Origin: Maribacter spongiicola
Lineage (GTDB): Bacteria; Bacteroidota; Bacteroidia; Flavobacteriales; Flavobacteriaceae
Length of the DNA stretch: 64,000 nt
Assembly: GCF_004364165.1 (NCBI RefSeq)
Contig: NZ_SOAY01000010.1
Span: 957,098 to 1,021,097, forward strand
Direction: 5' to 3'
Position numbers and translations under genes: made by a program. Of the stretch, positions 1 through 64,000 are shown one piece after another (within the stretch, counting starts at the first letter, position 1; the number at the start of each line of letters is the position of its first letter). Under the pieces are notes generated by a model, which did no database searches, was not told where the DNA came from, and was given only the letters and a program-made list of their open reading frames with translations.

Positions 1-51
1 GCTTCCTTAAGTGTCGAGAATATAATTAAACTCGCGCTCAAAAATTTGTAA
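1..51 (+). CDS. ruvA: Holliday junction branch migration protein RuvA, C-terminal tail (partial)
   Basis: Frame 1 is open from the window edge to a TAA at 49-51 and reads ASLSVENIIKLALKNL. This looks like the last helix of RuvA domain III, the part that contacts the RuvB motor. The stop lies only 5 bp before the next start. In Flavobacteriia ruvA commonly precedes sprA, which supports the call. Only 16 codons are visible, so identity rests on the short tail plus synteny; the rest of the gene lies outside the window. Confidence 0.6.
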   Translation, partial: ASLSVENIIKLALKNL

Positions 52-56
52 TAAGT

Positions 57-3000
57 TTGAAAAACGGGGCAACTAAATTTCTTAATTTTTTTTTAAAGCA
101 CATACTTCTATTCTGTATGTTTTTTGGTTCCATAACTTTTGTTGTGGCACAAGACACAGAAGAGCAGGAAATTGATTCTGTAAAAACAGGTTTCGATCTG
201 GGAAGGATTCTAATTAAGAATCCGGAAAGTATTGTTTCAAAGTACATTTACGACCCTAAACTTGATCGTTATATCTATAATGAGAGTGTGGGCGATTTTA
301 ATATCGGTTATCCTGTAATTCTTACACCAGACCAATATTTTAAATTGGTTAGGGAAGAAGGTATAAAATCTTATTTCAAAGAAAAATCTGATGCTTATTC
401 GGGTAAAAAAGAAGGTAGTGAAGAAGCTCGTAAAAACTTACTTCCAAATTTCTATGTCAATAATGATTTCTTTTCTACCATTTTTGGTGGTAATACTATT
501 GAGATAATTCCGCAAGGATCTGTTGCAATGGATCTTGGTGTTATTTGGCAGAAGAATGATAACCCATCTTTATCACCAAGAAACAGAACCAATCTTTCTT
601 TTGATTTTGATCAACGTATTAGTCTTAGTATGTTAGGTCAAATAGGGGAGCGTTTGCAGGTAACTGCCAATTATGATACCGAAGCAACTTTCGATTTTCA
701 GAATATTGTTAAGTTAGATTACACACCTACCGAAGATGATATTATTCAATCTATTGAAGTAGGTAATGTAAATATGCCTCTTAATAGTTCTTTGATTCAA
801 GGTGCACAGAGCTTATTCGGTGTTAAAACGAAATTACAATTTGGTAAAACTTCTGTAACGGCTGTTTTTTCTGAGCAACGCTCGCAAAATAATACAGTAG
901 TTGCACAGGGTGGTGGCACGTTAAATGAGTTCTCGTTAACTGCTTTGGATTATGATGAAAATAGACACTTTTTCTTAGCACAATATTTTAGGGATAACTA
1001 CGACGCAGCACTTTCTTCTTATCCTTATATACAGAGTCAGGTACAAATTACACGTATAGAAGTTTGGATTACGAACAGATCGCAACAAACATTGAATGTA
1101 CGTAACGTTGTGGCTATTCAAGATTTAGGTGAATCAGATATCACGAAGACTAGGGTTGGTCAAAATAATGGTAGCGGTGGCGGATTCTTTAATGGTCCTG
1201 CAGATGTAAGACCTAGAAACAATGCCAATGATTATGACCCGGCATTAATACTGACCAATAATGGTGCGTTAAATGACAATATTAGAGAAATCGCCACTGT
1301 AGAAAGCGGATTCAATGCTGGTAGTTTCGCAGGTGGGTATTCTCCTAATCAAGGTTTTGATTATGCCTATTTAGAAAATGCAAGAAAATTAGAGCAGGGT
1401 AGAGATTTCGATTTCAATACACAATTAGGGTATATCTCTTTAAACCAACGTTTAAGTAATGATGAGGTTTTAGGTGTTGCTTACCAGTATACATTTCAAG
1501 GTCAGGTATACCAAGTTGGTGAATTTGCCAATGGCGGTATAGAGGCTACCACGGTTACGCAGACTGCAAATACCGTAATCGAAAATAACACCCTTATTCT
1601 TAAACTTCTTAAAAGTAATATTACCAATATTACGGATCCTATTTGGGATCTGATGATGAAGAATATTTATGCAACGGGTGCCTATAGTTTAAGTCAAGAG
1701 GATTTTAAAATGAATATTCTATATTCTGATCCTACACCTAGAAACTATATTACACCTATAGTTGAAGGTCCTGGGTCTGGTTGGCCCGAAGGTTTAGAAG
1801 AAAGTATTCTTCTGAATGTCTTTAATCTCGATAGATTAAATGTCTATAATGATATACAACCTGGTGGTGACGGCTTTTTTGATTTTATTAGTGGTCAAAC
1901 AATAGATGTACAGAATGGGCGTATCATCTTTACCAAAGTAGAGCCTTTTGGTGAGTTTTTATATGAAAAACTACAAAATGGTAACAGCGGTCAGTATAAT
2001 GTTCCTTCTGGTTATAATGCCAACCAAGAACAGTATGTGTTCAGAGATATGTATTCTTTGACCAAAACTGCAGCACTGCAAGATCCCGAAAAAAATAAAT
2101 TTATATTAAAAGGTTCTTATAAATCTGAAGGTAGTAATGGTATTTCTATTGGTGCTTTTAATGTGCCCCAAGGTTCTGTAACGGTTACTGCAAATGGTAG
2201 AACATTGCAAGAGGGTATCGATTATACGGTAAACTATCAGTCGGGTACGGTGCAAATATTAGATCCTAGTTTAGAAGCTTCAAATGTGCCTATCAATATA
2301 TCGGTAGAAAACAATGCGGTATTCGGACAACAAACACGTCGTTTTACAGGGGTGAATGTAGAACATCAATTTAACGAGAAATTTGTTTTAGGTGGTACAT
2401 TGTTAAACCTGAACGAAAGACCGTTAACCCAAAAATCTACTTACGGAGTAGAATCTGTGAACAATACGATCTTCGGGTTAAATACGAACTTTTCTACCGA
2501 GGTACCTTTCTTAACTCGCATGGTAAACAAGTTGCCAAATATTGATACCGACGTACCTTCTAATATTTCTATAAGGGCAGAAATGGCTGCTTTAATACCT
2601 AGTTCACCTAAAAATGCTGATTTTGAAGGCGAGACGACGACATATTTAGATGATTTTGAAGGAGCACAGGCGTTAATAGATATTAGAGCATCCTTAGGGT
2701 GGTCTCTTGCTAGTATGCCTTTAGAGTTTGGAAATAGTAATCAGCCTTTTGGTAGTTCGCCAGAAGATTTGAATAATCTATTAAATGGTTATGGTAGAGC
2801 AAAACTATCTTGGTATACTATTGATCCAATTTTTTATACCAATCAAAGACCATCTACCGTTAGTGATGATGATCTTTCTACCAATGCAACACGTAGGGTA
2901 TATATTGATGAAGTATTTCCTGAGACCGATGTTGCTCAAGGGCAAACACAGGTGCAGTCAACTTTAGACATGGTGTATTATCCAACGACTAAAGGTCCGT

Positions 3001-6000
3001 ATAACAACAATCCTGATTTTGAAACTCAAGCGCCTACTGAAAAGTGGGGTGGTATGATGCGTTCTTTGAGCAGTACAGATTTTGAACAGAGTAATGTTGA
3101 ATTCGTTCAGTTTTGGGTAATGGATCCTTATGTTGACGGTATTGCAAATGGTGCCGGTGAATTGGTGCTGAATCTTGGTAATATATCTGAAGATATTTTG
3201 CGCGATGGTAAAAAACAATATGAAAACGGATTGCCAGGGGTAAATAGTAACGATTTCGTTGCTCCAACTTCTTGGGGAGAAGTACCCGCAACACAATCAT
3301 TGGTATATGCTTTTGATGCTGACGAAAATAATAGGGGTTTACAAGATATTGGTTTTGATGGGTTAGATGATATTCGTGAAGCTGATGTGTATACCAATAA
3401 CGGTGGTAGTGATCCTGCGTTAGATAACTATAGTTATTACCTAAATAGAGAAGGTAGTATTCTAGAGCGATATATAGACTTTAATAACCCTCAAGGTAAC
3501 TCACCTGTTTCTGTTACCAATACAGATAGAGGTTCTACAACATTACCAGATGTAGAAGATGTAGATAGGGATTTAACGATGAATACGGTGAATAGCTATT
3601 ACGAGTACCGCATTTCTATTAAACCGAATACAACAATTAATGATCAGTATGTAACCGATATTATTGAAGGTACTGCAACAGGTGATATAAGAATTCCTAA
3701 TGGTGATGATGTAAATTACCGTTGGATACAATATAAAATTCCGTTAAGTGATTTTACCGATGCCATTGGTGGTATTACAGATTTTAGGTCTATAAGCTTT
3801 ATGAGAATGTATATGACAGGTTTCAATAGCCCAACTATTCTACGTTTTGCAACGTTAGATTTGGTAAGGGGAGATTGGCGTACGTATACAAATACCTTAC
3901 AAGATAAAAATATCGATAGTGACCCTTCTGATGATGGCACTACCTTAGATGTAAATACGGTAAACATTGAAGAAAACAGTAGTAGAACTCCAATACCTTA
4001 TGTATTGCCTCCTGGTGTTTTAAGAGAACAATTGAATAATAATAATACGATCATTCGCCAAAACGAGCAATCTCTTTCTTTAACAGTGTCTAATTTGGAG
4101 TCTGAAGATTCGCGTGGAGTATTCAAAAATTTAAACGTAGATATTCGTCAGTATGAGAAATTGAAAATGTTCATACATGCCGAAAAGATTTTAGATAGCG
4201 ACTATGCCGATACCTCTACACCATTAGTAGGTTTCTTGCGTATGGGTACAGATTTTACCCAAAACTACTATCAAATAGAATTGCCATTAGAGTTTACACC
4301 TTTTACCGCTGTAACTGAAGAAGAGATATGGCCGGAAAATAACGAGATGAATATTGCGCTTAGCGATTTGACCAAGGTTAAATCGCAATGGATCGCCGAT
4401 GGCGACTTAAGCGATGTGCGTTTCTTTGAAATTGATAACGGAGAAGTGATTCCGGTTGGTGAGTTCGATGTTCGTTCTCCTGGTAGAATACGTATTGGTA
4501 TTAAGGGTAACCCTTCTTTAGGTAGTATACGTACTATGATGGTGGGTATAAAAAACCAAGATATATTACCGGCACGTGGTGAGGTATGGTTCAATGAGCT
4601 TCGTCTTGCAGGTTTAGATAATAATGGTGGCTGGGCGGCAATTGCCGCTATTGATGGTAATATTGCAGATTTTGCGAATTTTAGTGCAACTGGTAGCAAA
4701 AGTACATCTGGTTTTGGGTCTATAGATCAAATGCCAAATGAGCGTGCTCGTGAAGATGCTATTTCTTACGACGTAGTTACCAATGTTAATGTTGGTCAAT
4801 TGCTTCCTAAAAAATGGGGTATTCAGTTGCCTGTCAATTACGGTATATCAGAACAAATGATTACTCCCGAGTTTGATCCCGTATATGATGATTTAAAATT
4901 AGAGGATAGAATAGCGGCCGAAGATACTCAGGGAGGTAAAGATGAGGTCTTGGAGCAAGCTGAAGATTATACAAAACGTACCAGTATTAACTTAATTGGT
5001 GTTCGTAAAGATCGTGGCGAAGAGGCAGATGCTAATTTTTATGATATAGAAAACTTTACATTTAACTATAGCTACAACGAAACCGATCATCGAGATTTTG
5101 AGATTGCAGAGTTAAAAGAACAGAGTGTAAATACAGGTTTTGTGTATAACCATAGTTTCGACCCTGTCGAGTTCGCTCCTTTTGCTAAAAAAGATTCCCT
5201 CTTAACAGGCAAGTATTGGAAATGGCTAAAAGATCTTAACTTAAACTTATTACCATCTAATATCGGCGTTACCTCTAATATTAATAGACAGTTTAATGCA
5301 CAGCGCTTTAGGGATGTGTACACAGAAGACATACAAAGAATCGACTTGCCAGAACTTCAGCAACGTAATTATTTATTCAACTGGCAATATGCGGTAAACT
5401 ATAATTTGACAAAATCGCTTCGATTAAATCTTACAGGTTCTAATAATAATATTGTTCGAAATTACCTAAACGAAGATGAGCCTTTAGAGTCCATAGATAG
5501 AATAAGAAATGAACTAGGCATGTGGGACGGCTTCTTTGATGTTGGTGAGCCTAATAGACATTCACAGCAAATGCAGTTGAATTATGAAGTGCCTTTTTCT
5601 AAAATACCTGCTTTAGATTTTATTAGTACACAGTATTCGTATACTAGTAATTTCGATTGGCAGAGAGGTGGTGATGCATTGTTTGAAGTAGCAGGTGAAT
5701 ATATCAATACCGTGCAGAACGCAAATACGCATACGATAACGTCGTCTTTGACCATGCAAAAGTTCTATGATTTAATCGGACTTAAAAAGAGAGAGGCGCC
5801 AAAAGCAAAAAGCTCAGGACCAATTAGAAGGGATAAAGCAGGTGTGCCAACTGAAGATGAAGAAAAAATAAAAGCGAAGACCAGCGACTTGTTCAATACT
5901 GTTGTAGATATCGTTACTATGGTAAAGAGATTAAACTTGAACTATAGCGAGAATAATGGTACTGTATTACCAGGATATACGCAATCTGTTGGTTTTATAG

Positions 6001-7235
6001 GTACCACAAAACCTACGGTCGGGTTCTTGTTCGGTAGTCAGGCAGATGTGCGTTTCGAAGCGGCTAGAAATGGTTGGCTTACAGGTTTTGAGCAGTTTAA
6101 TGAACAATTCATCCAAAGAACAAATAAACAATTGAATATTACCGCTACGGCGCAACCTACAAAAGATATTACTATTGATTTGGTGGCAGATAGGCAATAT
6201 TCTGATAGTTATCAAGAAAATTTTAATGTGGTTGATCAAGAGTACAACTTACAGTTGGGTAACAATTATGGTAGCTTTAGTATTTCTACTATGATGATCG
6301 GTACCGCTTTTGGTAAGAGCGATGAATTCGATTCTAGTACTTTTCAAGAGTTTAAAGACAATAGAATTACGATTGCGAATAGAATAGCGGTAGAACAAGG
6401 TATACCTGTAGATGCAAATGGAGAGTTTCCTGAAGGATATGGGAAAACACAACAAAGTGTCTTGTTGCCTGCGTTCTTTTCAGCGTATACTGGTCAAGAT
6501 GCCGAACGTGTAAACTTAGACACGTTTAGAGATATTCCAATACCTAACTGGAGTATTAAGTATACCGGTCTTATGAAGAGTAAGTGGTTTAAAAAGAAAT
6601 TCAAACGTTTTTCTTTAAGTCACGGGTATCGTGCATCATATAGTATTAACTCATACCAAACGAATTTAGAGAAGGTACAATTAATCAATGATGGTCAAGC
6701 TCCTATTAATGCTGAAAATCTTGATATTTTACCAGATTTAATTTTAAACAATGTGGTGTTGACGGATCAGTTCAATCCGCTTATACGTGTAGATTTTGAA
6801 ATGATCAATTCGGTAAGTGTATTGGCAGAGGTTAGAACAGATAGAGCATTATCTTTAAGTTTTGATAATGATTTAATGACCGAAATTAATGGTAAGGAAT
6901 ATACTGTTGGTTTAGGGTACCGTTTTAAAGATGTAAAATTTGTGACCAATATAGGTGGTAATAAAACAAGGTTAAAAGGTGATTTAAACTTAAAAGCCGA
7001 TGTTACCTTACGAGATAATATTACTATAATTAGAAATCTAGATATTAATAACAACCAAATAACATCTGGTCAGAATTTAATGTCATTGAAGTTTACGGCA
7101 GATTATGCGTTGAGCAAGAGCTTAAATGCGCTGTTCTTTTACGATCATTCATTCTCTCAGTTTGCTGTTTCTACGGCATTTCCGCAAACAACTATTAATG
7201 CTGGGTTTACTATACGTTACAATTTCGGTAATTAA
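57..7235 (+). CDS. sprA: T9SS outer-membrane translocon protein SprA
   Basis: A 2392-residue protein, the usual giant size for SprA (called Sov in Porphyromonas), the beta-barrel pore of the type IX secretion system that exports gliding adhesins and CTD-bearing enzymes. A hydrophobic export signal (about residues 10-30, ending VVAQ) follows the start. The body is rich in alternating beta-strand and Asn/Asp turn patterns, and the C-terminus ends in aromatic barrel strands (INAGFTIRYNFGN). The start is a TTG at 57; an in-frame stop at 27-29 excludes a start upstream of it, and no ATG precedes the signal peptide. It sits 5 bp after ruvA and 133 bp before gcvH, the usual flavobacterial order. Identity is confident from length, features and synteny. 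Confidence 0.95.
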   Translation: MKNGATKFLNFFLKHILLFCMFFGSITFVVAQDTEEQEIDSVKTGFDLGRILIKNPESIVSKYIYDPKLDRYIYNESVGDFNIGYPVILTPDQYFKLVREEGIKSYFKEKSDAYSGKKEGSEEARKNLLPNFYVNNDFFSTIFGGNTIEIIPQGSVAMDLGVIWQKNDNPSLSPRNRTNLSFDFDQRISLSMLGQIGERLQVTANYDTEATFDFQNIVKLDYTPTEDDIIQSIEVGNVNMPLNSSLIQGAQSLFGVKTKLQFGKTSVTAVFSEQRSQNNTVVAQGGGTLNEFSLTALDYDENRHFFLAQYFRDNYDAALSSYPYIQSQVQITRIEVWITNRSQQTLNVRNVVAIQDLGESDITKTRVGQNNGSGGGFFNGPADVRPRNNANDYDPALILTNNGALNDNIREIATVESGFNAGSFAGGYSPNQGFDYAYLENARKLEQGRDFDFNTQLGYISLNQRLSNDEVLGVAYQYTFQGQVYQVGEFANGGIEATTVTQTANTVIENNTLILKLLKSNITNITDPIWDLMMKNIYATGAYSLSQEDFKMNILYSDPTPRNYITPIVEGPGSGWPEGLEESILLNVFNLDRLNVYNDIQPGGDGFFDFISGQTIDVQNGRIIFTKVEPFGEFLYEKLQNGNSGQYNVPSGYNANQEQYVFRDMYSLTKTAALQDPEKNKFILKGSYKSEGSNGISIGAFNVPQGSVTVTANGRTLQEGIDYTVNYQSGTVQILDPSLEASNVPINISVENNAVFGQQTRRFTGVNVEHQFNEKFVLGGTLLNLNERPLTQKSTYGVESVNNTIFGLNTNFSTEVPFLTRMVNKLPNIDTDVPSNISIRAEMAALIPSSPKNADFEGETTTYLDDFEGAQALIDIRASLGWSLASMPLEFGNSNQPFGSSPEDLNNLLNGYGRAKLSWYTIDPIFYTNQRPSTVSDDDLSTNATRRVYIDEVFPETDVAQGQTQVQSTLDMVYYPTTKGPYNNNPDFETQAPTEKWGGMMRSLSSTDFEQSNVEFVQFWVMDPYVDGIANGAGELVLNLGNISEDILRDGKKQYENGLPGVNSNDFVAPTSWGEVPATQSLVYAFDADENNRGLQDIGFDGLDDIREADVYTNNGGSDPALDNYSYYLNREGSILERYIDFNNPQGNSPVSVTNTDRGSTTLPDVEDVDRDLTMNTVNSYYEYRISIKPNTTINDQYVTDIIEGTATGDIRIPNGDDVNYRWIQYKIPLSDFTDAIGGITDFRSISFMRMYMTGFNSPTILRFATLDLVRGDWRTYTNTLQDKNIDSDPSDDGTTLDVNTVNIEENSSRTPIPYVLPPGVLREQLNNNNTIIRQNEQSLSLTVSNLESEDSRGVFKNLNVDIRQYEKLKMFIHAEKILDSDYADTSTPLVGFLRMGTDFTQNYYQIELPLEFTPFTAVTEEEIWPENNEMNIALSDLTKVKSQWIADGDLSDVRFFEIDNGEVIPVGEFDVRSPGRIRIGIKGNPSLGSIRTMMVGIKNQDILPARGEVWFNELRLAGLDNNGGWAAIAAIDGNIADFANFSATGSKSTSGFGSIDQMPNERAREDAISYDVVTNVNVGQLLPKKWGIQLPVNYGISEQMITPEFDPVYDDLKLEDRIAAEDTQGGKDEVLEQAEDYTKRTSINLIGVRKDRGEEADANFYDIENFTFNYSYNETDHRDFEIAELKEQSVNTGFVYNHSFDPVEFAPFAKKDSLLTGKYWKWLKDLNLNLLPSNIGVTSNINRQFNAQRFRDVYTEDIQRIDLPELQQRNYLFNWQYAVNYNLTKSLRLNLTGSNNNIVRNYLNEDEPLESIDRIRNELGMWDGFFDVGEPNRHSQQMQLNYEVPFSKIPALDFISTQYSYTSNFDWQRGGDALFEVAGEYINTVQNANTHTITSSLTMQKFYDLIGLKKREAPKAKSSGPIRRDKAGVPTEDEEKIKAKTSDLFNTVVDIVTMVKRLNLNYSENNGTVLPGYTQSVGFIGTTKPTVGFLFGSQADVRFEAARNGWLTGFEQFNEQFIQRTNKQLNITATAQPTKDITIDLVADRQYSDSYQENFNVVDQEYNLQLGNNYGSFSISTMMIGTAFGKSDEFDSSTFQEFKDNRITIANRIAVEQGIPVDANGEFPEGYGKTQQSVLLPAFFSAYTGQDAERVNLDTFRDIPIPNWSIKYTGLMKSKWFKKKFKRFSLSHGYRASYSINSYQTNLEKVQLINDGQAPINAENLDILPDLILNNVVLTDQFNPLIRVDFEMINSVSVLAEVRTDRALSLSFDNDLMTEINGKEYTVGLGYRFKDVKFVTNIGGNKTRLKGDLNLKADVTLRDNITIIRNLDINNNQITSGQNLMSLKFTADYALSKSLNALFFYDHSFSQFAVSTAFPQTTINAGFTIRYNFGN

Positions 7236-7307
7236 ATAGGTCATTTACTTAGGATTAGATTGCTACTTTCTGCACAGATTTAAACAAAACATAACATTGG
7301 TAAATAT

Positions 7308-7339
7308 TTTGATAACCTAAGCTGAAAACTTTACATTTG
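7308..7339 (+). promoter_or_regulatory. Bacteroidetes-type promoter for gcvH
   Basis: TTTG at 7308-7311 is followed after 20 bp by TACATTTG at 7332-7339. This matches the Bacteroidetes consensus TTTG (-33) and TAnnTTTG (-7). Transcription would begin a few bases later, leaving roughly a 25-base leader before the gcvH ATG. Confidence 0.7.
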
Positions 7340-7367
7340 CCGAAGTAAAAATTAATAAACGATCATA

Positions 7368-7748
7368 ATGAATATACCAGCTGAATTAAAATATACAAAA
7401 GACCACGAATGGGTTAAGATTGACGGTGATATTGCTATCGTAGGTATTACAGATTTCGCACAAGGTGAATTAGGTGATATTGTTTACGTTGAAGTAGATA
7501 CCCTAGATGAAACTTTGGATCGTGAAGCTATTTTTGGTACGGTAGAGGCGGTAAAAACTGTTTCTGATTTATTCTCTCCTTTATCTGGCGAAATAGTTGA
7601 GTTCAATGAAGCGCTAGAAGATGAGCCAGAAAAAGTAAATTCTGATCCTTATGGAGACGGTTGGATGGTAAAAATAAAATTTAACGATGCTAGTGAATTA
7701 GAAGATTTGCTTAGTGATACTGCATATAAAGAGATAATAGGTGGTTAA
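7368..7748 (+). CDS. gcvH: Glycine cleavage system H protein
   Basis: A 126-residue lipoyl-carrier protein of full family length. H protein shuttles the aminomethyl group between the P, T and L proteins of the cytoplasmic glycine cleavage complex. The lipoylated lysine is K63 in the motif [10 protein letters not shown], and the N-terminal KYTKDHEWV is the classical H-protein opening. The ATG follows a well-formed promoter. The last 8 bp overlap the start of the downstream VanZ-like gene, suggesting translational coupling. The P, T and L genes are not in the window. Confidence 0.97.
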
Positions 7749-8133
7749 AAACACTATTTATAAAGTACTTTTCATAAGCTGGATGATGTTTGTAACATTT
7801 TCCAGCTTATTTTCTTTTTCAGGAATTGGCACCTCAAGGTTCAATATTCCGCATATGGATAAGGCTGTACATTTTACCTTTTACTCGGTAATGGTAGTGC
7901 TAGGTTATTTGGCAATGCCTAAAAGCAAAGAGCAAGTGGTTGGTAGGTCTAAGTTATTGTGGTACATTGTTTTATTTGCTGTACTGTACGGCATAATTAT
8001 TGAAGTAGTACAACATGTAGCTACCGCTGATAGACATGGAGATCCGCTAGATGCGCTTGCAAATTCTACCGGAGCGATTGTTGGAATGTTGGCTGTTAGA
8101 TTTATATTTTTTCGGGTGCCCTCGTTAAAATGA
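7741..8133 (+). CDS. VanZ-like family membrane protein
   Basis: A 130-residue protein with about four hydrophobic segments (near residues 8-26, 42-58, 74-92 and 108-124). The VanZ-family pattern is visible: a short loop with [11 protein letters not shown] after the first segment, and [19 protein letters not shown] before the last. VanZ-like proteins are integral inner-membrane proteins; the founding member gives low-level teicoplanin resistance, but the biochemical role of most members is unknown. It starts at GTG 7741, overlapping gcvH by 8 bp. No ATG gives a better start, since the first hydrophobic stretch begins right away. It is a core-genome neighbour of gcvH in flavobacteria, so a resistance role should not be assumed. 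Confidence 0.85.
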
Positions 8134-8195
8134 AAATTTTAGTTGCATTTTTATGGATTAATTAGTTAAATTAGCAATCACTAAATTGAATATAT

Positions 8196-8900
8196 ATGGA
8201 ACCTAAAAAGAATCCAAAGGCGGATTTAACAAAGAACAGCAGTCTTTATTTCGTTATCGGTTTGTTCGCAGTAATGCTATTTACTTATGTAGCATTTGAG
8301 TGGAAAACGTATGATGAAGCAAATGATTATGATATTTCTATGAATGTGGATGATCTTTTAGATGAAGAGGTTCCAATGACCGAACAAATAAAAACTCCAC
8401 CACCTCCACCACCACCAGCTGCACCTGAAATTATTGAAGTTGTTGAAGATGAAGAAGAGGTTGAAGAAACTGTAATCGAGTCTACTGAAACTAGTCAAGA
8501 AGAAGAAATCGTTGAGGTTGAAGATATCGCTGTTGATGAAATTGAAGAAGATGTAGATGTACCTTTCGCAGTTATTGAAGATGTACCGGTTTTTCCAGGT
8601 TGTGAGAACGAAAGCGATAAAAGAGCATGTTTCAATTCAATGATTCAGAAGCATATCGGTAAAAACTTCCGTTACCCAGAAATTGCTCAGGAAATGGGTG
8701 TTCAAGGTAGGGTAAGTGTTATGTTCGTTATTCAGAAAGATGGTAGTATCGGTAACGTTAGAATGCGTGGACCAGATAAGAACTTAGAAGCTGAAGCTGC
8801 TAGAATTATCAATAAGTTGCCGAAAATGACCCCTGGTAAGCAGAGAGGTAGAGCGGTACGTGTTCCTTTTAGTATTCCAATTAACTTTAAATTACAATAG
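8196..8900 (+). CDS. Energy transducer TonB-family protein
   Basis: A 234-residue TonB-like protein. It has a short cytoplasmic N-terminus and one transmembrane anchor (about 18-37). A periplasmic linker follows, with seven consecutive prolines near residue 69 and a strongly acidic Glu/Val/Ile stretch (about 80-125). The C-terminal TonB domain (about 150-234) contains the Bacteroidetes signature VPVFPGCEN, then RYPEIAQEMGVQGRVSVMF and the FxIPINF ending. TonB proteins transmit proton-motive-force energy from ExbB/ExbD to outer-membrane receptors such as SusC. No exbB or exbD is adjacent. The acidic linker, in place of the usual Lys-Pro repeats, is typical of flavobacterial members. Confidence 0.9.
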   Translation: MEPKKNPKADLTKNSSLYFVIGLFAVMLFTYVAFEWKTYDEANDYDISMNVDDLLDEEVPMTEQIKTPPPPPPPAAPEIIEVVEDEEEVEETVIESTETSQEEEIVEVEDIAVDEIEEDVDVPFAVIEDVPVFPGCENESDKRACFNSMIQKHIGKNFRYPEIAQEMGVQGRVSVMFVIQKDGSIGNVRMRGPDKNLEAEAARIINKLPKMTPGKQRGRAVRVPFSIPINFKLQ

Positions 8901-8927
8901 TATTTATTTACTGTTTAAATTATATAG

Positions 8928-8961
8928 AAAAAATCCTGAGCATCAGCTCGGGATTTTTTTT
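8928..8961 (+). terminator. Rho-independent terminator after the TonB-family gene
   Basis: An 8-bp stem (atcctgag paired with ctcgggat, one G-U pair) with a 6-base loop and a run of eight T, 28 bp after the stop codon. Confidence 0.85.
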
Positions 8962-9130
8962 GCTTTAAACCAACAAGCTCATTGACCCTTAATCTTTTGT
9001 TTAAATCTTTGAAAATATCTGTTTTAGTTATCAGTCTTTTGATTGTCTGCTATTTCTTTCAAGTCATTTAGTTCGCATTGTTAATACTTAAAATATTCTT
9101 TTTTCATTCTATTAGAAATAAAGCTTTAAG

Positions 9131-9162
9131 GTTGCAGAAATATGGTAGGGGGGTTATCTTTG
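9131..9162 (+). promoter_or_regulatory. Promoter for the oxidase biogenesis operon
   Basis: GTTG at 9131-9134 and TATCTTTG at 9155-9162 are separated by 20 bp, matching the Bacteroidetes -33/-7 consensus apart from the first base of the -33 element. It lies 19 bp before the heme O synthase ATG. The preceding 160 bp hold no gene. Confidence 0.7.
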
Positions 9163-9181
9163 TAGACCTATTTAAAAAATT

Positions 9182-10084
9182 ATGAAAACGGCTGTTGGTT
9201 CGACAAAAAGTAATGCTCTTGCTTTACTATTTGCCGATTTTAAGGAGATTACCAAAGCTAGATTGGCTATTAGTGTCGTTTTTTCTTCCATTGCAGGTTA
9301 TTTTTTAGGTGCTTACGAAATACAATGGTTTCAAGTATTGCTATTGGCTTTTGGTGGGTACTGTATGGTAGGTGCTAGTAATGCATATAATCAGGTTATA
9401 GAAAAAGATTTAGACGCTTTAATGAAGCGGACTAAGAATAGACCTATTCCTACTGGTCGTATGTCTGTAAATACAGCAATGATTCTTGCCATTGTACTAA
9501 CATTGATCGGTATATTTTCTCTATATCTTTTAAACCCTAAAACAGCAATGTTTGGGGCAATTTCTATATTTCTTTACACAAGTGTGTATACCCCTTTAAA
9601 AACAATTACTCCATTAGCGGTATTTGTTGGTGCCATACCCGGCGCTATACCTTTTATGTTAGGATGGGTCGCTGCTACTGATGATTTTGGTATTGAGCCT
9701 GGCACCTTGTTTATGATTCAATTTTTTTGGCAGTTTCCACATTTTTGGGCACTAGGGTGGATGTTAGATGATGACTATACCGCCGGCGGGTTTAAAATGC
9801 TGCCAACTGGTAAAAAAGACGGGGCAACCGTGCTACAGATAATAATGTATACTATTTGGATGATGGCAGTATCTGTAATTCCTGTTTTTGGTATAACGGG
9901 TAGATTACAACTTTCTATAGTTGCTGCAGTAATTATCTTTTTGATTGGGGCTTTTATGCTTGGTTTTGCTTTTCAGTTATATAGAAAAAGAGATAATGTT
10001 TCGGCAAGAAAGTTAATGTTGGCAAGTGTTACTTATATTACACTTATGCAAATAGTTTACGTAATAGATAAATTTTTAGCTTAA
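9182..10084 (+). CDS. ctaB: Protoheme IX farnesyltransferase (heme O synthase)
   Basis: A 300-residue UbiA-family prenyltransferase with about nine membrane segments. It converts heme b to heme O by adding a farnesyl group, feeding the heme a of the cytochrome oxidase. The first prenyl-diphosphate site reads NQVIEKDLDALMKRTKNRP, the CyoE/CtaB form of the Asp-rich motif, here with Glu for the first Asp. The second conserved loop, GWMLDDDYTAGGFKMLP, is also present. It lies 2 bp before the next gene, which encodes an oxidase subunit III, so it should be co-transcribed with the oxidase genes. Full family length. Confidence 0.95.
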   Translation: MKTAVGSTKSNALALLFADFKEITKARLAISVVFSSIAGYFLGAYEIQWFQVLLLAFGGYCMVGASNAYNQVIEKDLDALMKRTKNRPIPTGRMSVNTAMILAIVLTLIGIFSLYLLNPKTAMFGAISIFLYTSVYTPLKTITPLAVFVGAIPGAIPFMLGWVAATDDFGIEPGTLFMIQFFWQFPHFWALGWMLDDDYTAGGFKMLPTGKKDGATVLQIIMYTIWMMAVSVIPVFGITGRLQLSIVAAVIIFLIGAFMLGFAFQLYRKRDNVSARKLMLASVTYITLMQIVYVIDKFLA

Positions 10085-10086
10085 TT

Positions 10087-10668
10087 ATGGATTTAACACA
10101 AGGTACGGATCAAGAGAAAAATGCCAGGGCAAAAAAGATGATGCTTTGGTTTGGTATTATTAGCTTATTGATGGGTTTTGCAGGGTGGACAAGCGCTTAC
10201 ATTGTAAGTAGCTCAAGAGAAGACTGGTCTAGTGACATTACGCTACCAAATTCCTTTTTGTATAGCACTATCGTTATCATTATTAGTAGTCTTAGCTACA
10301 TGATGGCAAAAAAGGCAATTAGAGAAGGAGAAAATTTTAATGGTACTAAATGGCTGTTGGTAACGTTAGGTTTAGGAGTACTTTTTATATTTCTGCAATT
10401 TTCAGGTTTTTCTCAATTGGTTGCCGAAGGGTATTACTTTACTGGACCAACGAGTAGTATAAAAGTATCTTATGTTTTTTTGATTGCAATGGTGCATGTG
10501 GTGCATGTTGTTGCGGGTATGATATCTTTATTGGTGGTGTTGTACAATCAATACAAAGGAAAATATAGTAAAGAGAACTATTTAGGTGTTACCTTAGGGG
10601 CAACATTTTGGCATTTCTTAGATTTATTATGGGTCTATTTGGTGTTATTTATGTTCTTTGTGAAATAA
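10087..10668 (+). CDS. Cytochrome c oxidase subunit III (short form)
   Basis: A 193-residue heme-copper oxidase subunit III with five hydrophobic segments. Subunit III supports proton uptake and stability of the catalytic subunit I. Family marks include HVVHVVAGMISL in the penultimate segment and the C-terminal GATFWHFLDLLWVYLVLFMFF, whose WHFxDxxW pattern is diagnostic. It starts 2 bp after ctaB. A second, longer subunit III gene follows; paired subunit III genes are common in flavobacteria. Subunits I and II are not in the window. Confidence 0.92.
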   Translation: MDLTQGTDQEKNARAKKMMLWFGIISLLMGFAGWTSAYIVSSSREDWSSDITLPNSFLYSTIVIIISSLSYMMAKKAIREGENFNGTKWLLVTLGLGVLFIFLQFSGFSQLVAEGYYFTGPTSSIKVSYVFLIAMVHVVHVVAGMISLLVVLYNQYKGKYSKENYLGVTLGATFWHFLDLLWVYLVLFMFFVK

Positions 10669-10726
10669 AAAGTGTATCAAAATTAGTTTTGAGTCAAATT
10701 GCGTTTTTAAATAGTTCAAAAAAATG

Positions 10727-10734
10727 TAAATTTG
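10727..10734 (+). promoter_or_regulatory. Possible -7 element before the long subunit III gene
   Basis: TAAATTTG fits TAnnTTTG and lies 30 bp before the ATG. No clear TTTG is found at the expected -33 distance, so this may be a weak internal promoter or chance. Confidence 0.4.
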
Positions 10735-10764
10735 CTAAAGTTTTATTAAAACGATAATTAGTAT

Positions 10765-11739
10765 ATGAATTCTACGGTGACTACGGGAACGGAAACAAGC
10801 GTATGGGGTGGTGGCAATCAGCCTCTAGGAGCAAGCTACGGCAAATTAATGATGTGGTTTTTCCTTGTATCGGATGCGTTAACTTTCTCTGGATTTTTAG
10901 CAGCATACGGCTTTTCAAGATTTAAATTTATTGAAACATGGCCAATAGCGGACGAAGTGTTTACACACGTTCCTTTCTTTCATGGTAATTACCCCATGAT
11001 TTATGTTGCACTTATGACCTTTATTTTAATTATGTCATCTGTAACTATGGTTTTAGCGGTTGATGCTGGTCATAAAATGAAACAGAATGCGGTAGCATGG
11101 TATATGTTCGCTACTGTAATTGGTGGTATAATCTTCGTTGGTTCTCAAGCTTGGGAATGGGGTACTTTTATTAAAGGTGACCATGGTGCTTTAGAAACTA
11201 AAGGTGGTAGAATATTACAATTCGTAAAAGCTGATACAGGTGAGAGAGCTTCGTTAGCAGATTTTGCGGCTTCTATACCAGATGATAGAGTTGTCCACGA
11301 AAGAAAGAACGGACTTTGGTTTTTTCAAGAGCCGACATTAACTAGCGTTTCACTAACAGAGGTTGTTGAAGGGTTTAAAGCTGATTCTAATATTTTGATC
11401 AGAACTGAACAAATCAATGAAGAAGGTGAGAAAACACTTTTAGATAGAAAAGCTTCATTGGCAAAAATAGGAGAAGCGACACAGGTTGTTGAAGGTGCTA
11501 ATTTGATTCATAATGAATATGGAAGCAGACTTTTCGCTGACTTCTTTTTCTTTATTACAGGTTTTCACGGTTTCCACGTATTCTCGGGTGTAGTAATCAA
11601 TATTATCATCTTCTTTAATGTTGTTATTGGTACTTATGAGAGAAGAGGTCATTATGAAATGGTTGAGAAAGTCGGATTGTACTGGCACTTTGTAGATTTA
11701 GTTTGGGTATTCGTATTTACCTTCTTCTACTTAGTATAA
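10765..11739 (+). CDS. Cytochrome c oxidase subunit III (long form)
   Basis: A 324-residue heme-copper oxidase subunit III. The membrane parts are at about residues 25-145 and 250-324, with GFHGFHVFSG and the diagnostic C-terminal GLYWHFVDLVWVFVFTFFYLV. Between them is a hydrophilic insert of about 100 residues (roughly 135-245) that the short paralogue upstream lacks. Insert and membrane parts lie in one open frame, so this is not a frameshift artefact. Long subunit III proteins of this kind are known in Bacteroidetes; the insert's role is unknown to me. It is followed after 51 bp by subunit IV. Confidence 0.93.
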   Translation: MNSTVTTGTETSVWGGGNQPLGASYGKLMMWFFLVSDALTFSGFLAAYGFSRFKFIETWPIADEVFTHVPFFHGNYPMIYVALMTFILIMSSVTMVLAVDAGHKMKQNAVAWYMFATVIGGIIFVGSQAWEWGTFIKGDHGALETKGGRILQFVKADTGERASLADFAASIPDDRVVHERKNGLWFFQEPTLTSVSLTEVVEGFKADSNILIRTEQINEEGEKTLLDRKASLAKIGEATQVVEGANLIHNEYGSRLFADFFFFITGFHGFHVFSGVVINIIIFFNVVIGTYERRGHYEMVEKVGLYWHFVDLVWVFVFTFFYLV

Positions 11740-11790
11740 ACCAATTAAGAAAAAAGTAGTACTGAAAATAGAATTTTAGATTATAGTAAA

Positions 11791-12174
11791 ATGGCAGACG
11801 GACATAAATTAGAAATTTTTAGAGGACTTGTAAAGTTCAAATCTAACACACAGAAAATCTGGGGAGTATTAGCTTTTTTAACCCTTATAACTGCAGTAGA
11901 AGTAGTTTTAGGTATTATTAAGCCAGCATCTTTGACCGATACTTATGTATTGGGAATGAAATTAATCAACTGGATTTTCATTATTTTAACTTTGGTTAAA
12001 GCGTATTATATTGCTTGGGATTTTATGCATTTACGTGATGAGAAGTCTGCATTGAGAAGAGCTATAGTATGGACACCGATATTCTTGGTTATCTATTTAG
12101 TATTTATTCTTCTTGTAGAAGCAGATTATATTTATAACGTTTATAAAGATGGCTTCATAAGCTGGAATTTCTAA
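11791..12174 (+). CDS. Cytochrome c oxidase subunit IV family protein
   Basis: A 127-residue membrane protein with three hydrophobic segments (about 25-45, 55-75 and 92-112). The AYYIAWDFMHLRDEKSALR loop is typical of the prokaryotic subunit IV (CyoD/CtaF-like) family, which stabilises the oxidase core. It follows the long subunit III gene closely and is the last gene before a strong terminator, closing the oxidase operon. Confidence 0.9.
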   Translation: MADGHKLEIFRGLVKFKSNTQKIWGVLAFLTLITAVEVVLGIIKPASLTDTYVLGMKLINWIFIILTLVKAYYIAWDFMHLRDEKSALRRAIVWTPIFLVIYLVFILLVEADYIYNVYKDGFISWNF

Positions 12175-12192
12175 GTTATAATTAACAGTATT

Positions 12193-12220
12193 AAAAGACG
12201 GTTTTATAACCGTCTTTTTT
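12193..12220 (+). terminator. Terminator closing the oxidase operon
   Basis: A perfect stem aaaagacggtt / aaccgtctttt around a 2-4 base loop, followed by a T run, 18 bp after the subunit IV stop. Confidence 0.88.
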
Positions 12221-12299
12221 ATTTTTGTATAGTTTGTATTTTAATTGGTATTTCTGTTCAGATTTTTAAAAATGCTTCAATAACTAGTCTACCTGATTT

Positions 12300-12929
12300 A
12301 TGAAAAAGACCTTCGTACTTGTTGTTTTATTTGTGTTACCTATTGTGGCATATTTATTCTTTGCTTCTGGGGTTACAAATTTTGGTAAGTTGTCTGAACT
12401 AACTAAAAATGTTCAAGAATTAGATTTTTCTGATCAAACGAAGTTTAAAGGTAATATTACCGTATTAGGTTTCTTAGGTTCTGATGTGGCAGGTAGAAAA
12501 GGTAATGCGTTTAATTTAAATCAAAAAATATATAAACGTTTCTACGAGTTTAAAGACTTTCAATTTGTAATGGTTGTTGCTAACGATACTGAAGGTGAGG
12601 TTGATGCACTTAAAGCAGAACTGGCTACACTAGCAGATAACGATAAATGGAATTTCGTGTCTGCTAACGATACTCAAATTAAGGACCTTTTTAATAGCTT
12701 AAAAACTGATCTTGTATTAGATGAGAATAACAGCACTCCCTATGTTTTTATTATAGATAAAGATAGAACACTTAGAGGTAGGTCAGATGATGAAGATGAT
12801 GGTACTAAATATGGTTTCAATTCTAATTCTATTTCCGATTTGAATAATAAAATGATAGATGATACAAAAATCGTATTGGCAGAATACCGGCTCGCTTTAA
12901 AAAAGAATAATATTGATCAACCTGAATAA
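12300..12929 (+). CDS. Membrane-anchored thioredoxin-fold-like protein next to SCO
   Basis: A 209-residue protein with an N-terminal membrane anchor or uncleaved signal (about 4-24). The periplasmic domain has alternating strand/helix pattern, including GNITVLGFLGSD near the start and a late STPYVFIIDKDRTLRG that resembles the cis-Pro and strand region of thioredoxin-fold proteins. No CxxC pair is present, so it is unlikely to act as a disulfide enzyme. Its stop overlaps the SCO start by one base, so it probably works with SCO in copper delivery or oxidase assembly (inference). I do not recognise a named family. Confidence 0.7.
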   Translation: MKKTFVLVVLFVLPIVAYLFFASGVTNFGKLSELTKNVQELDFSDQTKFKGNITVLGFLGSDVAGRKGNAFNLNQKIYKRFYEFKDFQFVMVVANDTEGEVDALKAELATLADNDKWNFVSANDTQIKDLFNSLKTDLVLDENNSTPYVFIIDKDRTLRGRSDDEDDGTKYGFNSNSISDLNNKMIDDTKIVLAEYRLALKKNNIDQPE

Positions 12930-13660
12930 TGAATAAAAAATATACATACGTTTGGGTTTCGTTAATCGTTCTAATTTTTGGCATTATTGTAGTGCCAAGA
13001 ATAGTAGAAAGATTGTCTTCAGGATCAGTGGTTGAAAATGACCGTTTAAATGTTTCAGGAAAAAAAGTCGATGATAAACTTGGGTATATTTTATTAGATG
13101 GCAAGCGAAGAAAAGTACCTGCTTTTGAATTTATAAATCAAGATAGTGTCGTTGTATCTGATAAAGATTATTTAGGTAAGGTGTATGTGGTAGATTTCTT
13201 TTTCACCAGATGCCCAAGTATCTGTCCGGTAATGACAACGAACCTTGTTGACGTACAAAAGCATTTTAAAGATGCTGATGACTTTGCCATAGCATCTTTT
13301 AGTATTACCCCAGATTTTGATACACCTCAAGTGCTAAGAAGCTATAAAGAGAAATATGAGATTCAAGATGAAAACTGGAATTTAATGACAGGTGATCATG
13401 CAGGTGTATATGAATTGGCAAATGCAGGTTTCAATATTTTTGCAGCAGAAATGCCAGATGTCCCTGGTGGTTTTGAGCATTCTGGTTTATTTGCTTTGGT
13501 AGATAAGCAAGGGTATTTAAGGTCTAGAAAAGACGAGTTTGGGAATCCTATTGTCTATTATAGAGGACAAATTTTAGAAAAGGATGGCGTCAATGACCAC
13601 GGTGAAACGGAAGAAATAGGGATTCTGAAAATTGATATTCAGAAATTGTTAGAAGAATAA
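12929..13660 (+). CDS. SCO1/SenC family copper chaperone for cytochrome oxidase
   Basis: A 243-residue SCO family protein. It has an N-terminal membrane anchor (about 7-25) and a periplasmic thioredoxin-like domain. The copper-binding pair is in FFTRCPSICPVMTTN (CxxxC), and the distal histidine is in GGFEHSGLFALVD; together these are the three SCO copper ligands. SCO proteins load Cu into the CuA site of oxidase subunit II. It begins within the stop codon of the upstream thioredoxin-fold-like gene and is followed 9 bp later by the DUF420 gene, forming an assembly operon. Confidence 0.95.
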   Translation: MNKKYTYVWVSLIVLIFGIIVVPRIVERLSSGSVVENDRLNVSGKKVDDKLGYILLDGKRRKVPAFEFINQDSVVVSDKDYLGKVYVVDFFFTRCPSICPVMTTNLVDVQKHFKDADDFAIASFSITPDFDTPQVLRSYKEKYEIQDENWNLMTGDHAGVYELANAGFNIFAAEMPDVPGGFEHSGLFALVDKQGYLRSRKDEFGNPIVYYRGQILEKDGVNDHGETEEIGILKIDIQKLLEE

Positions 13661-13669
13661 TATATTAGT

Positions 13670-14203
13670 ATGCAGGGGAGTGTAAAAGACGAGAAAAAGT
13701 TTAATAAATTAATTGCGGTTGTTTCTATTATTATACCAATAGTAGTGGCAATTCTTTTTGGGGTTAAATTACCTAATGTAGCCCCTCTTTCATTTCTGCC
13801 TCCTATTTATGCTACAATAAATGGAATTACGGCAGTGCTATTGTTGGTGGCTGTTTGGGCTATTAAAAATGGCAATCAAAAGTTGCATCAGAATGTAATG
13901 ACTACAAACATAGCGTTGTCATTATTATTTCTAATCATGTATATAGCCTATCACATGACATCAGATTCTACGAGTTATGGTGGTGAGGGTGCAATAAGAT
14001 ATGTCTATTATTTTATTTTAATTACTCATATCGTATTGTCTATTGCATTGATTCCTTTGGTGCTTAGAACATATGCTATGGCATATTTAAAGAAATTTGA
14101 AGATCATAGAGCATTGGCAAAGTATACTTTTCCTGTATGGTTATACGTTGCCGTTACAGGTGTTGTAGTGTATTTAATGATATCTCCGTACTATGTATAC
14201 TAA
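13670..14203 (+). CDS. DUF420 domain membrane protein
   Basis: A 177-residue integral membrane protein with about five hydrophobic segments. Histidines occur at segment boundaries (for example MYIAYHMTS, LITHIVLS and FEDHRAL). DUF420 proteins are routinely encoded beside cytochrome oxidase and SCO genes and are thought to take part in oxidase assembly or heme handling, although the molecular role is not established. The C-terminus overlaps the next small gene by 11 bp. Confidence 0.88.
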   Translation: MQGSVKDEKKFNKLIAVVSIIIPIVVAILFGVKLPNVAPLSFLPPIYATINGITAVLLLVAVWAIKNGNQKLHQNVMTTNIALSLLFLIMYIAYHMTSDSTSYGGEGAIRYVYYFILITHIVLSIALIPLVLRTYAMAYLKKFEDHRALAKYTFPVWLYVAVTGVVVYLMISPYYVY

Positions 14204-14411
14204 ACAAATATTATTATTGGTAGTAGTTTTCTTTCTGTTGATTCCAATAGATGTTGAAGCGCAATGCGCAATGTGTAGGGCGGTTTTAGAAAGTGAATCT
14301 TCTGGTAAAGCCGCAGAAGGCATTAATAATGGTATTGTTTACCTAATGGCAGTACCATATGTATTGGTTGCAGGTCTCTTTTATTTTATCTACAAAAAGA
14401 TGAGGGCTTAG
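14193..14411 (+). CDS. Small membrane protein with CxxC motif, oxidase-cluster associated
   Basis: A 72-residue protein. It has an N-terminal hydrophobic signal (about 4-22, ending VEAQ), then CAMCRAVLE in the exported part and a C-terminal transmembrane segment (about 46-66) with a basic tail (YKKMRA). The CxxC next to a membrane segment suggests metal or thiol chemistry in the periplasm, consistent with the SCO/DUF420 context (inference). It starts inside the 3' end of the DUF420 gene. No named family is recognised. Confidence 0.75.
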   Translation: MYTKQILLLVVVFFLLIPIDVEAQCAMCRAVLESESSGKAAEGINNGIVYLMAVPYVLVAGLFYFIYKKMRA

Positions 14412-14483
14412 TTTTTTTATCAAATAGTGTAACATTCTGTCATTTGGTTAGTCTTATGATTGTGTGATACTTGTATCGCGCTC

Positions 14484-14511
14484 ATCAATCAATCAAACTA
14501 ATCAATCAATC
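14484..14511 (+). repeat. AATC-rich direct repeat in the leader of the efflux cluster
   Basis: atcaatcaatca and atcaatcaatc lie 5 bp apart directly before the ATG at 14514. Shorter AATCAA words also precede the starts at 17087 and 22713. They may be an unstructured translation leader rather than a protein-binding site. Confidence 0.5.
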
Positions 14512-14513
14512 TT

Positions 14514-15761
14514 ATGTTCGACTTAGAACGTTGGCAAGAAATTTTCGATACTATTCGCAAGAATAAGCTACGCACATTTCTAACCGGACTTTCCGTTGCT
14601 TCAGGTATATTCATTCTAGTTATTTTATTGGGTTTTGGTCAGGGCATGCAAAATGGTATTGCCAAAGAATTTGAACAAGATGCTGCTACCAGTGTTTGGG
14701 TCTGGCCTGGTGTTACTACAATAGAATATAAAGGTATGAACCCGGGTAGACCTATTCAATTTCGTAATGAGAATTACGACATGGCGGGTGTGTTGTTTGA
14801 GGATCAAATAGAAAATAAATCGCCAAGGTTATTTGTTCGTGGCGTATTCGTAAACTACGGTAGTGAGTCTTTAGCCTATAACGTTCAAGGGGTTTCTAAT
14901 CAATTTCAATTTATCGAAAATGAGTTTATGACCTTGGGTCGTTTTCTAAATCAGCAAGATGTAGCTTCTAAGGCTAAAGTGGCAATCATCAGTAATAAGA
15001 TTAATCGAGAAGTATTTTCAGAACTAGAGAGCCCCATTGGGGAGTTTTTAGATCTATCTGGAATTCCCTTTAAAATTGTTGGTGTATATGGTGATATTGG
15101 CGGCGAACGCGAAGAAGACCGTATTTATATTCCTGTAAGTACAGCGCAACAGGTTTTTAATGGCGCAGATCACTTAAATAATTTATCCTATACATTACCT
15201 GCAGTAGAAGACTTCGAAACTGCCGTGGCGCAATCCATCAAATTTAAACGTGAACTTCAATCTTATTTACAAAAAGCACATACGGTAGCTCCAGAAGATA
15301 CTAGCGCCATACAAGTATATAACCCCATGGAAGAGGCTAAACGCTTCTATTCTTTAATGGGAGGTATCAAATTTTTCTTTTGGTTTGTTGGGGTTTGTAC
15401 CATCATTGCAGGTATAGTTGGCGTAAGTAATATTATGTTGATTGTGGTTAAAGAACGCACGAGAGAAATTGGAATACGAAAAGCTCTTGGTGCCAAGTCA
15501 TGGTCAATAGTTGGTATGATTCTTCACGAAGCAATTTTTATAACCGCAATTGCAGGTTTCACGGGACTCATTTTAAGCATGGGACTGTTGGAAATTGTGG
15601 GTCCGCATGTAGAGGTAGATTATGTATTAAATCCCTCTGTAAATTTCAATGTTGCCTTAACTACTGTGTTTGTATTGATTTTCGCAGGAGCTGTTGCGGG
15701 ATTTTTCCCGGCATGGCGAGCGGCTAAAATTCATGTAATAGAGGCGTTAAAAGACGAATAG
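14514..15761 (+). CDS. MacB-type ABC transporter permease (module 1, A)
   Basis: A 415-residue MacB/FtsX-type permease: one N-terminal transmembrane helix (about 20-42), a large periplasmic MacB_PCD domain (about 45-240), then three C-terminal helices (about 285-310, 330-360 and 375-400). The conserved MLIVVKERTREIGIRKALGAK loop that contacts the ATPase is present. These proteins transmit mechanical force from the cytoplasmic ATPase to the periplasm rather than forming a channel. It lacks a fused ATPase domain. It is the first gene of an eight-gene efflux cluster and closely resembles the gene at 18992-20221. Confidence 0.92.
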   Translation: MFDLERWQEIFDTIRKNKLRTFLTGLSVASGIFILVILLGFGQGMQNGIAKEFEQDAATSVWVWPGVTTIEYKGMNPGRPIQFRNENYDMAGVLFEDQIENKSPRLFVRGVFVNYGSESLAYNVQGVSNQFQFIENEFMTLGRFLNQQDVASKAKVAIISNKINREVFSELESPIGEFLDLSGIPFKIVGVYGDIGGEREEDRIYIPVSTAQQVFNGADHLNNLSYTLPAVEDFETAVAQSIKFKRELQSYLQKAHTVAPEDTSAIQVYNPMEEAKRFYSLMGGIKFFFWFVGVCTIIAGIVGVSNIMLIVVKERTREIGIRKALGAKSWSIVGMILHEAIFITAIAGFTGLILSMGLLEIVGPHVEVDYVLNPSVNFNVALTTVFVLIFAGAVAGFFPAWRAAKIHVIEALKDE

Positions 15762-15799
15762 TAAACGAATGAAAAAGTGTAACTAATTAAGATAGTACC

Positions 15800-17056
15800 A
15801 TGTTCAATAGAGACCGTTGGAAAGAAATCTTAGAAGTATTATCTAGCAATGTATTTAGAACATTGGCTACTTCTTTTGGTGTGGGCTGGGGTATTTTTAT
15901 TCTAATTATACTACTTGCTGCAGGTAAAGGCTTGGAAAATGGCATTCGTGCAGATTTTGGCGATATCGCTACCAATACCATGTTCATGTGGTCACGAAAT
16001 ACGACCATACCATATAAAGGGTTGCCAAAAGGAAGGCGCTTTAGTTTTAAGATAGAAGATGTACAATCTATAAAAGATAATATTCCCAATTTAAGATTCA
16101 TCTCTCCCCGAAATCAATTAGGCGGATTTGGTGGTGGTAATAATGTGGTTCGCGGATTAAAAACTGGAGCTTTCAATGTCTACGGAGATTATCCAGAAAT
16201 CATACGGCAAGAACCCATGACCATTACTTCTGGTAGGTTTGTAAATCATAATGATATTCAGGATAAAAGAAAAATTGCAGTTATCGGTGTGGGTGTACGA
16301 AACGAACTTTATGATAGAGGAGAAAAAGTACTAGGAACCTATATTAAAATTCAGGGAGTCAATTTTATGGTGGTAGGTACATACCAAAAGAAAGATAGTG
16401 GCGGTGGGGAAGAAGGTCAAAAAGAAATTTATGTACCATTTACAGCATTCTCACAAGCTTTTAATATGGGTAATGATGTTGGGTGGATGGCCATTACCGC
16501 ACTAGATGGCAGTTCCATTTCTAATCTCAAAGAGAAAATTGTAAATGTCGTTAAGGAGAATAGAAAAATTCACCCCGATGATAAACGCGCTGTTGGGTAT
16601 TTTGATTTGTATGAACAGTATAATCGTGTAGAAAGTTTGTTCGGTGCATTACGATGGGTAGCTTATTTTGTAGGTGTGCTGGTGCTACTATCCGGTATAA
16701 TTGGAGTCAGTAATATTATGCTGATTGTCATAAAAGAACGAACAAAAGAAATCGGAATTCGTAGGGCTTTGGGCGAAGCGCCATGGTCTATTAAAAAACA
16801 AATCTTAATGGAGTCGATTTTCCTAACGATCATATCGGGCATGATAGGCATTGTTTTCGGTGCAGCTTTTATATATGGCGTCAATGCGGTGCTAGACTCC
16901 GTTGGGCCTGTAGACATGTTTGTAAACCCTAGTGTAAGTTTGGGTGTGGTAGTCAGTGCACTGGTCATTTTAATATTTTCCGGATTGTTAGCGGGATTCA
17001 TACCTGCACAAAGTGCTATCAAAATACGACCAATTGAAGCTTTAAGAACAGAATAA
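15800..17056 (+). CDS. MacB-type ABC transporter permease (module 1, B)
   Basis: A 418-residue permease with the same layout: N-terminal helix (about 20-40), periplasmic MacB_PCD domain, and three C-terminal helices around MLIVIKERTKEIGIRRALGEA. It differs clearly from permease A in the first helix region (TSFGVGWGIFILI), and its closest relative here is the gene at 20223-21485. It likely pairs with permease A as a heterodimer (inference). It lies 38 bp after A and 30 bp before the adaptor gene. Confidence 0.92.
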   Translation: MFNRDRWKEILEVLSSNVFRTLATSFGVGWGIFILIILLAAGKGLENGIRADFGDIATNTMFMWSRNTTIPYKGLPKGRRFSFKIEDVQSIKDNIPNLRFISPRNQLGGFGGGNNVVRGLKTGAFNVYGDYPEIIRQEPMTITSGRFVNHNDIQDKRKIAVIGVGVRNELYDRGEKVLGTYIKIQGVNFMVVGTYQKKDSGGGEEGQKEIYVPFTAFSQAFNMGNDVGWMAITALDGSSISNLKEKIVNVVKENRKIHPDDKRAVGYFDLYEQYNRVESLFGALRWVAYFVGVLVLLSGIIGVSNIMLIVIKERTKEIGIRRALGEAPWSIKKQILMESIFLTIISGMIGIVFGAAFIYGVNAVLDSVGPVDMFVNPSVSLGVVVSALVILIFSGLLAGFIPAQSAIKIRPIEALRTE

Positions 17057-17086
17057 TAGTATCATCAAAATATAACCAATCAAAAA

Positions 17087-18205
17087 ATGAAAAAGTCAAC
17101 AACAATTATCATCCTGCTAACTATAGTACTAGCCTTTGGCGGGTCTATGTTCTATTTGTATTCAAAAAATGCAGAAGACCCAGTGGTATACGAAACAGAA
17201 GAACCTTCTAAGCAGACCATTATTAAAAAAACGATGGCTACGGGTAGTATTCTTCCGTTAGAAGAAGTGCTTATTAAACCTAATATATCGGGAGTAATTG
17301 AGAAGATTTTCGTGGAAGGTGGCGACTATGTGAAGTCTGGCGATCTGCTCTGTACTATAAAAGTGGTACCAAATCTAAGTGCCTTAAATGATGCCAGAAA
17401 TAATATTAACGAAGCAAAAATAAACTTAGACGATCAATTGCGTAATTTAGAACGTCAAAAAGGATTGTTTGCTAAAGGGGTAATTTCTAAAGTAGATTTA
17501 GAGCGAGCTCAGTTAAGTTATGACCAATCGAAACAATCTTACGCAGCTGCTAATAAAAGATATGATATTGTAAAAACGGGTACTACTTCTGGTTTTGGTA
17601 ATGCCGCAAATACACAAATTAGAGCAACGGTTAGTGGTATGGTACTCGAAGTACCCGTAGAAGTGGGTAATCAGGTTATTGAGAGTAATAACTTTAATGA
17701 AGGTACTACCATAGCAGCTATTGCAGATGTAGATAAAATGATTTTTGAAGGTAAGGTAGATGAGTCTGAAGTAGGAAAAATTAAAGAGAATCTTCCGTTA
17801 GAAATTACCGTCGGTGCCATTGAAGATAAAGTGTTCGATGCTGTTCTGGATTATATTGCTCCGAAAGGGAATGAAGAAAATGGCGCTATACAGTTTGAAA
17901 TTAAAGGGACACTTAAAAAACAAGATTCGGTATTTATTAGAGCAGGTTTAAGTGCCAATGCATCCATTATTTTAGCACGTGCAGATAGTGTTTTGGCAGT
18001 AAAAGAAGCATTGGTACAATTCGATGATAAAACTAAAAAGCCATTTGTAGAAATTGCTACTGGCGATCAACAATTTGAAAGAAGAGATATTGAGTTAGGT
18101 ATTAGCGATGGTATTTATGTTCAAGTAACTTCTGGTATAAAAGAGGGCGAAAAAATTAAGGTTTGGAACGAGGTAAAACCAGACGAGCTTGCCGATAACG
18201 AATAA
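17087..18205 (+). CDS. Efflux membrane-fusion (periplasmic adaptor) protein, module 1
   Basis: A 372-residue HlyD/MacA-type adaptor. It has an N-terminal membrane anchor (about 5-25), a lipoyl-like half motif (PNISGVIEKIFVEGGDYVKSGD), a coiled-coil hairpin (about 100-150), a second lipoyl half (RATVSGMVLEVPVEVGNQV) and beta-barrel/membrane-proximal domains. Adaptors bridge the inner-membrane ABC complex to TolC in the outer membrane. It is clearly paralogous to the adaptor at 21529-22677. Confidence 0.93.
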   Translation: MKKSTTIIILLTIVLAFGGSMFYLYSKNAEDPVVYETEEPSKQTIIKKTMATGSILPLEEVLIKPNISGVIEKIFVEGGDYVKSGDLLCTIKVVPNLSALNDARNNINEAKINLDDQLRNLERQKGLFAKGVISKVDLERAQLSYDQSKQSYAAANKRYDIVKTGTTSGFGNAANTQIRATVSGMVLEVPVEVGNQVIESNNFNEGTTIAAIADVDKMIFEGKVDESEVGKIKENLPLEITVGAIEDKVFDAVLDYIAPKGNEENGAIQFEIKGTLKKQDSVFIRAGLSANASIILARADSVLAVKEALVQFDDKTKKPFVEIATGDQQFERRDIELGISDGIYVQVTSGIKEGEKIKVWNEVKPDELADNE

Positions 18206-18297
18206 AGTAAAATAAATAATAAAATTCATGTAACAAATTATACACGGTTTAGTCTAATGGATAGACAGTGTAAAAATTGTTCAAAATAACAACCAAC

Positions 18298-18999
18298 ATG
18301 ATTGAAATTAAAGATCTTCATAAGTCCTATAAAATGGGCAAAAATTCCCTTCACGTTCTTAAAGGAATAAATTTTAATGTTGAAGAAGGCGAATTGGTAG
18401 CCATTATGGGCTCTTCTGGTTCGGGTAAATCTACCTTACTGAATATTTTAGGTATGTTAGATGAGTTAGATGAAGGTTCTTATACATTAGACGGAGTGGC
18501 TATCAAGAATTTAAATGAAACTAAGGCTGCACAGTATCGTAATAAGTTTTTAGGATTTATTTTTCAATCATTTAATTTAATTAATTACAAAAGTGCCGCA
18601 GAGAATGTAGCGCTTCCACTTTATTATCAAAAAGTAGCAAGAAAAGAACGTCAAGAAAAGGCTTTAAAATATTTAACACAAGTAGGTCTTAAAGAATGGG
18701 CAGGGCATTTGCCTAGTGAACTATCCGGTGGTCAAAAACAAAGGGTTGCAATCGCTAGGGCAATGGCAGCAGAACCAAAAGTGTTATTAGCAGATGAACC
18801 AACAGGAGCACTAGATAGTAAAACATCTTATGAGGTAATGGACCTTATTCAAAAAATCAATGACCAAGGCAATACTATTTTAATAGTTACTCATGAACCT
18901 GATATTGCAGATATGTGTAAACGTATTGTGCATTTAAAAGATGGAGTTATTATAGAGGATAAGAAAATTGAACAAGTAAGAGCTTCAAAATATGTTTAG
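18298..18999 (+). CDS. ABC transporter ATPase, LolD/MacB type
   Basis: A 233-residue ATPase that powers the surrounding MacB-type permeases. Visible motifs are Walker A GSSGSGKST, the Q-loop GFIFQSFNL, the signature LSGGQ, Walker B VLLADEPTGALD and the switch histidine in IVTHEP. I start at ATG 18298 (MIEIKDLHKSYKM); an upstream in-frame TTG at 18277 would add seven residues outside the conserved fold. The 3' end overlaps the next permease by 8 bp, and it is the only ATPase gene in the cluster. Confidence 0.94.
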   Translation: MIEIKDLHKSYKMGKNSLHVLKGINFNVEEGELVAIMGSSGSGKSTLLNILGMLDELDEGSYTLDGVAIKNLNETKAAQYRNKFLGFIFQSFNLINYKSAAENVALPLYYQKVARKERQEKALKYLTQVGLKEWAGHLPSELSGGQKQRVAIARAMAAEPKVLLADEPTGALDSKTSYEVMDLIQKINDQGNTILIVTHEPDIADMCKRIVHLKDGVIIEDKKIEQVRASKYV

Positions 19000-20221
19000 T
19001 AGAGATAATTGGAGAGAAATTTTTCAGACTATTCAAAAGAATAAGTTAAGAACATTCTTATCTGGTTTTACGGTAGCGCTGGGGATTTTAATTTTTGTGG
19101 TCTTATTTGGATTTGGAAATGGTCTAATCAATACGTTTCAATTATTTTTTGAAGATGATGCACAAAATATAATTACCTTTTTTCCAGGTCAAACCACTAA
19201 ACCTTATAAAGGGTATAAATCTGGTCGGCAGATAGAATTTGATAGATCAGATTTAGCTGATATTGAAAAAAACTTTCCAATGTTTTTGGAATACGTAACG
19301 CCAAGAATAGGGCGAACATACCTTACCAAATTTAAAAATGAATCTAACAATTACTCCACACGGGGTGTTGCACCTTCTCATCAGTTTGCTGAGAAAACCA
19401 TAATCATGAAAGGTAGGTATCTAGACAAATTAGATATTCTAAAAAAAACTAAAACTGCCGTAATAGGTAGGTTAGTTGAAAAAGATTTATTTGGTCAAGA
19501 AGATGCAATTGGTAATTATATAGATGTTGGGGGTAGTGTGTTCAAAGTTGTCGGGGTTTATCAAGATGATGGTGGTGATGATGAGGAACGAAGAATTTAT
19601 GTACCCTATACCACACTACAATTGATCGAGAAAAATAATGATAAAGTAGATCAGATAATTGTAGCTTTTAAACCAGAATTGGGCTATTCGGGTGCAATGG
19701 CATTAGAAAAAAGTCTTTCTACGTTTTTTAAAGAAAAGAAATATATAAACCCAAATGATCAAAACGGTATTTTTATACGAAACGTTGCTGAAGGCTTAAA
19801 GCAGACCCAACAATTGGCAAGGGTTCTACAATTGATAGTTGCATTTGTTGCATTTGGGACTATTATAGCCGGTATTATTGGTATTAGTAACATTATGGTT
19901 TTTGTGGTAAAAGAACGAACCAAAGAATTGGGAATTAGAAAAGCACTTGGGGCTACACCAAAATCTGTCATTAGTACCATACTTTTAGAATCTATATTTA
20001 TAACTACCATCTCTGGTGTTTTAGGAATGTTGATTGGTATCGCAATTTTGGGATCCTTAGATAAAACTCTAGAAGACTTTTTTATTACCAATCCATATAT
20101 AGATATGCCGGTTGCAATCTTTGCAACCGTTGTACTGATAATTTTTGGTGGTGTGGCAGGTTATATTCCTGCAAAGAGAGCAGCACGTATTAAACCTATT
20201 GTAGCACTAAGAGACGAATAA
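18992..20221 (+). CDS. MacB-type ABC transporter permease (module 2, A)
   Basis: A 409-residue permease with N-terminal helix, MacB_PCD periplasmic domain and three C-terminal helices; the ATPase-contact loop reads VVKERTKELGIRKALGAT. The N-terminal part (NKLRTFLSGFTVALGILIFVV) closely parallels the gene at 14514-15761, so these are duplicated copies. It overlaps the ATPase gene by 8 bp, which suggests translational coupling. The next permease starts 1 bp after its stop. Confidence 0.92.
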   Translation: MFSRDNWREIFQTIQKNKLRTFLSGFTVALGILIFVVLFGFGNGLINTFQLFFEDDAQNIITFFPGQTTKPYKGYKSGRQIEFDRSDLADIEKNFPMFLEYVTPRIGRTYLTKFKNESNNYSTRGVAPSHQFAEKTIIMKGRYLDKLDILKKTKTAVIGRLVEKDLFGQEDAIGNYIDVGGSVFKVVGVYQDDGGDDEERRIYVPYTTLQLIEKNNDKVDQIIVAFKPELGYSGAMALEKSLSTFFKEKKYINPNDQNGIFIRNVAEGLKQTQQLARVLQLIVAFVAFGTIIAGIIGISNIMVFVVKERTKELGIRKALGATPKSVISTILLESIFITTISGVLGMLIGIAILGSLDKTLEDFFITNPYIDMPVAIFATVVLIIFGGVAGYIPAKRAARIKPIVALRDE

Positions 20222-20222
20222 T

Positions 20223-21485
20223 ATGGGATTTTTATTTGATAGAAATACATGGCAAGAAATTTTTGGTTCTATTAGTAAGAATAGAACTAGAACAATCATT
20301 ACTATAATTGGTGTTCTTTGGGGAATATTTATATACATAGCACTATCTGGTGCTGCCAAAGGGTTAGATAATGGGTTTGATAAAGTTTTTAAAACTGTAG
20401 CTATTAATAGTATGTTTGTTTGGGCTCAAAGTACGAGCATGCCTTATGATGGTTTTAAAACGGGTAGACCTCTTCAACTAAAATTAGAGGATGTACAAAC
20501 TATACAAAATAGAATTCCTGAAGTTCAATATATAGCACCAAGAATTACACAAGGTAATTTTGGCTCAGAACCTGTATATACTGTTCGAGGGCAAAAATAT
20601 GGTAGTTATGTTTTGAACGGCGATTATCCGATATACACCAAAATATCTACCAAAAAAATATATGATGGTGGTAGGTTTATTAACCAAGAAGATATTGAGC
20701 AATCTAGAAAAGTAATTGTAATTGGTGAACGTGTGGAGCAAGAACTGTATACGAAAGACGAAGATCCTGTGGGCACTTGGATCAGAGTTGGTAGTGTTTA
20801 TTTTCAGGTGATCGGTGTTCATAAACTTGCGCAAGGGGTGAGTTTTGATTCTGATACGGCAATGTTTATACCCTTTACAACTTATCAAAAATTATATAAT
20901 TCTGGTGATAATATTGGGTACATGTGTATTGCTGCGTATGATAATGTAGATGTAGTACAAGTAGAAAAAGATATTAAAACATTGCTTAAAAATATACATA
21001 GAGTTGATCCCGAAGATGAACGCGCATTTGGTTCATTTAATTTAGGTGAAGTGTTTTCTAAGACCATGGGCTTTGCCGACGGACTTACATTTATGTCTCT
21101 TGTTGTGGGTATAGCTACAATATTAGCGGGCGTAATCGGTATAGGTAATATATTACTTATATCAGTAAAAGAACGTACCAAAGAATTAGGTGTTAGACGA
21201 GCTCTTGGTGCAACACCGGCTGAAGTTAGAAACCAGATTGTAATGGAGTCAGTTTTTTTGACGCTGATTGCTGGTATTCTTGGTATTATATTAGGCGCAG
21301 GAGTTTTAGCACTCATAAATTCATTTACGAAAGATATAGACTTCCCATATACTAACCCTACCGTACCAATACCTTATGTAATAGGGGCATTAGTAATAAT
21401 GGTGGTTTTGGGTACTTTAATCGGATTGATTCCTGCACAAAGGGCAGTTAGTATACGACCTATTGAAGCTTTAAGAGAAGAATAA
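20223..21485 (+). CDS. MacB-type ABC transporter permease (module 2, B)
   Basis: A 420-residue permease paralogous to the gene at 15800-17056. They share the N-terminal VLWGIFIYIAL/VGWGIFILIIL type helix, the QSTSMPYDGFKTGRP region and the C-terminal VKERTKELGVRRALGAT loop. It starts 1 bp after permease A of this module and is followed by the second adaptor. Substrate is not deducible; MacB systems handle antibiotics, peptides, siderophores or lipids. Confidence 0.92.
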   Translation: MGFLFDRNTWQEIFGSISKNRTRTIITIIGVLWGIFIYIALSGAAKGLDNGFDKVFKTVAINSMFVWAQSTSMPYDGFKTGRPLQLKLEDVQTIQNRIPEVQYIAPRITQGNFGSEPVYTVRGQKYGSYVLNGDYPIYTKISTKKIYDGGRFINQEDIEQSRKVIVIGERVEQELYTKDEDPVGTWIRVGSVYFQVIGVHKLAQGVSFDSDTAMFIPFTTYQKLYNSGDNIGYMCIAAYDNVDVVQVEKDIKTLLKNIHRVDPEDERAFGSFNLGEVFSKTMGFADGLTFMSLVVGIATILAGVIGIGNILLISVKERTKELGVRRALGATPAEVRNQIVMESVFLTLIAGILGIILGAGVLALINSFTKDIDFPYTNPTVPIPYVIGALVIMVVLGTLIGLIPAQRAVSIRPIEALREE

Positions 21486-21528
21486 TTAAGAACAGTAACC
21501 AAATATTAAACCATAAACAACTATTAAA

Positions 21529-22677
21529 ATGAACAAATTTGTAAAATATGCATTAATAGCTCTAGTAGTTCTTGGGGCTTTGTGGGCTGCAGTATTTTTT
21601 ATTAAAAGTAACAGCAAATCATCAATTACCTATGAAACATCTAACCCTTTCATTTCTAATATTGAGAAGAAGACTGTTGCTACTGGTAAGTTAATACCAG
21701 AAGATGAAATTGAGATTAAACCGCAAATATCAGGAATTATTGAAAAAATATATCTTGAAGAAGGTGTAGAAGTTAAAGCTGGAGATTTAATTGCAGTGAT
21801 CAAAGTTGTTCCGAACGAGCAAACATTAAATCAGGCAAAAGGTAGGGTGAATAGTGCCAATATATCTCTTAGTAATGTTAAAATAGAATACGATAGAAAC
21901 AAGACCCTTTTTGATAAAGGTGTTATTTCTAGTCAAAACTTTAATGATTTAAAATTACGTTTTGATCAGGCACAGCAAGAGCTACAAAATGCACAAGCAG
22001 ATTATCAAATTGTTAGAGTAGGTTCTGCAGGTGGTTCTACAAGTGCAAATACTAACATTAGGGCTACAGTTGATGGAACTATTCTTGAAATTCCTGTAGA
22101 AGTAGGTGATCAGGTAATTCAAAGTAACACCTTTAATGATGGTACTACAATTGCTACTATTGCAGATTTGAGTAAAATGATATTTGAAGGTAAAGTAGAC
22201 GAGGGCGAAGTAGGAAAATTAAAAGTAGGCGCACCTTTGAAAATAAATTTAGGCGCCATTGAAGGCAAAGAATTAAATGCAAAATTAAGATTTATAGCAC
22301 CTAAAGGTGTTGAAGAGACTGGTGCTGTTCAATTCAAAATTGAAGGTGATGTAGAGAATAGCGAAGATATTTTTATTCGTGCAGGTTATAGTGCCAATGC
22401 ATCTTTAGTTTTAGAAAAGAAAGATAGTGTTCTTGTTATCTCAGAAGCTTTGTTGCAGTTTGATAAACAAACCGATAAGCCTTATGTTGAAGTAGCAGTA
22501 GGTTCTGTAGAAGATCAGAAATTCGAGCGCAAGGATATTGAAATAGGTATTTCTGACGGAATTAATGTTGAAATTATTTCTGGATTAACAGAAGAAGATA
22601 AGGTAAAACAATGGAATAAGACCGAGCCTATTAAAAAAGGAGAAGAGGACAGTAAGGAAGATGAATCAGAAGAGTAA
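21529..22677 (+). CDS. Efflux membrane-fusion (periplasmic adaptor) protein, module 2
   Basis: A 382-residue adaptor with N-terminal anchor (about 6-26), lipoyl halves (PQISGIIEKIYLEEGVEVKAGD and RATVDGTILEIPVEVGDQV, in that order) separated by a coiled-coil hairpin, and a Glu/Asp/Lys-rich C-terminal tail (about 365-382) that the module 1 adaptor lacks. Sequence similarity to the 17087-18205 product runs the whole length. It precedes the TolC gene by 35 bp. Confidence 0.93.
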   Translation: MNKFVKYALIALVVLGALWAAVFFIKSNSKSSITYETSNPFISNIEKKTVATGKLIPEDEIEIKPQISGIIEKIYLEEGVEVKAGDLIAVIKVVPNEQTLNQAKGRVNSANISLSNVKIEYDRNKTLFDKGVISSQNFNDLKLRFDQAQQELQNAQADYQIVRVGSAGGSTSANTNIRATVDGTILEIPVEVGDQVIQSNTFNDGTTIATIADLSKMIFEGKVDEGEVGKLKVGAPLKINLGAIEGKELNAKLRFIAPKGVEETGAVQFKIEGDVENSEDIFIRAGYSANASLVLEKKDSVLVISEALLQFDKQTDKPYVEVAVGSVEDQKFERKDIEIGISDGINVEIISGLTEEDKVKQWNKTEPIKKGEEDSKEDESEE

Positions 22678-22712
22678 AAGTCAATCAAAATACAAATCAA
22701 AACAATCAAAAA

Positions 22713-24062
22713 ATGAAATTTAAAATAACCGTCTTTGCGTTTTTGTTCGGCATGGCAATAACCATGGCACAGCAAAAAAAGTGGACTCTAGAGGAGTGTA
22801 TTGTACATGCTGAAGAAAACAATTTAAGTATTGCGCTATCTGAGCTGGATTTTGAAGAAGCTAAAATTGGTGAGTCAGATGCTTTTGGTAATTTTTTGCC
22901 TAATGCGAATGGTACAATTACTACATCTGCTAATACAGGTTTATCATTTGACCCCACAACGCAAGAACCAGTAACTACTACAATTTTAACTGCAAATGGT
23001 GGTTTAAGCTCTAATGTTAATTTGTTCAATGGATTAAGAAATATTAATAATCTTAGAAGGGCGAAGATGAATTCGTTAGCAAGTCAATATCGTTTAGATG
23101 ATTTAAAAGATGATATTAGATTAAATGTAGCCTTTGCTTATTTAAATATTATTTCTGCTAAAGAAACATTGGTTACACAGAAAGCGCAATACGCGGTCAC
23201 TGAACAAGATATCAAGAGAACTACTGAGCTTGTAGATGCGGGTGTTTTACCGAGGGGAGATTTATTGGAAATTGAAGCTACGGCTGCAGGTCAAGAACAG
23301 CAAATTGTACTAACTGAAAATCAAGTGATTATTTCTAAAATTAGCTTAGCTCAGTTACTTCAAATAACTGATTACAGTAATTTTGATATTGCAGAAATTG
23401 ATATAGATGTGCCACAATCAGAAATTTTAATTCAAACTCCAAAAGACATTTTCTCAAAGGCATTATCGTTTAGAAATGATATTAAATTCTCTGAAACTAA
23501 TGTTGAACTAGCCGAACAGGATTTGAAAATTTCAAAAGGAGCTTTATTACCTACACTTGTCGGGTTTTTTAATTACAACACCAGGTATTCTGATCAAGAG
23601 CGGTTTAATAATATTACAGGTGTTTTGGAACGAGAAAGTTTCTCAAATCAGTTATGGCAAAATGACGGAATTTCATATGGTGTTCAATTAAATGTGCCAA
23701 TTTTTAATCGCTTTGCAAATAAGAATAATATTGAACGTTCTGAGATTAATATTTTAAGATCAGAATTGCAACTAGAGCAGACTAAGTTACAGTTAGAAAC
23801 TGATATCAATCAATCTTATGTTGATGTAAAAAGTTTTGCTAAAGCCTATGAAGCTGCACAGAAAAATTTGGAAGCAACAAGATTAGCATACGATTATTCA
23901 AAAGAAAGATATGAAGTAGGATTATTAAATGCTTTTGAATTTAGTCAAACACAGTCAAGAGTAGATAATGCTGAAGCTGATGTAATTCGGACTAAATATG
24001 ATTATATTTTTAGAATAAAGGTATTGGAATTCTATTTTGGTATTCCTCTTTCTTTAAACTAA
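22713..24062 (+). CDS. TolC family outer-membrane efflux protein
   Basis: A 449-residue TolC-like protein with a signal peptide (about 1-19, ending TMAQ). The two long alpha-helical repeats of the family are visible (about 25-210 and 240-449), each opening with a conserved pattern such as WTLEECIVHAEENNLSI. The trimer would form the outer-membrane exit duct for the two ABC/adaptor modules upstream. It is the only TolC gene in the cluster and its last gene, followed by a strong terminator. Confidence 0.93.
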   Translation: MKFKITVFAFLFGMAITMAQQKKWTLEECIVHAEENNLSIALSELDFEEAKIGESDAFGNFLPNANGTITTSANTGLSFDPTTQEPVTTTILTANGGLSSNVNLFNGLRNINNLRRAKMNSLASQYRLDDLKDDIRLNVAFAYLNIISAKETLVTQKAQYAVTEQDIKRTTELVDAGVLPRGDLLEIEATAAGQEQQIVLTENQVIISKISLAQLLQITDYSNFDIAEIDIDVPQSEILIQTPKDIFSKALSFRNDIKFSETNVELAEQDLKISKGALLPTLVGFFNYNTRYSDQERFNNITGVLERESFSNQLWQNDGISYGVQLNVPIFNRFANKNNIERSEINILRSELQLEQTKLQLETDINQSYVDVKSFAKAYEAAQKNLEATRLAYDYSKERYEVGLLNAFEFSQTQSRVDNAEADVIRTKYDYIFRIKVLEFYFGIPLSLN

Positions 24063-24078
24063 AGAAACATACAATTAT

Positions 24079-24115
24079 AAAAGCCTGTAACATTTTCATG
24101 TGTACAGGCTTTTTC
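24079..24115 (+). terminator. Terminator closing the efflux cluster
   Basis: Stem aaaagcctgta / tacaggctttt with an 11-base or slightly larger loop and a T-rich end, 16 bp after the tolC stop. Confidence 0.85.
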
Positions 24116-24131
24116 ATTTTACAGTAAGTAA

Positions 24132-24139
24132 TACCTTTG
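24132..24139 (+). promoter_or_regulatory. -7 element directly before tsaB
   Basis: TACCTTTG matches TAnnTTTG but ends only 4 bp before the tsaB ATG. If used, transcription would start at or next to the start codon. No good -33 TTTG is seen; that region is occupied by the upstream terminator. Confidence 0.45.
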
Positions 24140-24143
24140 CAAC

Positions 24144-24824
24144 ATGGGCGTAATATTAAATCTAGAGACTTCATCAACTAATTGTTCGGTGTGTGTTGCT
24201 AAAGACGGAGTTATCCTTTCAATGAAAGAGTTGAATTCTGTAAATTATTCACATGCAGAGAAACTACATATTTTCATAGAAGAGGTAATGAAAGAGGCTT
24301 CTTTAAAAATGGAAGATTTAGAAGCTGTGGCAGTCAGTAAAGGTCCGGGTTCTTATACGGGTCTGCGAATTGGTGTTTCGGCGGCAAAAGGCTTGTGTTA
24401 TGCATTAGGTATCCCGTTGATTTCGATTTCTACATTGAAAAGTATGGCATCCCAAGTTAAAATTAAGAATGATGAAGTATTAATACCGGTTTTAGATGCC
24501 AGACGTATGGAAGTATATTCGTCAGTTTTTGATAATGAGCTTAATGAAATAAGAGAAACTAAAGCTGAAATAATCGATGAGCATTCTTTTCAAGACTATA
24601 TCAATAAAAAGCATGTTCACTTTTTAGGTAGTGGAGCAGAGAAGATAAAAGAATTATTTCCTTTAGAAATGATTACCTACCACTGCGAAGTTGTGCCATC
24701 AGCAAAAGAAATGGTAACTATTTCATCTGATAAATATAAAATAGCTGACTTTGAAGATGTCGCTTATTTTGAGCCATATTATTTGAAAAATTTTATGATA
24801 CAGACCAAAAAAGCGAAAGCTTAA
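24144..24824 (+). CDS. tsaB: tRNA threonylcarbamoyladenosine biosynthesis protein TsaB
   Basis: A 226-residue ASKHA-fold protein. With TsaD and TsaE it transfers threonylcarbamoyl to A37 of ANN-decoding tRNAs; TsaB is the inactive paralogue that scaffolds TsaD. The N-terminal LNLETSSTNCSV phosphate-binding-like loop and the hallmark VSKGPGSYTGLRIGVSAAKG are present. Length is normal for the family. It is a single-gene unit between two terminators. Confidence 0.95.
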   Translation: MGVILNLETSSTNCSVCVAKDGVILSMKELNSVNYSHAEKLHIFIEEVMKEASLKMEDLEAVAVSKGPGSYTGLRIGVSAAKGLCYALGIPLISISTLKSMASQVKIKNDEVLIPVLDARRMEVYSSVFDNELNEIRETKAEIIDEHSFQDYINKKHVHFLGSGAEKIKELFPLEMITYHCEVVPSAKEMVTISSDKYKIADFEDVAYFEPYYLKNFMIQTKKAKA

Positions 24825-24837
24825 AGTGATATATAAT

Positions 24838-24869
24838 AAGAAAGCCCTTGAGTAATCAAGGGCTTTCTT
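24838..24869. terminator. Bidirectional terminator between tsaB and the MscS gene
   Basis: Perfect 13-bp stem aagaaagcccttg / caagggctttctt with a 6-base loop. Flanking T and A runs let it serve both converging genes. Confidence 0.9.
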
Positions 24870-24888
24870 ATTTTTTGTGAATTATAAA

Positions 24889-25716
24889 TTAACTTTTCAT
24901 CTGCGTAACCACTCTCTGTGGGAATGGTATTTCAATACCTGCAGCGTCAAAACGATATTTTATTTCTTCTAACACATAAAAATGTGCAGCCCAAAAATCT
25001 GCGTTATTTGCCCAAAAACGTAAGGTCAGATTTACCGAGCTATCTCCTAGTTCACCTACATATACTTCTGGTGCGGGAGTCTTGTGTATGGTTTCATAAT
25101 CATTACATATGGCTAAAAGAATTTCTTTGGCTTCTTTAATGTTGGATGTATATCCAATACCTACATCAATTTTATCTCTTCTTGTATTTTGTGCGTTGAA
25201 ATTGGTGATGGTGTTGTTAGAAAGTTGACCATTTGGTATAATAGCTATCTGATTACCGAATGTGCTCACCTTGGTGGTGAAAATCGATATCTCTTTTACT
25301 GTTCCATCAACTCCTTGGGCAGAAATAAAATCTCCTATTTTAAAGGGTTTGAATAATAAGATTAGCACTCCGCCAGCGAAATTTGCCAAAGAACCTTGCA
25401 AGGCTAAACCTATAGCCAAACCTGCAGATGCTAAAATGGCAACTAGTGAACTTGTTTGAACCCCTAACTGGGTAATCACTAATATGAAAAGTATTATTTT
25501 TAGAGCAATGCTTATGAAGCTTTGTAAGAATGTTTCTAGCGCTAAATCATAATCTTTATTTGCAAAAAATTTACGTATCATTTTATTTATGAAACGTATG
25601 ACATAAGTACCTGCAATTAATAGAAATATTGCCCATAATATACTAGGTAGTACTTCCCATAGCCAAGCTATCGCATTATCCGCATGTTCTTGCAGATTCA
25701 TTATTTTATCTAACAT
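24889..25716 (-). CDS. Small-conductance mechanosensitive channel, MscS family
   Basis: A 275-residue MscS-type channel that opens on osmotic downshock. Three hydrophobic segments (about 15-40, 60-85 and 90-125) precede the beta domain. The pore-lining TM3 is rich in Gly/Ala (GLALQGSLANFAGG), and the post-pore segment KPFKIGDFISAQGVDGTVKEI is the family signature. The C-terminal alpha/beta domain ends PFPQRVVTQM, as in E. coli-type short MscS. Full length, single gene. Confidence 0.95.
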   Translation of the reverse strand: MLDKIMNLQEHADNAIAWLWEVLPSILWAIFLLIAGTYVIRFINKMIRKFFANKDYDLALETFLQSFISIALKIILFILVITQLGVQTSSLVAILASAGLAIGLALQGSLANFAGGVLILLFKPFKIGDFISAQGVDGTVKEISIFTTKVSTFGNQIAIIPNGQLSNNTITNFNAQNTRRDKIDVGIGYTSNIKEAKEILLAICNDYETIHKTPAPEVYVGELGDSSVNLTLRFWANNADFWAAHFYVLEEIKYRFDAAGIEIPFPQRVVTQMKS

Positions 25717-25788
25717 AACTTTTATTTGTTTAAACTGCTAAATCGACCAGTAACTTGTAACCTATAATTGATATGAGGCGAATAATTG

Positions 25789-27840
25789 TTAAGTGATAGA
25801 TGAAACGAGATTTAAAGCTCTGCTAGGTTCTTCTACCGGCATTTGACAGCTACCGTGATTACAAACGTAGATGAGCGTCTTGTTCATTACATACCTATTC
25901 ATTAACAAAGGTAAGTTGCTATTTTTAGCATTTGAAGCAGCAAATATAGCGTTTGGCAGATAGTTCTTCATGAGGGTTTGGCATATGAGTTCAAAGTTTT
26001 CACCGATAACGACCAATTCATAGAAATTCTCACTCATTAGCTGTGCTAAGTGAAGCCAATTGGCATGATTTTGAGGATTCTCGGTGATAGATGATTTCAT
26101 AGTTTTCATCATTTGATGCAAACGAATATCAAAATTATCTTCAGGGAAATATTTTGACAGTTTATGTAAATTATGTGCCATCATTGAATTAGAAGAAGGA
26201 ATTACGTTATCTGCAACTTCCAGAGTCTTTCTAATAAGACTGTGTTCGTTTTTAGATGTAAAAAAGAATAATCCTGTGTCAGCATCTGAGAAATTTTTAA
26301 TTACATATTTTGTTAACTCCAAACTATGATCAAGCCATTTGTCATCAAATGAAACTTCATATAACCCTATGAAAGCATCTATAATGGAGGCATAGTCTTC
26401 TAGAAAACCATGAATAGTACTTTTTCCATTTTTGAAGTTGCGGTATAAGCCACCATCTTCGGTGGTCATATGTTTTAGAATAAAATTAGCATTTTTAATA
26501 GCAAGACTTAAATACTTATCGTCTTCTAAATATCTGTAAGCATCTGTAAGTCCTTTTAAGGTCAAGCCATTCCAAGAGGTTAAAATTTTATCATCTAATC
26601 TTGGTTTGTTTCTTTTTTCTCTTTCTACTTTCAATAGTGCAAGAGACTTGGTAATTATTTCTTGCAATTCTACTTTGGTGATAGAATGGTTCATTGCAAT
26701 AGCTAATGCTTCTGAATCTCTAATCAATACATAGTTATCATCTTCCCAGTATCCATAAGAGTTAATGCTGAAGTAATCGGCAAAAATAGGGTAATCGTTT
26801 TTTAGTAGTTCTTTAAGTTGATTTTCTTGCCAAACATAAAATGCACCTTCTACTAATTTGTTGTTATCAGTAAAGCTATCGGCATCTAAAGAAGAGTAAA
26901 ATCCGTTGCTTTTATCTAATAGTTCTTCTTCTAAGAAAGTGATGCTTTTTTCAACGACACTTTTATAGAGGTCATTCTTGGTATTAGCATATGCATTTGC
27001 GTAAAGACTAATTAACAACCCGTTATCATATAGCATTTTTTCGAAATGGGGTACATGCCATTTCGTGTCTACGGAATATCTAGAGAAGCCGCCGCCAACA
27101 TGGTCAAATATACCGCCCCAGGCCATTCTTGTTAGGGTAGTGTTTACATATTCATTTACAGTGCTATCTTGTTTTGCGTGAGAATAGTATTGTAAAAAGT
27201 TGAGATTGGTAGGCATCATAAATTTTGGTGCCCGTTTGTATCCTCCTAAAAAGGTGTCGAAATATTTGGTCCAATCATTAACCATTGTATCAATTTCAGA
27301 ATCTTCAATTAAATCTTGATTGTCACCTGTGGTTATCGCATTGATTTCTTTTAGTCCTGTTGCCATGTTTTCGGCATACCCAATAATCTTATTAGGATCA
27401 TCAAGATAAAGTTGTTGAAGTTGATTCAATACTTGTATCCATTCTTTTTTTTTGACGAATGTTGCGCCCCAGAAAGGTCTGCCGTCGGGTAGTGCAAGAA
27501 TGTTTAAAGGCCAACCACCACTACCTGTCATCATTTGTAATGCATCCATATAAATATGGTCGATATCTGGTCTTTCTTCCCTGTCAACTTTAATATTAAT
27601 AAAATGGGCATTCATTGTTTTGGCAACTTCTTCATCTTCAAAACATTCATGTTCCATAACATGGCACCAATGACAAGCTGCGTAACCAATGCTAATAAGT
27701 ATTAGTTTTTGTTCTTCTTTGGCTTGTTTTAAAACATCATCATTCCACGCTTCCCAATTAACCGGGTTATGGGCGTGTTGCAGTAAATATGGACTACTTT
27801 CTTTAATTAGATTGTTAGTATGCTTTTGTGGGGTAGGCAT
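25789..27840 (-). CDS. DUF255 thioredoxin-domain protein (YyaL/SPATA20 family)
   Basis: A 683-residue two-part protein. The N-terminal DUF255 thioredoxin-like domain (about 1-165) carries GYAACHWCHVMEHECFED, a CxxC within the CHWCH motif. It is followed by a long (alpha/alpha)-barrel region like six-hairpin glycosidases (about 190-650). The opening NNLIKESSPYLLQHAHNPV is the signature of this widely conserved family, whose exact activity is not established (redox or glycan-modifying roles have been proposed). No signal peptide, so it is probably cytoplasmic. It lies downstream of dodecin, separated from it by a terminator. Confidence 0.93.
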   Translation of the reverse strand: MPTPQKHTNNLIKESSPYLLQHAHNPVNWEAWNDDVLKQAKEEQKLILISIGYAACHWCHVMEHECFEDEEVAKTMNAHFINIKVDREERPDIDHIYMDALQMMTGSGGWPLNILALPDGRPFWGATFVKKKEWIQVLNQLQQLYLDDPNKIIGYAENMATGLKEINAITTGDNQDLIEDSEIDTMVNDWTKYFDTFLGGYKRAPKFMMPTNLNFLQYYSHAKQDSTVNEYVNTTLTRMAWGGIFDHVGGGFSRYSVDTKWHVPHFEKMLYDNGLLISLYANAYANTKNDLYKSVVEKSITFLEEELLDKSNGFYSSLDADSFTDNNKLVEGAFYVWQENQLKELLKNDYPIFADYFSINSYGYWEDDNYVLIRDSEALAIAMNHSITKVELQEIITKSLALLKVEREKRNKPRLDDKILTSWNGLTLKGLTDAYRYLEDDKYLSLAIKNANFILKHMTTEDGGLYRNFKNGKSTIHGFLEDYASIIDAFIGLYEVSFDDKWLDHSLELTKYVIKNFSDADTGLFFFTSKNEHSLIRKTLEVADNVIPSSNSMMAHNLHKLSKYFPEDNFDIRLHQMMKTMKSSITENPQNHANWLHLAQLMSENFYELVVIGENFELICQTLMKNYLPNAIFAASNAKNSNLPLLMNRYVMNKTLIYVCNHGSCQMPVEEPSRALNLVSSIT

Positions 27841-27866
27841 TGGGTGTATTTTAGTTTTAAAACAAG

Positions 27867-27888
27867 AAAAGCGCCATTTGGCGCTTTT
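27867..27888 (-). terminator. Terminator after dodecin
   Basis: Stem aaaagcgcc / ggcgctttt around a 4-base loop, just past the dodecin stop on the minus strand and before the DUF255 start. Confidence 0.8.
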
Positions 27889-27906
27889 AATCCTTTGAGG
27901 TAATTG

Positions 27907-28107
27907 TTATTTCACTTCAAAAGTGATTTTCACATTTACTCTATAATTTTTGATTTTTCCATCTTCAACAGTAGCACTTTGCTCGTTGATGTAAACCGAC
28001 TTAATATTCTTTACTGATTTAGATGCTTCAGAAACTGCTTTTTTCGCTGCGTCTTCCCATCCGTTGTCAGAATTTGCTAATATTTCAATTACTTTTAAAA
28101 CTGCCAT
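27907..28107 (-). CDS. Dodecin family flavin-binding protein
   Basis: A 66-residue dodecin, a small protein that assembles into a hollow dodecamer storing or buffering FMN/riboflavin (or coenzyme A in some members). The beta-alpha-beta-beta pattern is complete, with VIEILANSDNGWEDAAKKAV and the C-terminal YRVNVKITFEVK. It stands alone between the Nfu gene and the DUF255 gene. Confidence 0.92.
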   Translation of the reverse strand: MAVLKVIEILANSDNGWEDAAKKAVSEASKSVKNIKSVYINEQSATVEDGKIKNYRVNVKITFEVK

Positions 28108-28178
28108 AAATAATGATTTTTAGATTTATTTAAAGTTACAAAAATTGAAGGCAATATTTAATTCATTTCAATGGATAA

Positions 28179-29090
28179 TTAACCGTTAAGCGCAACTACC
28201 TCATTTACTTTGTCTCCCATCATATTTTTTAGCATTGTCTCGATACCGTTTTTCAACGTGAAAGTTGATGATGGGCAACCGCTACAAGCTCCTTGCAAAA
28301 TAACATTAACTGTTTTGCTTTCTACATCGTATGATTGAAACATGATATTGCCACCATCACTTGCTACGGCTGGTTTTACGTATTCTTCTAAGATGTCAAC
28401 TATTTCTTGAGAGGTTTCATCAAGCGCTATTGTGCTTTCTGCCGATATAGTTTCAGATACTTGCGCTTCTGCACCAATTGCTTTTGCGTTATCAGCAACA
28501 ATTTCTTTACCGTCAGCGATGAAATTTCTAATTACTTCGCGTAGTTCGATGTTAATATCGTCCCATTCTGCAACTTCATATTTGGAAACAGAAACGTAGT
28601 TCTCATCTATAAATACTTGTTTTACGAACGGAAACTGAAATAGCTCCATAGCCAACTTGGAATCTCTAGCTTCATCAATATTCTTGAATTCGAATGCCGA
28701 TGCTACAATTTTCTTGCTTACCACAAACTTCATCGTAGATGGGTTAGGTGTAACCTCGGCATAAACAGTTACCGGCACTGGTTTATCCATGTCTTCTTCA
28801 ATAACAATAGGTTCGCCAGCATTTAAATACTCAACTAACTGTTGTGCTACTTCATCTTTCACATCTTCCCATTGAACAATATCATAACGTTCCAATCCGA
28901 TAAAATCACCAGAAATATAGACTGTTTTTATAAAAGGCAAATGAAATAATTGCTGAGCTAAAGGTGAATTTTTAGCATCGTCAATATTCTTGAATTCATA
29001 ATTTTTTCGTTGAACTAAAATGTGATTAGTTTCGAACTTTAATATATTTGGGTTATTGGTCTTAACGACCGTAATTGAATACTCTTTCAT
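28179..29090 (-). CDS. NifU/Nfu-type iron-sulfur cluster carrier with two Nfu_N domains
   Basis: A 303-residue protein with two tandem Nfu N-terminal domains (about 1-88 and 105-195; both contain FKNIDxAxxSxLAxxLFxxPFxK-like stretches) and a C-terminal NifU domain (about 225-303). The cluster-binding CxxC is in GACSGCPSSTF. Nfu proteins carry [4Fe-4S] clusters from the SUF/ISC machinery to client enzymes. The doubled N-terminal domain separates it from ordinary single-headed Nfu. Between the domains lies an Ala/Glu/Ser-rich linker. It is divergent from the PorP/SprF gene at 29214. Confidence 0.93.
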   Translation of the reverse strand: MKEYSITVVKTNNPNILKFETNHILVQRKNYEFKNIDDAKNSPLAQQLFHLPFIKTVYISGDFIGLERYDIVQWEDVKDEVAQQLVEYLNAGEPIVIEEDMDKPVPVTVYAEVTPNPSTMKFVVSKKIVASAFEFKNIDEARDSKLAMELFQFPFVKQVFIDENYVSVSKYEVAEWDDINIELREVIRNFIADGKEIVADNAKAIGAEAQVSETISAESTIALDETSQEIVDILEEYVKPAVASDGGNIMFQSYDVESKTVNVILQGACSGCPSSTFTLKNGIETMLKNMMGDKVNEVVALNG

Positions 29091-29107
29091 CTCTCAAAAA
29101 TTTTAAG

Positions 29108-29115
29108 CAAAAATA
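29108..29115 (-). promoter_or_regulatory. Possible -7 element for the Nfu gene
   Basis: On the minus strand the bases read TATTTTTG, matching TAnnTTTG, 17 bp before the ATG. The -33 element is not clear. Confidence 0.4.
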
Positions 29116-29213
29116 CAAAGGAAATCTTAGTTTGTACCTACATAATAATGTTGAGGTTAACTCGTTATAAACTTTATATTAGTGAAACTAAACCCTAGTT
29201 TTAAAGTCCCAAT

Positions 29214-30236
29214 ATGAAATACCATATACTTCTATTGTTTACCGTGCTTATGATTGGTTTAAAATCTACTGCACAAGAAGGTATTCCTGTTTATTTCGAT
29301 TATTTATCTGATAACTATTATTTAGTTTTTCCTTCAATGGCCGGTATCGGTGAAGGTGGTAAGATTAGGGCTACGGCAAGAAAACAATGGTTCGATGTCG
29401 ATGATGCGCCAAGTTTACAGACGATAAACGCTCATTTTAGATTGGGAGATTCCCCGAGTGGTATTGGTGCAATCATATTTAATGATGCAAATGGTTACCA
29501 TTCTCAAACAGGATTAAAATTAACATATGCCCACCATTTAAGAATGGGTGGCGATGATGTTAGGCAGTTAAATCAACTTTCTTTCGGATTAAGCGCAACC
29601 ATATTACAAAGCAGTTTAGATGAAACTGAATTTAGGTCTGTTACACCAGATCCAGCAGTATCTGGTATTAAATTAAGTTCTTCTTACACTAATGTTGATA
29701 TCGGGATTTCATATAACTATCAAGAATTTTACACGCATTTTGCCGTGACCAATGCACTAACAGGCAGTAAAAGAAATTTATATTACAGAGATAGACAAGA
29801 TAATCCTGAAGAGTTGGTTATTGATATTATTAGACGTTTTTTAGTTTCTACAGGTTATGTTTTTGGAAGAAGTGAATGGCAGTTTGAGCCTTCCGTTTTA
29901 TTTCAAATGACTGAATTTACCAAAGAGAAAAGTTTAGATATTAATGCTAAGGTTTATAAAGATGTAGATTTTGGTCGTATTTGGGGCGGACTCTCGTATA
30001 GAAGAAGTTTTGACGGAGCACAGTTTCAAGATGGAGCTTCTTTCGGGGAACAACGTTTACAATTAGTTACGCCGATTGTTGGTGCGAACTTCAATAATTT
30101 TATGGTTTCTTATAATTATTCTTATCAAATGGGAGATATCCGTTTTGATAACGGGGGATTTCATCAAATTACCTTAGGTTATGATTTCGGTCAAAAAGAA
30201 CGTAAGTACGATTGTTATTGCCCAGCAGCAAATTAA
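29214..30236 (+). CDS. PorP/SprF family type IX secretion membrane protein (lone copy)
   Basis: A 340-residue outer-membrane barrel of the PorP/SprF family. It has a signal peptide (about 1-20, ending STAQ), the family opening PVYFDYLSDNYYLVFPSMAGI in place of the usual YxxNxxxxNPAYAG form, and C-terminal strands ending ITLGYDFG. PorP/SprF proteins attach to T9SS substrates with type B sorting domains. Here no large adhesin is adjacent, unlike the second copy at 40676. It converges with the VWA gene. Confidence 0.85.
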   Translation: MKYHILLLFTVLMIGLKSTAQEGIPVYFDYLSDNYYLVFPSMAGIGEGGKIRATARKQWFDVDDAPSLQTINAHFRLGDSPSGIGAIIFNDANGYHSQTGLKLTYAHHLRMGGDDVRQLNQLSFGLSATILQSSLDETEFRSVTPDPAVSGIKLSSSYTNVDIGISYNYQEFYTHFAVTNALTGSKRNLYYRDRQDNPEELVIDIIRRFLVSTGYVFGRSEWQFEPSVLFQMTEFTKEKSLDINAKVYKDVDFGRIWGGLSYRRSFDGAQFQDGASFGEQRLQLVTPIVGANFNNFMVSYNYSYQMGDIRFDNGGFHQITLGYDFGQKERKYDCYCPAAN

Positions 30237-30238
30237 AA

Positions 30239-30264
30239 AGGTCTGCCCGTAATTGGGCAGACCT
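30239..30264. terminator. Bidirectional terminator hairpin
   Basis: Perfect 10-bp stem aggtctgccc / gggcagacct, loop gtaatt, between the converging PorP/SprF and VWA genes. The T run is weak on the plus side; on the minus side it is followed by TTTTTA. Confidence 0.8.
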
Positions 30265-30273
30265 GGCATTTTA

Positions 30274-31458
30274 TTATTCCCAACTGTAATCTTTTGTCTT
30301 AGCTTGTTTTTTAATTGCTTTGATCATAGCATTTTCAAGCTCTCCTGATTTTTCATCTTTTTGATGTGCAGAAATATAGGCTAATCTTTTCTTGTTATAT
30401 TCTTGTATCTCTTTTTGTATCTCTTCTCTTTCACTCTTTTTGTCATCTACATACTTTTTTATCTCTTTTTCATTTTTGCCTTGTAGCTCTTCTGGTAACT
30501 CATCGTTTTCCACAGAACTTATTTCGAATTCGGCATCATCGTAGGCATCAACCAAATCCCATTTTTTATTATTGTAAAGTCTAGAACTTTTGCTCACCGC
30601 TCTTTTTACAGCAACGGCTTCTTCCATTTCTAATGCATTACTGTCTTGTACTTCTTGTGCGATAATTTTTGATTTACCCATAGATCCGTAAGAAACATAT
30701 GTGGTATTTAATCTTGAATTCAGTTTAATAATGATATCGTCATAAGGGGTATTGATATGAACAACTTTCTTGTTATGATCAATAGCCATGTATTCTCCGC
30801 CTGTTAATGAAGCACCGTTTTTCCAATCGGTATTTATTCCCAATTCATAATTTCCGCAGAAAATAGTATTTACCACTACATCTTTCTCATTGGCATTTGC
30901 TAATGCAGTTCTGTAGTTATATCTACCTTGAGTAAATGGTTCGTTACCGGCTATGAAAATCATTCGCAGTAAATCGGGATTCTTGTTCCATGGTAATTGG
31001 TGTAAAGAGGTTTGCAGTACTTTACCACAGTATTCTTCACCACCATTGGTAGTCAAAGAAAATAGTTTTTCTGAAATCTCGTCTAAATCACTACTAAAAC
31101 CTAATACTTGCTGAATGTATCCTTCGTTAGCAGAAAGGTTATCATTGCCATATTGGTATAATGCAATTTGTAAATTTGGTCTGGTGTCATTACCACATTT
31201 GGCATAACTAAACTCGTTTACAATATCCCAAAGCTGAGATTTTGCTTGATTTATCAATCCGTCCATACTATTGCTAGTATCTAATAACAGGGCTATTTGA
31301 ACCGTGTTCGTTTCCTTAGGTTCATTTGGTTCAATTGTTTCTGTAGCTTGGGCAATCAATTCAATAGGTTTTTTCTTATCATTAGTATTACATGCGAATA
31401 CGGTAGTTAAAGTAAGAAGTGCTATGCCGAATGATCCAAGTTGCTTAATCGTTTTCAT
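30274..31458 (-). CDS. VWA-domain lipoprotein
   Basis: A 394-residue exported lipoprotein. I start at the ATG at 31458 (MKTIKQLGSFG) because it gives a clean lipoprotein signal with lipobox VFAC at about residues 19-22; the upstream ATG at 31479 adds seven charged residues. A von Willebrand A domain spans about 50-230, with the metal-site motif LLDTSNSMDG (DxSxS). The C-terminal part (about 270-380) is Lys/Glu rich and predicted coiled coil. VWA lipoproteins bind protein partners through the divalent metal site; the partner is not indicated by neighbours. Confidence 0.85.
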   Translation of the reverse strand: MKTIKQLGSFGIALLTLTTVFACNTNDKKKPIELIAQATETIEPNEPKETNTVQIALLLDTSNSMDGLINQAKSQLWDIVNEFSYAKCGNDTRPNLQIALYQYGNDNLSANEGYIQQVLGFSSDLDEISEKLFSLTTNGGEEYCGKVLQTSLHQLPWNKNPDLLRMIFIAGNEPFTQGRYNYRTALANANEKDVVVNTIFCGNYELGINTDWKNGASLTGGEYMAIDHNKKVVHINTPYDDIIIKLNSRLNTTYVSYGSMGKSKIIAQEVQDSNALEMEEAVAVKRAVSKSSRLYNNKKWDLVDAYDDAEFEISSVENDELPEELQGKNEKEIKKYVDDKKSEREEIQKEIQEYNKKRLAYISAHQKDEKSGELENAMIKAIKKQAKTKDYSWE

Positions 31459-31661
31459 AATTTTATGTTTTAAATTCAATGCTAAACTAAAGGCAAAGTA
31501 TTTCTCTGAATAACGAGAATGAGCGAACTGTCCGTTTCACTTAGTAAAGTGGCATTGGGAGTTTGTAAACCCGTGAAATGGTTGTTTAGATTAGGGTGTT
31601 TTAAGTAATACGCATTTTTTAGTGCCACAATAATCAGCTAAGTTTACCGTAGTAATAACAG

Positions 31662-33866
31662 ATGAAAAATTATAGTGTCTATATTGTAATATGTTTTCTT
31701 TTAGGATGGAGCGCACTTCATTCTCAAAGGCCAAACGATGCCCTAAGATTTACTTTAGAGGGTAGGGTAGAAGTTAGAAATACTGGAAAACCAATATCTG
31801 GTGTTTCCATTTCTAATGATATGGGAGACTTTGTGATTACTAATGCCTTAGGGGAGTTTGAGATTAGAACTAGAATTGGTGATCAGCTAGTTATAGAACA
31901 TGATGATATAGAAACCCTACGGTATGATGTACAGAAGAATGATGATGTTTTAATTTTAGTTGAAGATTTTGAATCTTCGCCAATTAGTAGTCGATCAAAA
32001 TCATTGCCAGATATAGCTGTCAAACATCAGCAATTATTAGATTCGGCCGAAGAGTATAAAGCTCAGGATATTGAAAGAAGTATTGACTTGGTAGCACAAT
32101 CAATTTCAATTTTAGGTAAACGAGGGCGAAAGAAAGAGCTGGCAAGGTCACTTTCTAAACTCGGTGAAATCTATCAATATCATAAACAATTAGATCTGGC
32201 TATTGATAATTACGAAGATGCTTTAGAAAACAATAAAACGATTTCTACTTCTTTGTTACTAGCTAAGGCATATAACTTAACGAATAGATTTGACGAAAGC
32301 TTAGGGTTATTGAATCCGTTATTAGAAATTAAATCTATGCCACCGCACCAAAGTGTAGTACTTTATGAATTGTTAGGTGATGCTAAAAAAGGAAATGGTA
32401 GAACACAAGAAGCTTTAGACTTGTATAATAGAGGGTTGTTGATTGCTGATAAGAATCAGATTACATCAAAAATGATTGACCTAAATTCTAAAATAGGCGA
32501 TACCTATTCTTTAGAAAATCAGAATATGGAGGCTGAGGCTTATTATGATAGTTCGTTAGAGCTTGCAACTCAATCTGCACCTAAAAGAGCTTTGCAAGAA
32601 AAAGAAAAGGTTGCAGATTTCTACAATACAAAAAATAGGTTCAACGAAGAGATTACTATGCGAAAAAGCAGTCTTCAAGAATTAAAAAAGCTTAATTCGC
32701 CCAACACAGGTGTTAAGAAATTAGAATTAGGCGACACTATTACATCACAACGTATTAATTACAAAATCGCTAATGCATATATTTCTCAAGACAGGTATAA
32801 TGAGGCCATACCTTTTTTAGAGAAAAGTATTGTTGAAGCAGATTCAGATGATGATTTATTGGTTCAGAAAGATGCTACTAGAAAATTGTCTGAAGTGTAT
32901 AAGGTGAAAGGTGATTTTACCAAGGCTTTAGATACTTATCAGACGTATGTGGCTTTAGTAGATTCGTTATATGTACGTAAAGAACAAGAGATTTCTAGAG
33001 CTACTCGTTTTAATCGCGAAATTGCAAATGCAGAAAATCGACTTACTGGTTTAGAGCAAGAAAGAGAACTTTCGCAAAGTAAATATGATCTTGCGCTTAC
33101 AGAGCAGGAATTGGTGAAAGAAAGTAATAAGCGGCAGCAATTAGTAATTTATTCCCTCATATTCGGACTCCTATTAACCCTATTGGCGGCTTTTTTCTTT
33201 TATCGAAGCAATCAACAACAAAAACTGGCAAATAACTTATTGGCATTGAAATCGTTGCGTTCGCAGATGAATCCGCATTTTATTTTTAATGCGTTGAATT
33301 CGGTAAATAATTTTATTTCAAAAAGCGATGAACGAAGTGCTAATAGATATTTAAGCGATTTCTCAAAGTTGATGCGCTCTGTATTAGAAAATTCTGAGGA
33401 AGATTTTATTCCGTTGGAAAAAGAATTGCAGCAGTTAGAGCTTTATATAAAACTAGAGCATTCTAGATTTGAAGATAAATTTGATTACCAGATAGCTGTT
33501 GATGAGAATGTACAGGTTAACAAGTTTCAAATTCCACCAATGCTATTGCAACCTTATATTGAAAATGCTATTTGGCACGGATTGCGATATAGGGAAGAAA
33601 AGGGAGAATTGTTGGTGACTGTTAAAGAGAATAGTGCAGATTCTATTATAATCTGTATTACTGATAATGGTATCGGTCGAAAGAAATCTGCAGAAATTAA
33701 AACACAAAATCAGCGAAAACAAAAATCGAAAGGAATGGGCATCATTAAAAAACGTGTTGCTATTTTAAACGATATGTACACTGATAAGGTTGATATCAAA
33801 ATTTCAGATTTACAGTCAGATGGTTCAGGAACTAAAGTCCTATTCATTTTAAAAAGAGAAAAATGA
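31662..33866 (+). CDS. LytS-type sensor histidine kinase with carboxypeptidase-like and TPR sensor region
   Basis: A 734-residue kinase. It has a signal peptide (about 1-21), a carboxypeptidase-regulatory-like beta domain (about 28-95) and tetratricopeptide repeats (about 115-445). A coiled coil (450-490) and one membrane segment (about 495-516) follow, then a His_kinase domain. The phosphorylated histidine is in SQMNPHFIFNALNSVNNFIS, and the ATP site follows in NAIWHGLRYREEKG and ITDNGIGRKKS with GMGIIKKR. The TPR region would lie in the periplasm. The stop overlaps the response regulator start (ATGA), so the pair is co-translated. Confidence 0.93.
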   Translation: MKNYSVYIVICFLLGWSALHSQRPNDALRFTLEGRVEVRNTGKPISGVSISNDMGDFVITNALGEFEIRTRIGDQLVIEHDDIETLRYDVQKNDDVLILVEDFESSPISSRSKSLPDIAVKHQQLLDSAEEYKAQDIERSIDLVAQSISILGKRGRKKELARSLSKLGEIYQYHKQLDLAIDNYEDALENNKTISTSLLLAKAYNLTNRFDESLGLLNPLLEIKSMPPHQSVVLYELLGDAKKGNGRTQEALDLYNRGLLIADKNQITSKMIDLNSKIGDTYSLENQNMEAEAYYDSSLELATQSAPKRALQEKEKVADFYNTKNRFNEEITMRKSSLQELKKLNSPNTGVKKLELGDTITSQRINYKIANAYISQDRYNEAIPFLEKSIVEADSDDDLLVQKDATRKLSEVYKVKGDFTKALDTYQTYVALVDSLYVRKEQEISRATRFNREIANAENRLTGLEQERELSQSKYDLALTEQELVKESNKRQQLVIYSLIFGLLLTLLAAFFFYRSNQQQKLANNLLALKSLRSQMNPHFIFNALNSVNNFISKSDERSANRYLSDFSKLMRSVLENSEEDFIPLEKELQQLELYIKLEHSRFEDKFDYQIAVDENVQVNKFQIPPMLLQPYIENAIWHGLRYREEKGELLVTVKENSADSIIICITDNGIGRKKSAEIKTQNQRKQKSKGMGIIKKRVAILNDMYTDKVDIKISDLQSDGSGTKVLFILKREK

Positions 33867-34594
33867 GCTTAAACGCAATTTTAGTAGAAGATGAGGCAAA
33901 TAGTAGAGAAATTCTTAGAAATTATATAGCTAAATATTGCCCAAGTGTAAACTTGTTAGGTGAGGCTTCATCAATTAAAGAAGCCTTGGTCTTAATTGAG
34001 GCTAACGACTTAGATCTGGTATTTTTAGATGTAGAGATGCCTTTTGGTAATGCTTTTGATTTATTGGATCAATTACCAGACAGAACTTTTGAAACCGTTT
34101 TTGTTACTGCCTATGATCATTATGCAAAAGATGCTTTAAACAATCACGCTGCATATTATTTGACAAAACCTATCAATATAGATGAGTTGGTAAATGCAGT
34201 GGAATATGTAGATGGTGTTCGTGAAAAAGAGGCAAGTTTAGAGGGTGAGGTTTTAAGCACAAAATCGAACGGAGTAGAAGGGAAGTTGACATTGCCGCAG
34301 CAAGACGGATTTCAAGTATTAAATATTGCCGAAATATTGTATTGCAAGGCAGATGATAATTATACCGAAATCTACTTATTAAATAAGAAGATTTTGGTCA
34401 GTAAAACATTGAAGTATTTTGAAGATGCATTAACCGACTATCCGTTTGCTCGAGTACATAAATCTTTTTTGGTAAATGTAAATGAGGTCGTAAAGTATAG
34501 AAAAGGTAAAGGAGGTAGCGTGGTAATGTCCAACGGAAAAGAAGTGATGGTTTCCGCATCAAAAAAGAAAGATTTTCTATCCTATTTTAATTAA
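33863..34594 (+). CDS. LytTR-family response regulator
   Basis: A 243-residue regulator: N-terminal receiver (about 3-120) with phospho-accepting Asp in LVFLDVEMPFG and the conserved Lys in YYLTKPIN, then a C-terminal LytTR DNA-binding domain (about 145-243; ILYCKADDNYTEIYL and FARVHKSFLVN). It partners the kinase encoded immediately upstream. LytTR regulators act on promoters of cell-surface functions; the target is not evident. The carbonic anhydrase gene follows after 10 bp and may be in the same transcript. Confidence 0.95.
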   Translation: MSLNAILVEDEANSREILRNYIAKYCPSVNLLGEASSIKEALVLIEANDLDLVFLDVEMPFGNAFDLLDQLPDRTFETVFVTAYDHYAKDALNNHAAYYLTKPINIDELVNAVEYVDGVREKEASLEGEVLSTKSNGVEGKLTLPQQDGFQVLNIAEILYCKADDNYTEIYLLNKKILVSKTLKYFEDALTDYPFARVHKSFLVNVNEVVKYRKGKGGSVVMSNGKEVMVSASKKKDFLSYFN

Positions 34595-34604
34595 AAGAAT
34601 TACA

Positions 34605-35114
34605 ATGATAAAAACTGTTAGAGGTAAAGAACCCGTTATAGGTGAAGATTGTTTTATTGCAGAAAATGCAACTATAGTAGGTGAAGTGAGTATGGGAAAG
34701 CAATGTAGTGTGTGGTTTAATGCCGTATTACGTGGCGATGTTCATTTCATTAAAATGGGCGATAAGGTTAATGTGCAAGATGGTGCCGTAGTTCATTGTA
34801 CCTATTTAAAATCTCCTACCACAATTGGTAATAATGTTTCTATTGGGCATAATGCTCTTGTACATGGGTGTACCATACATGATAATGTGTTAATTGGTAT
34901 GGGTAGTATTATTATGGATGATTGTGTTGTAGAAAGTAATAGTATTATTGCAGCCGGAGCAGTGCTAACAAAAGGGACGCATGTGCCATCAGGAAGTATT
35001 TTTGCGGGTATGCCCGCAAAGAAAATAAAAGATATTAGTCCCGAATTGAGTTCTGGGGAAATCAATAGAATTGCAGAAGCTTATACCATGTATTCGGGTT
35101 GGTTTAAGGAATAA
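34605..35114 (+). CDS. Gamma-class carbonic anhydrase family protein
   Basis: A 169-residue left-handed beta-helix protein. The hexapeptide repeats are clear, and three metal-binding histidines occur in VVHCTYL, SIGHNAL and LVHGCTI, spaced as in gamma carbonic anhydrases (YrdA/CaiE group). The conserved RGDVHFIKMG is also present. It may hydrate CO2 or have a related acyl-handling role. It lies 10 bp after the response regulator. Confidence 0.92.
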   Translation: MIKTVRGKEPVIGEDCFIAENATIVGEVSMGKQCSVWFNAVLRGDVHFIKMGDKVNVQDGAVVHCTYLKSPTTIGNNVSIGHNALVHGCTIHDNVLIGMGSIIMDDCVVESNSIIAAGAVLTKGTHVPSGSIFAGMPAKKIKDISPELSSGEINRIAEAYTMYSGWFKE

Positions 35115-35137
35115 AGGTTGACTCAAAAAACCAATAG

Positions 35138-35170
35138 CTTGTTTCGATCTATCTAAATTATGTACTTTTG
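35138..35170 (+). promoter_or_regulatory. Promoter for fabD
   Basis: CTTG at 35138-35141, 21-bp spacer, TACTTTTG at 35163-35170, 20 bp before the ATG. It fits the Bacteroidetes consensus apart from the first -33 base. Confidence 0.65.
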
Positions 35171-35190
35171 AACCACCAAAACTAAAAGTT

Positions 35191-36078
35191 ATGAACGCGT
35201 ATGTTTTTCCTGGGCAAGGTGCTCAATTTGTCGGAATGGGTTTAGATCTATATGAAAAATACCCTATTGCAAAAGAGTTGTTTCTTAAGGCAAACGATAT
35301 ACTAGGCTTTGAGATTACAGAGGTAATGTTCAGAGGTACTGCCGAAGGTTTGAAAGAAACCAAGGTTACCCAACCTGCTATTTTCCTACATTCTGTTATT
35401 CTAAGTAAAGTAATGGGAGATTCGTTTAAGCCAGATATGGTTGCAGGTCATTCTTTAGGAGAGTTTTCTGCATTGGTGGCGAATAACACCTTAAGTTTTG
35501 AAGACGGATTAAAATTAGTTTCAAAACGAGCTTTGGCAATGCAAAAAGCCTGTGAACTTAAACCTTCTACAATGGCAGCAGTGTTAGGTTTGGAAGACGC
35601 CGTTGTGGAAAAAGTTTGTTCAGAAATTTCAGGCATTGTAGTTGCAGCAAATTATAACTGTCCCGGTCAATTAGTAATTTCCGGTGAAATATCTGCAGTA
35701 GAAGAAGCTTGTGAAAAATTGAAAGAAGCAGGTGCAAAACGAGCATTAATGTTACCTGTGGGTGGAGCTTTCCACTCGCCGTTAATGGAGCCTGCCAGAG
35801 AAGAATTGGCTGCGGCCATAGCTAATACTATATTTTCTACGCCTAGTTGCCCTATATACCAAAATGTGCCTACCACTGCGGTAAATAGTGCAGATGAAAT
35901 TAAAAAGAACTTAATGCTGCAATTGACTGCGCCAGTAAAATGGACGCAAAGTGTTCAGCAAATGGTAAAAGATGGTGCTACGGTTTTTACTGAAATAGGT
36001 CCTGGTAAGGTATTGCAAGGGTTAGTAAGAAAAATTGAGCCATCGGTTACCACTCAGTCTCCAGAGTTAACAGACTAA
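35191..36078 (+). CDS. fabD: Malonyl CoA-acyl carrier protein transacylase
   Basis: A 295-residue FabD, which loads malonyl groups from CoA onto acyl carrier protein for fatty-acid synthesis. The catalytic serine is in VAGHSLGEFSAL, the catalytic histidine in GGAFHSPLMEPA, and the substrate-gate arginine in LKLVSKRALAMQ. The N-terminal FPGQGAQFVGMG is diagnostic. Single gene with its own promoter. Confidence 0.97.
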   Translation: MNAYVFPGQGAQFVGMGLDLYEKYPIAKELFLKANDILGFEITEVMFRGTAEGLKETKVTQPAIFLHSVILSKVMGDSFKPDMVAGHSLGEFSALVANNTLSFEDGLKLVSKRALAMQKACELKPSTMAAVLGLEDAVVEKVCSEISGIVVAANYNCPGQLVISGEISAVEEACEKLKEAGAKRALMLPVGGAFHSPLMEPAREELAAAIANTIFSTPSCPIYQNVPTTAVNSADEIKKNLMLQLTAPVKWTQSVQQMVKDGATVFTEIGPGKVLQGLVRKIEPSVTTQSPELTD

Positions 36079-36236
36079 ACTATTGTTTCCTTAATATTAC
36101 CATTTAACCTATAAATCCTTTTTTCAACTGTTTGTGAGGGGTTTACCTTGATTTTTTTGTAATATTGAGACCCTCATTTTTGGTTACGGATTTAGAACAT
36201 CCTCCAGCCTTATTGTTGGGAATGATAAAGAATGCT

Positions 36237-39200
36237 ATGAAAATTATAACAAAAATTGAATTGAGTTTGAAATATATATTCAGTAGACATCGGATTCTGA
36301 TATTCTTTATGTTTTTTTCAATATTAGGGTTTTCACAGACGGCCACATTATCTGTTTCAGATGCTGACGCTTCTGAAAGTAACGGCGTTCCGAATCCGGG
36401 TCAATTTCAGGTGACACTAAGTAGTTTATTTGGCGTACCAGATATGGAACGTACCATTAATGTTATTGTGGAAACAGCAACAACAACTGCATTGGCAAAT
36501 GTTGATAGAGAACCGATTTCTGGTACTTTGATAATTCCATCTGGAGAAACAACAGGTTTTATAGATTTAGATATTATAGATGATTCTTTAGTTGAAGGGG
36601 ATGAGATTTTGTTTTTAAGCATCGAGCCTGGAGATAACTATACACAAAGTCCTTTTTTATCAGGTAGAACACAATCTATAACTGTTGTAGATAATGATTT
36701 TGCTCTTTTAGATATAGGTAATGTTCAAAGTACAGAAGGTAATAATTTAGTATTCAATATAAGGTCAGATAAACCAGTTGAATATGAACATGAAGTAACA
36801 GTTAATTTTTCAGGAGGCACTGCAACGAAAGGATCTTCTGGTTTTGTTGACCCTGATGATTATAATGGTGATCAGCGAACGGTTACATTTTTACCTGGAG
36901 AAGTTACCAAACAAATGGCAGTAGTAACGGGTAATGATACAACTGTTGAGGACGACGAAACCTTTATTGTAACTCTAACGAGTGATACCAATGCCAGTGT
37001 AACTGCGGGTGATACAGGAATTGGTACAATATTAAATGATGATTTTGCACAAGTTACCGTTGTAGCAAATAGACCAAATACTAATGAAAATGGCACAGGT
37101 AATAATGGGCGTTTTAGAATAGACTTAAGTGAGGAAAACGATACTGGAGGAGATATAATAGTAGGCTATACTTTTTCTGGTAGTGCTACAGAAGGGGATG
37201 ATTTTACTATTAGTGGAAATGCTATTATTCCTGATGGTTCAGACTTTACCAATATCAATATTATTCCTGTGAACGATGCTGATGTTGAAGGTGATGAAAC
37301 TGTAGTTATTACTCTAAATAGTGTGAACAGCGTTCAATATGAAATAGGTAGTCCTAATACAGATACAGTAACAATTGTAGACGATGATGTTGTTTTTATA
37401 GCCTCCATAGCTTCAACAGATGCTACCGCAAACGAAAGTCCACTTGGTAATGGTGTATTTACTATTGATTTGGGAGCGACAAATAACACGGGTTCACCAA
37501 TAGTCGTAAATTATACAAGAACTGGTACCGCAACATCGGGAGCTGATTTTACAGCATTAACTGGCTCAGTTTCTATTCCAAATGGTCAGAGAACTGGTCT
37601 TGTAACGATAACTCCTGTTAACGATTCTGATATAGAAAGTAATGAAACGGTAATACTCACTCTTGCTGCAGGTACTGGTTACACTGTTGGCACTCCAATT
37701 AGTGCAACAGTAGTTATTGTTAGTGAAGATGCCAATGTTGCCCAAATTACAGCATCTGATGGTACGGCCGCGGAAAGTAATGGAGCGGTTTCTCCTGGGG
37801 AATTTACGGTTAGTTTAAGTGCTCCAAATAATACAACAGGTCCAATTATAGTAAACTATGAAGTTAGTGGAACTGCGGGAAATGGTGTTGATTATACAGC
37901 TATAAATGCTAACGCTGTTAGTATTCCTGTTGGCGTACAACAAGTTGAAATTGATATTCTGCCAATTAATGATGCAATTCAAGAGGGTGCTGAAACAGTT
38001 ATACTCACATTAGCTACAGGAACAGGTTATATTTTAGGTTCTGGACCTACACGTACTGCAACCGTTCAAATTAATGATAATGACCAGGCAACATTAACAA
38101 TTTCTAGCGAATCATTGAATGAAGATGATGCGGTTGGTCAAATGATATTTGATGTAGTTCTTGATTTGGCAGTTGTGGGTGGTACAACAGTTACCTATTC
38201 TTTTCTCAATGATACTGCAATAAATGGTACTGATTATACCGGTACGAATGGTTCATTGACTTTTAATGGTACAGCTAACGAAACAAGGACTATTACTGTG
38301 CCTATTATCAATGATGCTGTTTTAGAAAATACCGAAACTTTTACTGTTCAATTGGGTTTACCAACCAATAATGTACAAAGGGCTGGTGGTGGTACGGCAA
38401 CTGGAACAATTCAAGATGATGATAATTGTGTTGCTGCACCGACCTTAGATACAACAGTTTCAAATATTTATTGTGTAGAAACAGCCGGAGATGATTTTTC
38501 TGCAAACCTATTCGATTTTACAAGTAGTACGGCTCCTGCGGGAACTGTTTTAACATGGAGTAGGGTTTCTAATCCTTTAAATACAAATTCTCACTTAACA
38601 GTTGCCGAAGCTCAAGATGTAAGTCTTCCCGCTTCATATTATGGTTTTTTCTATGATGCAGCCAATAATTGCGCAAGTGGTACCATAGAAGTGCAAATAG
38701 TTAGAAATGTACTGCCGCAATTGGTTGCTATCAATGATAATGAACGCTGTGGTCCCGGTACGTTGCTTTTAAGTGTTGTGCCAACTGATGGTGCTTCTAT
38801 TAATTGGTATGATTCTTTAGACGCGGTAACACCTATAGCAATGGGTGAAACATATACCACTCCTTCTTTAAACGCTACAGCTACGTATTATGTAGAAGCC
38901 ACCGAAAATGAATGTACTACAGAAAGACAACCTGTTGTGGCAAGAATAGGCTTTCAAGCCTCTACTGGTACCGCAACGAACGGTTCTATCTGTAATGTAG
39001 CCGCGAACGGACTTACAACCATTGATTTAGATTCGAGACTTTCTGGTGCAGATCCCGGAGTTTGGATTTTTGTTTCAGGTCCGCAAAACGATGTGTCTAT
39101 TAGCTCTACAAATGTTGTGGAATTCGAAGATTTTACTTCTGGTGCTTATATTTTTAGGTTTACGACAACAAATTCTACGGCACCATGCGAAAACCCTACG

Positions 39201-40667
39201 GTAGAAGTAACTATAAACGTAAGTGATTGTGAAACCGATGATGATAATGATGGTCTTCTAGGTGGTCAAGAGGTGGCTTTGGGTACAGATTCTAATAACC
39301 CCGATACAGATGGTGATGGTATTGATGACGGTGTTGAGGTTGGTGATGATATCGCTAACCCTTTAGATGAGGATGGTGACGGAATTATAGATGCGCTTGA
39401 TTCTAATACTGCAGATGCCGATAATGACGGAGTAAATGATCAGCAAGATTCTGCTAATAATAATCCATGTATACCTAATAGATTTAATGGTAATTGTGAT
39501 ACCGATGGTGACGGAATTTCAGATTTAGACGAGCAAACAAATGGTTCTGACCCTGATGATCCTTGTGATCCTGTGGCTGCACCTAATTGCGATGACCCTA
39601 TAGATTTAGAGGTGTTGAAATCCGTAGATAATATTGATGCATTAATTGGTGATACTATTATATTTAAAATATTAGTTACCAATTTATCCGATAGAACAGC
39701 AAGAGCAATTGTTGTTGGCGATCTTTTAGAATTAGGTTTTGATTTTGTTTCTGCAGACGCTCCTGAGGGTACTGATTATGATGAGGTATCCGGTAACTGG
39801 ACTGTTGCAGAACTTGCAGCAGGTATTTCTTTGGAACTATCTATTACAGTAGTGGTGGCAGAGCAAGGTCCTTATACGAATACTGCCGTATTACTAGAAT
39901 CAATTCCTTCGGATAGTAACCCTGAGAATGATGAAGCTACTGTAGAATTAAGTACAGAAGCTCCAGAAGGTGTCGATCTTAAAATTGAGAAAGAAGCTCG
40001 CCCAGATAAGGCATTGGTAGGTGATGAAGTAGAATTTATTATCCGTGTTACCAATATTTCTGATTCTGATTCGGTTACAGATATTGTTGTCAATGATTTG
40101 ATATCAATTGAAAACGGATTTGAATTTGTTTCTGCGGAGTCAGATTTTGGTGGTACTTATGATGAAGCTTCTGGTAATTGGAATATCCCCTCTCTAAATA
40201 GGGAAGAAACGGCTACGCTGAGAATTAGAGCTAGAGTTCCTGCAATGGGTACATATACGAATACTGCAAATATTGTAAGGTCTACACCAAGAGATGGTAA
40301 TACTGAAAACAATGAAGCGACTGTAGAGGTTGAAGTGATTCAGAAAAGTCCGGCTGATCCAGGATTCCTTTTTAATCAATTCTCGCCAAACGGTAATAAT
40401 CAGAATGAAGTTCTTCGTATTAATAGAACCATGACTAATCCAGATACAGGTGCACAGATAGAAGTTAATTTACAATACAAAATAAAAATTTACGATCGTT
40501 ACGGAAATCTTGTTTTTGAAACCGAAAAGGTAAATGATGGTGATGTTTGGGATGGTACTTATGAAGGAAAAGAATCGCCAAAAGGAACTTATTTTTATAT
40601 CATGAACTATAGTGTTAATAATCAACCTACAGTATTGGATAAAGGTTGGATACAGCTTATTAGATAA
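36237..40667 (+). CDS. Large Calx-beta/DUF11 surface protein with T9SS type B sorting domain
   Basis: A long exported protein (1476 residues from ATG 36237, MKIITKIELSLK, whose long signal peptide ends GFSQ; an ATG at 36222 is also possible, while the TTG at 36165 is unlikely). Five to six Calx-beta domains come first (about residues 35-720, each with a GTAT..DFT and DxxVEGDET motif). After them is an Ig-like region, then calcium-binding thrombospondin type 3-like repeats (DTDGDGIDDG, about 1000-1110). Two DUF11 domains (about 1120-1360) precede the C-terminal gliding-motility type B sorting domain (about 1375-1476, IYDRYGNLVFETEK). T9SS would export it and the next gene's PorP/SprF protein would attach it. 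Probably an adhesin; function inferred. Confidence 0.92.
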   Translation: MKIITKIELSLKYIFSRHRILIFFMFFSILGFSQTATLSVSDADASESNGVPNPGQFQVTLSSLFGVPDMERTINVIVETATTTALANVDREPISGTLIIPSGETTGFIDLDIIDDSLVEGDEILFLSIEPGDNYTQSPFLSGRTQSITVVDNDFALLDIGNVQSTEGNNLVFNIRSDKPVEYEHEVTVNFSGGTATKGSSGFVDPDDYNGDQRTVTFLPGEVTKQMAVVTGNDTTVEDDETFIVTLTSDTNASVTAGDTGIGTILNDDFAQVTVVANRPNTNENGTGNNGRFRIDLSEENDTGGDIIVGYTFSGSATEGDDFTISGNAIIPDGSDFTNINIIPVNDADVEGDETVVITLNSVNSVQYEIGSPNTDTVTIVDDDVVFIASIASTDATANESPLGNGVFTIDLGATNNTGSPIVVNYTRTGTATSGADFTALTGSVSIPNGQRTGLVTITPVNDSDIESNETVILTLAAGTGYTVGTPISATVVIVSEDANVAQITASDGTAAESNGAVSPGEFTVSLSAPNNTTGPIIVNYEVSGTAGNGVDYTAINANAVSIPVGVQQVEIDILPINDAIQEGAETVILTLATGTGYILGSGPTRTATVQINDNDQATLTISSESLNEDDAVGQMIFDVVLDLAVVGGTTVTYSFLNDTAINGTDYTGTNGSLTFNGTANETRTITVPIINDAVLENTETFTVQLGLPTNNVQRAGGGTATGTIQDDDNCVAAPTLDTTVSNIYCVETAGDDFSANLFDFTSSTAPAGTVLTWSRVSNPLNTNSHLTVAEAQDVSLPASYYGFFYDAANNCASGTIEVQIVRNVLPQLVAINDNERCGPGTLLLSVVPTDGASINWYDSLDAVTPIAMGETYTTPSLNATATYYVEATENECTTERQPVVARIGFQASTGTATNGSICNVAANGLTTIDLDSRLSGADPGVWIFVSGPQNDVSISSTNVVEFEDFTSGAYIFRFTTTNSTAPCENPTVEVTINVSDCETDDDNDGLLGGQEVALGTDSNNPDTDGDGIDDGVEVGDDIANPLDEDGDGIIDALDSNTADADNDGVNDQQDSANNNPCIPNRFNGNCDTDGDGISDLDEQTNGSDPDDPCDPVAAPNCDDPIDLEVLKSVDNIDALIGDTIIFKILVTNLSDRTARAIVVGDLLELGFDFVSADAPEGTDYDEVSGNWTVAELAAGISLELSITVVVAEQGPYTNTAVLLESIPSDSNPENDEATVELSTEAPEGVDLKIEKEARPDKALVGDEVEFIIRVTNISDSDSVTDIVVNDLISIENGFEFVSAESDFGGTYDEASGNWNIPSLNREETATLRIRARVPAMGTYTNTANIVRSTPRDGNTENNEATVEVEVIQKSPADPGFLFNQFSPNGNNQNEVLRINRTMTNPDTGAQIEVNLQYKIKIYDRYGNLVFETEKVNDGDVWDGTYEGKESPKGTYFYIMNYSVNNQPTVLDKGWIQLIR

Positions 40668-40675
40668 AATAAATT

Positions 40676-41656
40676 ATGGATTATAACTTTAATAAATCGA
40701 GTTATACTATTGCTTTGCTACTATTTTCTCTGTTAGGCTTTAACGCATTTGCACAGAAAGAACCGCAGTACACGCAGTACATGTACAATATTGGTAGTTT
40801 TAACCCGGCTTATGTTGGTACGGTAGAGAACCCAGAGTTTTCTGGGTTGTACAGAGCCCAATGGATAGATATTCCCGGTGCTCCTAGAACATTTCGTTTT
40901 GGTGCCAATCTACCTTTTCAAAATGAAAAAGTGGGTTTAGGTATTAATATCGTAAATGATGAATTAGGTCCTGCTACACAGACTTACGCTGATATTTCTT
41001 ATTCGTATCAAATAATGGTCACCGACGAAACGAAATTGTCTTTTGGTATTGATGCCGGTGGTTCTTTCTTAAATGTTGATTTTTCTAAAGGTACTTTTGA
41101 GAATCCTGGCGAAAATCTTAGTGATGAAATGCTTTCTAAATTTTACCCAACTGTTGGTGCTGGTGCATTCCTTTACTCAGAAGATTGGTATTTAGGTGCT
41201 TCGGTTCCTAATTTTCTGACAGAAGGTATTTATAATGATGAGATAGCCTCTGTAGTAGAAGATAAGATTCAATTTAACTTTATTGGGGGCTATGTATTTG
41301 AACTTTCAGATAATTTAAAATTTAAACCAGCATTTTTAGTGAACACGATTTCTGGTTCGCCGGTAAATGTGAACTTATCTAGTAATTTTTTAATTTCTGA
41401 TGTGGTTACAGCAGGGGTTTCTTATCGTTTAGATAATGCTTTTAGCGGTTTGGCAGGTTTTCAGATTTCTAATACATTGTTTGCAGGGTATTCGTATGAT
41501 TACAATACAAACCTTCTCGGCGAATTCAATAACGGATCACATGAGATTATACTTAAGTTTTACTTAGGTAGAAAAGGACCTTCAAAATCTAAAGGTAGTA
41601 GTGATAAGAATGCAAAAGGTAAACCTAAACAAGTAGATTCGCCCAGATTCTTTTAA
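40676..41656 (+). CDS. PorP/SprF family protein partnered with the Calx-beta surface protein
   Basis: A 326-residue outer-membrane barrel. It has a signal peptide (about 1-26, ending AFAQ) and the family hallmark PQYTQYMYNIGSFNPAYVGT. The last strand, HEIILKFYLG, is followed by a Lys/Ser/Gly-rich tail (about 303-326). PorP/SprF proteins are required for export or surface attachment of type B CTD proteins such as SprB. It starts 8 bp after the Calx-beta gene, which encodes such a domain, so the two are a functional pair. The OmpA-type gene follows after 11 bp. Confidence 0.94.
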   Translation: MDYNFNKSSYTIALLLFSLLGFNAFAQKEPQYTQYMYNIGSFNPAYVGTVENPEFSGLYRAQWIDIPGAPRTFRFGANLPFQNEKVGLGINIVNDELGPATQTYADISYSYQIMVTDETKLSFGIDAGGSFLNVDFSKGTFENPGENLSDEMLSKFYPTVGAGAFLYSEDWYLGASVPNFLTEGIYNDEIASVVEDKIQFNFIGGYVFELSDNLKFKPAFLVNTISGSPVNVNLSSNFLISDVVTAGVSYRLDNAFSGLAGFQISNTLFAGYSYDYNTNLLGEFNNGSHEIILKFYLGRKGPSKSKGSSDKNAKGKPKQVDSPRFF

Positions 41657-41667
41657 AGTGAACGAAA

Positions 41668-43578
41668 ATGAGATTTAAATTAATCATAGTATTACTAGCT
41701 TTTGTGCCATTCTTAGGTGCGGCCCAAGACAAAAAATCAAAAGCCGATAACCTTTTCTATGGCTATCAATACGAAAAGGCGATAGAAGCGTATAAAAGTG
41801 AAATGCAAAAAGATTCGTTAACTAATCATCAGTTATTGAATCTTGCAGATTCTTATTTTAGTACGGGTAGCTATGATAGGGCATCTGAGCTTTATTTAGA
41901 GGTGAATAAGAACGATACCATAATGTCTGTTAACAGATTCAATAAAATGTTGCAGAGCCTTTCTAAAAACTCCGAGAGAGATAGGGTGAAAATGTTCTTG
42001 AAGTCAAAAGCGGATAAATTATCTCCTGAACTTTTAGAAAATGCGGAGTTTAATTATAGTTTACTGGAAATTCCTTCTATTACGGATAACAGTGTTATAC
42101 GTGATTTGGGTGTTAATAGCGCGCAAGGCGATTTCTCGCCGGCATTTTATAAGAACGGAATATTGTTTAGTAGTAGTAGAGGTCGAAATACTAAAAATAT
42201 ATACGAACCTACTGGCGAATCTTATTTAGATATATACTTTGCAAGATTAAGTTCTGATAATAATTTAGTTGATGTAGAGACTTTTAAAGAAATTCATGCA
42301 ACCGACTTTCATAAATCTACACCATATTATTCTGAAAAACTTGAAACGTTTTTTTATATTCTATCTAACGAAGAAGATGGTGAGTTAAGGTATAATAAGA
42401 ATGGTAAAAATGCATTGGCAATAGGTACGCTTACTAAAAATGACAGGTTTAGATTTATATTAAAAGATTTAAGTACATCTTTTTACTATCCTTATTTCGA
42501 TGATAAAACTGAACGATTATATTTTGCAGCTAATTTCGACGATAGCTATGGTGGTACCGATTTGTATTATGTATACACGAATAACGGACAGATAATGTCT
42601 GCACCTATTAATTTAGGACCTAGAATAAATTCACCAGGGAACGAGATTGCTCCATACGTTTTTGATGGTAGTTTATATTTTTCTTCGGATATTTTTTATG
42701 GTCTTGGAGGGATGGATATTTACAAATCTAATATGTTGTCTAATGATACTTTCACCATACCGGTAAATCTTGGTGATGTCATAAATTCGACAGCAGATGA
42801 CTTCGGATTCATAATTAAGAATGCTGAGAATAAAGGTTTGTCTGGCTATTTTGCTTCAAACAGAAAAGGGGGCAAAGGCGGCGATGATCTTTATGGTTTC
42901 GAACTAAAAAATGCACCGGGCTTAAAGACATTTGCTGTAGGGGGTAAAGTAGTTAATTTGAAAACAAAGGCTGGTTTAAAAGGAGCACAAGTTAGGTTGT
43001 TGAATCAGCAAGGTGATGTTGTAAAAGAAGTCAGGTCTGGAGATGATGGTAGCTTTAGAATTGAAATACCATGGATGTCTCAAGTAACCATACAGGCTAT
43101 GAGCGATGGGTATTCTATATTTTCAACGGCATACTCAGAAAAAGGTATGGAAGAAATTCAAAACTCTGCTTTTAATATGGGATTGGCACGAATGGAGGAT
43201 TTAATTACCATACGTGAAGATAAGAATGTATTAAAACTAGAAAAGTTTTATTTCGACAAAGGTAAAGCTGTTATGAACGCCCAAGTGGAGACTGAATTGA
43301 AAAAGGTGGTAGATGCTGTAGTTCGTTTTCCTCAAATGAGAATCAGAATTCAATCGCATACCGATAGTAGAGGTAGTAATTCTAGCAATAAAAAGTTATC
43401 ACAAGAAAGAGCTGACGTTATTAAAAACTACCTTTTAACGAACGGGTTAACTTCAAATAACATTATTGAAGCAATTGGTTATGGTGAAGAAAACATTGTA
43501 AACAATTGCGTAAATGGTGCTTATTGTCTAGATTTTCTTCATAAACAAAACGAACGTACTTTATTTGTTGTAGAGTAA
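41668..43578 (+). CDS. PD40/OmpA-family outer-membrane protein of the T9SS surface locus
   Basis: A 636-residue protein: signal peptide (about 1-19), TPR-like helices (22-110), PD40/WD40-like beta-propeller repeats (about 140-400; FSSSRG, YFAANFDDSYGGTDLY, YFSSDIFYGLGGMDIY), a carboxypeptidase-regulatory-like domain (about 418-500), and a C-terminal OmpA domain that binds peptidoglycan (about 520-636; SHTDSRGSNSSNKKLSQERA). This architecture resembles PorE-type proteins, which link T9SS outer-membrane complexes to the cell wall. It is the third gene of the Calx-beta / PorP-SprF locus, so it likely anchors that complex. Confidence 0.93.
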   Translation: MRFKLIIVLLAFVPFLGAAQDKKSKADNLFYGYQYEKAIEAYKSEMQKDSLTNHQLLNLADSYFSTGSYDRASELYLEVNKNDTIMSVNRFNKMLQSLSKNSERDRVKMFLKSKADKLSPELLENAEFNYSLLEIPSITDNSVIRDLGVNSAQGDFSPAFYKNGILFSSSRGRNTKNIYEPTGESYLDIYFARLSSDNNLVDVETFKEIHATDFHKSTPYYSEKLETFFYILSNEEDGELRYNKNGKNALAIGTLTKNDRFRFILKDLSTSFYYPYFDDKTERLYFAANFDDSYGGTDLYYVYTNNGQIMSAPINLGPRINSPGNEIAPYVFDGSLYFSSDIFYGLGGMDIYKSNMLSNDTFTIPVNLGDVINSTADDFGFIIKNAENKGLSGYFASNRKGGKGGDDLYGFELKNAPGLKTFAVGGKVVNLKTKAGLKGAQVRLLNQQGDVVKEVRSGDDGSFRIEIPWMSQVTIQAMSDGYSIFSTAYSEKGMEEIQNSAFNMGLARMEDLITIREDKNVLKLEKFYFDKGKAVMNAQVETELKKVVDAVVRFPQMRIRIQSHTDSRGSNSSNKKLSQERADVIKNYLLTNGLTSNNIIEAIGYGEENIVNNCVNGAYCLDFLHKQNERTLFVVE

Positions 43579-43599
43579 TTATCGCCTATTTCAATAGTT

Positions 43600-44841
43600 T
43601 TAAAAAATAATGATATAGAAATAATAGAGGGCGAAACCAGACAAGAATAAAATTCCTGCATAGGTCAGTAGTTTTAATTTCTTGCCTGGTCGAAATTTTG
43701 GGTCTAGGTCATCGCTGGTTACATTTTTTAAATTCATATAGCCTACAATCGGCGCGACTACGAAAGAGACGAATGTAGCCAAAGCAACCAAATTTCCCAT
43801 ATTTGCACTAAACGCTGCTATAACTACAAAATTAATTAGAGTCAAAACGAATACGCCTACTGCGTATGCTGTTTTTGTGCTATACCATATAGTTTTTGGT
43901 TTTAACAGTGAAATGATATCTAAACTTACTCTTGCTAAAGCATCATGTGCGGTCATACAGGTACTGAACATTGTGGCAAATGCAGAAATGGCTATAAACA
44001 GATATGCCCATGAGCCAATATGTTGTGTAAATAACTGAACTACTTGATCAGCGAAACTTACCGCATTGTTACTGAGTTGTATGTTTGTTCCGTATAACGT
44101 ATACCATCCTATAATCATAAAAAAGACTGCTAATATGGCTGTAATGGTATAGCCAATATTAAACTCTTGTAAAGATTCTTTTAAGCTGGGCTTATCTTGA
44201 GTTTTCCATTTTTCAATACTCCATAAGCTGATCCAGCTAGATGCTTCTACGCTGGTGGGCATCCATCCAATTAATCCAATTAAAAACAGAATTCCAACTT
44301 CGTTAAAAATGGGTAAGGGTTTAAAGTCTGGCGTATGGCTCACTGGTCCTTTTACTAATACTAAAATTGTAGTCACTAATAATGCAAGAAATAATATGGT
44401 AACAACGAATTTTAAACTAATTTCCAAAAACTTGTATTTTCCGAAAATGAGTAATGCACTTATAATTAAAAATAAACTTAGTGCTACCATTGCGATAGAA
44501 CTATGCCCGATGCCAAATAAATTAATGAATAGACCGGCTGTAACGGTGTATAGAGCTGCGAGTATAGTGAAAGTTGTGACAAAACTAATTATAGCATAAA
44601 ACCATAAATAGCCCTTACCACGGTTTAAATAACCCTCTATTAAGGTCTTATTTGTAACATTAGTATACCGCACTCCAAATTCGAAGAACGGGTACTTTAG
44701 AACGTTCGCTAAAATTATAGGAATAACCATTAACCATCCATATTGGGCTCCTGCTTTTGTAGATAAAACAAGATGAGATGTGCCAATGGCCATACTCGCA
44801 AACAAAAGACCTGGACCTAAGTTTTTTAGTATTGTTTTCAT
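43600..44841 (-). CDS. Nramp-superfamily transporter, divergent subfamily
   Basis: A 413-residue membrane protein with about eleven hydrophobic segments in the LeuT-fold pattern of Nramp transporters. It opens LGPGLLFASMAIGTSHLVLS, where canonical Nramp metal transporters have the DPGN motif in helix 1. Helix 6 reads GLIGWMPTSVEASSWISLW, where canonical members have the MPH motif. The residues that bind Mn/Fe are therefore changed, so substrate cannot be assumed to be Mn2+ or Fe2+; Mg2+ or another solute is possible. It converges with the T9SS surface locus and follows the SanA-like gene on the same strand. Confidence 0.85.
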   Translation of the reverse strand: MKTILKNLGPGLLFASMAIGTSHLVLSTKAGAQYGWLMVIPIILANVLKYPFFEFGVRYTNVTNKTLIEGYLNRGKGYLWFYAIISFVTTFTILAALYTVTAGLFINLFGIGHSSIAMVALSLFLIISALLIFGKYKFLEISLKFVVTILFLALLVTTILVLVKGPVSHTPDFKPLPIFNEVGILFLIGLIGWMPTSVEASSWISLWSIEKWKTQDKPSLKESLQEFNIGYTITAILAVFFMIIGWYTLYGTNIQLSNNAVSFADQVVQLFTQHIGSWAYLFIAISAFATMFSTCMTAHDALARVSLDIISLLKPKTIWYSTKTAYAVGVFVLTLINFVVIAAFSANMGNLVALATFVSFVVAPIVGYMNLKNVTSDDLDPKFRPGKKLKLLTYAGILFLSGFALYYFYIIIF

Positions 44842-44905
44842 GCAGCGTTTTGGTTCGGTTGATTGTCTAAAATGTACTCTATTTAAATACAGCGCTGAAA
44901 TACGC

Positions 44906-45541
44906 CTATTTTATTTCAATAGATGCGCCATAAAATTTTGGTTGAGTATTCAATACCATATCTATGAATACTTTTACACGTGCTAAATACTCTCTTGTCT
45001 GAACTTTTAGGCCTTGACTTGTAGAAACGTCTTCAGCATTAAAGCCTATGGCTTTTAACCCTTTTTGTTCTGCAATATAGATAGCCCGTTCATTATGGAA
45101 TTTTTGAGAAATTACCGTTACGTTATCTAGTCCGAAAATAAACTTTGCCCTGAACATACTATCTAAAGTTCTGAACCCTGCATAATCTAAGAAAACAACT
45201 TCTTCTGGTATGCCGGCTTTGATAAGATCTTTTTTAAAGGTATTTGGCTCATTATAATAAATACTACCATTATCGCCGCTAACTAAAATAAATTTTATCT
45301 TTCCGGCATTATAAAGTTCCTTGGTGGCGTTTATTCGATAGGTGTAATATGGATTAGGAGAACCATTGGTTAATCTATTAGAAGTACCTAAAACGAGACC
45401 GACTCTATTAGCAGGTACTAATGCTACGTCTGAATACGTTTTGTCTTCTGCAGTACCTGAAATAATACTATTACAGGCAAATATGATTAGAATTAACGCT
45501 ATTATTAATAAACCCGATATTTTTAGTATTTTTTTCAGCAT
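44906..45541 (-). CDS. SanA/YdcF-like DUF218 membrane protein
   Basis: A 211-residue protein with an N-terminal membrane anchor (about 5-25; a possible lipobox IFAC near 20-23). The ElyC/SanA/YdcF (DUF218) domain carries VGLVLGTSNRLTNG, FILVSGDNG and FHNERAIYIAEQKG. SanA-like proteins affect envelope barrier function and vancomycin sensitivity in enterics; the enzymatic role is unproven. It is the last gene before the suspected element boundary and is transcribed away from it. Confidence 0.88.
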   Translation of the reverse strand: MLKKILKISGLLIIALILIIFACNSIISGTAEDKTYSDVALVPANRVGLVLGTSNRLTNGSPNPYYTYRINATKELYNAGKIKFILVSGDNGSIYYNEPNTFKKDLIKAGIPEEVVFLDYAGFRTLDSMFRAKFIFGLDNVTVISQKFHNERAIYIAEQKGLKAIGFNAEDVSTSQGLKVQTREYLARVKVFIDMVLNTQPKFYGASIEIK

Positions 45542-45610
45542 GCATTTGTAATGATAACTAAAGTTAATGAATAACTGAAGACTTTAATTTGAAAAGTATA
45601 TAAAATAAAA

Positions 45611-45642
45611 AAACCCCTGAAATCAATTGATTTCAGGGGTTT
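45611..45642. terminator. Perfect hairpin terminator abutting the element boundary
   Basis: Arms aaacccctgaaatcaa / ttgatttcaggggttt form a 16-bp stem with almost no loop, with an A run to the left, so it terminates minus-strand transcripts. Its position 2 bp from a tRNA-like 3' end fits a tRNA terminator. Confidence 0.85.
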
Positions 45643-45643
45643 G

Positions 45644-45666
45644 TGGTACTCGAGGCGGGAGTACCA
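45644..45666 (-). other. Candidate attachment site: tRNA 3'-end-like palindrome
   Basis: Plus-strand tggtactc / gagtacca arms flank a 7-base loop. Read on the minus strand the outer part ends CCCGC-CTCGAGT-A-CCA. This has the spacing of a tRNA gene end: five T-stem bases, seven acceptor bases, a discriminator A and CCA. The rest of a tRNA is missing to the right. A tyrosine recombinase starts 156 bp away. This is how a core copy left by integration into a tRNA 3' end would look. Alternatively it is just a small hairpin. Confidence 0.4.
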
Positions 45667-45821
45667 TTATTTTTAAACGTCCTTAAATCTTTTTAAATCC
45701 CTAGGTATTGTTATATATATTATAGTTAAATTTAGTTTCAATTAAATTTAACCGATTAAAATATCATTTGGTTGCCCCTTTTGTAGCCCTATTTTATCAA
45801 TTTTAATCAAGTACATTACTA

Positions 45822-47057
45822 ATGCAAGTTACATTTCATTTAAGGAAAGACAAAATAGGAAAAGGAGGTTTGGCGCCTATACGTATGGTGGTGGCATCAA
45901 ATGGTTTTAAAATTTTTAAAGCTGTAAAGAATGTTAAATCATCTGTTAGCTCTTGGGATAAAAAAAAAGAGCGTTTAAGAAGTCCGAAGGCAAATGAGGC
46001 TTATAATAATCATATTGAGTATAATAAGATTATAGATGACTTAGAGTCTAAGCTAAAAACATTGAATAGATATATTCTTTTAAATGAAATTGTTCCAGAC
46101 AAAGCATATATTTTAGATAAGCTTAATTCTGATTCGAAGATGGAATTGACCCATTCGTTCATTCCCTCTTTTAATGAATTTATAGAATTGGGTAAACTTA
46201 CAAAAGCAGAAAGAACGGTTAAGTCATATACTACAGCCAAAAATTTCTTTGAAAATTTTGAAAAATCTACTGGATATTCTCTAAGATTTGAAAGTATCAC
46301 CAATGAATTTTTTGAAAAATTTCAAGAGTATTGTTTTACTGTTAAAAACACAAAAAATAATTATTTCGCTAGATTGGTCACAACTCTAAAAACATTTATG
46401 AAATGGTCTTTGGAGAGAGATTATCACAGTAATATCTCATTTTTAAAATTTAAAGCTCCTGAAGAAGAAATAGAGGTTATTTATTTAACATACGAGGAAT
46501 TAATGTCTCTATATAATTTTGAATTTGACAATGAATCTTTCAGTAGAATTCGTGATATGTACTGCTTTGCTTGTTTTACTGGGCTAAGGTTTTCTGATAT
46601 AAGAAACTTAAAGGCTTCTAATGTATATGAAAATGAGATTAAAATAAATATTCAAAAAACTAAGACCGTAGATCACACAATACCTTTAAATAGTTTTGCT
46701 AAAGCTATTTTGGCTAAATATAAAGACACACTTTATGAACCGTTACCTGTAATTAGTTCACAGGGATTCAATAAAAAAATTAAAAAGGTATGTGAGAAAG
46801 TGAAGATTAATACACCAACTACGACTACTAGGTTTGTAGGTAGTAGAAAGGTTGAGCATACCCTTCCTAAATGGAAGTTAATTACGAGCCACACCGCTAG
46901 AAAAACATTTGTAACCAATAGTTTGATTCTAGGGATGAAAATACCGGTCCTTAAGTCTATTACAGGGCATAAAAAAGAACAAAGCTTTAGAAGATATGTG
47001 AATATTTCTGAAAGTTTAAAGCGAAGTGAAATGGATAGTACCTGGGATAAGAAGTAA
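45822..47057 (+). CDS. Tyrosine-type site-specific recombinase (integrase)
   Basis: A 411-residue Bacteroidetes-type integrase. It has an N-terminal Arm DNA-binding region (about 1-90), a SAM-like core-binding domain (about 105-200) and a catalytic domain (about 215-405). The catalytic set is visible: R256 in TGLRFSDI, a Lys in the IQKTKTVDH hairpin, H357 and R360 in SHTARKTF, H383 in ITGHKK, and the nucleophile Y392 in FRRYVNI. It should integrate and excise the element carrying it. The ATG follows an AT-rich leader. The pentad is intact, so it is probably active. Confidence 0.95.
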   Translation: MQVTFHLRKDKIGKGGLAPIRMVVASNGFKIFKAVKNVKSSVSSWDKKKERLRSPKANEAYNNHIEYNKIIDDLESKLKTLNRYILLNEIVPDKAYILDKLNSDSKMELTHSFIPSFNEFIELGKLTKAERTVKSYTTAKNFFENFEKSTGYSLRFESITNEFFEKFQEYCFTVKNTKNNYFARLVTTLKTFMKWSLERDYHSNISFLKFKAPEEEIEVIYLTYEELMSLYNFEFDNESFSRIRDMYCFACFTGLRFSDIRNLKASNVYENEIKINIQKTKTVDHTIPLNSFAKAILAKYKDTLYEPLPVISSQGFNKKIKKVCEKVKINTPTTTTRFVGSRKVEHTLPKWKLITSHTARKTFVTNSLILGMKIPVLKSITGHKKEQSFRRYVNISESLKRSEMDSTWDKK

Positions 47058-47076
47058 CTAATAATATTTAACAAAA

Positions 47077-48204
47077 ATGGATTCCAATTCAAAAATTAAA
47101 TTAATTAAAAATGAGTTACCTAAAATGGGGTTGGTAGACCGATTTTTCTATTTAGTTAATGAGTTATATCTTGAATATTTCAGAAAGTTGGATATCGTGA
47201 ATCCTATTATGGAGTGGGAATCTTTTGAATTAGATGATAAATGGGAGGAAATTGAATTAGATACAATAACTATTCGCGAGCTGGCTATATGGTATGGATT
47301 TTTACAGGATTATGGTGATGAAGAAATTAAATCATTTATACTATCAGAGATTAAATTGTTAATACCTATTTTTAAACAGAGGTTTGCTTTTGAAATATCT
47401 TATTTATATACTAAAAACCATTCTAAAGATTATTATTTATCAGGTAATCCTGAGTTTTTAGTTTTATCTCCATTTTTCTATGATCAATCTAGTCTTGAGT
47501 CTGCTTATATTCATGAGCTTGCAATAAGCGAAGTAGAGGATAGAAAATACTTAATTAAAAAATATGAGGCTGCAATCGCTGAAATTAAGTATAGATTGAA
47601 ATCTGATTATGTTTGGGATGCAAGTTTAGAGGACAACAGAGCTACGATTGTAGATGAGATAGTTTTTCCGGAGCGAAGTGTTATCAATTTGAACCATCTC
47701 ACTTCATTTTTAAAGGAACTTGCTGAAACACCACTAAATAAAATTTCCTATACTTTCAACGAAAATAAAGAAGAAGAGAAACTAGTTTTAATTGGTTTGC
47801 ATCCAGAGGTTTTGGTGAAATTATTTAGCCAAATTCTTAAAAGAGATAAAACAATCTTAATTCGAAATTTTGTTGCACATAGTTTTAATTTCAATTTTAA
47901 GAAATACTCATTTCAAAAAGATATAACTAAAGAAGTTTTAGCTTTAAAAAGTAAAGAGGATACCATCGTAATTTGTAAAACAATTCTACTTCTTACTTCG
48001 CTTAACTATATTCAACCCGAAGGTGCATCATTTATAAAACGAGTTTTAATAAAGGCTCTTAAAAAACAAAAGAAAAATACTAGAGTTTGGCTTAGTGATG
48101 ATTTAAGAAAATATATTTCTGAATGGATGTCGATGTCTCCTAATGATTTAGCAAAGGCAATTGGTTATTCTTCAAAAGAAGAGTTTTTAAATTCATTACT
48201 TTAA
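47077..48204 (+). CDS. Unrecognised 375-residue protein beside the integrase
   Basis: I do not recognise a family. The protein is mainly alpha-helical by its pattern, without a signal peptide or membrane segments, and ends in a compact motif (WMSMSPNDLAKAIGYSSKEEF) that looks like a small helix-turn-helix-type helical unit. Lys and Glu are abundant (KKQKKNTRVW; FNENKEEEKLV). It begins 19 bp after the integrase stop on the same strand, so they are probably co-transcribed. A regulatory role for the element, like the RteC-type proteins near Bacteroidetes integrases, is possible but unsupported by any motif I can point to. Confidence 0.65.
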   Translation: MDSNSKIKLIKNELPKMGLVDRFFYLVNELYLEYFRKLDIVNPIMEWESFELDDKWEEIELDTITIRELAIWYGFLQDYGDEEIKSFILSEIKLLIPIFKQRFAFEISYLYTKNHSKDYYLSGNPEFLVLSPFFYDQSSLESAYIHELAISEVEDRKYLIKKYEAAIAEIKYRLKSDYVWDASLEDNRATIVDEIVFPERSVINLNHLTSFLKELAETPLNKISYTFNENKEEEKLVLIGLHPEVLVKLFSQILKRDKTILIRNFVAHSFNFNFKKYSFQKDITKEVLALKSKEDTIVICKTILLLTSLNYIQPEGASFIKRVLIKALKKQKKNTRVWLSDDLRKYISEWMSMSPNDLAKAIGYSSKEEFLNSLL

Positions 48205-48273
48205 AATTGAAATAATCTTAATTGTGAGTAATTATTTGTGTCATTAAATGGATTATTTCCATATTTTTGGAAA

Positions 48274-48549
48274 ATGTCCGAAATTGTTTTTCGAAATTAT
48301 GATATCACAGCAATTAAAAAATTGCTGAAAGAAATTGGGAAAGAACGTTATGAAGCGGCTTTACTTAATCGTTCAATTACTCAAAAACCATTGGTAATGA
48401 AAGGTTTTTTCGTAGAGTTTGAGGTTAATACTAAGGATGTGAATTTATACTATAGATATCCTTCAAGAATAACCTTGTTCATAATGCCAGTTTTAGGGTA
48501 TTGGGCGGTTCCAACTTTTGGATGGGAATTATATCGTAAGAAGTTATAG
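48274..48549 (+). CDS. Unrecognised small protein, element cargo
   Basis: A 91-residue protein from ATG 48274 (MSEIVFRNYDITAIKK); a GTG at 48238 would add 12 residues and is less likely. The N-terminal half is charged and helical (KKLLKEIGKERYEAALLN). The C-terminal half is hydrophobic (about 68-86, LFIMPVLGYWAVPTFGW) and could be membrane-embedded. No family recognised. It sits between two other unrecognised genes on the same strand. Confidence 0.5.
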   Translation: MSEIVFRNYDITAIKKLLKEIGKERYEAALLNRSITQKPLVMKGFFVEFEVNTKDVNLYYRYPSRITLFIMPVLGYWAVPTFGWELYRKKL

Positions 48550-48594
48550 GATTCTTCTTAACTGATTATTTTAGAAACCACTTAATCAAAAATT

Positions 48595-49182
48595 ATGATA
48601 ATAAGCCATGAGGAGTTTCAAAAAGCTAGGAGAATTAGCAGAGCTATTCAAGAATATCTAGAGCAAACTGGCTCACATGGTGTTAGAAGCACTGATGTAT
48701 ATCCACTTCTTGCAAGAAAAGGGTTAATTCAAAAAGATAGACATAATGGTGTTCATTTTAGAAACTATTTAAAGCGTCTTCACAAAAGTGGAATGTTAAA
48801 TCTAATACCTCAATGTAAAGCAAATAAAAACAAGTCGAAATCATATGAGTGGCGATTTTACAGTGTGCCTGACAGTAAGATAATATCTAATGTGGAGTCG
48901 GTAAATGTTGACAATCCTATTGTTCCAGATATAACAGAGGCTGAAATAGATGATTTAATTTTAAAGACAAAATCTCATATTGATAAATTACCTAAAATTG
49001 ATACCTCTATTTTACCGCCGCAAATATTAGAGTTAAGGAAAAATTACCCTAGAGCTTACGAGAAGTGGACAGAAAGAGAATATGATATTATGAATAGGGC
49101 ATTTGTAAAGTTTAAGAATATTTATAAAGTTGCTGAGTTGTTGAGAAGGCAACCTAGTGTTGTTAGAAAAAAATTAAAATGA
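48595..49182 (+). CDS. Putative DNA-binding protein with two helical HTH-like ends
   Basis: A 195-residue protein of unknown family. The N-terminal part (about 1-85) reads like a winged-helix unit: helix, helix, then RSTDVYPLLARKGLI and HFRNYLKRLHKSGML. The C-terminal part (about 145-195), YEKWTEREYDIMNRAF followed by VAELLRRQPSVVRKKLK, resembles the small Myb/SANT-like helical motif (YxxWTxxE...hAxxLxRxxxxVRxxL) found at the ends of bacterial DNA-associated proteins. No signal peptide. A role in element regulation or DNA binding is inferred from this and from the integrase neighbourhood. Confidence 0.6.
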   Translation: MIISHEEFQKARRISRAIQEYLEQTGSHGVRSTDVYPLLARKGLIQKDRHNGVHFRNYLKRLHKSGMLNLIPQCKANKNKSKSYEWRFYSVPDSKIISNVESVNVDNPIVPDITEAEIDDLILKTKSHIDKLPKIDTSILPPQILELRKNYPRAYEKWTEREYDIMNRAFVKFKNIYKVAELLRRQPSVVRKKLK

Positions 49183-49258
49183 GATAACGATAAAAACCTG
49201 CTACGATATCAGGTATTTTGTAAATTCAGGTTGTTAAATAAATAATTAAAACATTGCT

Positions 49259-49495
49259 ATGGAAGAAAAATTTAATGGTAACCGCAATAAATTTTCTAGA
49301 GAAAATCTTAAACTTTTTGACGATATAGCACGTTTGGATATCAATTATTGTGAGTGTTATGCAGTTGAAGATGTCCATCCCGATTTTGCACTTTGCAGTA
49401 AATGCGAATTGGTAGTTCCTGGAACTGATGAGTCAGAAATTAAATTCTTGGTTAGTATTACAGGAAACTATAATCTTTTAAAGCCGAAAGATTAG
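49259..49495 (+). CDS. Unrecognised small Cys-containing protein
   Basis: A 78-residue protein with two closely spaced cysteine pairs (YCECYAV and LCSKCEL), a plausible zinc site of the CxC...CxxC type. The rest is acidic and lacks a signal peptide. It starts 76 bp after the previous unrecognised gene and is the last gene of this block. The function is unknown; a small zinc-ribbon regulator is one possibility. Confidence 0.5.
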   Translation: MEEKFNGNRNKFSRENLKLFDDIARLDINYCECYAVEDVHPDFALCSKCELVVPGTDESEIKFLVSITGNYNLLKPKD

Positions 49496-49928
49496 GTAAT
49501 AAATTATTTATATAATAATGCTAGGGTCATGTACATATAATTTGCTCTCTACGAATTCTAGCAATCCGAAAGTGATTCATAAATCACTACATAGGATAAG
49601 GTAGGTTTTTTTGATTAAGAAAGAATGCTAGTTTTTTCAATCTTATTGCTCTATTTAATTTTCCAAGATACCCGTAAAACCTCTATTGGATAAACATATT
49701 ACTTTCGATTCTATGTAGCTATTAGTTATCTTGCCAAACCAATATTTAATTATTAAATATTTATAATCATTTTATAAATTTCCAATTCTATTTGAAAACA
49801 TCTATTTGTATGTTGTTCTATGTAATGTAGACAATAAATGATTTTATTTTAATTATTTATTTCTCGAAAGAAATCTCAAAATTTACCTTTTTACTTTTCC
49901 TGTACACACATAAATAAAATCTGCAAAT
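49496..49928. other. 433-bp gene-free stretch before the PUL
   Basis: Very AT-rich. The only structure I see is a 7-bp inverted repeat agtgatt / aatcact at 49571-49588, and a T-rich segment near 49607. No open frame of note, no promoter consensus on either strand, and no recognisable RNA. Confidence 0.5.
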
Positions 49929-50528
49929 TTACCTTAAAACTGATTTAAGTTCATTTCCAAAAACTATTAATAAAATTGTTTCATATTTTTCTCCCATCTT
50001 GTTTCTTAGAATACGAAAAGCTTTAGTTATTTGATTTTCAACCGTTTTATTTGAAAGGTTTAGGTATTTTGAAATCTCAACATTGGTTAGACCTTCTTTT
50101 TTACTCATCAGAAAAATTTGTTTGCATTTTGGTGGTAACTCGTGAATGGCCTCAAAAAGTATAGAAAGTATCTTCTCTTCTTGTATCTCGTCTTTTTCAT
50201 CGATAGCAAGCTCTAATGCTGTCATGTATTTCTTTTCTAAGGCTGTAACAGCTTTTCCTTTTCTATACTCATCAATAAACTTGTTGTAAACTGACCTGTA
50301 AAGATAGTTTTCCAAGGAAAGCTCATATTTAAGTTTGTTACGTTTTTCCCAAATCTGTACAAATACGTTTTGAACAATATCTTCGGCTATCAAATCATCT
50401 TTGATCAAGCTATTAGCATAATTGCACAATTTATTATGATACCTTTCTACTAGATGAACATATGCCTTTTCATTGCCAATTTTTAAATCTTCAATCAATG
50501 AATTTTGATTATAAAAATACTCTTTCAT
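49929..50528 (-). CDS. ECF-family RNA polymerase sigma factor (Bacteroidetes FecI-like)
   Basis: A 199-residue extracytoplasmic-function sigma factor. Region 2 (about 25-95) carries AEDIVQNVFVQIWEKRNKL. Region 4 (about 140-190) has the helix-turn-helix LTNVEISKYLNLSNKTVENQITKAFRILR. It would direct transcription of the PUL once released from its FecR partner. It is divergent from the fecR gene, with 113 bp between the starts, whereas sigma and anti-sigma genes usually run in one direction. Confidence 0.94.
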   Translation of the reverse strand: MKEYFYNQNSLIEDLKIGNEKAYVHLVERYHNKLCNYANSLIKDDLIAEDIVQNVFVQIWEKRNKLKYELSLENYLYRSVYNKFIDEYRKGKAVTALEKKYMTALELAIDEKDEIQEEKILSILFEAIHELPPKCKQIFLMSKKEGLTNVEISKYLNLSNKTVENQITKAFRILRNKMGEKYETILLIVFGNELKSVLR

Positions 50529-50641
50529 GTTATCAAAACGGTTATGGTGCTGGATACAATATTTAGCAAATATGAAAAAAAAATGTGAAAAAAGTAGGGG
50601 TTTCTTATTTTGGGTTCGTTTAAATGTGAATTGTATAATGA

Positions 50642-51805
50642 ATGAAGCCCAAAAGAATACATAAACTAATTGTGAAATTTGTAACAGATTCGATTTCCAA
50701 AATCGAACTGGACAAATTGGAAAGTGAACTCAATCACCCGTCGACCAATCGACTTCTTAATGAATATGTGAAATTAAACTACAGAATTGACAGTAAAATG
50801 AAAATTTACGATACGGAAAAGTCAAAGCGGTTATTACTGGCTAAAATGAGAAATGATAATAAAGGTCCTAGAAAGCTGAAAATAAACAGATATTTAAAAT
50901 ATGCCGCTCTTATAGTTTTATCTATGACTTTAGGATATTTAGTTAAAGAATTTTCTTTTTCGGAAAAGATAGAGCCCCAGTTTTCACCAAATGAAAATTT
51001 TATCACTTTAGAACGTGAAGATGGAAATATTCAGGTTATTTCAGAAGAAGGAACGACACAGGTTTTTGATAAAAAGGGAAATGTTGTTGGTTCTCAAGTA
51101 GGTAACCAACTGGTGTATAAACATAGTAATGATTCCGAAGAAAGTTTACCCGTTTACAACACGCTAAATGTTCCATATGGTAAACAATTTGAACTTAAAT
51201 TGGAGGATGGTTCCGTAGCATATTTAAATTCGGGATCATCTTTAAAATATCCTGTTAATTTTCAAAAGGGAATGGAGCGTAAAATCTTTTTATCAGGTGA
51301 AGCTTTTTTAGATGTAGCAAAGGATAAGAATAGAGCATTTATAGTTCACGCATCAGGTTTGAATGTAAAAGTATATGGTACGCGTTTTAATATTTCAGCT
51401 TATCCTGAGGATAAGATTAAGGAAGTGGTCTTAGTTGAAGGTTCGGTTGGTATGTACGCAACAACGAATGAACTTCAATCCGGAAAAGAAACATTGTTGA
51501 CTCCTGGAACAAAAGGTAAATATGATAATTTAATTGGGGATATTTCAAAAGAAACAGTTGTAACGAGTATATATACATCTTGGGTACAAGGTGTATTGGT
51601 ATTTAGAAATATGAGTTTTGAAGATATTCTTAAAAAGTTGGAGCGACATTATGATATTGAGATTGTTAATCAAAATTCACTATTGTCTTCTGAAACTTTT
51701 AATGCCAGTTTTGAAGATATGCCTATTGAGAAAATATTGGATTATTTCAAAAGTCAATACGATATAGACTATGTAATTGAGAACGACATTGTAATTGTAA
51801 AATAA
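50642..51805 (+). CDS. FecR-family anti-sigma factor
   Basis: A 387-residue anti-sigma protein: short cytoplasmic N-terminal sigma-binding region (about 1-80), one membrane segment (about 84-101), periplasmic FecR domain (about 175-270; YGKQFELKLEDGSVAYLNSGSSL and LSGEAFLDVAKD in separate places), and a C-terminal DUF4974 domain (about 315-387). It holds the ECF sigma factor and releases or activates it when the STN domain of the cognate SusC receptor signals substrate. The SusC gene is next, after 158 bp. Confidence 0.93.
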   Translation: MKPKRIHKLIVKFVTDSISKIELDKLESELNHPSTNRLLNEYVKLNYRIDSKMKIYDTEKSKRLLLAKMRNDNKGPRKLKINRYLKYAALIVLSMTLGYLVKEFSFSEKIEPQFSPNENFITLEREDGNIQVISEEGTTQVFDKKGNVVGSQVGNQLVYKHSNDSEESLPVYNTLNVPYGKQFELKLEDGSVAYLNSGSSLKYPVNFQKGMERKIFLSGEAFLDVAKDKNRAFIVHASGLNVKVYGTRFNISAYPEDKIKEVVLVEGSVGMYATTNELQSGKETLLTPGTKGKYDNLIGDISKETVVTSIYTSWVQGVLVFRNMSFEDILKKLERHYDIEIVNQNSLLSSETFNASFEDMPIEKILDYFKSQYDIDYVIENDIVIVK

Positions 51806-51882
51806 ATTAAAAATAAAATGTATATGAAGAATTGATTTAAATAAAATTTCACCTTTTACTTATTCTTCACCAGTGTGAAAAA

Positions 51883-51912
51883 AATCGGAAAATGTGTCAC
51901 CATTTCCCGATT
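51883..51912 (+). promoter_or_regulatory. Imperfect hairpin in the leader of the SusC gene
   Basis: aatcggaaaatg pairs with cattTCCCgatt (12-bp stem with one A/C mismatch, loop tgtcac), 51 bp before the SusC start. A smaller ttcac/gtgaa stem lies at 51866-51879. There is no T run, so it is not a clear terminator; it may be an attenuator, an RNA processing or stability element, or a protein operator. Confidence 0.45.
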
Positions 51913-51963
51913 CGTAAAAGTGATTAACCAAATTGTATAACCACAATCAAACATTATAAAAGT

Positions 51964-54900
51964 ATGAAAAAATATCTTGATCAAACAAGAAGGGGGCTCC
52001 CATCTCTTAAACTCAATTTGAAAATGAAAATCAGTATATTGTTTATGTTTATGGTATTATTTACCATGCAGGCAAAAACATCGTATTCTCAAGGTACCAA
52101 AATCTCATTGGAACTGAATAACGTATCAGTAGAAAGAATAATAGATGAAATTGAAAGTCAAACCCAATTTCATTTCGTGTATCAAATCAAAGATGTTGAT
52201 TTAAAGAGAAAAATTAGTGTAAATGCTCAGAGAGAAGCTGTATCAAAGATTTTAACAAGGATGTTTGCTCATACAAGAACTACTCACAAAGTAGTAGATA
52301 AACAGATTTTTCTTAAAGAAAGGAGTATCTCTAAGATTGAAAAAAATGAAATTGATGTTAAGCAAGAGTTTGTTATAACTGGTGTTGTAACCGATATGGC
52401 GGGGCAACCATTGCCAGGTGCAAATATTGTAGAGAAAGGTACTACTAATGGTGTTACCACAGATTTTGATGGTAATTTTTCAATTGAAGTTGCCAAAGAT
52501 GCAATTATTGTGGTAAGCTATATCGGATTTGCCTCCAAAGAAGTTCCGGTAAATGGTCAAACATCTATTAATGTATCATTAGAGGAAAGTGCTGCGGCAC
52601 TAGACGAAATTGTGGTAGTTGGCTATGGCACTCAAAAGAAGATTAACCTTACTGGGTCAGTAAGTTCCATAGACACCGATGATCTTACAACACGACCTGT
52701 CACTAACATAAGTTCGGGTTTATCTGGGTTGGCGGCAGGAGTGAGTGTCGTGCAAAATAGTGGAGGTACTGCCGGTGGCGACGGAGCTACAATTCGTATT
52801 CGTGGTGTTGGTACAATGAATAACTCAAATCCTTTAGTTGTTGTTGATGGTGTACCTTCTGAAGGAACGGATATAATGAATGATATTGATCCAAACGATA
52901 TTGAAAATATATCGATTTTAAAAGATGCTGCTTCTGCTTCAATTTATGGGTCTAGAGGCGCCAATGGTGTTGTTCTTATCACTACAAAGCGTGGTAAGTC
53001 GGGTAAATCTCGACTAACTTACAATACTTACTATGGTATTCAAAGTATTCCAAAATTGATTGAATATGTTAGCGATTTTGCCGATTATATGGAAATAGCT
53101 AATAGAATCAGACCAAATCAACAAAATTTTTCACAATCTGATATTCAGGAATGGAGAGATAATCCGAACGATCCTTTATATCATCCAAACGTTAACTGGA
53201 ATGAAGAACTTTTTGGAGGTTCCGCTCCAATTATGAACCATTCATTGGGTTATAGTGGTGGAAATGAAAAGACAACTTATCGGATGTCAATGAGTTACCT
53301 TGATCAAGATGGTATTACTAGAGGAAATAACATTCAGCGCTACGGTGTTAGAACCAACCTTTCATCTGAAGTCCTTAATGGGGTTAAACTTGGTGGAAAT
53401 GTATTTTTCAGATGGACAAATCTTTCTCCGAACGCTCTAACCTTATCAACAACATCAACTGAGTGGTCACCATCAATTACAAATTTAAGGCACCCTGATG
53501 GTAGATGGGGAGGAGCTCAAAGTGGGTCGGTCCAGAGCATAAGTGCTCCTTATGCGGAAATTGCCAACCGTATAAGAGAGCAAAATAACCGAAGAATTAT
53601 GGGTAATGTTTTTACAGAATGGGAAATTTTTGATGACTTTAAGGCTACAGCAAAAGTGGCATTGGATTTTAATCAAGGTATATCAAGTGAATTTAATAAG
53701 AGGTATGATATATGGAATTTTAGAACAGAACAGATAATTGGTCAAATAGAGCAAAATTCCGGAAGAAGTGCTACTATTGCTCAATATCAAAATTACCAGG
53801 TCAATGCTAACCTATTGCTGGAATATAACAAGAATATTGGTGATCATAATATAAAAATTTTAGGAGGTTACGAAACACTTCAGTATAGAGCGGATGGCAT
53901 AAATGTTACTAGACAACAATTTCCAAATAACGAGGTACAAGGTGTAAATGCTGGATTGGAACTTATTGGCGGTGGTGGAACAATAGCAGAATGGTCAATG
54001 CAATCATATTTTGGTAGGGTAAACTACAATTTTAAAGACAAGTATTTATTTGAAGCAAACATAAGGGCTGATGGCTCATCGCGTTTTAAAGATGGCAACC
54101 GTTATGGATATTTCCCCTCTTTCTCCGCAGGATGGAACATAAGCGAAGAGGATTTTATGAAAGATGTTAAAGGTCTAGATTATTTAAAGATAAGAGCCTC
54201 ATGGGGGAAATTGGGTAACAATCGTATTGGGAATTATCCATACCAATCAACTTATGCTTTAAATCAAAACTATTCTTTCAATGGTGAGGTGTACTCGGGT
54301 ATTGCACAGACCGCATTGACTAACGAAGATATTAAATGGGAAGAAACAACAACTACAGATTTTGGTGTGGATGCGAGATTTTTTAATGGTAAATTAAGTG
54401 TAAATGCAGATTATTTTGTTCGTAAAACAGATGGCATATTGACTGCACTACCGATTCCTCAGTTTCTAGGTGGAAAAACAGAGCCTGTCGTGAATCTGGC
54501 ATCAATGGAAAATAAAGGTGTTGAGTTGTCGGTAGGACACCGTGGTCAAATCGGGGAGGTAAGCTACAACGTATCTGCTAATGTTACTAAACTGCACAAT
54601 GAGGTTACCGACTACTTTTCTGATATAGTTACGGGAGGAACGCAAATAGGATACGCTTTCAATTCATTTTTCGGATATGAAGTTGTAGATATCTTTAGAA
54701 CAGAAGAACAGCTCGCAAATGCGGCAGAGCATAGACCATTTACAAAATTGGGTGATCTTGAATTTAAGGATCAACTAACCGTAGATACCAATGGTGATGG
54801 TGTTCCAGATGAAGGAAATGGTGTAATTGGAACAGAGGATCGTGTTATTATCGGTAATAGAATTCCTAAATATAGTTTTGGTGGTAATATTGGTTTTAAT

Positions 54901-55341
54901 TATAAAGGACTAGATTTTAGCATGCTTTTTCAAGGTGTGGCCAAGCGAGATAGGAATACCTGGGATTATATGATTACACCAATGAACTGGGTAGACAAAG
55001 GGGTAATTCCTCAACGTTGGGTTGATAATGAGTGGACACCAGGTAATCCTGATGCTATTCTGCCACGAATGGCAAATGAATCCCAGAGCTTTATTATCGA
55101 GGAATCGGACTTTTGGGTGAAGGATGTTTCATACCTGAGAGTTAAAAATGTACAATTAGGATATGACTTAACCCATTCTGCTTTACTTACAGATACCTTG
55201 TCCAAGTTGAGGGTTTATGTAAGTGCTGATAACTTGTTCACATTTACGAACGAAGAATGGGGCTTTGACCCTGAAACAGATGATGTAAGATCTGTTCCTA
55301 ACGTTCGTACGATTACACTTGGTTTAAATGTTGCATTTTAA
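51964..55341 (+). CDS. SusC/RagA-type TonB-dependent receptor with STN domain
   Basis: A 1125-residue outer-membrane glycan transporter. It has a signal peptide (about 20-42), an N-terminal STN/secretin signalling domain (about 48-115; ISLELNNVSVERIIDEIE) and a carboxypeptidase-regulatory-like domain (about 135-215). The TonB box / plug region follows (LDEIVVVGYGTQKK, about 217-340), then the barrel with SusC-typical ANIRADGSSRFKDGNRYGYF and a C-terminal aromatic strand (ITLGLNVAF). It imports oligosaccharides with the SusD lipoprotein. The STN domain is absent from SusC proteins not coupled to FecR, so this one signals to the neighbouring anti-sigma factor. Confidence 0.97.
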   Translation: MKKYLDQTRRGLPSLKLNLKMKISILFMFMVLFTMQAKTSYSQGTKISLELNNVSVERIIDEIESQTQFHFVYQIKDVDLKRKISVNAQREAVSKILTRMFAHTRTTHKVVDKQIFLKERSISKIEKNEIDVKQEFVITGVVTDMAGQPLPGANIVEKGTTNGVTTDFDGNFSIEVAKDAIIVVSYIGFASKEVPVNGQTSINVSLEESAAALDEIVVVGYGTQKKINLTGSVSSIDTDDLTTRPVTNISSGLSGLAAGVSVVQNSGGTAGGDGATIRIRGVGTMNNSNPLVVVDGVPSEGTDIMNDIDPNDIENISILKDAASASIYGSRGANGVVLITTKRGKSGKSRLTYNTYYGIQSIPKLIEYVSDFADYMEIANRIRPNQQNFSQSDIQEWRDNPNDPLYHPNVNWNEELFGGSAPIMNHSLGYSGGNEKTTYRMSMSYLDQDGITRGNNIQRYGVRTNLSSEVLNGVKLGGNVFFRWTNLSPNALTLSTTSTEWSPSITNLRHPDGRWGGAQSGSVQSISAPYAEIANRIREQNNRRIMGNVFTEWEIFDDFKATAKVALDFNQGISSEFNKRYDIWNFRTEQIIGQIEQNSGRSATIAQYQNYQVNANLLLEYNKNIGDHNIKILGGYETLQYRADGINVTRQQFPNNEVQGVNAGLELIGGGGTIAEWSMQSYFGRVNYNFKDKYLFEANIRADGSSRFKDGNRYGYFPSFSAGWNISEEDFMKDVKGLDYLKIRASWGKLGNNRIGNYPYQSTYALNQNYSFNGEVYSGIAQTALTNEDIKWEETTTTDFGVDARFFNGKLSVNADYFVRKTDGILTALPIPQFLGGKTEPVVNLASMENKGVELSVGHRGQIGEVSYNVSANVTKLHNEVTDYFSDIVTGGTQIGYAFNSFFGYEVVDIFRTEEQLANAAEHRPFTKLGDLEFKDQLTVDTNGDGVPDEGNGVIGTEDRVIIGNRIPKYSFGGNIGFNYKGLDFSMLFQGVAKRDRNTWDYMITPMNWVDKGVIPQRWVDNEWTPGNPDAILPRMANESQSFIIEESDFWVKDVSYLRVKNVQLGYDLTHSALLTDTLSKLRVYVSADNLFTFTNEEWGFDPETDDVRSVPNVRTITLGLNVAF

Positions 55342-55381
55342 TTTAATAGTCAAGATTTTGAAAAAAATAAAAACAATAATT

Positions 55382-57058
55382 ATGAAAAATATAAAATATT
55401 TACTGACACTTCTGATGCTTTCGGTAATTGGATTCTCATGTGAAGATGACTTTTTGGATAAATATCCGGAAGACCAACTTTCATCAGCCACATTTTGGAA
55501 AGATGAAAATGATGCCAAGGCAAGCTTAGTCTCTGTTTATGATGCATTGCAGCCACCTACTGACCAGAATCCTTATCGAGGTTGTGCTTCATGGGCCTCT
55601 CTGGGAGTATTGGCAGATATAACACCTATTGGTTTTGAACGTCAATCACATAGACTTAGACCCGTAGGTGACGGTGTACACTCAGGTTCGAACATCTATC
55701 TATCTACTGCATGGACTTTAGGATATAGAGGTGTAGTTAGAGCAAACGATTTTCTTACACATATAGATGACATCGAATTTTCCGGTTCAAATTCAGATCA
55801 GGTTAAAAATGCTATGAAAGGCGAAGCTATGTTTCTTCGAGCTATGAATTATTATTGGTTGGTAGAATTGTTTGGTGACGTTCCTTTATTCACTCACGTG
55901 CCGACAGTTGATGATGCTGCTACTCCAAGATCGCCCAAGTCTGAGGTTTTAAACTTGATTAAAGAAGATTTGGCATTTGCCGTTGCTAATTTGCCTCGAC
56001 GTGCCAATGCTGAAACAGGAAGGGCGACAAAAGGAGCTGCAATGGCTTTACAGGTAAAAACTGCTTTATATGAAACTGATTGGGATACAGCGGCAATCGT
56101 TTCGGAAGCTATTATGGAGCTAGGTGATTACAACCTTGTATCTGACTATGGGGATGTCATTAGTTTAGAAAATGAAAATAATGAAGAGGTGATCTTCAGT
56201 GTGCAACATGTTTTTTTGAACGATGCAGAACCGGGCAGTTATGTTGAAAAGTTATATGCCAACGCATCGTCTGCGAGTAGTGGATGGTCATTTATTCAAC
56301 CAACCCTTTGGTTTGTTGATCAGTTTGAAAGAATTATTCAAAACCCTCAGGAGGGAATTGACTATGTTAACGAAGGAGGATTAAACAGTAGTGGTGAACC
56401 TAAAATTTCTAACGAAATTTATGAATATTTTGAAGGAAGAGATCCAAGAATGGACTATACTATTTTGCGTCCGGGGTCACATTTTATTGATTTAAATGAT
56501 AACGATATAGTTTATCCACATGAGTTAAATGGGCCAAACCACTCTTTTACTGGTTTGCACATGAGAAAATATGTAGTTCCTGGTTCAGGGAAATCAGTAG
56601 ACTGGGATAGTCCATTAGATTATATCATTTTTAGGTATGCAGATATTTTACTTTGTCATGCAGAAGCAGTTGCTATGCGTGATGGTGTTGCTAATGTTTC
56701 TCAAGAGGTCTTGGACAAAACTATTAATAAAGTAAGAGGCAGAGCTTCTGAACTATTGCCCAAATACACAGCAGGAAATATTACAATGAATGATATTTAT
56801 CGTGAGCGTATTTGTGAACTTGGTTTTGAAGGATGGACTTACTTTGATATGAAACGAAGTGGTATGATTGAGATTAATAATGGTTACCAAGTTCAGGGAT
56901 TAAAAGTTATAGCAAATGAAACCGTTGAATTTAATCCCGATGGAATTGGCAATGTAAGAATATTTAATCCTTCGGTTCATTATGTATGGCCTATACCTTC
57001 AGATGAAATTCAGAAGAGTAGTAATGCCTTGGTTCAAAATCCAGGTTACCCGCAATAG
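55382..57058 (+). CDS. SusD/RagB-type glycan-binding lipoprotein
   Basis: A 558-residue lipoprotein from ATG 55382 (MKNIKYLLTLLML, lipobox IGFSC with Cys at about 20); upstream in-frame starts would bury the signal. SusD caps the SusC barrel and binds glycan at the surface. Family hallmarks are FLDKYPEDQLS, the helical AMKGEAMFLRAMNYYWLVELFGDVPL, and near the end YRERICELGFEGWTYFDMKRSG and PSVHYVWPIPSDEI. It lies 40 bp after SusC. A hairpin follows its stop. Confidence 0.96.
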   Translation: MKNIKYLLTLLMLSVIGFSCEDDFLDKYPEDQLSSATFWKDENDAKASLVSVYDALQPPTDQNPYRGCASWASLGVLADITPIGFERQSHRLRPVGDGVHSGSNIYLSTAWTLGYRGVVRANDFLTHIDDIEFSGSNSDQVKNAMKGEAMFLRAMNYYWLVELFGDVPLFTHVPTVDDAATPRSPKSEVLNLIKEDLAFAVANLPRRANAETGRATKGAAMALQVKTALYETDWDTAAIVSEAIMELGDYNLVSDYGDVISLENENNEEVIFSVQHVFLNDAEPGSYVEKLYANASSASSGWSFIQPTLWFVDQFERIIQNPQEGIDYVNEGGLNSSGEPKISNEIYEYFEGRDPRMDYTILRPGSHFIDLNDNDIVYPHELNGPNHSFTGLHMRKYVVPGSGKSVDWDSPLDYIIFRYADILLCHAEAVAMRDGVANVSQEVLDKTINKVRGRASELLPKYTAGNITMNDIYRERICELGFEGWTYFDMKRSGMIEINNGYQVQGLKVIANETVEFNPDGIGNVRIFNPSVHYVWPIPSDEIQKSSNALVQNPGYPQ

Positions 57059-57393
57059 ATATATTTCAATAGTTGTGTTAGTTTAAACCGGGGCAGATTT
57101 TTTCTGTCCTGGTTTATAACAACTTCTTCGTATTAAAAAGGGTACGTCAATTCAATTGAGAATTTAATACAAAATTTATTTAGCCTATTCACTTATACTC
57201 GCAACTCTATTACTAGAACTGTAGGGTCAGAGAATCTTTGCATATAAGAAAGGTAAATAAGTGGAAAATCATATCAGCAGGAACACTCTGTCATGATAAA
57301 GAAGTTAATAAATGAAATGTAGAAGATTATAGAGTTCACGCGTTAATCAGCATTAAATAAAGAATCCAAACCAATGAATAAACTAAACTTATT
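57059..57393 (+). other. 335-bp gene-free spacer between SusD and the sulfatase
   Basis: It holds the hairpin at 57084-57116, one near-consensus -7 element (aatctttg at 57233-57240; first base differs from TAnnTTTG), and a seven-codon open frame overlapping the sulfatase start. No larger open frame or RNA is recognised. Transcription of the downstream enzymes may restart here. Confidence 0.45.
57084..57116 (+). terminator. Hairpin after the SusD gene
   Basis: taaaccggggcaga pairs with ctgtcctggttta (about 12 bp including G-U pairs) around a T-rich loop. No T run follows, so it may act as a partial terminator or as a 3' end that stabilises the susCD message. Confidence 0.5.
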
Positions 57394-57397
57394 ATGA
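57374..57397 (+). other. Seven-codon open frame overlapping the sulfatase start (ATGA)
   Basis: ATG at 57374 reads MNKLNLL then TGA at 57395-57397, overlapping the sulfatase ATG at 57394 by the bases TG/A. It could couple translation of the sulfatase, or be chance in an AT-rich leader. Confidence 0.3.
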
Positions 57398-58848
57398 TAA
57401 TAAAAAGATTTGTCATATTGCTAATCGCCTTTTTAGGTTTACTTTCTTGTAAAAGTGAAGCCTCTAAGAAAATAGAAGAACCTGAGCGACCAAACCTGTT
57501 ATTTATCTTTGCAGATCAATATCGTAAAGCATCATTAGGTTTTTTAAACGAAGATCCTGTTCATACGCCTAATATTGATAAATTGGCAAAAGAAGGTGTG
57601 TTTTTCAATCGTGCGGTATCCAATCATCCATTGTGCAGTCCTTATCGGGCAATGTTGATGACCGGAAAGTATCCATTGTCAAATGGGGTTGTAGAGAATT
57701 GTAATTCGGCAAATACTCCTTACGGCAACTTTCTAAGTAAAGAAGAAGTCTGTTTCTCTGATGTTCTTGTATCTAGTGGATATAGCGCAGGTTATGTGGG
57801 GAAATGGCATTTGGACGGACCGCCCGCAACACCACCCGGCACTAAGAGGGTTTGGGATACTTGGTGCCCTCCAGAGAATCGCCATGGTTTTTCATTTTGG
57901 TATGCTTATGGAACTCACAACCGGCATAATACCCCTTATTATTGGGATACAAATGGAAGTGCTAAGGATACCATATTTGTGAACCAGTGGTCATCAGAGC
58001 ATGAGGCAGATGTGATAATGAAGTATATTGATAATGCTAAAACGCAAAGAGAGAACGATAAACCTTTTGCCCTGTTTTGGTCTATAAATCCACCGCATAC
58101 TCCTTTTGGTCAAGTTCCCGAGAAATATAGTAAAAGGTACAAGGGAATGGATTATAAAACTTTACTCAATCGACCAAATGTAGAATTTACAGATAATTAT
58201 AGCTGGAAAAAAGGGGATAAAGGAGTTGCTGCCAGGCTGGATCAGGCACCCGAATATTTTGCTTGTGTTGATGGTGTTGACGACCAGATAGGAAGAGTAA
58301 TAGAGCATTTAAAAGAAGAGGGATTGTATGAAAATACGATAATCGTTTTCTCTGCTGATCATGGTGAAATGTTAGGTAGTCATGGACTAATGCATAAAAA
58401 TGTTTGGTTCCGCGAAGCTATGGACATTCCTCTTATTGTTCATTATCCAAAGAGTATTATTGCAAAAACCGATGATTTATTGCTTAGTGTTCCTGATTAT
58501 ATGCCAACTATATTAGGATTATTGGGATTGGGAGATAAAATACCTGACGATGTTGAAGGTAAAAATTATTCAGATGTGTTTTTTGATAAACCGGTCGAAC
58601 GGCCAACCAAACAACTATATTTTGGAACAAAACCATCAAATCCCGATAAAGGCGCAAGGGGTTTTAGGAATTACAACTACACGTTCAGTGTTTTTAAAGA
58701 TGATAACGGGGATAAGTTTTACTACCTATTTAACGATAGAGAGGATCCTTACCAGTTAAAAAATTGCTGGGGTGAAAATCCTGCATTAGATCAAAAAATG
58801 GAAGAGGAGTTGGCCGCATTGTTAAAATCCATGAATGATCCTTGGTAA
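57394..58848 (+). CDS. Formylglycine-dependent sulfatase (S1 family), lipoprotein
   Basis: A 484-residue sulfatase that removes sulfate esters from carbohydrates. The signal has lipobox GLLSC (Cys about residue 19). The active-site cysteine C81 lies in CSPYR, the C-x-P-x-R consensus converted to formylglycine. Metal ligands are seen in FIFADQYRK and FSADHGEMLGSHGL. LMTGKYP follows the active site. It would desulfate the PUL substrate in the periplasm. Formylglycine in anaerobic-type systems needs anSME; no maturase gene lies in this window. It precedes the GH2 gene by 26 bp. Confidence 0.94.
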   Translation: MIIKRFVILLIAFLGLLSCKSEASKKIEEPERPNLLFIFADQYRKASLGFLNEDPVHTPNIDKLAKEGVFFNRAVSNHPLCSPYRAMLMTGKYPLSNGVVENCNSANTPYGNFLSKEEVCFSDVLVSSGYSAGYVGKWHLDGPPATPPGTKRVWDTWCPPENRHGFSFWYAYGTHNRHNTPYYWDTNGSAKDTIFVNQWSSEHEADVIMKYIDNAKTQRENDKPFALFWSINPPHTPFGQVPEKYSKRYKGMDYKTLLNRPNVEFTDNYSWKKGDKGVAARLDQAPEYFACVDGVDDQIGRVIEHLKEEGLYENTIIVFSADHGEMLGSHGLMHKNVWFREAMDIPLIVHYPKSIIAKTDDLLLSVPDYMPTILGLLGLGDKIPDDVEGKNYSDVFFDKPVERPTKQLYFGTKPSNPDKGARGFRNYNYTFSVFKDDNGDKFYYLFNDREDPYQLKNCWGENPALDQKMEEELAALLKSMNDPW

Positions 58849-58874
58849 GAATATCAATTTAAATAAATATAAGA

Positions 58875-60899
58875 ATGCTATTTAGAAAAGTAAAAATTAC
58901 CAGTTTCTTGCTTCTTGTCACATTTACATTAAGTGCGCAGCGAAAAATTAAGCTTTTAAACCAAGATTGGAATTTTACATATGGTTACGAGGTTAAAAAG
59001 AATGTTTACGAAAGAATTGATATTCCACATACATGGAATAAAATTGATGCCAATTCTGGTAATCCTAGCTATTACCGGGGACTGGGAAACTATGAAAGGG
59101 ATATATTAATTGATAGTGCATGGAAAGGGAAACGTTTATTTCTCAAATTTTATGGTGTCAATTCCATTGCAAATGTGTTTGTTAATGGAAAACACATTGG
59201 GGAGCACCGAGGTGGGTATACTGCCTTTATTTTTGAATTGACGAATTTTGTGCAATATGGAAAAATCAATACTATTTTGGTACGGGTAAATAATGCACCA
59301 CAATTAGATATAATGCCACTTTTAGGGGATTTTAATTTTTATGGCGGAATTTATCGTGATGTAGAACTTCTGATAACCGAAAAAGCTGTTATCAGTCCTT
59401 TAGATTATGCTTCGTCCGGGGTCTATCTCAGTCAGAAAAAGGTTACAAAAGAAAAGGCAGAAGTAGAGGCATTAGTAAAAATATCAAATCTCGATAATCA
59501 ATCTGGGCTTCAACTAGCCTTAAGAGTAAAAGATGGCAATAAAACGGTATTGGAGAGAATTTTGGATGTGAATTCGAACCAAGAAGAAGTAAAGATTCCC
59601 TTTACAATTAACAAACCACATTTATGGAACGGGGTTGTAGATCCATATATGTACCAAGTAGAGGTGAGTTTATATGATAGTAATGTAGTTATTGATGAAG
59701 TAGCGCAACCTCTGGGCTTAAGGTATTATCATGTGGATGAAAACAATGGTTTTTTTCTTAATGGACAACATTTGGACCTTCAGGGAGTATGTCGTCACCA
59801 GGATAGAGCTTTAATCGGGAATGCCCTTCGTAAGGAACATCATGATGAGGATTTGATTATAATGCAGGAAATGGGGGCTAATTCAATACGTCTGTCGCAT
59901 TACCCCAACGATCCGTATGTTTATGACATACTCGATGAGGCAGGTTTTGTTACTTGGTCCGAAATACCGTTTGTAGGTCCTGGAGGTTATAGGGATAAAG
60001 GTTTTGTGGACCAAGAATCTTTTAAAGATAACGGGAAACAACAGCTAATTGAAATGATTCGTCAACAATACAATCATCCGTCAATTTGTTTTTGGGGCTT
60101 ATACAATGAACTGAAAACGACAGGGGATTCCCCAATAGAGTACGTGAAGGAGCTTCATGCTTTGGCACATAAAGAAGATCCAGGACGAATAACTACCGCT
60201 GCGAGTAACAGCGAGGACAATCAGTTACATGAGATTACAGATCTTATTGCTTGGAATAGGTATTTTGGTTGGTATCGTGGTGCTCCGTCTGATATTGGTA
60301 CATGGATGGATGAATTACATAAAGAACAAGCATCTTTTAAAATTGGACTAAGTGAATACGGAGCGGGCGCCAGTGCATTTCACCATGAGAATGAATTGAA
60401 AAAACCCAAAGCGCCTGACCGGTGGCACCCTGAAAAATGGCAATCGCATTATCATGAAGAGTATTGGAAAGCAATAAAAGACCGCCCATATATTTGGGGT
60501 TCTTACATTTGGAATATGTTTGATTTTGGAGCTGCGCATCGTTCAGAAGGAGAGGACATTGGAAAGAACGATAAAGGTTTGTTAACATTTGATCGAAAGA
60601 TTAAAAAAGATGCTTTCTATTTCTATAAAGCGAATTGGAATCTAGAAGATAAATTCGTTTACATCACTGAACGTCGTTTTGTGGTGCGTGAACAATCAAA
60701 AATAAAAGTACGGGTGTATTCCAATTGCCCGGAAGTTGAGCTTTTTATCAACGGAAAAACTTTTGGAAAGGCTTATGGCAGTTACGGGATTTTTGAATGG
60801 AACAATGTAAATCTTTATCACGGGAAAAATACTGTTGAAGTCCGTGCAAAAATCAAAAATAAGGAATACTCTGATCAATGTATTTGGGTTCTACAATAA
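58875..60899 (+). CDS. Glycoside hydrolase family 2 beta-glycosidase
   Basis: A 674-residue GH2 enzyme, probably beta-galactosidase-like or related. It has a signal peptide (about 1-21, ending LSAQ), a sugar-binding N-domain (about 25-165), an Ig-like domain (about 175-285), and a TIM barrel (about 290-590). The predicted acid/base is E412 in CFWGLYNELK and the nucleophile E494 in IGLSEYGAGA. A small C-terminal DUF4982-type domain follows (about 600-674). It is shorter than LacZ, lacking the domain 5 part. Substrate is uncertain, but the sulfatase next door points to a sulfated beta-linked glycan. Confidence 0.92.
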   Translation: MLFRKVKITSFLLLVTFTLSAQRKIKLLNQDWNFTYGYEVKKNVYERIDIPHTWNKIDANSGNPSYYRGLGNYERDILIDSAWKGKRLFLKFYGVNSIANVFVNGKHIGEHRGGYTAFIFELTNFVQYGKINTILVRVNNAPQLDIMPLLGDFNFYGGIYRDVELLITEKAVISPLDYASSGVYLSQKKVTKEKAEVEALVKISNLDNQSGLQLALRVKDGNKTVLERILDVNSNQEEVKIPFTINKPHLWNGVVDPYMYQVEVSLYDSNVVIDEVAQPLGLRYYHVDENNGFFLNGQHLDLQGVCRHQDRALIGNALRKEHHDEDLIIMQEMGANSIRLSHYPNDPYVYDILDEAGFVTWSEIPFVGPGGYRDKGFVDQESFKDNGKQQLIEMIRQQYNHPSICFWGLYNELKTTGDSPIEYVKELHALAHKEDPGRITTAASNSEDNQLHEITDLIAWNRYFGWYRGAPSDIGTWMDELHKEQASFKIGLSEYGAGASAFHHENELKKPKAPDRWHPEKWQSHYHEEYWKAIKDRPYIWGSYIWNMFDFGAAHRSEGEDIGKNDKGLLTFDRKIKKDAFYFYKANWNLEDKFVYITERRFVVREQSKIKVRVYSNCPEVELFINGKTFGKAYGSYGIFEWNNVNLYHGKNTVEVRAKIKNKEYSDQCIWVLQ

Positions 60900-60932
60900 A
60901 TAGTTTTAGTATTAATTTGATGAAATTTGAAA

Positions 60933-62165
60933 ATGAATAAATGTAGAAGAGGTTTTATAAAAGATATTTCGGCGTTGGGACTATCCACTGCATTTTACCC
61001 AACATTTTTATCCTGTATCAACAAAAATAGTGGTGCTAATTATCTGAATGAAAAAATAAATAAAATTGAATTATTCCGATATGACATCAATATTCCTAGG
61101 TATTTTTCATTTGGTACTTGGCTCAATCGTCAACACTTATTCATGAAAATTTCCTCAGGGGCACATTATGGTTGGTCTGAAATACCGGCTTCAAAAAACA
61201 ATCCAAATGAAGACCTAAGTTCTTGGGTAAATTATGTTAAACAATATAAAGGACTTACTATTGAACAAGCTCAAAGTCTATTGCAGCAACAGCAAGTAGA
61301 GGGTTCGAAAACTTCTTTGAAAGAAATGGAATTAATGGATATGGGTTTGTTAGATTTAATCGGAAGATTACAGCAAAAACCTGCTATTGAGCTTTTAGGC
61401 TTAAATCACCGTGAGCCTGTACCGGGTTTATATTGCATATTGCATAAAGATGAGGGAAAAGTACGAGAGGAAGCTCAAAAAAGTTTGGAGCAGAACTTAG
61501 GTCACCATGTAAAATTTAAAATGTATGGGAACAAGGAAATTGACCTAAGGTTATTGAGCATTATACGTGAGATTTTGGGTAAAGAGGCAATAATTATTTC
61601 TGATGTGAATAAGGGCTATAAAAATGTGGGATCACTTGAAGCTTTGGCTGACATTATGAACACCTTCAAAGATAATGGACTAAACGCGATTGAGGACCCT
61701 GCACCATTGACTACTGGCGAATGGATAGAACTACAAAAAATGATTGGAAATTTAGACCTTATTCCTGATGCACCAATGCGCCCGGCATGGAAAGGTATAA
61801 AAAAACTGCAAGAAGGAATGGGTAGAATTGTCAACTTACACCCGTCTACCATGGGTAGTTTTACACACACAGCTCTTTTGGCTAAAAAAGTTCAAGAGAT
61901 AAAAGCTAAGGTAATGATAGGTGATGATAGTTTAGCAGGACCGGCATGTTCGGCATGGCAACAAATAGCCATTGGTACTGGTGCGGTGTGGGTAGAAGCC
62001 ATCGAGAAAAAGGAAGATTCAAAAAATTATATGGATTGTTTGATCAGTTCTCCAACTAAAAAAGAAGCTAACGGTTTCTATTCATTAAAGCTAGAACCAG
62101 GTTTTGGTTTAAATATAGATACAGAAGGCTTGAGGAAAGTATCTGCCAAATATATTACAGTCTAG
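60933..62165 (+). CDS. Enolase-superfamily (mandelate racemase/muconate lactonising-type) enzyme with Tat signal
   Basis: A 410-residue protein from ATG 60933 (a TTG at 60927 adds two residues). The N-terminus MNKCRRGFIKDISAL has a twin-arginine motif, a hydrophobic stretch and a possible lipobox at LSC (Cys about 28). The barrel shows K194 and K196 in VKFKMYG (KxK), and candidate Mg ligands D224 in ISDVNKG, E254 in AIEDPAP and D279 in LIPDAPM. A His (H303, HPSTMGS) sits where dipeptide epimerases/MLE carry the catalytic Lys. The family abstracts an alpha-proton from carboxylates. Function in the PUL is unknown, perhaps acid-sugar dehydration or epimerisation outside the cytoplasm. Confidence 0.85.
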   Translation: MNKCRRGFIKDISALGLSTAFYPTFLSCINKNSGANYLNEKINKIELFRYDINIPRYFSFGTWLNRQHLFMKISSGAHYGWSEIPASKNNPNEDLSSWVNYVKQYKGLTIEQAQSLLQQQQVEGSKTSLKEMELMDMGLLDLIGRLQQKPAIELLGLNHREPVPGLYCILHKDEGKVREEAQKSLEQNLGHHVKFKMYGNKEIDLRLLSIIREILGKEAIIISDVNKGYKNVGSLEALADIMNTFKDNGLNAIEDPAPLTTGEWIELQKMIGNLDLIPDAPMRPAWKGIKKLQEGMGRIVNLHPSTMGSFTHTALLAKKVQEIKAKVMIGDDSLAGPACSAWQQIAIGTGAVWVEAIEKKEDSKNYMDCLISSPTKKEANGFYSLKLEPGFGLNIDTEGLRKVSAKYITV

Positions 62166-62229
62166 ATTATGGGGGAAATTTACTATTTAATTCAAACATT
62201 TTATCTTAGAGATTAGCATATATGGGGCG

Positions 62230-62257
62230 AAAAAAAAAGGGGGTCATATGACCCCTT
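62230..62257 (-). terminator. Palindromic terminator overlapping the RadC-like stop
   Basis: ggggtcatatgacccc (62240-62255) is a perfect 16-base palindrome, flanked on the left by eight A. On the minus strand it reads as a hairpin followed by a T run. The TGA stop of the RadC-like gene lies inside the stem. It also ends the enolase-family transcript from the other side. Confidence 0.75.
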
Positions 62258-62699
62258 CATCTTTCATTGAGCTATGTTTCTCTCTAGTGATTACTATGCT
62301 ATCGACAAATCTTATATCAAAGTAATTACAGGCTATTTCTAATTTTTTACTAACGGCAATATCTGCTTTTGAAAATTTTGTTTGACCGCTAGGGTGATTA
62401 TGAACCAGTATTATACCTGTAGTAGGTAGCATTATAGCATCTCTGACAATGGCTTTTATTGGTATTAAACAGGCTATGTCTGTACCAGAGCTTGCATGAT
62501 GTACATTTATAACTCTGTTTTCGTGATTCAGATGAATTACCTTGACAACTTCATGGTCGTCCATAACATGGTCGAAATAGGGTCTAATAAAATCTGCTGC
62601 GTCTTCTGAACTGGAGATTTTCTGTGCTTGTTGTTTAGTTCGTTTGTAGTTTACGGTTAACTCTCCTACCAAATTCTTGTAAATGGTCACTTTTTTCAT
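62244..62699 (-). CDS. RadC-like JAB/MPN-domain protein
   Basis: A 151-residue protein of the RadC-like JAB family, common on Bacteroidetes mobile elements. The metal-site motif is intact: HNHPSGQTKFSKADI supplies the HxH and the distal Asp, and an upstream Glu (VKVIHLNHENRVINVHH) could complete it. It lacks the N-terminal helix-hairpin-helix of full-length RadC. The role in recombination or repair is unproven; such short JAB proteins are mainly mobile-element markers. Oriented against the PUL. Confidence 0.9.
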   Translation of the reverse strand: MKKVTIYKNLVGELTVNYKRTKQQAQKISSSEDAADFIRPYFDHVMDDHEVVKVIHLNHENRVINVHHASSGTDIACLIPIKAIVRDAIMLPTTGIILVHNHPSGQTKFSKADIAVSKKLEIACNYFDIRFVDSIVITREKHSSMKDEGVI

Positions 62700-63003
62700 T
62701 TTAAATGATTTTTAGATTGAACAATATTTGCGCAATCACAAGTGGTAGTAAAATTTCAGCTCTAAAGGAAACGGAATAAATAAGAGCGAATCATGAGCCT
62801 GGTTTATGCCGTAGTCTTTTGATGGGAATATTTTACGTGCTTAATTTTGTGTAGATGTTGTTATGATATTCTTCTCTTATTTTGTTTTTAATGTATTGAA
62901 AATCTGCATATTATACATTTTAGGATGCAATTAGCACAAATTTATTATCAATCGATAGTCGTAGTGGATATCTTTTATCTATAAACAGAAATAACCTATT
63001 ATT
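62700..63003. other. 304-bp gene-free stretch
   Basis: AT-rich divergent spacer between the RadC-like gene (minus) and the 217-residue gene (plus). I see no promoter consensus matching well, no hairpin and no open frame worth calling. Confidence 0.4.
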
Positions 63004-63657
63004 ATGGCTACCAATATATTTGCATACTTTAATTTAACCGTTCGTGAGGCAGAAGATTTTTCAGGTGATGAACCAAGGTTGTTAATTGCTTTCGTAACTC
63101 TAGATGTTAATGGTCCTGGTGATGTCCAAGTTGATGTTATAAATACTGATAAACTGGGTTCTGGAATGGATGATGAGGATAATGTTCGAGGGATGGTGAC
63201 TTCAACAAATGCACCTACTATAGATGCTCCTTTTGTCGGGTTAATTGTAATGGCAATAGACAACGATAAATCTCGGGGCAGTCACAGAGTAAATCATTTA
63301 AACAGTTTCCGTGAAAGCGTACAAGAAGTTTTCACTTCACTTCATCAGCAACCGGGTGGTATACCTAGAATAAATACAGAAATAGGAAACAGTTATTCTG
63401 AAAGACAGCTAGAAGTATTGCAATCAATTCGAGAATCATGCAGTAATCAGTTGCAAAGGCATTGGTTAATTAGAGATAGAGATGATATTATTGGACTAAC
63501 ATCGGTTAACATCTTTAGTGATTTAGGTAATCAATTTCATGATTCTGGCTTAGCAAGCGATGGACACACTTTCAATTATAGAAAAAGATTTCTTAATATT
63601 TTTGGAGGTGATGGTCTTTACAATGTGAACTTTACATTAACAGCAAATAATTTGTAA
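63004..63657 (+). CDS. Unrecognised 217-residue protein
   Basis: No family is recognised. The protein has no signal peptide. The first half alternates short hydrophobic strands (LLIAFVTLDV, DVQVDVI, VGLIVMAID) with acidic loops (SGMDDEDNV, DNDKS), as in a beta-sandwich that might bind calcium. The second half is more helical (SERQLEVLQSIRESC) and ends with aromatic strands (YNVNFTLTAN). It starts at a clear ATG, transcribed away from the RadC-like gene. The small minus-strand gene downstream overlaps its last 21 bp. Confidence 0.6.
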   Translation: MATNIFAYFNLTVREAEDFSGDEPRLLIAFVTLDVNGPGDVQVDVINTDKLGSGMDDEDNVRGMVTSTNAPTIDAPFVGLIVMAIDNDKSRGSHRVNHLNSFRESVQEVFTSLHQQPGGIPRINTEIGNSYSERQLEVLQSIRESCSNQLQRHWLIRDRDDIIGLTSVNIFSDLGNQFHDSGLASDGHTFNYRKRFLNIFGGDGLYNVNFTLTANNL

Positions 63658-63786
63658 TGAAGCTGTATTTCCGCCATCGTAACTTGGATGAGGATTAATT
63701 TGTTTGTCAATGCTATAGGTCGTTTCACAAATTAAACAGGTGGATGAGTGATTATCACTCTTGAATGTTTTTATCTCTTTGTTCAT
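63637..63786 (-). CDS. Very small Cys-containing protein
   Basis: A 49-residue frame (MNKEIKTFKSDNHSSTCLIC...) with a CxxC (TCLICETTY) and a terminal IICC. The CxxC pair suggests a zinc or thiol site. It lies 39 bp downstream of another small minus-strand gene and ends 21 bp inside the convergent 217-residue gene. Coding is plausible from amino-acid composition, but there is no homology I can point to. Confidence 0.4.
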   Translation of the reverse strand: MNKEIKTFKSDNHSSTCLICETTYSIDKQINPHPSYDGGNTASLQIICC

Positions 63787-63825
63787 TTAGATATAATTTT
63801 CTAGTTAATTAGATTTTAGTGTAAC

Positions 63826-63978
63826 TTATAAAAATGATATAATACCTATTATGATTAAACCTATAAATATAATAATGGCTTGTTGGTTCATTTTTTTTAT
63901 CATGGATTTATGAAAGTTATCTAACTCCTTGGTAAATTCATTTCTAAAGACTTTAATTTCATTCTTTATTTCTTCCAT
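63826..63978 (-). CDS. Small C-terminally membrane-anchored protein
   Basis: A 50-residue frame (MEEIKNEIKVFRNEFTKELDNF...) with a charged, coiled-coil-like N-terminal half (about 1-30) and one C-terminal transmembrane helix (about 34-50, AIIIFIGLIIIGIISF). This is a typical layout for tail-anchored small proteins of phages and mobile elements. The gene is complete. It would be co-transcribed with the 49-residue gene downstream. Confidence 0.5.
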   Translation of the reverse strand: MEEIKNEIKVFRNEFTKELDNFHKSMIKKMNQQAIIIFIGLIIIGIISFL

Positions 63979-64000
63979 TTTGATAAGCTTTTTTGTGATA

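Follow-up and report, generated by a model that had tools for sequence, protein, structure and literature searches.

That polysaccharide utilisation loci (PULs) reside on mobile elements is already known, as an earlier note on this DNA had stated for marine glycan loci. According to excerpts of two papers, 47 gut loci with SusC and SusD lie on mobile genetic elements in ImmeDB, in a study that limited integrative mobilizable elements (IMEs) to 30 kb (PMC6907783), and loci for porphyran, agarose and carrageenan are found on ICEs or mobilizable plasmids (PMC8845570). As far as these excerpts go, the locus described here shares with them a PUL carried as cargo by an integrating Bacteroidetes mobile element, whereas its host belongs to the Flavobacteriaceae and its vehicle is an IME with exact ends, empty sites in relatives and a sister element whose corresponding slot is occupied by a restriction gene. 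Among the papers listed in our literature search, mainly open-access ones, there was no marine IME-borne PUL. What the present locus adds is its clear anatomy and a slot that takes a restriction gene in a sister element. The Bacteroidetes elements with BfmA/BtgA, MobB (BtgB) and MobC have in common with ours a MobB relaxase and a BfmA-type protein scoring above their NCBIfam cut-offs. In comparison to these BtgB-type elements, the present one is chromosomal, specific for tRNA-Leu and 36 kb long, carries a PUL together with restriction and predicted Mokosh-type cargo, and encodes a relaxase that is less than 60% identical to each of its 126 matches among 72,556 plasmid records, BtgB being one of the annotations.

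We analysed a window of 64,000 nucleotides (positions 957098-1021097) on contig C1 of the 4.46-Mb Maribacter spongiicola genome, together with 80 kb fetched to its right and 20 kb to its left. A 62-bp direct repeat flanks the element at 45599-45660 and 81666-81727, with 60 of 62 bases identical and a repeat-to-repeat distance of 36,067 bases. The left, attL-like copy holds the last 17 bases of tRNA-Leu, while the right copy, 17.7 kb beyond the window end, includes the final 17 bases of an intact tRNA-Leu(taa) (81711-81797), which is followed on the right side by tRNA-Gly and mutS, the latter named from its sequence. A chance origin of the repeat is excluded by the 60/62 identity, by the position of one copy in a tRNA gene and by the length of all other exact matches in that comparison, 13 bases at most. 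The block was thus rightly expected to continue past the window, and its left edge, which the earlier note had set at 45640, is the repeat at 45599-45660. We conclude that the block is confirmed as a 36.07-kb IME in the 3′ end of tRNA-Leu: an integrase, terminal direct repeats and an empty site in relatives are present, the element encodes its own relaxase, and it has no VirB4/TraG mating-pore ATPase of its own by TIGR03783, the sole model searched.

The left flank matches all 36 genomes of the genus, our own included, in many of them partially. We read the junction in 12 loci from other genomes, namely L008-L018 (11 loci) and L079 of genome G006, and ten of these sites are empty, one lies on a contig ending in the site and one is occupied by a sister IME. 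In nine loci (L010-L018) the left flank directly joins tRNA-Leu, tRNA-Gly and the right flank, and in G006 tRNA-Leu and tRNA-Gly are contiguous too; the second repeat copy of G006 is found in L063, a locus without any gene matching the element. The contig of G026 (L008) terminates within the tRNA, consistent with an empty site, and the sister element occupies the site in G027 (L009). Because the left flank adjoins tRNA-Leu/tRNA-Gly directly in ten of the 12 loci, the block is an insertion and not a replacement. Comparing relatives for its presence or absence, as had been suggested, thus bore out a foreign block next to a core left flank, but not the idea that it had replaced a region.

The backbone of the element begins with the expected tyrosine integrase on the forward strand (45822-47057, 411 aa; PF00589 and PF13102 above cut-off), which is 91% identical in G027. 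It is followed on the same strand by three genes, namely one of 375 aa without family match (47077-48204, 79% identical in G027), one of 195 aa without assigned function (48595-49182, 84%) and one of 78 aa (49259-49495, 91%), the last common gene before a variable stretch that we call slot A. The right neighbour of slot A is the RadC-like JAB protein that had been read from the sequence before (62244-62699, reverse strand; PF04002 above cut-off), 97% identical in G027. Further to the right lie a coupling protein (64480-66333; PF02534 with 111.5 bits vs. a cut-off of 20.1, and PF12696; under the cut-off of the specific NCBIfam MobC model), a DUF5712 relaxase, MobB (66345-67238; NF041495 with 233.8 bits vs. 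200), a BfmA-type protein (67238-67690; 57.5 bits vs. 24), a CHC2/Toprim primase (67857-68714), a DUF5906 protein with weak similarity to the P4-primase C-terminus (68910-70121) and an excisionase-like HTH_17 protein (70128-70430; under the cut-off of the specific NCBIfam excisionase model). The relaxase gave no convincing match against PDB sequences, and our literature search found no paper on DUF5712. At E ≤ 1e-30 the relaxase occurs in seven of the 36 genomes of the genus, its own included, and, counted in the same way, it is rare in the family, with three of 329 genomes at E ≤ 1e-60; the integrase occurs in six of 36 genus genomes at E ≤ 1e-60, again with its own counted.

The search for conjugation genes to the right of the window therefore returned relaxase, coupling and mobilization genes, and from its gene content the element is predicted to be mobilizable, a conjugative nature finding no support here. 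No TraG was found within the element with TIGR03783. The single TraG of the genome above the cut-off of this model (323.3 bits vs. 261.55) is located on contig C2; five of 14 control genomes gave matches to the model, none of them above the cut-off. It is accompanied by TraK, TraM and TraN, each under its cut-off, and the same tra cluster also contains a MobB relaxase of 412.7 bits. This cluster would represent an ICE that could act as helper. In such an arrangement, the integrase, aided by the HTH_17 protein, would excise the element at its 62-bp repeats. A single strand would then be delivered to the mating pore of a conjugative element residing in the cell by the MobB relaxase together with the BfmA-type protein and the coupling protein, and the primase and the helicase-like protein may assist in restoring the second strand.

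The backbone is collinear with that of G027 over 45400-48191, 48482-49500, 62232-62878, 64028-70520 and 78617-82185, with 84-93% DNA identity, and the intervening DNA differs except for a pair of weakly similar stretches in hsdM, each roughly 100 bases long. The DNA alignment ends at 49500 and restarts at 62232. The slot in between, slot A (49501-62231), holds the PUL cassette in our element and five genes of small to medium size in G027; one of the five has both GmrSD restriction domains above cut-off. Slot B (62879-64027), without alignment between 62878 and 64028, contains a 217-aa gene (63004-63657) with neither a family match nor a convincing match to PDB sequences. Slot C (70521-78616) carries a type I restriction-modification system in both elements, 25-36% identical to that of G027. 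It comprises here a gene slightly above the NucS_C cut-off (70663-71418) and hsdM, hsdS and hsdR (71445-78593). Beside this system lies a 990-aa AAA helicase (78624-81596), which is predicted to be Mokosh-type from the PADLOC MkoC profile (940 bits; residues 3-989 on profile positions 5-971 of 1136). In G027 a 160-bp 3′ fragment of RadC lies to the left of the slot A genes, and to alignment resolution its start equals the start point of the complete right-hand gene. The coexistence of this fragment and a complete RadC gene indicates that the 3′ end of RadC has repeatedly been a junction, and we infer that cargo is exchanged by recombination between related elements. Alignment of this one pair, with one close sister element, suggests a fixed backbone with at least three cargo slots.

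The cassette in slot A was expected to be an ECF-controlled SusCD locus with three enzyme genes, and all seven genes were matched: susC and susD are adjacent, and a regulator and glycan-active enzymes lie in the cluster. The ECF sigma factor (49929-50528, reverse strand; TIGR02985 with 141.5 bits vs. 126.4) is divergent from the other genes, all on the forward strand, which encode a FecR anti-sigma factor (50642-51805; PF04773, PF16344), a SusC/RagA TonB-dependent transporter (51964-55341; TIGR04056 with 920 bits vs. 368.25), SusD (55328-57058; PF07980, PF14322), an S1-type sulfatase with CSPYR at residue 81 (57394-58848; PF00884; nearest solved chain 6j66), a GH2 protein of the LacZ4-type beta-glucuronidases with NDKG at residue 565 (58875-60899; NF050095 with 1090.9 bits vs. 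950) and an enolase-superfamily protein (60927-62165; PF13378, together with model and fold matches). The Pfam matches for FecR, SusD, the sulfatase and the MR_MLE_C domain of the enolase-superfamily protein all exceed their cut-offs. We take the NDKG of the GH2 protein to fit the NxK glucuronate motif. The N-terminus of SusC has a weak STN-like match of 24.9 bits, below the cut-off of 28.4, and in combination with the ECF and FecR genes this suggests that sensing may proceed via the transporter. The cassette amounts to a small complete PUL, with an ECF/FecR switch, a SusCD importer and three enzymes.

For the enolase-type protein, a structure model and a fold search gave a capping domain together with a barrel fold. 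The residues K196, K198, D226, E256, D281 and H305 are invariant in 28 alignment rows and presumably correspond to the acidic metal ligands and the Lys/His catalytic positions of the superfamily. The fold search picks no single activity, the top epimerase, racemases and muconate lactonizing enzymes lying within about one Z unit. Two arginines and a cysteine near the N-terminus were read by eye as a putative Tat lipoprotein signal. At E ≤ 1e-70 the gene occurs in 12 of 397 family genomes including its own, and the other 11 belong to other genera, with at most 72% identity. P29_PDnc of Formosa agariphila is an ulvan oligosaccharide dehydratase (PMC8511951, in part), and what its setting shares with ours, as far as that part of the paper goes, are the sulfatases and the uronate chemistry that go with sulfated glycans containing rhamnose. 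In contrast to the ulvan setting, Pfam recognised neither a GH105 protein nor an ulvan lyase among the seven PUL genes. By analogy, the enolase-type enzyme could in principle dehydrate a terminal uronate. We weighed whether this enzyme is the same as P29_PDnc but do not claim it, the words “enolase” and “mandelate” being absent from the text of PMC8511951.

We hold it to be highly probable that the locus is a mobilizable tRNA-Leu IME with a fixed backbone and exchangeable cargo slots, one of which carries the PUL, and we propose that the PUL probably reached Maribacter spongiicola as such cargo. The horizontal arrival claimed in the earlier note is supported by the empty sites, by the sister element and by composition. 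The tetranucleotide correlation of the PUL with the core is 0.591 and lies below all 52 core windows of the same size (minimum 0.691); these windows overlap one another and themselves belong to the reference, an advantage for them in this comparison. The shift that had been proposed as a check is present. With rank 19 of 56, slot C does not stand out in this respect, and the mobilization block ranks low, at 4 of 58. The opposite course of events, in which the IME backbone came to surround a PUL that had long been part of the chromosome in this lineage, would be in keeping with its GC content of 0.353, which does not differ from the 0.35 of the host. We consider it very improbable, since the site is empty in ten of the 12 genus loci read, the GH2 gene is absent at E ≤ 1e-150 from the other 35 of the 36 genomes of the genus, the PUL separates two blocks that are contiguous backbone in G027, and its tetranucleotides are unlike the core. 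In searches that scored no more than three candidates in each genome, so that misses are possible, SusD was found at E ≤ 1e-110 in two of 397 family genomes, namely our own and G250 (56% identical, with different neighbours), and with the same restriction only in our own among 395 phylum genomes. No donor of the whole PUL was found in these family and phylum SusD searches or in 65 loci from named genomes. As to present mobility, the element could be a dead genomic island, as it has no transfer pore. The open reading frames of integrase, relaxase and coupling protein, the repeats that have remained nearly identical and the tra cluster elsewhere in the genome make this unlikely, and a mobilizable IME is the better account.

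The target of the PUL is a matter of finer balance. The best solved relatives of the sulfatase include the chondroitin/dermatan 4-O-endosulfatases 6j66 and 6s21, the GH2 model is a beta-glucuronidase, and there is no rhamnosidase in the PUL, all of which would suit a chondroitin-like glycosaminoglycan instead of a rhamnose-rich algal glycan. The company that the genes keep in other genomes argues against this. A named-genome search with an alignment as query led to the 65 loci, while the single enolase-type protein as query confirmed none. An enolase-type gene of at least 51% identity is present in 31 of these loci, and in 18 of the 31 a sulfatase that is 67-71% identical to ours lies directly upstream of it. 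In the stretches covered, relatives of rhamnosidase, RhaT or GH39 occur in 29 of the 31 loci vs. none of the other 34, where the markers were taken from loci G407 and G186, both among the 31, so that two of the 29 are self-matches. Relatives of ECF, FecR, SusC, SusD and GH2 (45% identity over 150 aa) were absent from the covered stretches of the 65 loci, some of which are short. On the basis of sulfatase, GH2 and this rhamnose-glycan company, we favour with some reserve a sulfated, glucuronate-containing glycan of a rhamnose-rich, ulvan-like kind as the predicted target, and regard a chondroitin-like substrate as rather unlikely. For an ulvan-like target, no polysaccharide lyase or GH105 was detected with Pfam at E ≤ 0.001 among the seven PUL genes, and the pair of ulvan lyase and GH105 that marks ulvan PULs is thus missing within them; ulvan-type breakdown may rely on loci elsewhere in the genome. 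The pairing of sulfatase and enolase-type genes gives a concrete starting point for finding one of the enzymatic steps by which sulfated rhamnose-glycans are broken down.

Gene trees are the usual basis for inferring how glycan diets spread among flavobacteria. In the present case a single genus and a single genome display the vehicle with its ends, its unoccupied target, the junctions of the cargo and a candidate helper, which makes PUL transfer directly testable. Moreover, that the same slot houses a PUL in one sister element and a restriction gene in the other suggests that islands usually studied for defence also carry metabolism. Could tRNA-Leu IMEs be a shared flavobacterial carrier that trades anti-phage genes and glycan loci in the RadC-side slot, and could the exported enolase-type enzyme that accompanies a sulfatase in rhamnose-glycan loci at the same time be a novel uronate dehydratase or epimerase that acts on oligosaccharides? 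We put this double proposal forward tentatively, as possible if doubtful; if it were true, nutrition and immunity would compete for space on the same mobile DNA.

More distant elements, with different genes on the left side, are present in G009 and G024 at the tRNA-Leu beside mutS. In G009, three repeat copies delimit two tandem elements; the stretches examined of G009 and G017 gave no match to SusC/SusD. G024, an 82%-complete assembly, has an 84.8-kb element with repeats on both sides that are 79 and 89% identical to those of Maribacter spongiicola, and its integrase and relaxase are 56% and 41% identical, respectively, to those of the element described here. The G024 element also encodes two SusC/SusD pairs, a hybrid two-component sensor, a GH9 protein and an MR/MLE-family protein.

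The backbone gene that adjoins the integrase (window 47077-48204) encodes a 375-aa protein with 79% identity to its counterpart in the sister element of the same-genus genome G027, and it is without a match in Pfam, NCBIfam and PADLOC. In the right part of the element, a 990-aa helicase (78624-81596 in window-based numbering; 14624-17596 of L002, the stretch right of the window) matches the Mokosh MkoC model over nearly its full length. The helicase is conserved in the sister element (87% identity), whereas the adjoining type I RM genes differ between the two.

To the left of the GmrSD cargo, the G027 element carries a 160-bp 3′ fragment of RadC (loci L026/L027), which starts, within the resolution of the alignment, at the same point as the complete right-hand RadC copy. 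This fragment is a scar from repeated change of cargo. In G009, another genome of the genus, the tRNA-Leu repeat is present in three copies (C1:525001-595000; L028-L031), and two elements of ~11.8 kb and ~36.2 kb, each with an integrase, lie in tandem at the corresponding tRNA-Leu.

The M. spongiicola genome also contains, on a second contig (C2:205001-240000; L147, L148), a conjugative tra cluster that encodes a MobB relaxase and a coupling protein of its own. A 544-aa protein in this stretch shows weak similarity to CBASS nucleotidyltransferases, and genes further right resemble metal efflux genes when inspected by eye.

Enolase-superfamily proteins related to that of the PUL (loci L081-L145), many with a Tat-like start, are encoded downstream of a sulfatase in rhamnose-glycan loci. 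Hosts of these sulfatase/enolase-type loci include Polaribacter, Hyunsoonleella, Seonamhaeicola and Algibacter, among others; distant members of the same protein family are present in Paenibacillus.
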